26,902 nt of DNA from Saccoglossus kowalevskii (taxonomy: Eukaryota > Hemichordata > Enteropneusta > Harrimaniidae). The stretch's first letter is position 1. Each line of letters starts with the position of its first letter. Both the position numbers and the translations under genes were made by a program. The stretch is taken from positions 85,020 to 111,921 of the forward strand of contig NW_003122909.1 in assembly GCF_000003605.2 (NCBI RefSeq), given 5' to 3'. Positions 1 to 26,902 of this stretch are shown piece after piece. Below the pieces are notes generated by a model, which had not been told where the DNA came from, did no database searches, and worked only from the letters and a program-made list of their open reading frames with translations.

Positions 1-15
1 TTATTTCCAACCCAG

Positions 16-315
16 ATTACACTGATGATGACCAGAACGTTCAGAGCGTAGATGCAGACGCCATATCAACATCAGAAATTGACGTATGGTGGGAGGTTTC
101 ACCAGTTAACTGTGACGTACTGGGTTATAAAGTCAAGTACCATCGTACTGACTACGTCGGTGGTGTCTGGGTCATGGACGTCCCTGGTGCTGACACATCC
201 TCAGCTAGACTGCAGCATCTGGAGTCCTCTACATGGTACATGATGCATGTTGCTGCCTATACGCATCGTAGTGTGTTGGATTATGTACCAGGTTATCCTG
301 TGCAGACACATCAAG
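16..315 (+). CDS. FN3 domain, super-module 1
   Basis: Single 300-nt exon, entering and leaving in phase 1, with the acceptor AG at 14-15 and a GTAATG donor at 316. It encodes about 100 residues of a fibronectin type III fold: VWWEVSPVNCDVLGYKVKYH covers the B and C strands with the core Trp and the Gly-Tyr-x-Val-x-Tyr motif. L-x-x-LESSTWYMMHVAAYT is the usual L..L.P.T.Y.v.V.A.t signature of the E and F strands. It ends in the linker PVQTH, which recurs in the other two FN3 copies. It has one cysteine (VNCD) conserved in all three copies. The upstream part of the gene lies outside the window. Confidence 0.88.
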
Positions 316-3300
316 GTAATGAATGGGGACCGTAAAATGTACAGTATTTAAGATAGTCAGAAAAAAGTGAACATTTCAGTTGGGTTCACGAGGTATGACT
401 ATCTTAAACCACATGTCATTTCAAATTGGTCGTTTATCTTTGTTTTTATTGGTGGGTGTACATTTCCTGTTTGTTTGTTTGTCCTTCCTTGCATACAGTC
501 TTCACGCATACACAATTTACATTGTAGCATACAATCACTGCTATGTAGTAATCTAAAAGTCAATGAAAAATCCCTTGACTTAAACTATATTGATATTAGC
601 ATCATACAGCTATGCTTTTCCTGGAATAGTTGCCATGGTGAAGAATAAATTTATGTGAATTCATGTGCACGTCATTGTTGTAACTGATTGTTGGACAACA
701 GACACAAACAGATTATATCTGGTTTTCTTTAGAAATCTCTGAAAGTTATTATTTTTTTTCCATTGCAACCAGATTGGTTAATAAGGCCGAAGTGTCAGTT
801 CGTTTTGTGTGGCTTAAATTATTCATGAATTTTCTGTTTCCAGTTATCAAACCAAGACCACCGCCCACTGACCCAGGTAAAGACTGCGGAGGTGAATATA
901 CAGCTAAGAATGGTTCACTACTCAGGATTATATCTCCCAACTATCCAGACAGATATGATAGAAATGAAGTGAGTATTAAACGTCTATCACAATTATTGTT
1001 TAGAGCATCTAGAGGGTGCTATTCTGCAAAGCTTTCACATTCATTTTCCATAGGCAAAGCACTGAGAATTGTTAATTACTGTCTCATCTGGGTTCATCAT
1101 AGCAATGTTTCACTTTTATCCAATCACATACAATAATATTGTTTTCTGTATTTGGCCTCTAGCCTTTTCACCACCAGTTCTTTCTTTTCATCACAAATTC
1201 ACAAAATAGTCCCATTTATAGTCTACACTTTTTTTCAAATGATTGAGACCATAACAACCACATTTTTGAGTAAAAAACTGTTGGCCTCAAAATGAGGGTT
1301 CATTACGAGAAGAAAAAAAGTGTAGACAAATTTGGGCGAGGAAGTCCGGTGGTGAAAAGGCTAGGGGGTGTTAATCTGCAAAGCTCTGACATGCAGTTTG
1401 TATATATTCACAGCACTGTGAGTGGTTGATTACTGCTTCATCTGGGTCTATCATTGCTGTGTATCTTAGAGACTTCTCTACAGAAAGATGGTTTGATTAT
1501 TTAGACATTGGTGAAGGCACTGATAACACTGATCTAGATACCAGAGTACACCATCTATCGGGATTCTTCAAACCATGGGATTATTGGAACTCGGACACCA
1601 GTGAGTTGTGGATGACATTCACAAGTGACCTTACTTTCCATCGAAGAGGATTTCTAATAGAATTTGAAGAGATTTTTGTTGGTAAGAAAATAAACAAACA
1701 TCACCTTTCCACTGTCACCATCTTTCTGCTCATCGTCCAAAATGTCAACATACTCCCTCACGAACGTGTTTAGGATTCCACTGAAATGCCTCTAAAGCAT
1801 GCGTCCAATCAGAGTTGGCGTAACATTTCACAACTAGTCATAAACAGAATGTAGTTTTGTGCTTGCGGATCATCGATCATTTTTGTCTCCGCTTCATTCT
1901 TCTGATGATATCTTTTGCTAATATAGTTATATCTTTCTTATTCCTTAGAACTGCCTGAGCCAAAACCTTTACCAACCGAACCAATAGACGAGGAGATATG
2001 TGGAGGAAATGTTTCCATACCTATTGGCGGGTCAGCAACTATATTATCACCAAACTATCCTGAGAACTACAAGAATGATTTGTCATGTGTGTGGCATGTG
2101 ATGTCTGAGAGTGGCAAACGCATTAATGTAAAGTTTGTTGATTTTGAGACCGAATACTGCCATGACCTGCTAGTATTAGGTGATGGACACAATGAAACTG
2201 ACCTGACAACGAGTCAGCTGACTTTATCTGGATCCCTGTCCCCCGAGCCATTTGATTCGGACGGAGACAAAATGTGGTTGACTTTCACTACAGACTATTC
2301 CATCACAGCACGCGGATTTGAACTAAATCTGACAGAAATTGATGACAATGGTATGTGATAATACAAAAACAAACTCTGATGTTTAAAGCGGGAGGGTCGT
2401 CACCTGTGTATGCATGGGAGTCCCAATTGACGATAACAACACACGCTAAAATCGCAAAGGCTCATGGGTAGACGCTTGTTTGTAAACAATGGCATGCTAT
2501 GGCCATCTGACGCATGTGCAGGTGACGACTCCCCTCGCTTTAATAATAGTGGTGTTCATCGTGATACTCTGTGTTCAGTGTGGGTCTCATGCGATGTAAA
2601 CAAAGCATTGTTTATTTTATACAAAATTTGAATAGATTTGTAATATTGTAAAAGAAGTTAGAAATGGTTAAGCATGTTCATTTAAAAATAGCATGAAATG
2701 TTCACACATGCATGATGTCTATGACATTTCCTGCCATATATAAATATGTATTTAGATTCTGTATTTTATTGTTTACTAACTGTAAGGTTGATTGGTAATA
2801 TGTCCATATAAATATTTATATATGTTATATAATTATATGTTATATATTGCAATTTATCATACTTTCATGCGATAATAAAATTTGACGATGCAAATTTAAT
2901 AGTTTTTTGTTTTTCTCTTTCATAGATATTGAATGTGGTGGTACATTGACTATCACAGAAGATGGTCTCCATAGTGTTACCATAGTATCACCTAACTACC
3001 CTGACGACTATAATCACAATGACTACTGTCTGTGGACCATCAATCTAGACGAAGCATTATCTGACCAACACATCTTAGCAGTTGTTGATGACTTCGAGAC
3101 TGAAAAAGGTTATGATTGGCTTGAGATTGGTTCTGGCTCCGATCATCTGGAGTTTTCCACTCTTCTTTATCGTCTTTCTGGATCCGTTGATGGATCATAT
3201 GCAACTCACAACAATGCATTATGGGTACTGTGGACCACTGATCAAAGTGTGAGCAAAGAAGGATATTCAATTCAGTTTGTAGCAGGTAATTAATTAATCA

Positions 3301-6300
3301 CTGATGGTGTCAAGTTTATCAAATGTAGTGATTATGCCCTCTGGAGAAATATTTAAACTTTCCAATGGCATGAACTGCAACAATTCAGAGTCATACACAT
3401 GTATATGCATTCATCCCCAATTTAAATTACTTTTCTTGACATACAACCATGTATGCCACTGATATTATTATGAAGAATTAAGTCATGCCATTACATGCAT
3501 TTACTTTTTGAAATGACATGGGAGCTAAAAATGGCTCTCCTGAACACAGTGATACAAGTGATAAGGAAAGCTATGCTGTTAAAATCCTCTTCAAAGTAGT
3601 ATTTTTAAGTGGAAGGCAAGTGCTGTAAAACATATCTTTTTAGCCAGCACGTTACTTTAGATTCTGTTTCTCATGCCTTAGTTCAAATTCACTAATTTAA
3701 AAATTGCATGTAGCTATTTCAAAGTTCCGTCATGTTATTTTGATTAAAATAATTAATGCACATTATACAGCATGCAAAAATACACACAGTAATAAACAGA
3801 CATTTAGAATTTAGAATTGTGATGTTGTAAATCATTACTGCTAATAAATGATGTAGTAGAGTTTGGGTGAGAAATGTGCTGTATGGTAGTGGTTGATACA
3901 AAGCAGTACTGTTAAATCATGGCTTGACTTAAAAATTTATATCTACTGATTTCATTATTTATTTCAATTCATTTACAGTTGATCCATGTGGTGACCACTA
4001 TACTGAGATATCCGGGAACATCACATCTCCTGGATATCCACAGATGGAGTATCCTCATGGAAGTGATTGCACTTGGAAAATCAGTGTTGAAAACAACATG
4101 TCAATATTGATATCGTTTTCCCAGTTTGCTCTGGAACTAGATTACGATTATGTCCGGATTGGGGAAGGATTGATTCCTAACAACTACCAGTACTATGTAA
4201 GTATAGTCTTCTGGGCATAGACACAATTATTGTGTTTTCAATGTTTAATTTACATTTTTTTAAGTCATTTTTCATATGATGTCCATTTTCTCAGAATAAT
4301 AGCCATTGGTGGAAAAGGTGACAGAATTTCTTGTAGCCGTGACATTTTCAGAATGAGTTCCTTTTATCCTCAAGCATTTCCCAATTTAATTGTATACTAT
4401 CTCTCCTACGGTCACCTATTATAGTTATCTAGGGGGCATTTCCAATTGAACTGGGGGCTTGGAGTGAGGGTTATAGTTAGTATTAGGGTTGGTTGCATTC
4501 AACTGATCGTAACTGCTGTTTTGCTTAGCTGAATATGAATATTCATGTTCGTGGAGTCTAATGATGGAATATTTGTCATCACTACAGGAACTGTCTGGTA
4601 GTGATCTACCCAAAGATATTATTGTTTACCATCATCAAAGCTGGATAGAATTCACTTCAGATAATAGTGTCAGTGACAATGGTTTCTCTCTCACTTATCA
4701 AGGATACATTGAAGGTATGCTCCTTGCCTCATGAATAATGTAACCAGTCTGTTTTGAGTGGTATTCTTTGTGATCCAAAGTATATGTTTAGTAATCACTT
4801 GTTCATTTAACAGTCACATGTCCATATTTAAAGATCATATGTCCATATTAAATGATCACATGTTCAGTTTAAATGATCATATGTCCATATTAAATGATCA
4901 CATGTCCAGTTTAAAGGATCATGTTTATATTTAATAATCACATGCCCATATTAAATAATCTCATGTTCATATTAAATAATCACACATCCATATTTAATAA
5001 TCAGTTCCCAATATTTAATCACATGTCCAAATTTAAAGATCACATGCTCATATATAATAATCAGTTCCCAGTATTTAAAGATGACATATCCATATTAAAT
5101 TATCACATGTTCAAATTTAACAATCACATATCCACATTCATAGTTGATTTTGTACAGCATATTGATTGAATATTTATTTTGTTTTCAGATATTGCTGAGC
5201 CCAAACCATGTGGTGCGGCATACATCGTAAAGTCTGGACAGCCAGTGATAATAGAATCTCCAAACTACCCACAAAACTACCCATCAAACTCGCTGTGTCG
5301 GTGGAATGTTACAACAAAATCAGGGCTCAAAATGACAATACAGTTCAGAGATTTTGCCACTGAGTTAGGAATTGATTGGTTAGACATTGGTGATGGGTTA
5401 GATTCCAATGATCAAAGTAGCAGAGTCAGACACATGTCTGGTCTGTTTTTTATCATGCCAACACCAGTGTTGTCAGAAGGTGACAGTATGTGGTTGGAAT
5501 TCACTTCAGATGCCAGCATTAATTTTAAAGGATTTCAACTCGTGATTAATGAGTTTAATGACAGTAAGTACATTGTATTTCACACTTTTGTCAAAGTATT
5601 AAATATACATGTATGCTAGCTTCCTATTGGTTACTGAACCCAAATTGTGAGCTATCGGAAAATTGCTTGTTTCTTGCCAGAAATGAAGTGTGCATGTTTC
5701 CAGAGCTGTACATGTATATCTCAAACTTCTCTGTCAATTCTCTTCAAACCAAAATCTTTTGGCAAAGTGGGGGCCATATTTGTTGTTATACACTAAAATC
5801 AGTTTTTTGACATGTCCATAACCGGATTTGGGCATTTGTAATTTTTTAAAATGCACTACAATCAGGCGTTTTGAAATGTCTTAAACCAGATCTTGCACAC
5901 ATGTACACTTATTTTGAAACTCACTGAAGGTCTGAAGTGATACCCATGGGAACATGAATGGCTTGTAAACACTTAATACAACTGTATCCTTCATTGATTT
6001 TTCGATCCATTTATTATGCAGCCATAATATGTTATTAATAAATAATGTTAATATATAAATAAAACTGATTAAACATGTCTTTTTCAGCTGAAACATCACC
6101 ACCAAAGCCAACTCCAACAGAGCCATCAGTGTCACCGTCGGTCACACCAACTACATCCGAACCATGTGGATATCATATTGACCTACAGAACAACAACCCC
6201 ATAGACTTGTATTCACCGAATTATCCTGAAGACTATGATAACAATTTGCACTGTGAGTGGACTGTCAGTGCAGATCCAGGAAGAAGAATTGCTGTTACTT

Positions 6301-9300
6301 ATATAGATTTCACGACTGAACTAATGTGAGTACATTGTATTAGTCCTTTCACCACCTGTGCTATAGGACAAAAGCCCCATCTGCGATGATATAACTATAA
6401 GTTTGTATTACTATTATTTTATTTGCAGTAAATATGCTTGAAATGTGAAAGGTTTTCGTAAAATTGACATTTCAAAAAACTGTTACAGTGTCTTCCAATT
6501 ACAGCTGTTATTTTATATACCACTGTTATTCTCATAATTCTAATAATTCATGCTACACACCTACCTGTGTCGTAGCATGAACAGTACTGTAACACTAATT
6601 AGACAATCAGTTAAAACTTGTAAAGTTAAAAGTTAAATTAAAAGTAATTTCAAGCAACTACATAGGCGGCTGTAATTGATAATATTTTCTTTTATCAATT
6701 ACTGTGAATTGTGTTCAAAAGTGTTCACACAGGAAATTCAACCACATGACCAAATAGCTATAATATAACATGCCATAATAAGATGTCAGTTTCTGTCTCT
6801 GACAATCAACCACATAATCAAAAGGAAAGCAATAATATGACACATCATAATAAGATGTCAGTTTCTGTCCTTGACATTTCAGATGGGACTATTTAGAGAT
6901 TGGTCAAGGATTAATTGTGGATGATGCATCTATGCGAAGAGATTCTGGATCTTCTCTGCCATCACCATTTACTACAGTAAACAATGACATCTGGTTCAAG
7001 TTCATCACTGATTCAACCGTCAAACACAGAGGATTTCATCTGAGGTTAGAAGTGCCAGAAGGTGGGTGAAATACAGAGTAGAGTGTTATCATTAACTCTC
7101 TGTTGAAAGACAACATTCTTTTAAGTCAGTGCTACCAAATAATATATTTTTTCTATTTACAGAATGTGGCAGTGTGGAGAGTATATCGACTGATGGTAGT
7201 CTACGTATCCAGTATCCTGAGAGTGAAGAGCAATATGGGATGAATGAGTACTGTAAATGGATCATTTCATCTGACTCTGACCAATATATTCGTGTCCATG
7301 TAGTCTTATTAGATACTGGTTAGTAAAGAATGATGTTAGCGCCCTCGCAAGGCAAATCTTGGTTTTTGTTTTCACATGAAATTTCTTTATTATGCATCTG
7401 TCAGTGTTATAACCTGTCATAATATATGGCATCAATTGGGGGTACCTGCATTCCAAAAATTTGATACATACAAATTCAAAAAGAAGTGATTATGTAATGT
7501 TTCCAAGATGACAGGCATCTGTGTGGCTCAGTTTTTGGCATCACTATACTGTTTTCAAGTATATACGCAAAGTATGCACGATATATGCACAAAGACATGT
7601 AGCAGAGGTCAATGCGACAATATACTGTCTGTGAGTGCTTACTGTGTGGTATACTCATAATTAGTCATTTTTTAGCTTTTCCACTGATATCTCAAGTACT
7701 GATCATCACATTTCAATGAATCTTAGCACATAGATGCTCCTTGACAATGCACAGACCTGGTCAGTTTTAGGTTAAAACCTGTTCATATTAGTTCCCTAAT
7801 CAGCATAATATTTCATAATTGTTTGTTCTAATGACATTTCAATGAAACTTGGTACATAGATGGTTTGTGACATTGCGCAGACCTTATTAGTTTTACACTC
7901 AAATCCATGCATAATAATTACCTGATTTGCATAATTATGGTATTCTGATAGCTTACAGTGATATGTATAACAATATGAGACATACTAGCATGTTGTTATG
8001 ATATAAATGTATTTAAATGTTATATACATCAAGTTACATAGAAATGAAATGTATTGCTATCCTATTTACGTGTAGCTTTTGGAGCTGGAATATGAGTTTG
8101 AGACTGTGAACATATGCGTAAAATGCCCTGTGTTATAAGAAAACAGAGACTTATGTTTTGTGCGTCCGTCCGTGCGTGCGCCCGGACCTGTATCTTAGAA
8201 ATGCCTGGACCAATCACAATCAAACTTCACACACACATCATACATGATATTATACATGTCACGTCAATTTGTTTCATGATCTGATTCAAGATGGCCGAAT
8301 GGCGGTCATTTTTGTGCTAAAAATCATCGAAATCAAGCTTTTCTTGGCTGTTTACAGATGGATTTTGTTCACACTTGGTATATACATTAGACATTATAGA
8401 ACCTTGATGCACATCATTTTGTTTTACGATCTGATTCAAGATGGCTGAATGGCGGCCATTTTTGTGCTAAAAAATTATAAAAATCAAGCATTTTTTGGCT
8501 GTTTACAGATAGATTTTGTTCAAAATTGGTATATACATTAGACATTATAGGACCTTGATGCAAATGATTTTGTTTTTCAGATAAGATTCAAAATGGCCGA
8601 CTGGCGGCCATTTTGTTTTAATGAATGTGGTTCTCATGCCATATCTCTGACTTGCTTTCACTGATTATGTTCAAATTTTAAATATTCATTATACATCATG
8701 TCATAGATAAACAGATATATTGGTTGATGATCCTATTCAAAATAGCCGAATGGTGGTCATTTTTGTGCTAAAAAATCATCAAATATCAAGCATTTCTGGC
8801 ATTTATGGATGGATTTTGTTCAAACTTGGTACATGCATTAGACATTACGGGTTCCTGATGCACATCATTTATTTTTCAGATCGGGTTCGAAATGGCTGTC
8901 TGGCGGCCATTTTGTTTTAATGAATGGGCTTCTAGACCCATATCTCCGACTTGTTTTGACTGATTATATTCAAATTTTAAATATTCATTATACATCATGT
9001 CATAGATAAACAGATATATTGGTTTGATGATCCTATTCAAAATAGCCGAATGGTGGTCATTTTTGTGCTAAAAATCATCAAATATCAAGCATTTCTGGCA
9101 TTTATGGATGGATTTTGTTAAAACTTGGTACATACATTAGACATTACGGGTTCCTGATGCACGTCATATTATTTTTCAAATTGGATTCAAAATGGCTGAC
9201 TGGCGGCCATTTTGTTTTAATGATTGGGCTTTTAGAGCCATATCTCTTAAATGCTTTGACTGATTATATTCAAATTTTATATATTCGTTATACATCATGT

Positions 9301-12300
9301 TATATATATACATGTATTCAAAATGGCTGATTTTGAATGCTGTTCCAGACCAATATCTCTCAATATGAACAAGTACTTGTTTGACGATCAGATACAAATA
9401 TCAATCATTTTAATGTTAAAAAATCATATTCCTGACATGGTTATATTCCAGCTATATTACTATAAACAAAACTACATGTATATCTTAAATTTGATAACTA
9501 ACGGGGACTGTGCCATGCATGGCTTGTATAACTAATTTTTATTTTTCAGAAAAAAATTTTGATTTCCTTGAAATTGGTGAGGGAAATGACCCAACAGATA
9601 TGTCAACCCGTCTGCTGAAAGCTTCTGGTAACCACGCCGATGAGGTGTTCTTCACATTGGACAGCACCGTCTGGATGTCATTTTCATCAGACGGGTCTAG
9701 ACATGGAGATGGTTTCACTGTTGACTTCTATGATGGTGTGTAATAACAATGAGCTTAAACCAGTGAGCATAGACAGTGCGTTATGCTACTGTGGCTGCTG
9801 TTTCCTTCAGTAAAGATAACAGTAATACAATGTGTTGTCATATCATACAGTGCTGAACACTTTTCAAGTGTCTGGTAAAAGTTTAGGATTTTAACAGAAA
9901 GAACATTTAGACTAGACTAAAGTCAACTGTATTCTAACAAATTCATCCAGATATAGGCTAGCCATCTATTTATTGAATAACTATTTGGATGGCTAGGATT
10001 GACTGGAATATTAAATACAACAGTTTGGAGGGTGTATTAAATATTGAATTAAAGTTATACATCACCTATAACTAGCAAGACCCAACATTATGCACAAGGC
10101 CAGCAGAAATCGTATATACATATGTGTACAACATGAATGTGAACAAGTAATATGCACTTGTAATAGTAGGAATCCAATAGTTTCAATAATTCTTATATAT
10201 AATGTTCACAGATGCATGTATGACAGTTGAAAGTTCTACTTTCCCGGGAACGTTAACTTCTCCCAATTATCCCAGTGAGTATGCTCACAATTCCCACTGC
10301 ATATGGAAATTGAATCAGGAAGAAGGAAGACAGATTCGTTTGACTTTCCATCATTTCAGTCTAGAACAAAGCAGAGATTATTTATTCATCGGTGAAGGTG
10401 ATGACCCGTACAGTACACCAACCTTGGTAAGTTTAGTTTTGTTTATTGGGTTCATGATCGACTTTTCCTGAGTTCTGTGATTGAGTTGTAAATTTTCTCA
10501 CACACACCAACTGATTTGGATGAAAGTTATTGAAAAAATTCTTTTATGATTGGTGGATGAAGTTGAGATATATAGTTTATGTGGCACCAGACTGTTGTGT
10601 ATTTTCTATGAAAATCTTTCTTGCAATGGCTAGCCCATTCATCTGTCTTACAATTTTCTTCTCATAAAGGTTGGCCCACCAATCTATCTTACAAATTTCT
10701 TGTCATAAAGGCTGGCCCACCCGTTTATCTTACAATTTCCTTCTTATAAATGTTGGCTAATTCATATACAATGTATCATACAAACTCTTTGCAAAGGTAT
10801 GTGCAAGCATTGGCTCTATTAGTGATGTATAATTTCATTTCATGTCATTTGTATATCTTCCATAACATAAACTTCTCGTATTTGACAGACATTAACTGGC
10901 TCTGATTTGCCTGAAGACTATATCAGTGATGGCAATAAAGTATGGTTTCGCTTTGAGAGTGATTGGACGGTAGTGGACACTGGGTTTAACATCACATATG
11001 AGGCTGAATGTAAGTTTATGTGTGTATTTTTCCCTTTTTCCCATGGTTAGTATTTACTGGTAAATGCTTGATATCAATAGATGTATTTTAGCAGTATGTA
11101 GGTTATATACCGTAGTTATAGTGAAAATATTTAAAAAAATATAAATTCCAAGTGAAATCTTGGTTCCTCCATTCAAAGATTCTCTTAAACAATATGCTGA
11201 TGAGTCCTGTGGCGACTTCAAAAGAACATTTCCAACATGCGCCCATCTTCGTATTAGGTGATTAACAACCATAAAACGAATGAATGAAATTTATATGATT
11301 GATTTACTGTAATTTGATCAAAAAACATTGAAATATAGTATATAACTTTATATATAGAATACTGTATCATTTTTATCTGTTTTACTTTCCTAGGTCCAAT
11401 TGGTTATGAATCTGGACACAGTGGTAGGTGTTACCGATATGTCTATGATCCCCTACCATGGGATGATGCCAGGCATGAATGCTTGCTTACAACAAATGGA
11501 GATTTGGTAATACTAGAGACAGAAGACGAATATCAATATGTACTGCAAAGAATGAATCAAACTGATTTCTGGATTGGTAAGTCTTCTATTTTTAGCAAAT
11601 CAAAACAAACTTTAAAAAAAAAATAATTTTCATGTCAGGTGATGTTTACTTAGATGAGTTCTTAGCCAAGGTTCTACCAAAGTAACATTCGTATATTATG
11701 TATACTGTAGAATACTTTATTATCGCTTGGAATTTATTTTCACTATTTTTGCTGAAGGGATGATTCCGTGAAAATAAAATCCAGTGAATATACTTTTTTT
11801 CCTATATTTCACATTAAATTCATCAAAAATCAGTAAAAATAAATTCCATACAAAACAACCAAAAAGCCTTTTCAAGAAAATTTATTCCAGCGAAAATAAA
11901 GTATTTCACATTATTCACTTTTCTTGTATAATACATATATGTGCTATTAAACTAGTATCACTGACGAATCAAAATTAGAGGTTTTATGACATCATAGCTT
12001 TGCAGAATCACATGATAATGTAAACCTTTATTTGTAAGTCAATTTATTTCAGCAAAGAGCTGCCAAATTTAACTAAATTTGTTTAATTCAGATGGAGGTG
12101 ATTTACAACCAATATGAATCTCCCACAGCGTCATATTGGATTTGAAAAAAGGTCTAAATACTGGTTTTGGCTCACACATTATTTTGCCATAGCCCCTGCT
12201 CCTCATCCAATACAATATGGTGCTGTAGGGGATTCATAATTGTGTATAAGTAATTGCTTGGTAGTATAATACACATTCTCAATTCTGTTCTTGTCCTAAC

Positions 12301-15300
12301 ATTTTCAGTGTTCAAGTCAATCAACATAACATATGCTGCTGTATAGATTGGCTATATTTATTTTACATTTCTGAATAGTTGCATTGATAATATACATTTG
12401 AATTCCAGATTAAGGAAATGGTTTTTAAAAGGTTTCTCAGAATGTGTTGTAATAGGATTTGTAGTTGTAATTATTTTTATGCTAACAATATGTGTTACCT
12501 CAAAATTTTAGCATTCATCATCTGCATCTGTGTCTTTAAGGTTTATCTGACAGATCGGTTGAAGATATCTGGAAGTGGATTGACTGTTCTGACCCGAAAG
12601 ATTGGCAGTTAAACCTGGCTGATGGAGGAAGTAATACTGCAGAAAAAGATTGTACCATTGTGACTGATTCTAACACATGGAGTGCCAGAGAATGTCATAC
12701 AGAGCTGCCATATATTTGTGAACTGAGCCCAAAAAGTGAGTTCTAAAATTAGTCTTGCTTTCATTTCAGTGGAAGTTGCATTTTTATTATTATGCTTTCA
12801 TTCATTCCAAGTGCAACTTATCATTTAACTGACCTTTAAAGCTAGCTTATCTTATTCACAGAGCCAACATCTGTGTTAATCGAGAGCCAAATTATCTAAC
12901 TCAATATGTCTCTTATTAATAGCTTACTAGGTAAATACAAGAAAGAATAAGTTGAATTTACTGATGACGTTGATACCGACTTTAAAAATTGTAATGTTAT
13001 ACCTTTTCACAATTAAAGGAAGATAATCAGTCAACCCTGGGACAACCGGTTTAAATAAAGGATCCATCTAACTGATTTATAACAAATGATCCTGACACGT
13101 AAAAGCTTCTCTTAAAAATGATTTTCTTTCTAGATTTCACACTGGATGACCAAAATGTTCAGCATGTTGATGCTGAAGCACTCTCTCCATTTCGGGTACA
13201 TGTCACATGGGACGTTTCTCCAGTCAAATGTGATATACTTGGATATAGAGTGAAATATCATAGACTGAACTATATTGGTGGAATCTACATTGTTGATATA
13301 CCTAGTGCTGATAGTAGTGAATATACACTTACTGGTCTGCAATCATCTACCTGGTATGCTTCCTATGTTGCTGGATATACTAGTGACGTTTTGTTAGATT
13401 ATGTACCTGCCGATCCTGTCCAAACCCATGCTGGTAAGTGAAATATTAAATATTGGTTTACTTGGTAAGTTAGATTATGATATCATTGTGCAATTCCAGG
13501 CTTTGTTACATATGATCCTGTCCAAACCCATGCTGGTAAGTGAAAAATTAAATGTTTAATTGGTACCGGTAAATTAGATTATGATATCATCTGGAATTTA
13601 AGGCTATATTACATCTGATCCAGTCCAAACCCATGCTGGTAAGTGAAATATTAAATATTGGTTTACCTTGTAAGTTAGATTATGATATTATTGTGCAATT
13701 CAAGACTTTGTTACATCTCACCCTGTCCAAACCCATGCTGGTAAATGATATACTAAATATTGGTTTACTTGGTAAGTTAGATTATAATATCATTGTGCAA
13801 TGATTCAAGGCTGTGTTACGTCTGATGATGTCCAAACCCATTCTAGTATGTGTAAGAGGAATAGTAGTTATTTTGTTGTGCTGTTTATTTATTATAAATC
13901 TCTTGAGCAGTCTGTTCTAACTGGAACCTGAAACTGGTGTATTTTCAACACACATGTATTTTCATGCATCAGCTAATCATTTTATGAATGGTGTTCTCGA
14001 CAGTGAGAAAACCTCCCTCTCCACTGCCTGAACCATCTAAAGACTGTGGAGGTAATCTTACTGCAAAGTCTGACAGTCTATTACGGATTACATCACCCAA
14101 CTATCCTGACAACTATGAAAACAACCAGGTATGTAGCATAATGTATCATTATTGTCTTTCTACACAGTAAAAGTACAACCAATGTTTCACTCGATGACAT
14201 TTGTTTTAATCCATTGTCTTGTGAATATTTTATAGATCTGTGAATGGCGAGTGAACGCATCAACAGGTGGTAACACACTTATAGTGTATCTACGTGATCT
14301 GAGAACAGAGCATTTATTTGACTGGGTTGACATCGGTGAAGGTTTACAGCCAGATGATTCTGATTCCAGAGTACACCACATGTCTGGATTCTTTCTACCC
14401 TGGACCTACTGGGAATCATCCACAGATGAAGTCTGGATAACATTTTCCACAGATTACACCATCGCATGGAAAGGTTTCATGCTGGAGATTGTGGAAAATG
14501 TGAGAGGTAAGACAAACTCATGTGGATGTCTACATACTGGGTACATTGGATGCAGACATTACAAAGTGCACACTGTAAAACCATTTCACTGGGTTTGATG
14601 TCCACAAATTTGGCAGAAAAACAATTTACTCTATTGTTATTTTTCGTGTTCAGGTGGATTTAATTTTAAATTGTTGAATTAAAAACCAGCAACTAATTAA
14701 TACTTTTACAGTATTCTAAATAACTTAAAACAACCTACCTCAATCTGTGCACATGATTGCAAATCTTGTGATCGTGATTTTATTGTCTTGCTTGCTTTTT
14801 TTGTTTTTTTTTACAATTATTACATCTCAGCTTAAATTGATTTATTTTATCCTATTTCTATTTCAGTGTGGTGTCATAAATTATTGTAGCTTAATTGCTT
14901 AAAATAGTGGTCACCATTGTGCTAGCAATTCCAGTTTTGAAAACAATAAACAATATATTCACCCACACATGTATCACTCATGGGATTCATAATGATTACC
15001 ACTCATTTAGAAAATTAGTCTTGAGAGGAAAGTTATTTTATGGATCCCAATTAATACTGAAATAATATTATTATACGCCTGTCACCATAACACCATAAGT
15101 TACAGCGTGGCATAATTCTGCGGTATTCCACTGGCTATTTTTTATTACGCATGTAATCTTCCTATAATAATAAAAAACAAACATGGCTGCCCTCATCAGG
15201 GTTTGACAGGACTCCACACAAAGAAGTTTTCTACATCTTTTCTAAATCTTTTGGGTTTCGGCATTTCCATGATGTATTCCTAGGAGGAAAAGATATACAT

Positions 15301-18300
15301 TATGTATAATAATAAGGTTATTACGTGGATACCTCAAAATATGCACTCAGATAGAACGCGGTCACATTGACCTCTACTGCGCATCGGTTGATGCTCCTGG
15401 TGTACTGTCTTTGTCCATACTTTGCAATATTATCGTAATAACATCATATTATTTTGTATTTGAGATGTTTTTGTAGCTTGAAATGTGTTGCATATGATCT
15501 ATATGGCTGTTTCGGATAGTCCTGCATTTCATTGTAAACTTTTTTTTTTTTTCTTCTGTAGAGCCTGTGCCAACAGAGAAACCTGACCCATCAGACCCAC
15601 CAGTCTTAGCACCAGAATGCGGCGGTAACATCACATTAACAGAGGATGAATCATATGACGTCTACTCCTTAAACTACCCTGGTGACTACGACAATGATCT
15701 GGAATGTCTGTGGAAAGTGGAAACTGTACCTGGAAGGAGGATTGAAATTGAGTTTGTTGACTTTGAAACAGAGTATTGCCATGACTGGCTGGATATTGGT
15801 AATGGGCTGGACCACACAGATTTGACAACATCAGAATTGCATCTGTCTGGTAGTATTGACCCTGAATCATTCCAGTCTGTTAGTAACCAAGCTTGGATGC
15901 TGTTCACTACAGACTATTCTATCACTGCAAGGGGATTTCATTTAATTGTGAAAGATATAGGACCAACAGGTCAGTAAAGTATCAATCTTTCTGTGACGAA
16001 GCCTTCAGCTGCTTTCTTAACAATTTTATTTGATAGTGAATACTTAGTTTATTTTCATGAAATTGTATTTTTTCATTACTGAAAACTATTTTGTCACAAT
16101 CAATAGCTTTCTTTGCCTGGATTAATTAAATTAAAAGTAGCAATGAGTGTTTCCTTTTGTTATAATTATGATAATAAAATACAAGCGGGGTTACCAGTTC
16201 ATATTATAACTTCCACTCACTTTATTTTTATATCTCATGTTATTTTCATAAGGTTGTGGGCAAGCGTTGATCATTGGTGACACTCCTGGAGACAAAGTGA
16301 ACATAAAAACACCAAACTACCCACAACATTACTCCAATAATGAAATCTGCAAATGGACTATTAGCGGACCAGCTAACAAGCACATCTTGATGACAGTCAA
16401 TGACTTTGCAACAGAAAGGTTCTTTGATTGGCTAGAAATTGGAGTAGGTGGCAGTGATGTTGATTTCTCGAGCACTGTGTTCAGGTTATCTGGTTCACTG
16501 GTCACTGGTTCCTATACATCTGAAGATGACGGAGTGTGGGCTTTGTTTACCAGTGATAATTCAATTTCTCGGAGAGGCTTTGATATTGATTTTTCTGCAG
16601 GTAAGCACTCTTAGTATTTTCTTAATGTTTTCAGTCTCCTAAAGCACAGGGTTGTTTGTTAGATTAATGTTCAGTTTATTTTTGTAACTCAAACAAAGAA
16701 GAGAACTAGAAGTCATAGGCAAATTAGTTGTTTAAACAATAGGAACAAATATAGTATCCCATCATGCAATCTTGGTGATTAAGAAGTCTGGTTTAAAATT
16801 ATTTATATCTACATTAGTATAGAAAAGGTCTTTTAATATATGGTTTTATTTTGTAAAAAGTGAACTTGATATTCAAAGGATTTTATATTTTCCATGCAGG
16901 TTCTGTGTGTGGTATGATTTGTTGACTTAAATATCTTACCAGTCTAATAAAATCGATTCTGACACTATTTGTAATTCTTTTCCAGTTGATCCATGTGGAG
17001 GTCATCTGGATACAATTCCTGGTACCATTTCAAGCCCACTGTATCCAGACTATCCATACCCACATAGCAGTTCTTGCATCTGGACCATACAGGCACCGGT
17101 CATGACTATGGAGAGTGGCCAGCGAATCAAAATCTCATTCTCAGCTTTCCATTTAGAAAGAAACCATGATTGGTTGATAATTGGTAATGGCCTCATACCT
17201 GGTTCATCAGTCATTGCTGTAAGTCAATTCCTTGTCTTGTACGGTTTCTCTGAATGAGAAATGATATATGAGACTGTGTGTATCAATTCTAATACGTATG
17301 ATGGTGAAGGTCTTGCCAAAATTGTGGTTTCTGTAGTGTAGAAGGTTTTACGGGGTGGAGTTGCTAACCCCACACCCAACCCTCCTCCTTTCTAATCCGG
17401 GCTTGGGACCGGCCATGGCGGAGTTAAATTGAATTGATTGTATACAATTTTATAAGCTCATAGTAAGGTTAAAATTATTGTTGGCTGCTAGTATCCTGGT
17501 TATATGGCCATCACACTTATTTACATGTGCCCGCATAGTGACTGTGGCTTAAGTAGTCATTCATACCCACTGCTAGTGATATCAAATTCACATTAATTTT
17601 ATGTGTTCATGATTAATAAAACTACTTATGTCACAAGCTAATGTTGATCAGTGACTGAAATTTGTAATCAAACATTTCTATGCTGGTTGGCGAATATGTA
17701 AACAGATGATGTGACCATGTGACAATCTGATGTATGCGATCGCGTGTTAGCTAGAAATACAAGATTGTGATTCCTAATCAGGTTGACGTGTGATAGATCA
17801 CCTGATTTTGTGACATGGTCACGACTGTGGGTTACAGCCATTGTTGAGAATGGGCATAGTTACCTGCTAGAAGTCGTTTTTTTTTGTAATTCTTCAGTGC
17901 ATTTTGTTTGATATTCATAGGAACTGACCGGTCCTGAGATCCCAAAGGAAATCATCACTGATAAGTTGACAGCATGGCTATGGTTTACATCTGACAATTC
18001 AGTCGACCGTGAAGGGTTTCATCTTACATACACATTGTTTACAGAAGGTAAGCAATTCACATTGTATAATCTAGTTGGCATGCAGCCATAATTTGCATAT
18101 TCCTTGACCCCCATCAGTCATTTTTAGCTCTACTGCGGAGCTGTTGGTATTGGTGATTGTCTGTTATTGTCAGTAAATCAAGTTTTCTTCAATATCTTTG
18201 AATTGTCTGATAGTGGTCATATATTACCAACGAATTTTGAATCAAATTTAATTTTCATAAACCTTGCGTCTATAAATGCATTATATTTTATATACTAGTA

Positions 18301-21300
18301 ACTTACTGATATGCATTTTTTTTTACGTTGTACAAGATGTGCCAGAACCAAAGCGTTGCGGTGGAAGTTACATTGTGAAACCAGGCCATACTTTTATTCT
18401 CGAATCGCCTAATTATCCGCAAGACTATTCTCGCAATGAACGATGCCAATGGAACATTACAACCGACTCGGGACTACCAATGTCTGTAGTTTTTTTAGAC
18501 TTTCTAACAGAGGAACACTTTGATTGGGTAGACATTGGAAATGGACTAGACCCAACCGATGTTGATTCTCGTGTTCGCCATGAATCAGGCTCAAGTATAC
18601 CTCCACCATTTTATTCATCTGGTGCTGACATATGGGTGACCTTTTACACAGACTTTACCATTGTTGAGAGAGGTTTTGTCCTGGTGATAGTTGAAAGGAA
18701 CGACAGTAAGTAATCTTTGAATGTATATTCTAAATCTCAATTTCTTATGGCGTAAGGTGCAGGCAGTTTAATAAAGTAAAGGATTTATTTCTTTACAGTA
18801 TGTAATTAGAAAGTTAATATTAAATAATTGAGTTAAACTTATAATCATTGTCAAGCACAAACTTTCTCATTGCAAAAATCATTCCAATAATAAAATAATA
18901 AAAAAATACTTTCTCACCTAAATTTGTTTGCACTTTGTTTCTCATATTCTTTTTTTATTTTTTTATTTTTTTTTATTTTTTTTTTTATTTTTTTTTGTGC
19001 TAGGCGACAGTTCCGGACATTAAGTGTCACTGTTGTCTCTCCTGACTTTTTTTCTGTATGTGCAAATTACAAGTGCTAGTGACGACACATAGTGCATTTT
19101 GCCACAGAAGTCATATTCATGTTTGGGACTACATGACAGGGCTGTGTGGCCATCTCTCTGTCAAATGGCAATTTGTAATGCGCTATCCTGGTGTCAACCA
19201 GGCCCGGTCGAACACAAGCACCTGCGGACCTTAACCAAGGTTCCCCCAAAGTCGTATTCGTTAGTGAATGAATCTTGGCCAGTGGAATTGGCCTGCCCAT
19301 TGAGTCTGTGGCACACTCACCCAGGGTAGGGGGTCGACCCTTTGATGTTCAGTCTAAGGTAGGATTTGAACTTGGGTCTACCGATCATGAGACTGGTGCA
19401 ACAACCAATATTTCTGGAAATGAACCTTAATGTTAGAACCAACAGACAAAATTTGAGTCAGTTTTTACTCAAAAAATTTGCCTATTTTTTGTCCCAATCT
19501 TCAGACTATAAGCGAGACTATTTTGTGAATTTGTGAAGAAAGGAGGGAACTGGTGTTGAATAGGTTAATGGTGAATAAACTGTTGATAAACTGTAAAATA
19601 GTCAAAGTTACTATTAAACTTTGTTAACCATTTTTCATTTACCTGTTTCAGCTGAATCTAGTCCTCCAAAGCCAGCACCTACTGCCACTACTGCACCTGT
19701 GATCTGTGGAGGTCATCACGATATAGAGCAGGATCCTATATTTATTACCTCACCCAATTACGAAGAAAACTATAACAACAATGATTATTGTGAATGGACT
19801 GTAACATCTGTAGCAGGCAATAGAATTAGAATAGTGTACCATGACTTTGAAACCGAATTGAGGTATGTGTCTTCTCCTTCAAATTATTAGTCCCCGTTCG
19901 TGCATCCGTGCGTTCATCACATTCAAACTTCACACATACATCATACATAACATTATACATGTGCACATCAATTTGTTTCATGATCTGATTCAAGATGGCC
20001 ATCTGACGTGTTTATGTTCCAACTATATTGCTATAAACAAAACTATTTATCTTAAATTTGATAACTAACAGGGACTGTACTATGCGTGGCTTGTTATATA
20101 GAGATACATTTGTGCACTTATTCTAAACCATTCACTTTTTATTATAAGATAAATATGCTATACACATGTGTATATAGAATAGAATAATTGTTTTATTGGC
20201 ATGGTAGAGAAAAGTTTTCATTTTTTGGGCACTATGGCTAATTAAAACTTTAAAAGGGGAAGAGCGGAAATGGTTTTAGCTGGGACAGTTACAAGTGCAA
20301 AATGGCTGTCCCAACGGACAGGTGAATACAGATATAAATTTCTTACTGACTTACTGACCAAATGGACTGGTTCAAAGTTACTCATGTCAAGAAAATTGCT
20401 TTTATAGTTTTCAAGATTCATATAATAATGATGAGCCAAGAATGATAATTTTATTTCAAATATTATGTCGTAATTTATCTTAATGTACTAGAGAGAGGTA
20501 CACCATCAATTGGGACAAGCACATTTATTCTCCAACCTGCTCAATGGACAGGCAATTTCAACACCTGATGATGCACAACAGTCCACTATGTATGTCATTC
20601 TTTTGTTTAGATATGACTACTTGGAGATAGGAAGAGGACATGACATTACAAATTTTCAGTCACTTCTACGACATAACAGTGGTAGCCGAGTTCCCAGTCC
20701 ATTCACTACAGATGTTGATAGAGTCTGGTTGAAGTTTGTCAGTGACCACAGTGTTACCTACAAGGGATTTAATGTGGAACTCAGAGACAATGGTAAGAAG
20801 TCTGGGAAATATTAATTTGGTAATAACTTCGCTAAGTTGGTGTAAGGTATAACCCAGACGACTTGGGTATTTCAGTAATACCATGAATTCTGCCAATATT
20901 CTGACAACACGTAATCTTGCTAATCTGCAAGAATGTTCCCCAAATTAATGTTCTTGAGGTTACTGGAGACTAGTTCAAATCAATTTATGTTAATAGTTTT
21001 GTAGTTATTGTGCTGATCCCGCTGTAGTGCCATGTTAAAATCCAGTACCAGGATTTGTATGTGACAGACTCAATGAGGGGGGGTCAATGCCATTTGCAAA
21101 GATTCATTCATTAATGGACGCAACTTTGGGGGAACATTTGTTAAGAACCACAAATGCCTGTATTCGATTATACTTGACTTATGCCTGGATAAGATATTAA
21201 ATTATCATACATTGCATTATTTTTGACCCAACATGTGTAAAAAAATATATTATATTTATCTTTAGCATTGTGATTGCCTCGCAAAATCAGGATAAGCAAC

Positions 21301-24300
21301 ATTGAGATTAAGATGTGCATGTATTCAGGAGGATTGTTATTCTATCAACATATGTTTAAATTTATAGTGTTTTTTGTGATCTAATATGAATATGTATGGA
21401 ATTATGTTGTATTACAGATTGTTTTTCTGAGCATACTATTACAAGTGGTGGGTCTATTACTATCCGATCCCCGGGCTATCCGGAAAGTAACTACGATAAC
21501 AACTATTTCTGTGAATGGATAATTACTACGGAGAATGGTGGCACTATTAGAGTAGAAATCAAGGGCTTCAGAACAGGTAAATAGAATCCAAGTAATCATA
21601 AGTCATTTTTATTCGTACATATCACATCTGAGTTTGAAATTTCCAGTTTTACTATTTTAGTTTTTCGGTCTATTATTACTCTCTAGAACCATATGTACCA
21701 AATAACGTTGTTTGTGTTGTAAAAAAAATATAATATGAGGTTATTAACCCTGTGAGTGCAAAAGTCAACTTTGACACCATTCACAAAAAGTTCCATTTAT
21801 AGTCTGCTTTTTTCCACATGAAATGTTTATTAAAGAATTATAAGCAATGTCACATTTTGTCTGTTTAGTTCAAAATTAATATTGAATTTAGTGAAAATTA
21901 AATCGGGAAAACAAATTTGGCATTCAAAGGTTCAAGGGAGTATTGCAAAAATATACATGAAGGATGAATTTAAAAATTTAAAAGACGTTTTGCAGATAAG
22001 ATCGATAAGCATTATTCTGAAAGAGAACTTCCTCTGTTTAGTTACTAACAAAATGAACCTATAAACTTTTTTCTTCTTAGAGCAAAATCATGACTGGGTT
22101 GATATGGGTTCAGGATCTGACTCTGTAGATTTTGCATCAAGGTTTGTTCATATCTCCGGTCAAGTAGATCCAAATGCATTTTTCACCGGTTCAGAGTCTC
22201 TCTGGATGACATTTGAAACTGATGCCTCAGTGAATGATGAAGGCTTTGAGATAATCTTCTATGATGGTAAGTTGCCTGACGTCCACTGTCAGAAATTTTC
22301 TATAGAGTATAACTTAAGTAGAGTATAATTTTATTAATATCTGCATGAACTCAATTTGCATAATATTTGGTGAATTTCACTGGCAACATAGTGGTTGTAG
22401 CAACAGATTCATGATCACTAGGCAGAATTTCAAATATTTCGTTGGGTCAACCCCTACCCTGGGTGATTGTGCCACAGACCTCAGACTACTAATACAACAG
22501 ACAGGAAACGCAGCGCTTTCTATTGAAGTAATGCGTGCCACGTTTTTTTAAGTTATCAGTTCTTATCATATCTAGTAAACATTGCAGAACAAAAGATTAT
22601 CATTAGATAAAAATTAGATAACATTGCAGAACAAAAGATTATCATTAGATAAAAATTAATCTTAAAATAACACAAGATCTATTCATATTCCAATCAACTA
22701 TTGCGATACATCGCGAGACATATTATGTAATTCTTATTACCTGCATGACCACACCAAAATTCAAAAATTTAGTGAATCTGAGGACGATAGTTATGAACGT
22801 ATAACACGTACTATGAAGACGAGCACAACAAAAATAACACACCCTCAGTTTTTACCGATAACTGGCTTATGCTGATACACTGAGAGATATCATGTATATG
22901 ACACTAGCTATCCCACGTTTCGGCACCTCTGAACACAAAAACAAAACTGTTAACACACAAAGTGGTATGATCGCTCGAAACGCAGCGATATGCCCTTCCT
23001 GAAAAAAACAGCGAGAAATATCGTTTCAAAGTTGCTCATTATATATTCAAAAACTATTTGCGGTATATACTAAGACATTCAGTTACTTGTAACTCACCTA
23101 ATTGTTGGTGGATTCTTAAAATTCTTACACACAGCTGCAAAGGTCAAATGGTCCTGAACGCATCTCCCATTGTTTTAAAAATGTCCGGATCCGTTTTATG
23201 AAGAAATATGCATTTTCCACTGGTTGAGATTCATTCATTAACGAATGTGACTTTGGAAGAACCTTGGTTAAGGTCTGCAGGTGCTAGTGCTCAACCGGGC
23301 ATGATTGTTGCCAAGATAGGACATTAAATGGCCTTTATAATAAGAAAGATGATCATACAGCCCTGTCCCAAACATTAAAGACATCAAATCTATAAATACA
23401 GATCTATATATACTTGTCTACTATTAAATATAATCATATCTTGTATACCCATAGATGGCTGTGTAGCTGAGGAGTATACAGACTCTGAAGGTGAAATCTT
23501 ATCTCCATTCCATCCCGCTGAATATCCCAACAATGCGAACTGTGTATGGTTTCTTAAGATATCAGATGGCCATGATATCAAAGTCACATTCCATGCTTTC
23601 AGACTTGAGGAGGGGCATGACTTCCTGTACATTGGTTATGGCAATGATCCCACATCAGACTACTATCTGGTATGTATTACCCAGTATATGTAAATATCTA
23701 GAATAATATCAATGTCAGCGAGGCTAGACTTTAATTCCAAGCATCTGCTATTTTGGAGTAGTAATGATTTTTTTATGTAATACTTATTCTCTTTTAATTT
23801 TCTTATTTAGTTTTTCACTGGTTATGACTTACCAGAAGATCTTGTCTTGCACAGCAGTGAAACCTGGTTTAGATTTGTGAGTGATAGAACAAATGTGGAC
23901 ACTGGTTTCAATATTACATACAAAGCCATTTGTAAGTGTATTCTAGGGTATATAATCAACGGCTTCCTATTTGTGGCATTTGAGGTACATGTATATATTT
24001 CTCTATGCAATAAACATTATTAAATAAACTGTGAAACTAAACAATATTTTGTATCTTCAGGTCCAACAGGCTATGATTATCACATTGTTGATGGAGAAGA
24101 AAAGTGTTACAAATTTGTTACCGTGCCAACCAAATCATGGGATGAAGCGAGAGAGGACTGTTTATCTACTCTTCACGGTGATTTGGTTATAATTGATGAT
24201 CAGGCAGAGTTGGATTTCATCAATGCGCAAATGACTTTGAATTACTGGATTGGTAAGTTAATTTTTGAACATTTGTTTCCTTAGACCCCAGTGAAAGTCA

Positions 24301-26875
24301 CTCTGTCGCTGTAGAACCCCAGTGAGATTTTCCATGCTACAAAATTCCCCAATTTTCACTGCCATATGAAATTTGTGAAATTATAGGGGTTTACAGTTAT
24401 ACTGTATTTTTGTCAAAAGAAAAATCATGCACATCCATGTTGGCCTGACTGCATCAGAGTTAGATCCCAGTGTGTCTAGACCATTCTCAACTGAGCACTC
24501 TGAATCAGTCTCTGTCATAGGTGATTTTTGAATATTCGAGACACGCACGTACAGCGACCGCTTGAACATTATGATACGCAGAAACTACTAAGACGAACAG
24601 ATCATTATGACCTCACTTAACCAAAAAATTGTTGTTTTCTGTGATTTATCGGATCATTTTAACAGAATGACAATTGAAATCCCATTCACGCATTTCTCAT
24701 GTTGAATGATCCACAGAAAATGTTAGTACTGCTCCTTCATGCTTTTGGGCTCAAGAGTGGGTCTACTTTTTTGTGTTTGGCAGTGATTCCATGCTAATTA
24801 ACAAATTTACTGAATTTTGACTTGAGGAAATGTTTTTATATAAAATATAAATAAATAAATAACAAAACTATGAGTAATATAGCGTATTTGAAAAAAAACA
24901 TGACTGTATTCCCTTGTTTCAATTAGGTTATTCCGACTTGTCAGTTGAAGCCCGATGGAGATGGGTCAATTGTAGAGATGCCTCGGTATGGGACCAATCC
25001 AAGTGGGGAAGCGGACAGCCATCGAGTGGTCTTTATGAAGATTGTGGTCTTGCTCGAAGTAATGAATTCTATGATGAGGAGTGTATGCTAAACCATGCAT
25101 ATGTATGTGAAATTACTCCAAAAGGTAAGCAGTTATTGAACAATGAATACAGAGGTAGCAGAGAGGGTGTTTTTATACTGTACAGTACAACCTGTCAAAA
25201 CCAATGAAACCATTTGAGTCAATTTTCAGTTTTTACTCCAAAAAATTGGCTGGTTCTGAAAAAGGGCAGACTTATTTTATTATTATTATTGAAAAAGTTA
25301 AAGATCCAGTATACAAAAAATGTAATTTTTATGTGTGCTTCTATTACAAATACAATTATATTAGAGAAAATACAGTTGTAACATTATCACTTTGTTGACA
25401 TTTGTCTTACAGAATTTGAATGGCCAGAAGACATCAATGTACAGGCAGTTGATGCTGTTGGTATATCACCCTATGATATTCATGTTACCTGGACAGTATC
25501 CGACTTCAACTGTGATGTGATTGGCTACAGAGTTAGATATAGGCGATATGATTGGTTGGGAGGGTATACTTACTTGGTTGTTGATGGTGGTGATACTGAT
25601 GAAGCATTTCTGTCAAACTTAGAAAGCTCTACAACATACGTAATCTACGTTGCTGCCATTACTCCTAGATTCCTAATGCCTTATGTTGGACCCGCTGAAG
25701 CACAGACTCATGAAGGTACTTAAATTTTGTAGGTGGATTCAAGCACAAGTGCAGTGCTGGGAATATTTCCCATGTTCTCAGATGCATAAAATCTTGTATA
25801 TATTCGACCAATTCAAAATGATTTTGCTGTGAATGTCCTCGCTACTAGTGATATCTAATTTTGTGCATTGTTGATTTATAGTTGTGAAGCCTCCAGAGCC
25901 ACCTGTGGAACCTGAGAAACCCTGTGGCAGTAACTACACAACAAAGGAAGGCACAGTTGTCAGAATATCATCACCCGACTATCCGGAAAAATATGATCAC
26001 AACTTGGTGAGTGTCATATGGTGTTAATCTTTGCAGATAAACTTATAGCGGATTCATTAATATCAATCTGCGAAAAATTGCCTCTGATTATATTTGTATA
26101 CTTGGATCTGTTGTCCTTGTTGCATAAGCCCCTTGAATTTCTGTCAATTTCACTCCCTCAATGAAGAGAAATGAAGACATGGGCAACTATCTGGCCCATC
26201 CAGATTTTTACTTGTAGGTTGTTGTGGCTGTGCTCCATCTTTGACTACATACAAACAGTAATAAAGCTTGTAAATTGCTTCCAGATCTCATACAATCAGC
26301 AACCAATCACCATTTGCTATACAGGGTAGTATTCAGTAAGGCTTAATGTAATTGGGTGACACATCCCAATAAAGGAGTGTTGTCTGAATGTGATTTGCAT
26401 AATTGTTTGCCATTAGAGATGAAACATACCACTGATTGGAGTTAATAGCAATCAGAGCTAGTGTGAATTTTAGTCAGATTGTGCATGAATGTTCCTTTCA
26501 AAATACAGCAAACAGCGTGATGTCTCTGAACAAATAATCAAAAAATATTAGTTATTATTATGCAAACAAATTATTTAATGTTAATTAACATTTTTATGTT
26601 TTAGCACTGCCAATGGCACGTAGGATCTTCTGGTGCTGGAAAACTTCTGCTTGTCCACATTCGTGACTTTTCAACAGAAGGGTGGTTTGATTGGTTAGAC
26701 ATTGGTGAAGGGTCAAACCCAAGTGATGATGATTCACTTGTACATCACATGTCTGGTCACTTCATATCGTGGGACTTCTGGACATCTTCTACAGAGCAGA
26801 TCTGGTTAACCTTTGACACTGATAGTACAATTCATTTCCGTGGTTTTCTTCTTGAAATTGAGGAAATCGATGCAG
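16..26875 (+). CDS. Giant multidomain gene (FN3, CUB x8, CTLD super-modules), internal part, 35 exons
   Basis: One gene spans the window and is open at both ends. Domain order is FN3-CUBx8-CTLD, FN3-CUBx8-CTLD, FN3-CUB. I joined 35 exons using GT donors and AG acceptors; the total is 7,992 nt with no internal stop. Every boundary between domains is a phase-1 intron, so each domain is a symmetric 1-1 unit, the class suited to exon shuffling and in-frame duplication. Such domains occur in extracellular proteins, so a secreted or cell-surface product is expected. No signal peptide, transmembrane segment, start or stop lies in the window. Function is unknown; adhesion, matrix or recognition roles are only plausible guesses. 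The alternative of several adjacent genes is unlikely because no initial or terminal exon appears and phases stay compatible throughout. Confidence 0.9.
316..843 (+). other. Intron, no recognised content
   Basis: This 528-bp phase-1 intron lies between FN3-1 and CUB A1. It has a pyrimidine-rich stretch near 741-765. The open frames inside it lack any domain similarity. I see no repeat or RNA gene. Confidence 0.6.
844..1681 (+). CDS. CUB A1 (two exons)
   Basis: Exons 844-968 (125 nt) and 1414-1681 (268 nt) are joined by a phase-0 intron. About 131 residues begin with the proline-rich linker VIKPRPPPTDPGKDCGG. CUB landmarks follow: CGG, SPNYPDRYDRN, HCEW, FSTERWFDYLDIGEG, LSGFF and FTSD...RRGFL. 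The split sits just before the second cysteine, as in A2 and A3. The motif W-D-Y-W-N-S before the E-L-W strand is particular to position A. Glu of STE, Asp of FDYL and Asp of FTSD lie where calcium ligands lie in calcium-binding CUBs. There are only two cysteines. Confidence 0.9.
1159..1364. repeat. Palindromic dispersed repeat in the CUB A1 intron
   Basis: The outer arms 1159-1175 and 1348-1364 are perfect 17-nt reverse complements (ctagccttttcaccacc). A second inner pair, 1221-1236 and 1312-1327, is a perfect 16-nt inverted repeat (gtctacactttttttc). The intervening part resembles sequence at 19455-19555 (reverse complement), 21781-21813 and about 25205-25262. This looks like a non-autonomous fold-back or MITE-type element; its termini and target duplication are not certain. 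Confidence 0.7.
1949..2350 (+). CDS. CUB B1 with a third cysteine
   Basis: Single 402-nt exon, phase 1-1, with the acceptor TTCCTTAG and donor GTATGT. It encodes about 134 residues. The N-terminal linker ELPEPKPLPTEPIDEE is rich in proline and acid. Then come CGGNVS, SPNYPENYKND, SCVWHV, VDFETEYCHDLLVLGDG, LTLSGS and TTDYSITARGF. The cysteine in TEYCHD has no partner where a normal CUB carries C4, so this domain has three cysteines. The same residue recurs in CUB B2. The usual DWLDIG is changed to DLLVLG here. N-glycosylation sequons are visible (NVS, NET, NLT). Confidence 0.9.
2382..2543. repeat. Fold-back (MITE-like) element
   Basis: The arm at 2382-2413 (tttaaagcgggagggtcgtc...) is an imperfect reverse complement of 2512-2543 (...gacgactcccctcgctttaa). 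The element is about 162 bp and lies in the intron between CUB B1 and C1. It has the shape of a short non-autonomous DNA transposon with terminal inverted repeats. The remaining intron to 2925 is AT-rich with nothing recognised. Confidence 0.65.
2926..3285 (+). CDS. CUB C1
   Basis: Single 360-nt exon, phase 1-1, with the acceptor CATAG and donor GTAATT. It encodes about 120 residues. Unlike A, B and F there is no proline-rich linker: the exon opens at once with DIECGG. Landmarks are SPNYPDDYNHND, YCLW, DDFETEKGYDWLEIGSG, YRLSGS and TTDQSVSKEGYSIQF. Only the two N-terminal cysteines are present. The stretch SGSVDGSYAT before ALW matches SGSLVTGSYTS in C2, so the two are position equivalents. 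Confidence 0.9.
3286..3978 (+). other. Intron, no recognised content
   Basis: This 693-bp phase-1 intron lies between CUB C1 and D1. It is AT-rich. The antisense open frame near 3719-3901 has no recognisable domain. I see no RNA gene or clear repeat. Confidence 0.6.
3979..4714 (+). CDS. CUB D1 (two exons)
   Basis: Exons 3979-4196 (218 nt) and 4588-4714 (127 nt) are joined by a phase-0 intron. About 115 residues start with a short linker, VDPCG. Landmarks are SPGYPQMEYPHGSDCTW, ALELDYDYVRIGEG, then ELSGSDLPKDI after the intron and FTSDNSVSDNGFSL. The intron falls immediately before the (E)LSG segment, as in D2, H1 and H2. The second exon is 127 nt in both D copies. There are two cysteines. 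Confidence 0.88.
4197..4587 (+). other. Intron, no recognised content
   Basis: This 391-bp phase-0 intron splits CUB D1. The short open frames on both strands carry no domain signature. Nothing else is recognised. Confidence 0.6.
4813..5152. repeat. 21-bp minisatellite, about 15 units
   Basis: Degenerate tandem units of the form gatcatatgtccatattaaat run through the intron before CUB E1. Two sub-types alternate (catatgtccatat and cacatgttcagtt), and a later variant reads aatcagttcccaatatttaat. The period of 21 is a multiple of three, so part of it stays open as an artificial heptad-like frame. That frame stops at 5167-5169, before the exon, and is not coding. Confidence 0.85.
5189..5563 (+). 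CDS. CUB E1
   Basis: Single 375-nt exon, phase 1-1, with the acceptor GTTTTCAG and donor GTAAGT. It encodes about 125 residues: linker DIAEPKPCG, then ESPNYPQNYPSNSLCRW, FATELGIDWLDIGDG, SRVRHMSG, MWLEFTSDASINFKGFQL. There are two cysteines. The SRV-R/H-HMSG motif is shared with the CUB A domains, which supports E being a duplicate of A. The exon lies directly behind a 21-bp minisatellite that ends close to its acceptor. Confidence 0.91.
5791..5895. repeat. Tandem duplication, 63-bp spacing
   Basis: The segment starting at 5791 (cactaaaatcag) recurs with changes at 5854 (cactacaatcag), followed in both by ttttgacatgtc / ttttgaaatgtc and accggatttg / accagatcttg. It lies in the intron between CUB E1 and F1 (5564-6087), which shows nothing else. 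Confidence 0.6.
6088..7061 (+). CDS. CUB F1 (two exons)
   Basis: Exons 6088-6325 (238 nt) and 6883-7061 (179 nt) are joined by a phase-2 intron just before the DYLEIG strand. About 139 residues make this the longest CUB of the copy, because of an extended Pro/Ser/Thr linker (SPPKPTPTEPSVSPSVTPTT). Landmarks are EPCGYH, SPNYPEDYDNNLHCEW, DFTTEL, WDYLEIGQG, RRDSGSSLPSPFTT, FITDSTVKHRGFHL. There are two cysteines. The codon split by the intron gives Ile here and Arg in F2. The second acceptor is preceded by a 68-bp tandem duplication. Confidence 0.87.
6739..6877. repeat. 68-bp tandem duplication beside a splice acceptor
   Basis: Two copies start at 6739 and 6807 with caaccacat and share taagatgtcagtttctgtc. 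The second runs into the functional acceptor ttgacatttcag of the second CUB F1 exon (AG at 6881-6882). In the first copy the matching place reads tctgacaatcaac and has no AG, so only the downstream copy can serve as acceptor. Confidence 0.8.
7163..9735 (+). CDS. CUB G1 (two exons, longest intron)
   Basis: Exons 7163-7318 (156 nt, donor GTTAGT) and 9550-9735 (186 nt) are joined by a phase-1 intron of 2,231 bp, the longest in the window, filled with repeats. About 114 residues start without a linker at ECGS. Landmarks are YPESEEQYGMNEYCKW, EKNFDFLEIGEG after the intron, DMSTRLLKASG, VWMSFSSDGSRHGDGFTVDF. The second exon is 186 nt in both G copies. The first donor is non-optimal but lies exactly where the G2 donor lies. 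There are two cysteines. Confidence 0.84.
7319..8149 (+). other. First part of the CUB G1 intron, weak tandem repeat
   Basis: A diverged tandem pair of about 126-bp period is visible at about 7708-7940 (acatttcaatgaatcttag / acatttcaatgaaacttgg, each followed by a catagatg and a gacaatgcacagacc-type segment). The sequence before it (gtcattttttagct, near 7665) resembles tcatttttagct at about 18118. No gene is recognised. Confidence 0.5.
8150..9531. mobile_element. 1.4-kb repetitive element with internal ~150/300-bp array
   Basis: The left part is cgtccgtccgtgcgtgcg followed by caaacttcacacacacatcat. The middle contains about eight copies of a core like attcaagatggccgaatggc (near 8283, 8433, 8584, 8736, 8884, 9036, 9184, 9316). 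The 8640-9240 part is organised as a dimeric repeat of about 299 bp. The right end is ataactaacggggactgtgc then atgcatggcttgt. A shorter copy with both ends but without the array lies at 19891-20094, which supports a real element. There is no transposase or reverse transcriptase frame, so it is non-autonomous or a fragment; its class is unknown. Confidence 0.75.
9736..10211 (+). other. Intron, small hairpin only
   Basis: This 476-bp phase-1 intron lies between CUB G1 and H1. It has one perfect 9-bp stem, ctagccatc at 9958-9966 with gatggctag at 9988-9996. I see no RNA gene or larger repeat. Confidence 0.55.
10212..11009 (+). CDS. CUB H1 (two exons)
   Basis: Exons 10212-10426 (215 nt) and 10889-11009 (121 nt) are joined by a phase-0 intron; both lengths are the same in H2. 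About 112 residues: DACM, SPNYPSEYAHNSHCIW, FSLEQSRDYLFIGEGDDP, then TLTGSDLPEDY and FESDWTVVDTGFNITYEAE. The first glycine of the usual CGG is lost (ACMT). The intron position and the TGSDLPED motif match CUB D. The exon ends one nucleotide into the Cys codon that opens the CTLD. Confidence 0.87.
10631..10755. repeat. 41-bp tandem repeat, three units
   Basis: Three imperfect units carry (t)ggcccacc..tctatcttacaa and a cataaagg-type end, starting near 10631, 10672 and 10713. They lie in the intron that splits CUB H1 (10427-10888). The rest of that intron shows nothing. Confidence 0.7.
11010..11393 (+). other. Intron, no recognised content
   Basis: This 384-bp phase-1 intron lies between CUB H1 and CTLD1. 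The antisense open frame near 11054-11272 shows no domain. It is AT-rich towards the acceptor. Confidence 0.6.
11394..12735 (+). CDS. C-type lectin-like domain 1 (two exons)
   Basis: Exons 11394-11576 (183 nt) and 12541-12735 (195 nt) are joined by a phase-1 intron after FWI. About 126 residues of a long-form CTLD: CPIGY opening, GRCYR, WDDARHECL on helix 1, GDLVILETEDEYQYV, FWIGLSD (the WIGL core), WKWIDC, KDCTI, RECHTELPYICE. Six cysteines fit the three long-form disulfides; a seventh (WIDC) is extra. EPN or QPD is absent, and NTWSAREC replaces the WND region, so classical calcium-dependent sugar binding is unlikely. Confidence 0.87.
11713..11903. repeat. Inverted repeat in the CTLD1 intron
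   Basis: The arm 11713-11741 (tactttattatcgcttgga...) is an imperfect reverse complement of 11876-11903 (...tccagcgaaaataaagta). The interior is A/T-rich. It is probably a small fold-back element. Confidence 0.6.
12114..12237. repeat. 124-bp fold-back element
   Basis: The arm 12114-12141 (atgaatctcccacagcgtca...) is an imperfect reverse complement of 12205-12237 (...ggtgctgtaggggattcat). It is MITE-like in shape and lies in the same intron as the 11713-11903 inverted repeat. The intron from 12238 to 12540 shows nothing else. Confidence 0.7.
12736..13133 (+). other. Intron between super-modules 1 and 2, no recognised content
   Basis: This 398-bp phase-1 intron separates CTLD1 from FN3-2. I see no promoter, start codon in context, terminal exon or poly(A) signal set that would end one gene and begin another. 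The sequence is AT-rich and unremarkable. Confidence 0.6.
13134..13433 (+). CDS. FN3 domain, super-module 2
   Basis: Single 300-nt exon, phase 1-1, the same length as the first FN3. The acceptor is TTTCTAG and the donor GTAAGT at 13434. Landmarks are FTLDDQNVQHVDAE, VHVTWDVSPVKCDILGYRVK, then L-T-G-L-Q-SSTWYASYVAGYT and the tail VPADPVQTHA. The single cysteine (VKCD) is conserved. Its last ~22 nt together with the donor site are repeated four more times downstream at ~103-bp spacing. Confidence 0.93.
13412..13850. repeat. ~103-bp tandem array carrying the FN3-2 exon end and its splice donor
   Basis: Five copies of (gat)cctgtccaaacccatgctg are each followed by a donor-like GT: at 13434, 13536, 13639 and 13741 (gtaagtg, gtaagtg, gtaagtg, gtaaatg) and a degenerate one at 13846 (gtatgtg). 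Spacings are 102, 103, 102 and 105 bp. The first copy is the real exon end; the others lie in the intron. The unit also holds ggtttacttggtaagttaga and an AG preceding a short frame. Confidence 0.93.
13500..13845 (+). other. Four candidate 36-nt microexons within the array
   Basis: Segments 13500-13535, 13603-13638, 13705-13740 and 13810-13845 are each exactly 36 nt. Each is preceded by AG (attccAG, atttaAG, attcaAG, attcaAG) and followed by GT, and each is open in the phase set by the upstream exon. They would read GFVTYDPVQTHA, GYITSDPVQTHA, DFVTSHPVQTHA and GCVTSDDVQTHS, and would lengthen the FN3-CUB linker by 12 residues each. Polypyrimidine tracts before them are weak and usage is unproven. 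They may be mere by-products of the duplication. Confidence 0.35.
14004..14506 (+). CDS. CUB A2 (two exons)
   Basis: Exons 14004-14128 (125 nt, identical in length to A1 and A3) and 14236-14506 (271 nt) are joined by a short phase-0 intron of 107 bp. About 132 residues: linker VRKPPSPLPEPSKDCGG, SPNYPDNYENNQ, ICEW, RTEHLFDWVDIGEG, SRVHHMSGFFLPWTYWESST, FSTDYTIAWKGFML. There are two cysteines. The glutamate and aspartates of the putative calcium site are kept (RTE, FDW, STD). Confidence 0.93.
14507..15561 (+). other. Intron, 1,055 bp, no recognised content
   Basis: This phase-1 intron lies between CUB A2 and B2. It is AT-rich with T-runs near 14799-14812 and directly before the acceptor (15540-15553). 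The antisense frames overlapping the exon downstream are shadows. I see no RNA gene or clear mobile element. Confidence 0.55.
15562..15969 (+). CDS. CUB B2 with a third cysteine
   Basis: Single 408-nt exon, phase 1-1, with an unusually strong polypyrimidine tract (long T run) before its acceptor. About 136 residues: linker EPVPTEKPDPSDPPVLAPE, CGGNIT, SLNYPGDYDNDLECLW, VDFETEYCHDWLDIGNG, LHLSGS, TTDYSITARGFHL. The lone Cys of TEYCHD matches B1, while the DWLDIG strand is canonical here. The TTDYSITARGF stretch is identical in B1 and B2. A serine replaces the usual Pro of SPNYP. Confidence 0.92.
16253..16600 (+). CDS. CUB C2
   Basis: Single 348-nt exon, phase 1-1, with the acceptor TTTTCATAAG and donor GTAAGC. 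About 116 residues with no proline-rich linker: it starts GCGQ. Landmarks are KTPNYPQHYSNNEICKW, NDFATERFFDWLEIGVGG, VDFSSTVFRLSGSLVTGSY, VWALFTSDNSISRRGFDIDF. There are two cysteines. The VDFSS..F segment resembles VDFASRF of CUB G2, one of the hints that C and G are related by an older duplication. Confidence 0.92.
16601..16985 (+). other. Intron, no recognised content
   Basis: This 385-bp phase-1 intron lies between CUB C2 and D2. It is AT-rich, and no repeat or RNA gene is seen. Confidence 0.6.
16986..18047 (+). CDS. CUB D2 (two exons)
   Basis: Exons 16986-17218 (233 nt) and 17921-18047 (127 nt, as in D1) are joined by a phase-0 intron. About 120 residues: VDPCGGH, SSPLYPDYPYPHSSSCIW, FHLERNHDWLIIGNG, then ELTGPEIPKEI and FTSDNSVDREGFHLTY. 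The first exon is 15 nt longer than in D1 because of extra residues after CIW (around APVMTMESGQR). There are two cysteines. The intron holds a fold-back repeat. Confidence 0.9.
17711..17822. repeat. Inverted repeat in the CUB D2 intron
   Basis: The arm 17711-17732 (gtgaccatgtgacaatctga...) is an imperfect reverse complement of 17799-17822 (...ttttgtgacatggtcac). The rest of the 702-bp intron (17219-17920) has a GC-richer patch near 17350-17420 without any recognised function. Confidence 0.6.
18337..18705 (+). CDS. CUB E2
   Basis: Single 369-nt exon, phase 1-1. About 123 residues: DVPEPKRCGGSYIVKPG, ESPNYPQDYSRNERCQWNIT, FLTEEHFDWVDIGNG, SRVRHESGSSIPPPFYSSG, FYTDFTIVERGFVL. The acceptor is GTACAAG behind a T-rich run and the donor is GTAAGT. 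There are two cysteines. The linker EPKxCG matches E1. The PFYSSG loop resembles PSPFTT of the F domains. Confidence 0.92.
18942..19420 (-). mobile_element. tRNA-derived SINE, minus strand
   Basis: Read on the minus strand, the element begins near 19420 with tRNA-like sequence: accagtctcatgatcggtag then gttcaaatcc, the latter a good Pol III B box (19362-19371). A body of about 350 nt follows. It ends in an A-rich tail seen on the plus strand as T-runs broken by single A (18950-18996). The tRNA 5' part with the A box is degenerate or cut. Body fragments recur in later introns at 21063-21165, 22440-22490 and 23210-23380, which shows a dispersed family. The short frames in it are not genes. Confidence 0.75.
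19455..19560 (-). repeat. Copy of the 1171-1282 repeat, inverted
   Basis: The plus strand reads gagtcagtttttactcaaaa and then gactattttgtgaatttgtg followed by a ggaactggtg end. This is the reverse complement of the 1171-1282 region with scattered changes. It lies between the SINE and the CUB F2 acceptor. Confidence 0.7.
19652..20792 (+). CDS. CUB F2 (two exons)
   Basis: Exons 19652-19862 (211 nt) and 20611-20792 (182 nt) are joined by a phase-2 intron at the same codon as in F1. About 131 residues: a Pro/Thr/Ala linker (TESSPPKPAPTATTAP), ICGGHHD, SPNYEENYNNNDYCEW, DFETEL, RYDYLEIGRG, RHNSGSRVPSPFTT, FVSDHSVTYKGFNV. The usual proline of SPNYP is replaced by Glu. There are two cysteines. The intron holds a deleted copy of the element found in the G1 intron. 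Confidence 0.9.
19891..20094. mobile_element. Internally deleted copy of the 8150-9531 element
   Basis: The left part (cgttcgtgcatccgtgcg, then attcaaacttcacacataca and tttgtttcatgatctgattc) and the right part (tgctataaacaaaactat, ataactaacagggactgt, ggcttgt) match the ends of the larger element in the G1 intron. The tandem array between them is missing. It sits in the intron that splits CUB F2. The rest of that intron to 20610 is unrecognised. Confidence 0.72.
21063..21165 (+). repeat. SINE fragment
   Basis: The plus strand has acagactcaatg, gattcattcattaatgga and aactttgggggaacatttgt. These match the reverse complement of about 19235-19315 of the SINE. Only the body remains. It lies in the intron between CUB F2 and G2 (20793-21417), otherwise unremarkable. 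Confidence 0.65.
21418..22266 (+). CDS. CUB G2 (two exons)
   Basis: Exons 21418-21576 (159 nt) and 22081-22266 (186 nt, as in G1) are joined by a phase-1 intron. About 115 residues: DCFSE (no CGG), RSPGYPESNYDNNYFCEW, KGFRT, then EQNHDWVDMGSG, VDFASRFVHISG, FETDASVNDEGFEIIF. No proline-rich linker. There are two cysteines. The second exon is preceded by a TTTTTTCTTCTTAG acceptor. Confidence 0.9.
21770..21820 (+). repeat. Fragment of the palindromic repeat family
   Basis: The stretch tcacaaaaagttccatttat followed by agtctgcttttttc matches 1198-1236 in the same orientation. It lies in the intron that splits CUB G2 (21577-22080), where nothing else is recognised. Confidence 0.55.
22440..23380 (+). 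mobile_element. SINE copy in two parts split by ~720 bp
   Basis: At 22440-22490, gggtcaacccctaccctggg and gtgccacagac match one part of the SINE body. At 23210-23380, tttccactggttgagattca and gaagaaccttggttaaggtc, ending cagccctgtcccaaacat, match the next part in the same orientation. The 22491-23210 stretch between them is unrelated and could be an insertion. It includes a 42-bp tandem duplication (acattgcagaacaaaagatt..., 22579 and 22621). No gene is recognised. Confidence 0.6.
22579..22659. repeat. 42-bp tandem duplication
   Basis: Two near-identical units begin with acattgcagaacaaaagatt and continue atcattagataaaaatta, at 22579 and 22621. The high identity suggests a recent event. Confidence 0.88.
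23455..23931 (+). CDS. CUB H2 (two exons)
   Basis: Exons 23455-23669 (215 nt) and 23811-23931 (121 nt) have the same lengths as in H1 and are joined by a phase-0 intron of 141 bp. About 112 residues: DGCVAEE, LSPFHPAEYPNNANCVW, FRLEEGHDFLYIGYG, FFTGYDLPED, FVSDRTNVDTGFNITYKAI. The SPNYP motif has drifted to SPFHP. There are two cysteines. The final nucleotide starts the Cys codon of the following CTLD, as in copy 1. Confidence 0.9.
24061..25124 (+). CDS. C-type lectin-like domain 2 (two exons)
   Basis: Exons 24061-24252 (192 nt) and 24927-25124 (198 nt) are joined by a phase-1 intron after YWI. About 130 residues: CPTGYDY, KCYKF, WDEAREDCL, GDLVIIDDQAELDFI, YWIGYSD, WRWVNC, KWGSGQPSSGLYEDCGL, EEC, AYVCEI. 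This copy keeps a more lectin-like loop (W-G-S-G-QPS-S) but has QPS where mannose binders have EPN and galactose binders QPD. EFYDEEC replaces the WND strand. Seven cysteines, the extra one (WVNC) matching CTLD1. Confidence 0.9.
24309..24396. repeat. Short inverted repeat in the CTLD2 intron
   Basis: The arm 24309-24331 (ctgtagaaccccagtgagat...) is an imperfect reverse complement of 24377-24396 (gaaattataggggtttacag). It is perhaps a tiny fold-back element. The remaining intron (to 24926) holds an AT-rich run at 24836-24900 and nothing recognised. Confidence 0.5.
25205..25262 (+). repeat. Fragment related to 19455-19480
   Basis: The stretch tttgagtcaattttcagttt then ttactccaaaaaattggc resembles 19450-19482 (gagtcagtttttactcaaaa). 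It lies in the 288-bp intron between CTLD2 and FN3-3. Confidence 0.5.
25413..25715 (+). CDS. FN3 domain, super-module 3
   Basis: Single 303-nt exon, phase 1-1, starting a third super-module. Landmarks are FEWPEDINVQAVDA, HVTWTVSDFNCDVIGYRVRY, L-S-N-L-ESSTTYVIYVAAIT and the tail VGPAEAQTHE. The cysteine (FNCD) is conserved with both other FN3 copies. It is one codon longer than the other two. The tail QTH is kept although the preceding PV is replaced by EA. Confidence 0.92.
25882..26875 (+). CDS. CUB A3 (two exons)
   Basis: Exons 25882-26006 (125 nt) and 26605-26875 (271 nt, as in A2) are joined by a phase-0 intron. About 132 residues: linker VVKPPEPPVEPEKPCGS, SSPDYPEKYDHNL, HCQW, FSTEGWFDWLDIGEG, LVHHMSGHFISWDFWTSST, FDTDSTIHFRGFLLEI. 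The donor at 26876 is GTTAGT. It is the last exon pair in the window; CUB B of copy 3 should follow beyond the right edge. Confidence 0.91.
26007..26604 (+). other. Intron, no recognised content
   Basis: This 598-bp phase-0 intron splits CUB A3. It is AT-rich towards its acceptor, with no clear repeat, RNA gene or regulatory site. The A introns of copies 1 and 2 are 445 and 107 bp with no evident similarity to this one. Confidence 0.6.
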
Positions 26876-26902
26876 GTTAGTGTCATGAATTCTATCTGAA
26901 AT

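Follow-up and report, generated by a model that had tools for sequence, protein, structure and literature searches.

The window analyzed here is a stretch of 26,902 nucleotides (C1551:85020-111921) of the 572-Mb genome of Saccoglossus kowalevskii. Rebuilding the gene model from splice sites and reading phase, we found 35 exons in this window, making up two complete 16-exon modules plus the three opening exons of a third, each complete module being laid out as an FN3 domain, eight CUB domains (A-H) and one C-type lectin-like domain (CTLD). Module I occupies positions 16-12735 (3,648 coding nt), module II positions 13134-25124 (3,645 coding nt), and module III contributes its first three exons only (25413-26875). 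An AG acceptor and a GT donor are present at 35/35 exons, phase is kept across all 34 exon junctions, and the 2,663 codons of the spliced frame contain no stop. Introns are in phase 1 between domains, phase 0 within A, D and H, phase 2 within F, and phase 1 within G and the lectin domain. Three acceptors (12541, 16253, 18337) score weakly and were picked by phase and homology; the remaining window splice sites are mostly the top-scoring ones of any phase. The exons are as follows (window coordinates; placed by splice sites and frame except where a line says otherwise).

16..315, +, module I FN3 exon (phase 1-1); also Pfam fn3
844..968, +, module I CUB A exon 1
1414..1681, +, module I CUB A exon 2
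1949..2350, +, module I CUB B, single exon; proline-rich linker, unpaired Cys
2926..3285, +, module I CUB C, single exon
3979..4196, +, module I CUB D exon 1
4588..4714, +, module I CUB D exon 2
5189..5563, +, module I CUB E, single exon
6088..6325, +, module I CUB F exon 1, Pro/Thr/Ser-rich linker at start
6883..7061, +, module I CUB F exon 2 (phase 2-1)
7163..7318, +, module I CUB G exon 1
9550..9735, +, module I CUB G exon 2
10212..10426, +, module I CUB H exon 1
10889..11009, +, module I CUB H exon 2
11394..11576, +, module I CTLD exon 1; also Pfam Lectin_C
12541..12735, +, module I CTLD exon 2, weak acceptor, phase-1 GT donor at end; by phase, homology and Pfam
13134..13433, +, module II FN3 exon; also genome search
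14004..14128, +, module II CUB A exon 1
14236..14506, +, module II CUB A exon 2
15562..15969, +, module II CUB B, single exon, unpaired Cys; also cubilin CUB structure match
16253..16600, +, module II CUB C, single exon, weak acceptor; by phase, homology and frame
16986..17218, +, module II CUB D exon 1
17921..18047, +, module II CUB D exon 2
18337..18705, +, module II CUB E, single exon, weak acceptor; by phase, homology and frame
19652..19862, +, module II CUB F exon 1
20611..20792, +, module II CUB F exon 2
21418..21576, +, module II CUB G exon 1
22081..22266, +, module II CUB G exon 2
23455..23669, +, module II CUB H exon 1
23811..23931, +, module II CUB H exon 2
24061..24252, +, module II CTLD exon 1
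24927..25124, +, module II CTLD exon 2, phase-1 GT donor at end
25413..25715, +, module III FN3 exon
25882..26006, +, module III CUB A exon 1
26605..26875, +, module III CUB A exon 2; the array runs on past the window (also downstream exon profiles)

This model agrees with the copy starts given in a preliminary description of the sequence (16, 13134 and 25413, with spacings of 13,118 and 12,279 bp) and with its exon lengths (FN3 300/300, first exon of A 125/125/125, second exon of D 127/127, second exon of G 186/186, and H 215+121 in both modules), and it reproduces both coding totals. The domain order and intron phases said there to be common to the copies are borne out by GT-AG sites, matching phases and the open frame. 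Counting domains by profile, as had been proposed, gave eight CUB stretches, one Lectin_C and one fn3 in each complete copy: all eight CUB stretches per module lie above the curated cut-off (PF00431; whole-protein scores of 499 bits in I and 473.4 bits in II), as does Lectin_C (PF00059; 56.8 and 53.6 bits), while fn3 (PF00041) scores 31.7 and 26.4 bits against a cut-off of 25. The private motifs recur as well, with W-x-[YF]-W in 6/7 visible A domains (absent in module IX), TEYCHD in 5/6 B domains and TTDYSITARGF, in its exact form, in modules I and II only. Two introns of the window carry tandem repeats. A 102-bp unit in 4.3 copies (window 13412-13852) lies in the intron after the module II FN3 exon and takes in the end of that exon and its splice donor, and an array with 150- and 299-bp periods (window 8260-9312) lies in the module I G1-G2 intron, which at 2,231 bp is the longest of 82 measured introns.

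Around the window we examined C1551:30001-230000, where 106,258 bases are N, and located downstream modules with exon profiles made from the window exons. The array continues in register and on the same strand over ~100 kb, so the third window copy is not the last, and the expected still larger gene appears as recurrence of the module as far as C1551:184,873. Eight FN3 exons are visible (starts at C1551 85035, 98153, 110432, 135060, 146746, 157961, 170333 and 182366), and the segments beyond the window, all placed by exon profiles, are these.

C1551 133392-134802, same strand as window, module IV tail
C1551 135060-145688, same strand as window, module V, complete
C1551 146746-157172, same strand as window, module VI, complete
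C1551 157961 (start) to 170028 (end of last lectin exon), same strand, module VII
C1551 170333-181826, same strand as window, module VIII
C1551 182366-184873, same strand, start of module IX, with N from 184915 onward

Runs of N border the array on both sides (C1551 52137-85019 upstream, 184915-213662 downstream), leaving both gene ends out of sight. Two further runs of N interrupt it, at C1551 111922-133391 (after the start of module III) and 160004-169933 (within module VII). Between the FN3 exons of III and V lie 24.6 kb, about twice the usual spacing of 11.2-13.1 kb; from this distance of about two module lengths we infer a start of module IV, whose link to III would run across 21.5 kb of N. 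Eight visible FN3 exons together with this spacing point to at least nine modules. The tabulated coding sequence of the array amounts to 91 exons, 21,074 nt and ~7,025 residues, three of the exons being slightly short because their starts were placed inside the exon. All 91 have a GT donor and 89/91 starts have an AG, the two others being one misplaced start and one exon beside an assembly gap. If the N stretches carry full modules, the protein would reach ~10,000 residues, and the upstream N could add more. Modules I, II, V and VI have identical exon order and phases. The one departure in module VIII is CUB F, which is split in phase 2 in those four but forms a single unbroken exon there (C1551:177344-177760), with no F1/F2 intron. 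As downstream splice sites were searched in the expected phase only, the downstream phases are consistent rather than independent evidence. Two local features lie near the start of module VI. A 115-bp run of N (C1551:148188-148302) has flanks that duplicate each other (the A1-A2 intron and the start of exon A2), and the copy past the gap has lost single T's, so that it looks like an assembly-gap artefact rather than a duplicated exon; further upstream, the intron joining modules V and VI holds a tandem array with a unit of ~82 bp (C1551:145741-146510).

At 7/7 visible junctions the GT donor that closes the lectin exon is in phase 1, as is the start of the FN3 exon that follows, across joining introns of 257, 288, 304, 398, 539, 788 and 1,057 bp (within-module introns: median 443.5 bp, range 92-2,231, n = 82). 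Being short and in phase 1, the seven joining introns argue for one giant gene, and an FN3-CUBx8-CTLD super-module repeated in tandem inside one gene, as first proposed, is the best reading of the locus. We give a probability of roughly 0.78 to the window being an interior piece of one giant gene that grew by duplication at three levels and codes for an extracellular multivalent binding protein; a single transcript would presumably run over all modules.

Alternatively, each module might be a gene of its own in a tandem cluster of paralogues, encoding one FN3-CUBx8-CTLD protein. Divergence between modules at silent sites is mostly close to saturation (198 exon pairs, median pS 0.74), as in old tandem paralogues, AATAAA/ATTAAA-like poly-A words occur in 4/7 joining introns, and hydrophobic ATG frames (at least 7 of 10 residues) occur in 6/7, one of which, at the VI-VII junction outside the window, runs for 20 residues and has a phase-1 donor at 157427 scoring 3.4 (array donors: median 5.3, minimum 2.4). 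However, by our own estimate such words are at about chance level for AT-rich DNA, no further hydrophobic ATG frame at the seven junctions checked has a phase-1 donor scoring above 1.4, and at both window junctions, where separate first exons were sought, no hydrophobic ATG frame is accompanied by a phase-1 donor. Given the phase-1 exits and entries 257-1,057 bp apart and the lack of convincing first exons, we judge separate genes to be quite improbable. A different reading keeps one locus and lets intron retention after a lectin domain yield many transcripts and proteins of one to many modules. Retaining any visible joining intron would bring an in-frame stop 3-27 codons past the donor, which with the poly-A-like words in four of the seven makes shorter isoforms possible; but early stops are expected from almost any intron, and the joining donors are kept at 7/7 junctions, suggesting that joining is used, and we regard this reading as unlikely.

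We assessed the visible domains for residues of known function. A Glu, Asp, Asp triad marks calcium-binding CUB domains, and by alignment it is present in 43/43 visible CUBs of the array, compared with 4/15 other CUBs from eight loci of the same genome, a count that is a lower bound given the automatic alignment; the array CUBs are thus predicted to bind calcium. CUB domains usually have four cysteines in two disulfides (C1-C2 and C3-C4), whereas the array CUBs are not of this four-cysteine form, since the first pair (C1, C2) is found in 43/43 and all four in 0/43. A lone third cysteine, at the C3 position, occurs in 5/6 B domains and one also in C of module VIII, and every FN3 (8/8) has a lone cysteine, hinting at possible inter-domain or inter-chain disulfides; that the FN3 cysteine might pair with that of CUB B is only an idea, and module IX has the first without the second. 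Six cysteines are present in 6/6 visible CTLDs. Sugar-binding C-type lectins have an EPN or QPD motif plus WND, and this calcium-sugar motif, read by eye, is complete in 0/6 array CTLDs: modules I and VIII have none of it, II has QPS only, IV has EPS/WQD, V has EPD/WID and VI has QPS/WND. With the motif ranging from absent to partial, not all of these domains can bind sugar in the usual way. Linkers rich in proline precede A and B in modules I and II, and the linker ahead of F is rich in Pro/Thr/Ser or Pro/Thr in the same two modules. Matched by sequence to solved structures, module II CUB B is closest to a cubilin chain (E 3.5e-24), the module V CTLD to LY75 and its kin (LY75 E 2.4e-29, summed over several CTLDs) and FN3 to fibronectin.

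Comparing the CUB domains with one another revealed a nested order. The best match of 41/43 visible CUBs lies in the same position class of another module, and position-class labels change 7 times on the CUB tree against a shuffled mean of 30.6, which together exclude chance. On the maximum-likelihood tree C, D, E, F and H each fall on one side of a branch, while A, B and G are not single groups, the outliers being A of IX (outside the rest of A+E), B of IX (apart from the other Bs) and G of I. Support is 100/99 for D+H, 95/84 for A+E and 84/95 for C+G (not starred), and B with F is not resolved. Mean identity is clearly raised for A-E (44%), slightly for D-H (36%) and no higher than in other classes for C-G (33%), and only D and H have an intron position in common. 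These relationships suggest that a four-CUB set ABCD may have doubled to ABCD-EFGH before the whole module was multiplied; doubling is the simplest reading, though B/F, C/G and the introns besides D/H do not clearly support it. For module IX, the simplest reading of its outlying domains is that it may keep an older state.

We thus envisage growth at three levels, in which single CUB domains would have been duplicated, a four-CUB set would have been doubled to eight (A-D and E-H), and a block of FN3, eight CUBs and CTLD (16 exons, ~12 kb) would have been repeated at least nine times over ~100 kb. A higher-order duplication of two modules (24 kb) was considered, the FN3 exons of III and V being 74% identical and the lectin domain of II being closest to that of IV, and was rejected: domain A of III scores 54% against V and a similar 52-55% against I, II, VI and VIII, so the III/V similarity looks local to the FN3 exon. 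The array exons look to be under purifying selection: dN/dS, computable for 18 of 43 domain pairs, is 0.05-0.42, a rough range, as few of the pairs are unsaturated and several of the 18 have dS above 1.5.

Modules V and VI depart from this general divergence in a patchwork that follows exons. Six of their exons (A2, E, F1, F2, G1, G2) are 95.9-99.6% identical in DNA, and silent-site pS is 0.06 in G2, F2 and G1, 0.13 in E and 0.15 in A2, the five lowest of the 198 pairs, the sixth-lowest being 0.42 (L1 of V/VI); F1, which is outside the pS table, is 99.6% identical over 228 compared bases. In the same pair of modules FN3, A1, B, C, D1, D2, H1, H2 and L2 lie at pS 0.64-0.82. Near-identity ends at most 12 bp from the splice sites of A2, E, G1 and G2; at F1 its limit lies 22 bp ahead of the exon. 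Six flanking-intron comparisons (150 bp each) are about as similar as shuffled sequence (five at no more than 1.1 SD, 3' of G2 at +1.8 SD), whereas the homologous F1-F2 intron of V/VI, taken as a control, is far above it. Within the F1-F2-G1 stretch, identity drops from 97.8-99.6% in the exons to 87.6% and 89.9% in the two short introns that they enclose. Within the CUB F linker of module V (C1551 ~142160-142175) there is one base fewer than in VI and the frame is shifted, either a real lesion or an assembly error.

Repeated gene conversion best explains this pattern, and exon-limited conversion itself is well supported; since conversion needs homology, it would stop at diverged introns. The FN3 exons of III and V (pS 0.49) and L1 of V/VI look like older cases. 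Extreme purifying selection on the six exons, in place of recent conversion, would fit with the selection seen on exons of other modules, but it would have to hold silent sites at pS 0.06-0.15 in five exons with nine others of the same modules at 0.64-0.82, and we find it very improbable. More improbable still is that mis-assembly made or scrambled the repeats. The 115-bp N run with duplicated flanks does adjoin a near-identical exon, but V/VI near-identity stops near splice sites, which read assembly cannot know, and the copies are not duplicated reads, as most differ at most silent sites and their introns are unrelated.

Conversion between the genomic copies is our preferred account; a bolder reading concerns the template. 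The array could be kept uniform by copying exons one at a time regardless of introns, with spliced RNA or its cDNA as a possible template: exons E, F1, F2, G1 and G2 would be consecutive in mature RNA, and cDNA-templated recombination could leave a module VIII without its F1/F2 intron, as could an intron that was never there. A single E-G cDNA tract was not pasted in whole, because V and VI have both retained those introns, and the data are accounted for as well by genomic conversion that intron divergence holds in check. We consider an RNA or cDNA template unlikely. The V/VI mosaic offers a clean natural test of gene conversion against exon borders.

The domain kinds of the array are known ones, and super-repeats are known in titin, but the FN3-CUBx8-CTLD block came up at a single locus of the genome. 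A genome search with the module II FN3 exon, with 12 candidates scored, returned eight that are exons of the array and no close match outside it, the best of the other four being 35% identical (E 0.007). CUB and CTLD matches are common, with at least 150 and at least 147, respectively, among the best 150 candidates scored for each. A literature screen limited to open-access titles and the starts of abstracts found no gene of the FN3-CUB-CTLD kind, which is weak evidence of absence.

Among known systems, the A-band super-repeats of titin are one close parallel. There, groups of domains are repeated as a unit by serial internal duplication, domains in equivalent positions are most alike and the longer repeat arose from a shorter one (PMC10665226). 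The repetition of a whole block stands as first described, and its being unusual has to be tempered, since the titin super-repeats arose by multi-domain block duplication. Titin differs in being intracellular, with A-band repeats of Ig and FN3, where the array unit is of an extracellular-type FN3-CUBx8-CTLD composition, and homogenization limited to exons between two modules is a feature of the array. Cubilin resembles the array in its long tandem run of CUB domains; it has 27 CUBs, binds ligands in a calcium-dependent manner and carries EGF domains before the CUB array, and it is not known to have an FN3, a CTLD or such a module periodicity. By contrast, FN3 and CTLD are present in both complete window modules, array CUBs have the first Cys pair only, and Pfam gave no EGF match in modules I and II, setting them apart from cubilin. 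The mannose-receptor family (LY75, PLA2R, MRC2) provides the best structure matches for the module V CTLD; its members have many CTLDs, with ricin-like and FN2 domains, where the array has one CTLD per module among CUBs. Finally, the sea urchin egg bindin receptor EBR1 is a large egg-surface protein with repeated CUB and another domain (PMC9265791), similar to the array in its repeated structure with CUB and different in being of the ADAMTS family with thrombospondin repeats. Pfam found neither a thrombospondin repeat nor a protease/reprolysin domain in modules I-II.

Taken together, the observed exons, phases, domains, repetition and conserved triads make it likely that the product is a giant protein that acts outside the cell and binds in a calcium-dependent, multivalent way. 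This protein would most likely be secreted or surface-exposed and ~10,000 residues or more in length, about seven thousand of them seen and the rest expected from spacing. It would present a long string of predicted calcium-binding CUBs, of which some sit on proline-rich linkers, and each repeat would add a single FN3 and a single lectin-like fold. This arrangement may give very high avidity for an extracellular ligand in adhesion, in an egg coat or in binding at mucosal surfaces. Provided that the modules out of sight are complete, the protein would hold some 65 or more predicted calcium-binding CUBs and rank, in our judgement, among the larger animal adhesion-type proteins. The array is in addition a readable record of nested duplication inside an apparent single gene.

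Three further loci came up in the domain searches. One (C2346:345273-366382) is another multi-CUB gene of related style, with 8 CUB matches (2 weak), mostly a whole CUB per frame, and two of the four non-array triads; the array FN3 and lectin profiles had no match in the 23 kb read (837 bases N). On the minus strand of C3233:136650-144356, 16 CUB matches lie in one open frame of 2,656 residues, and the 4 CUBs examined there have four cysteines each, unlike the array CUBs. At C4110:4287-36599, Lectin_C matches of near-equal score occur on both strands (5 minus, 4 plus) every ~8.0 kb, which gives this locus the look of a tandem array of 8-kb units, each with two lectin-like frames.
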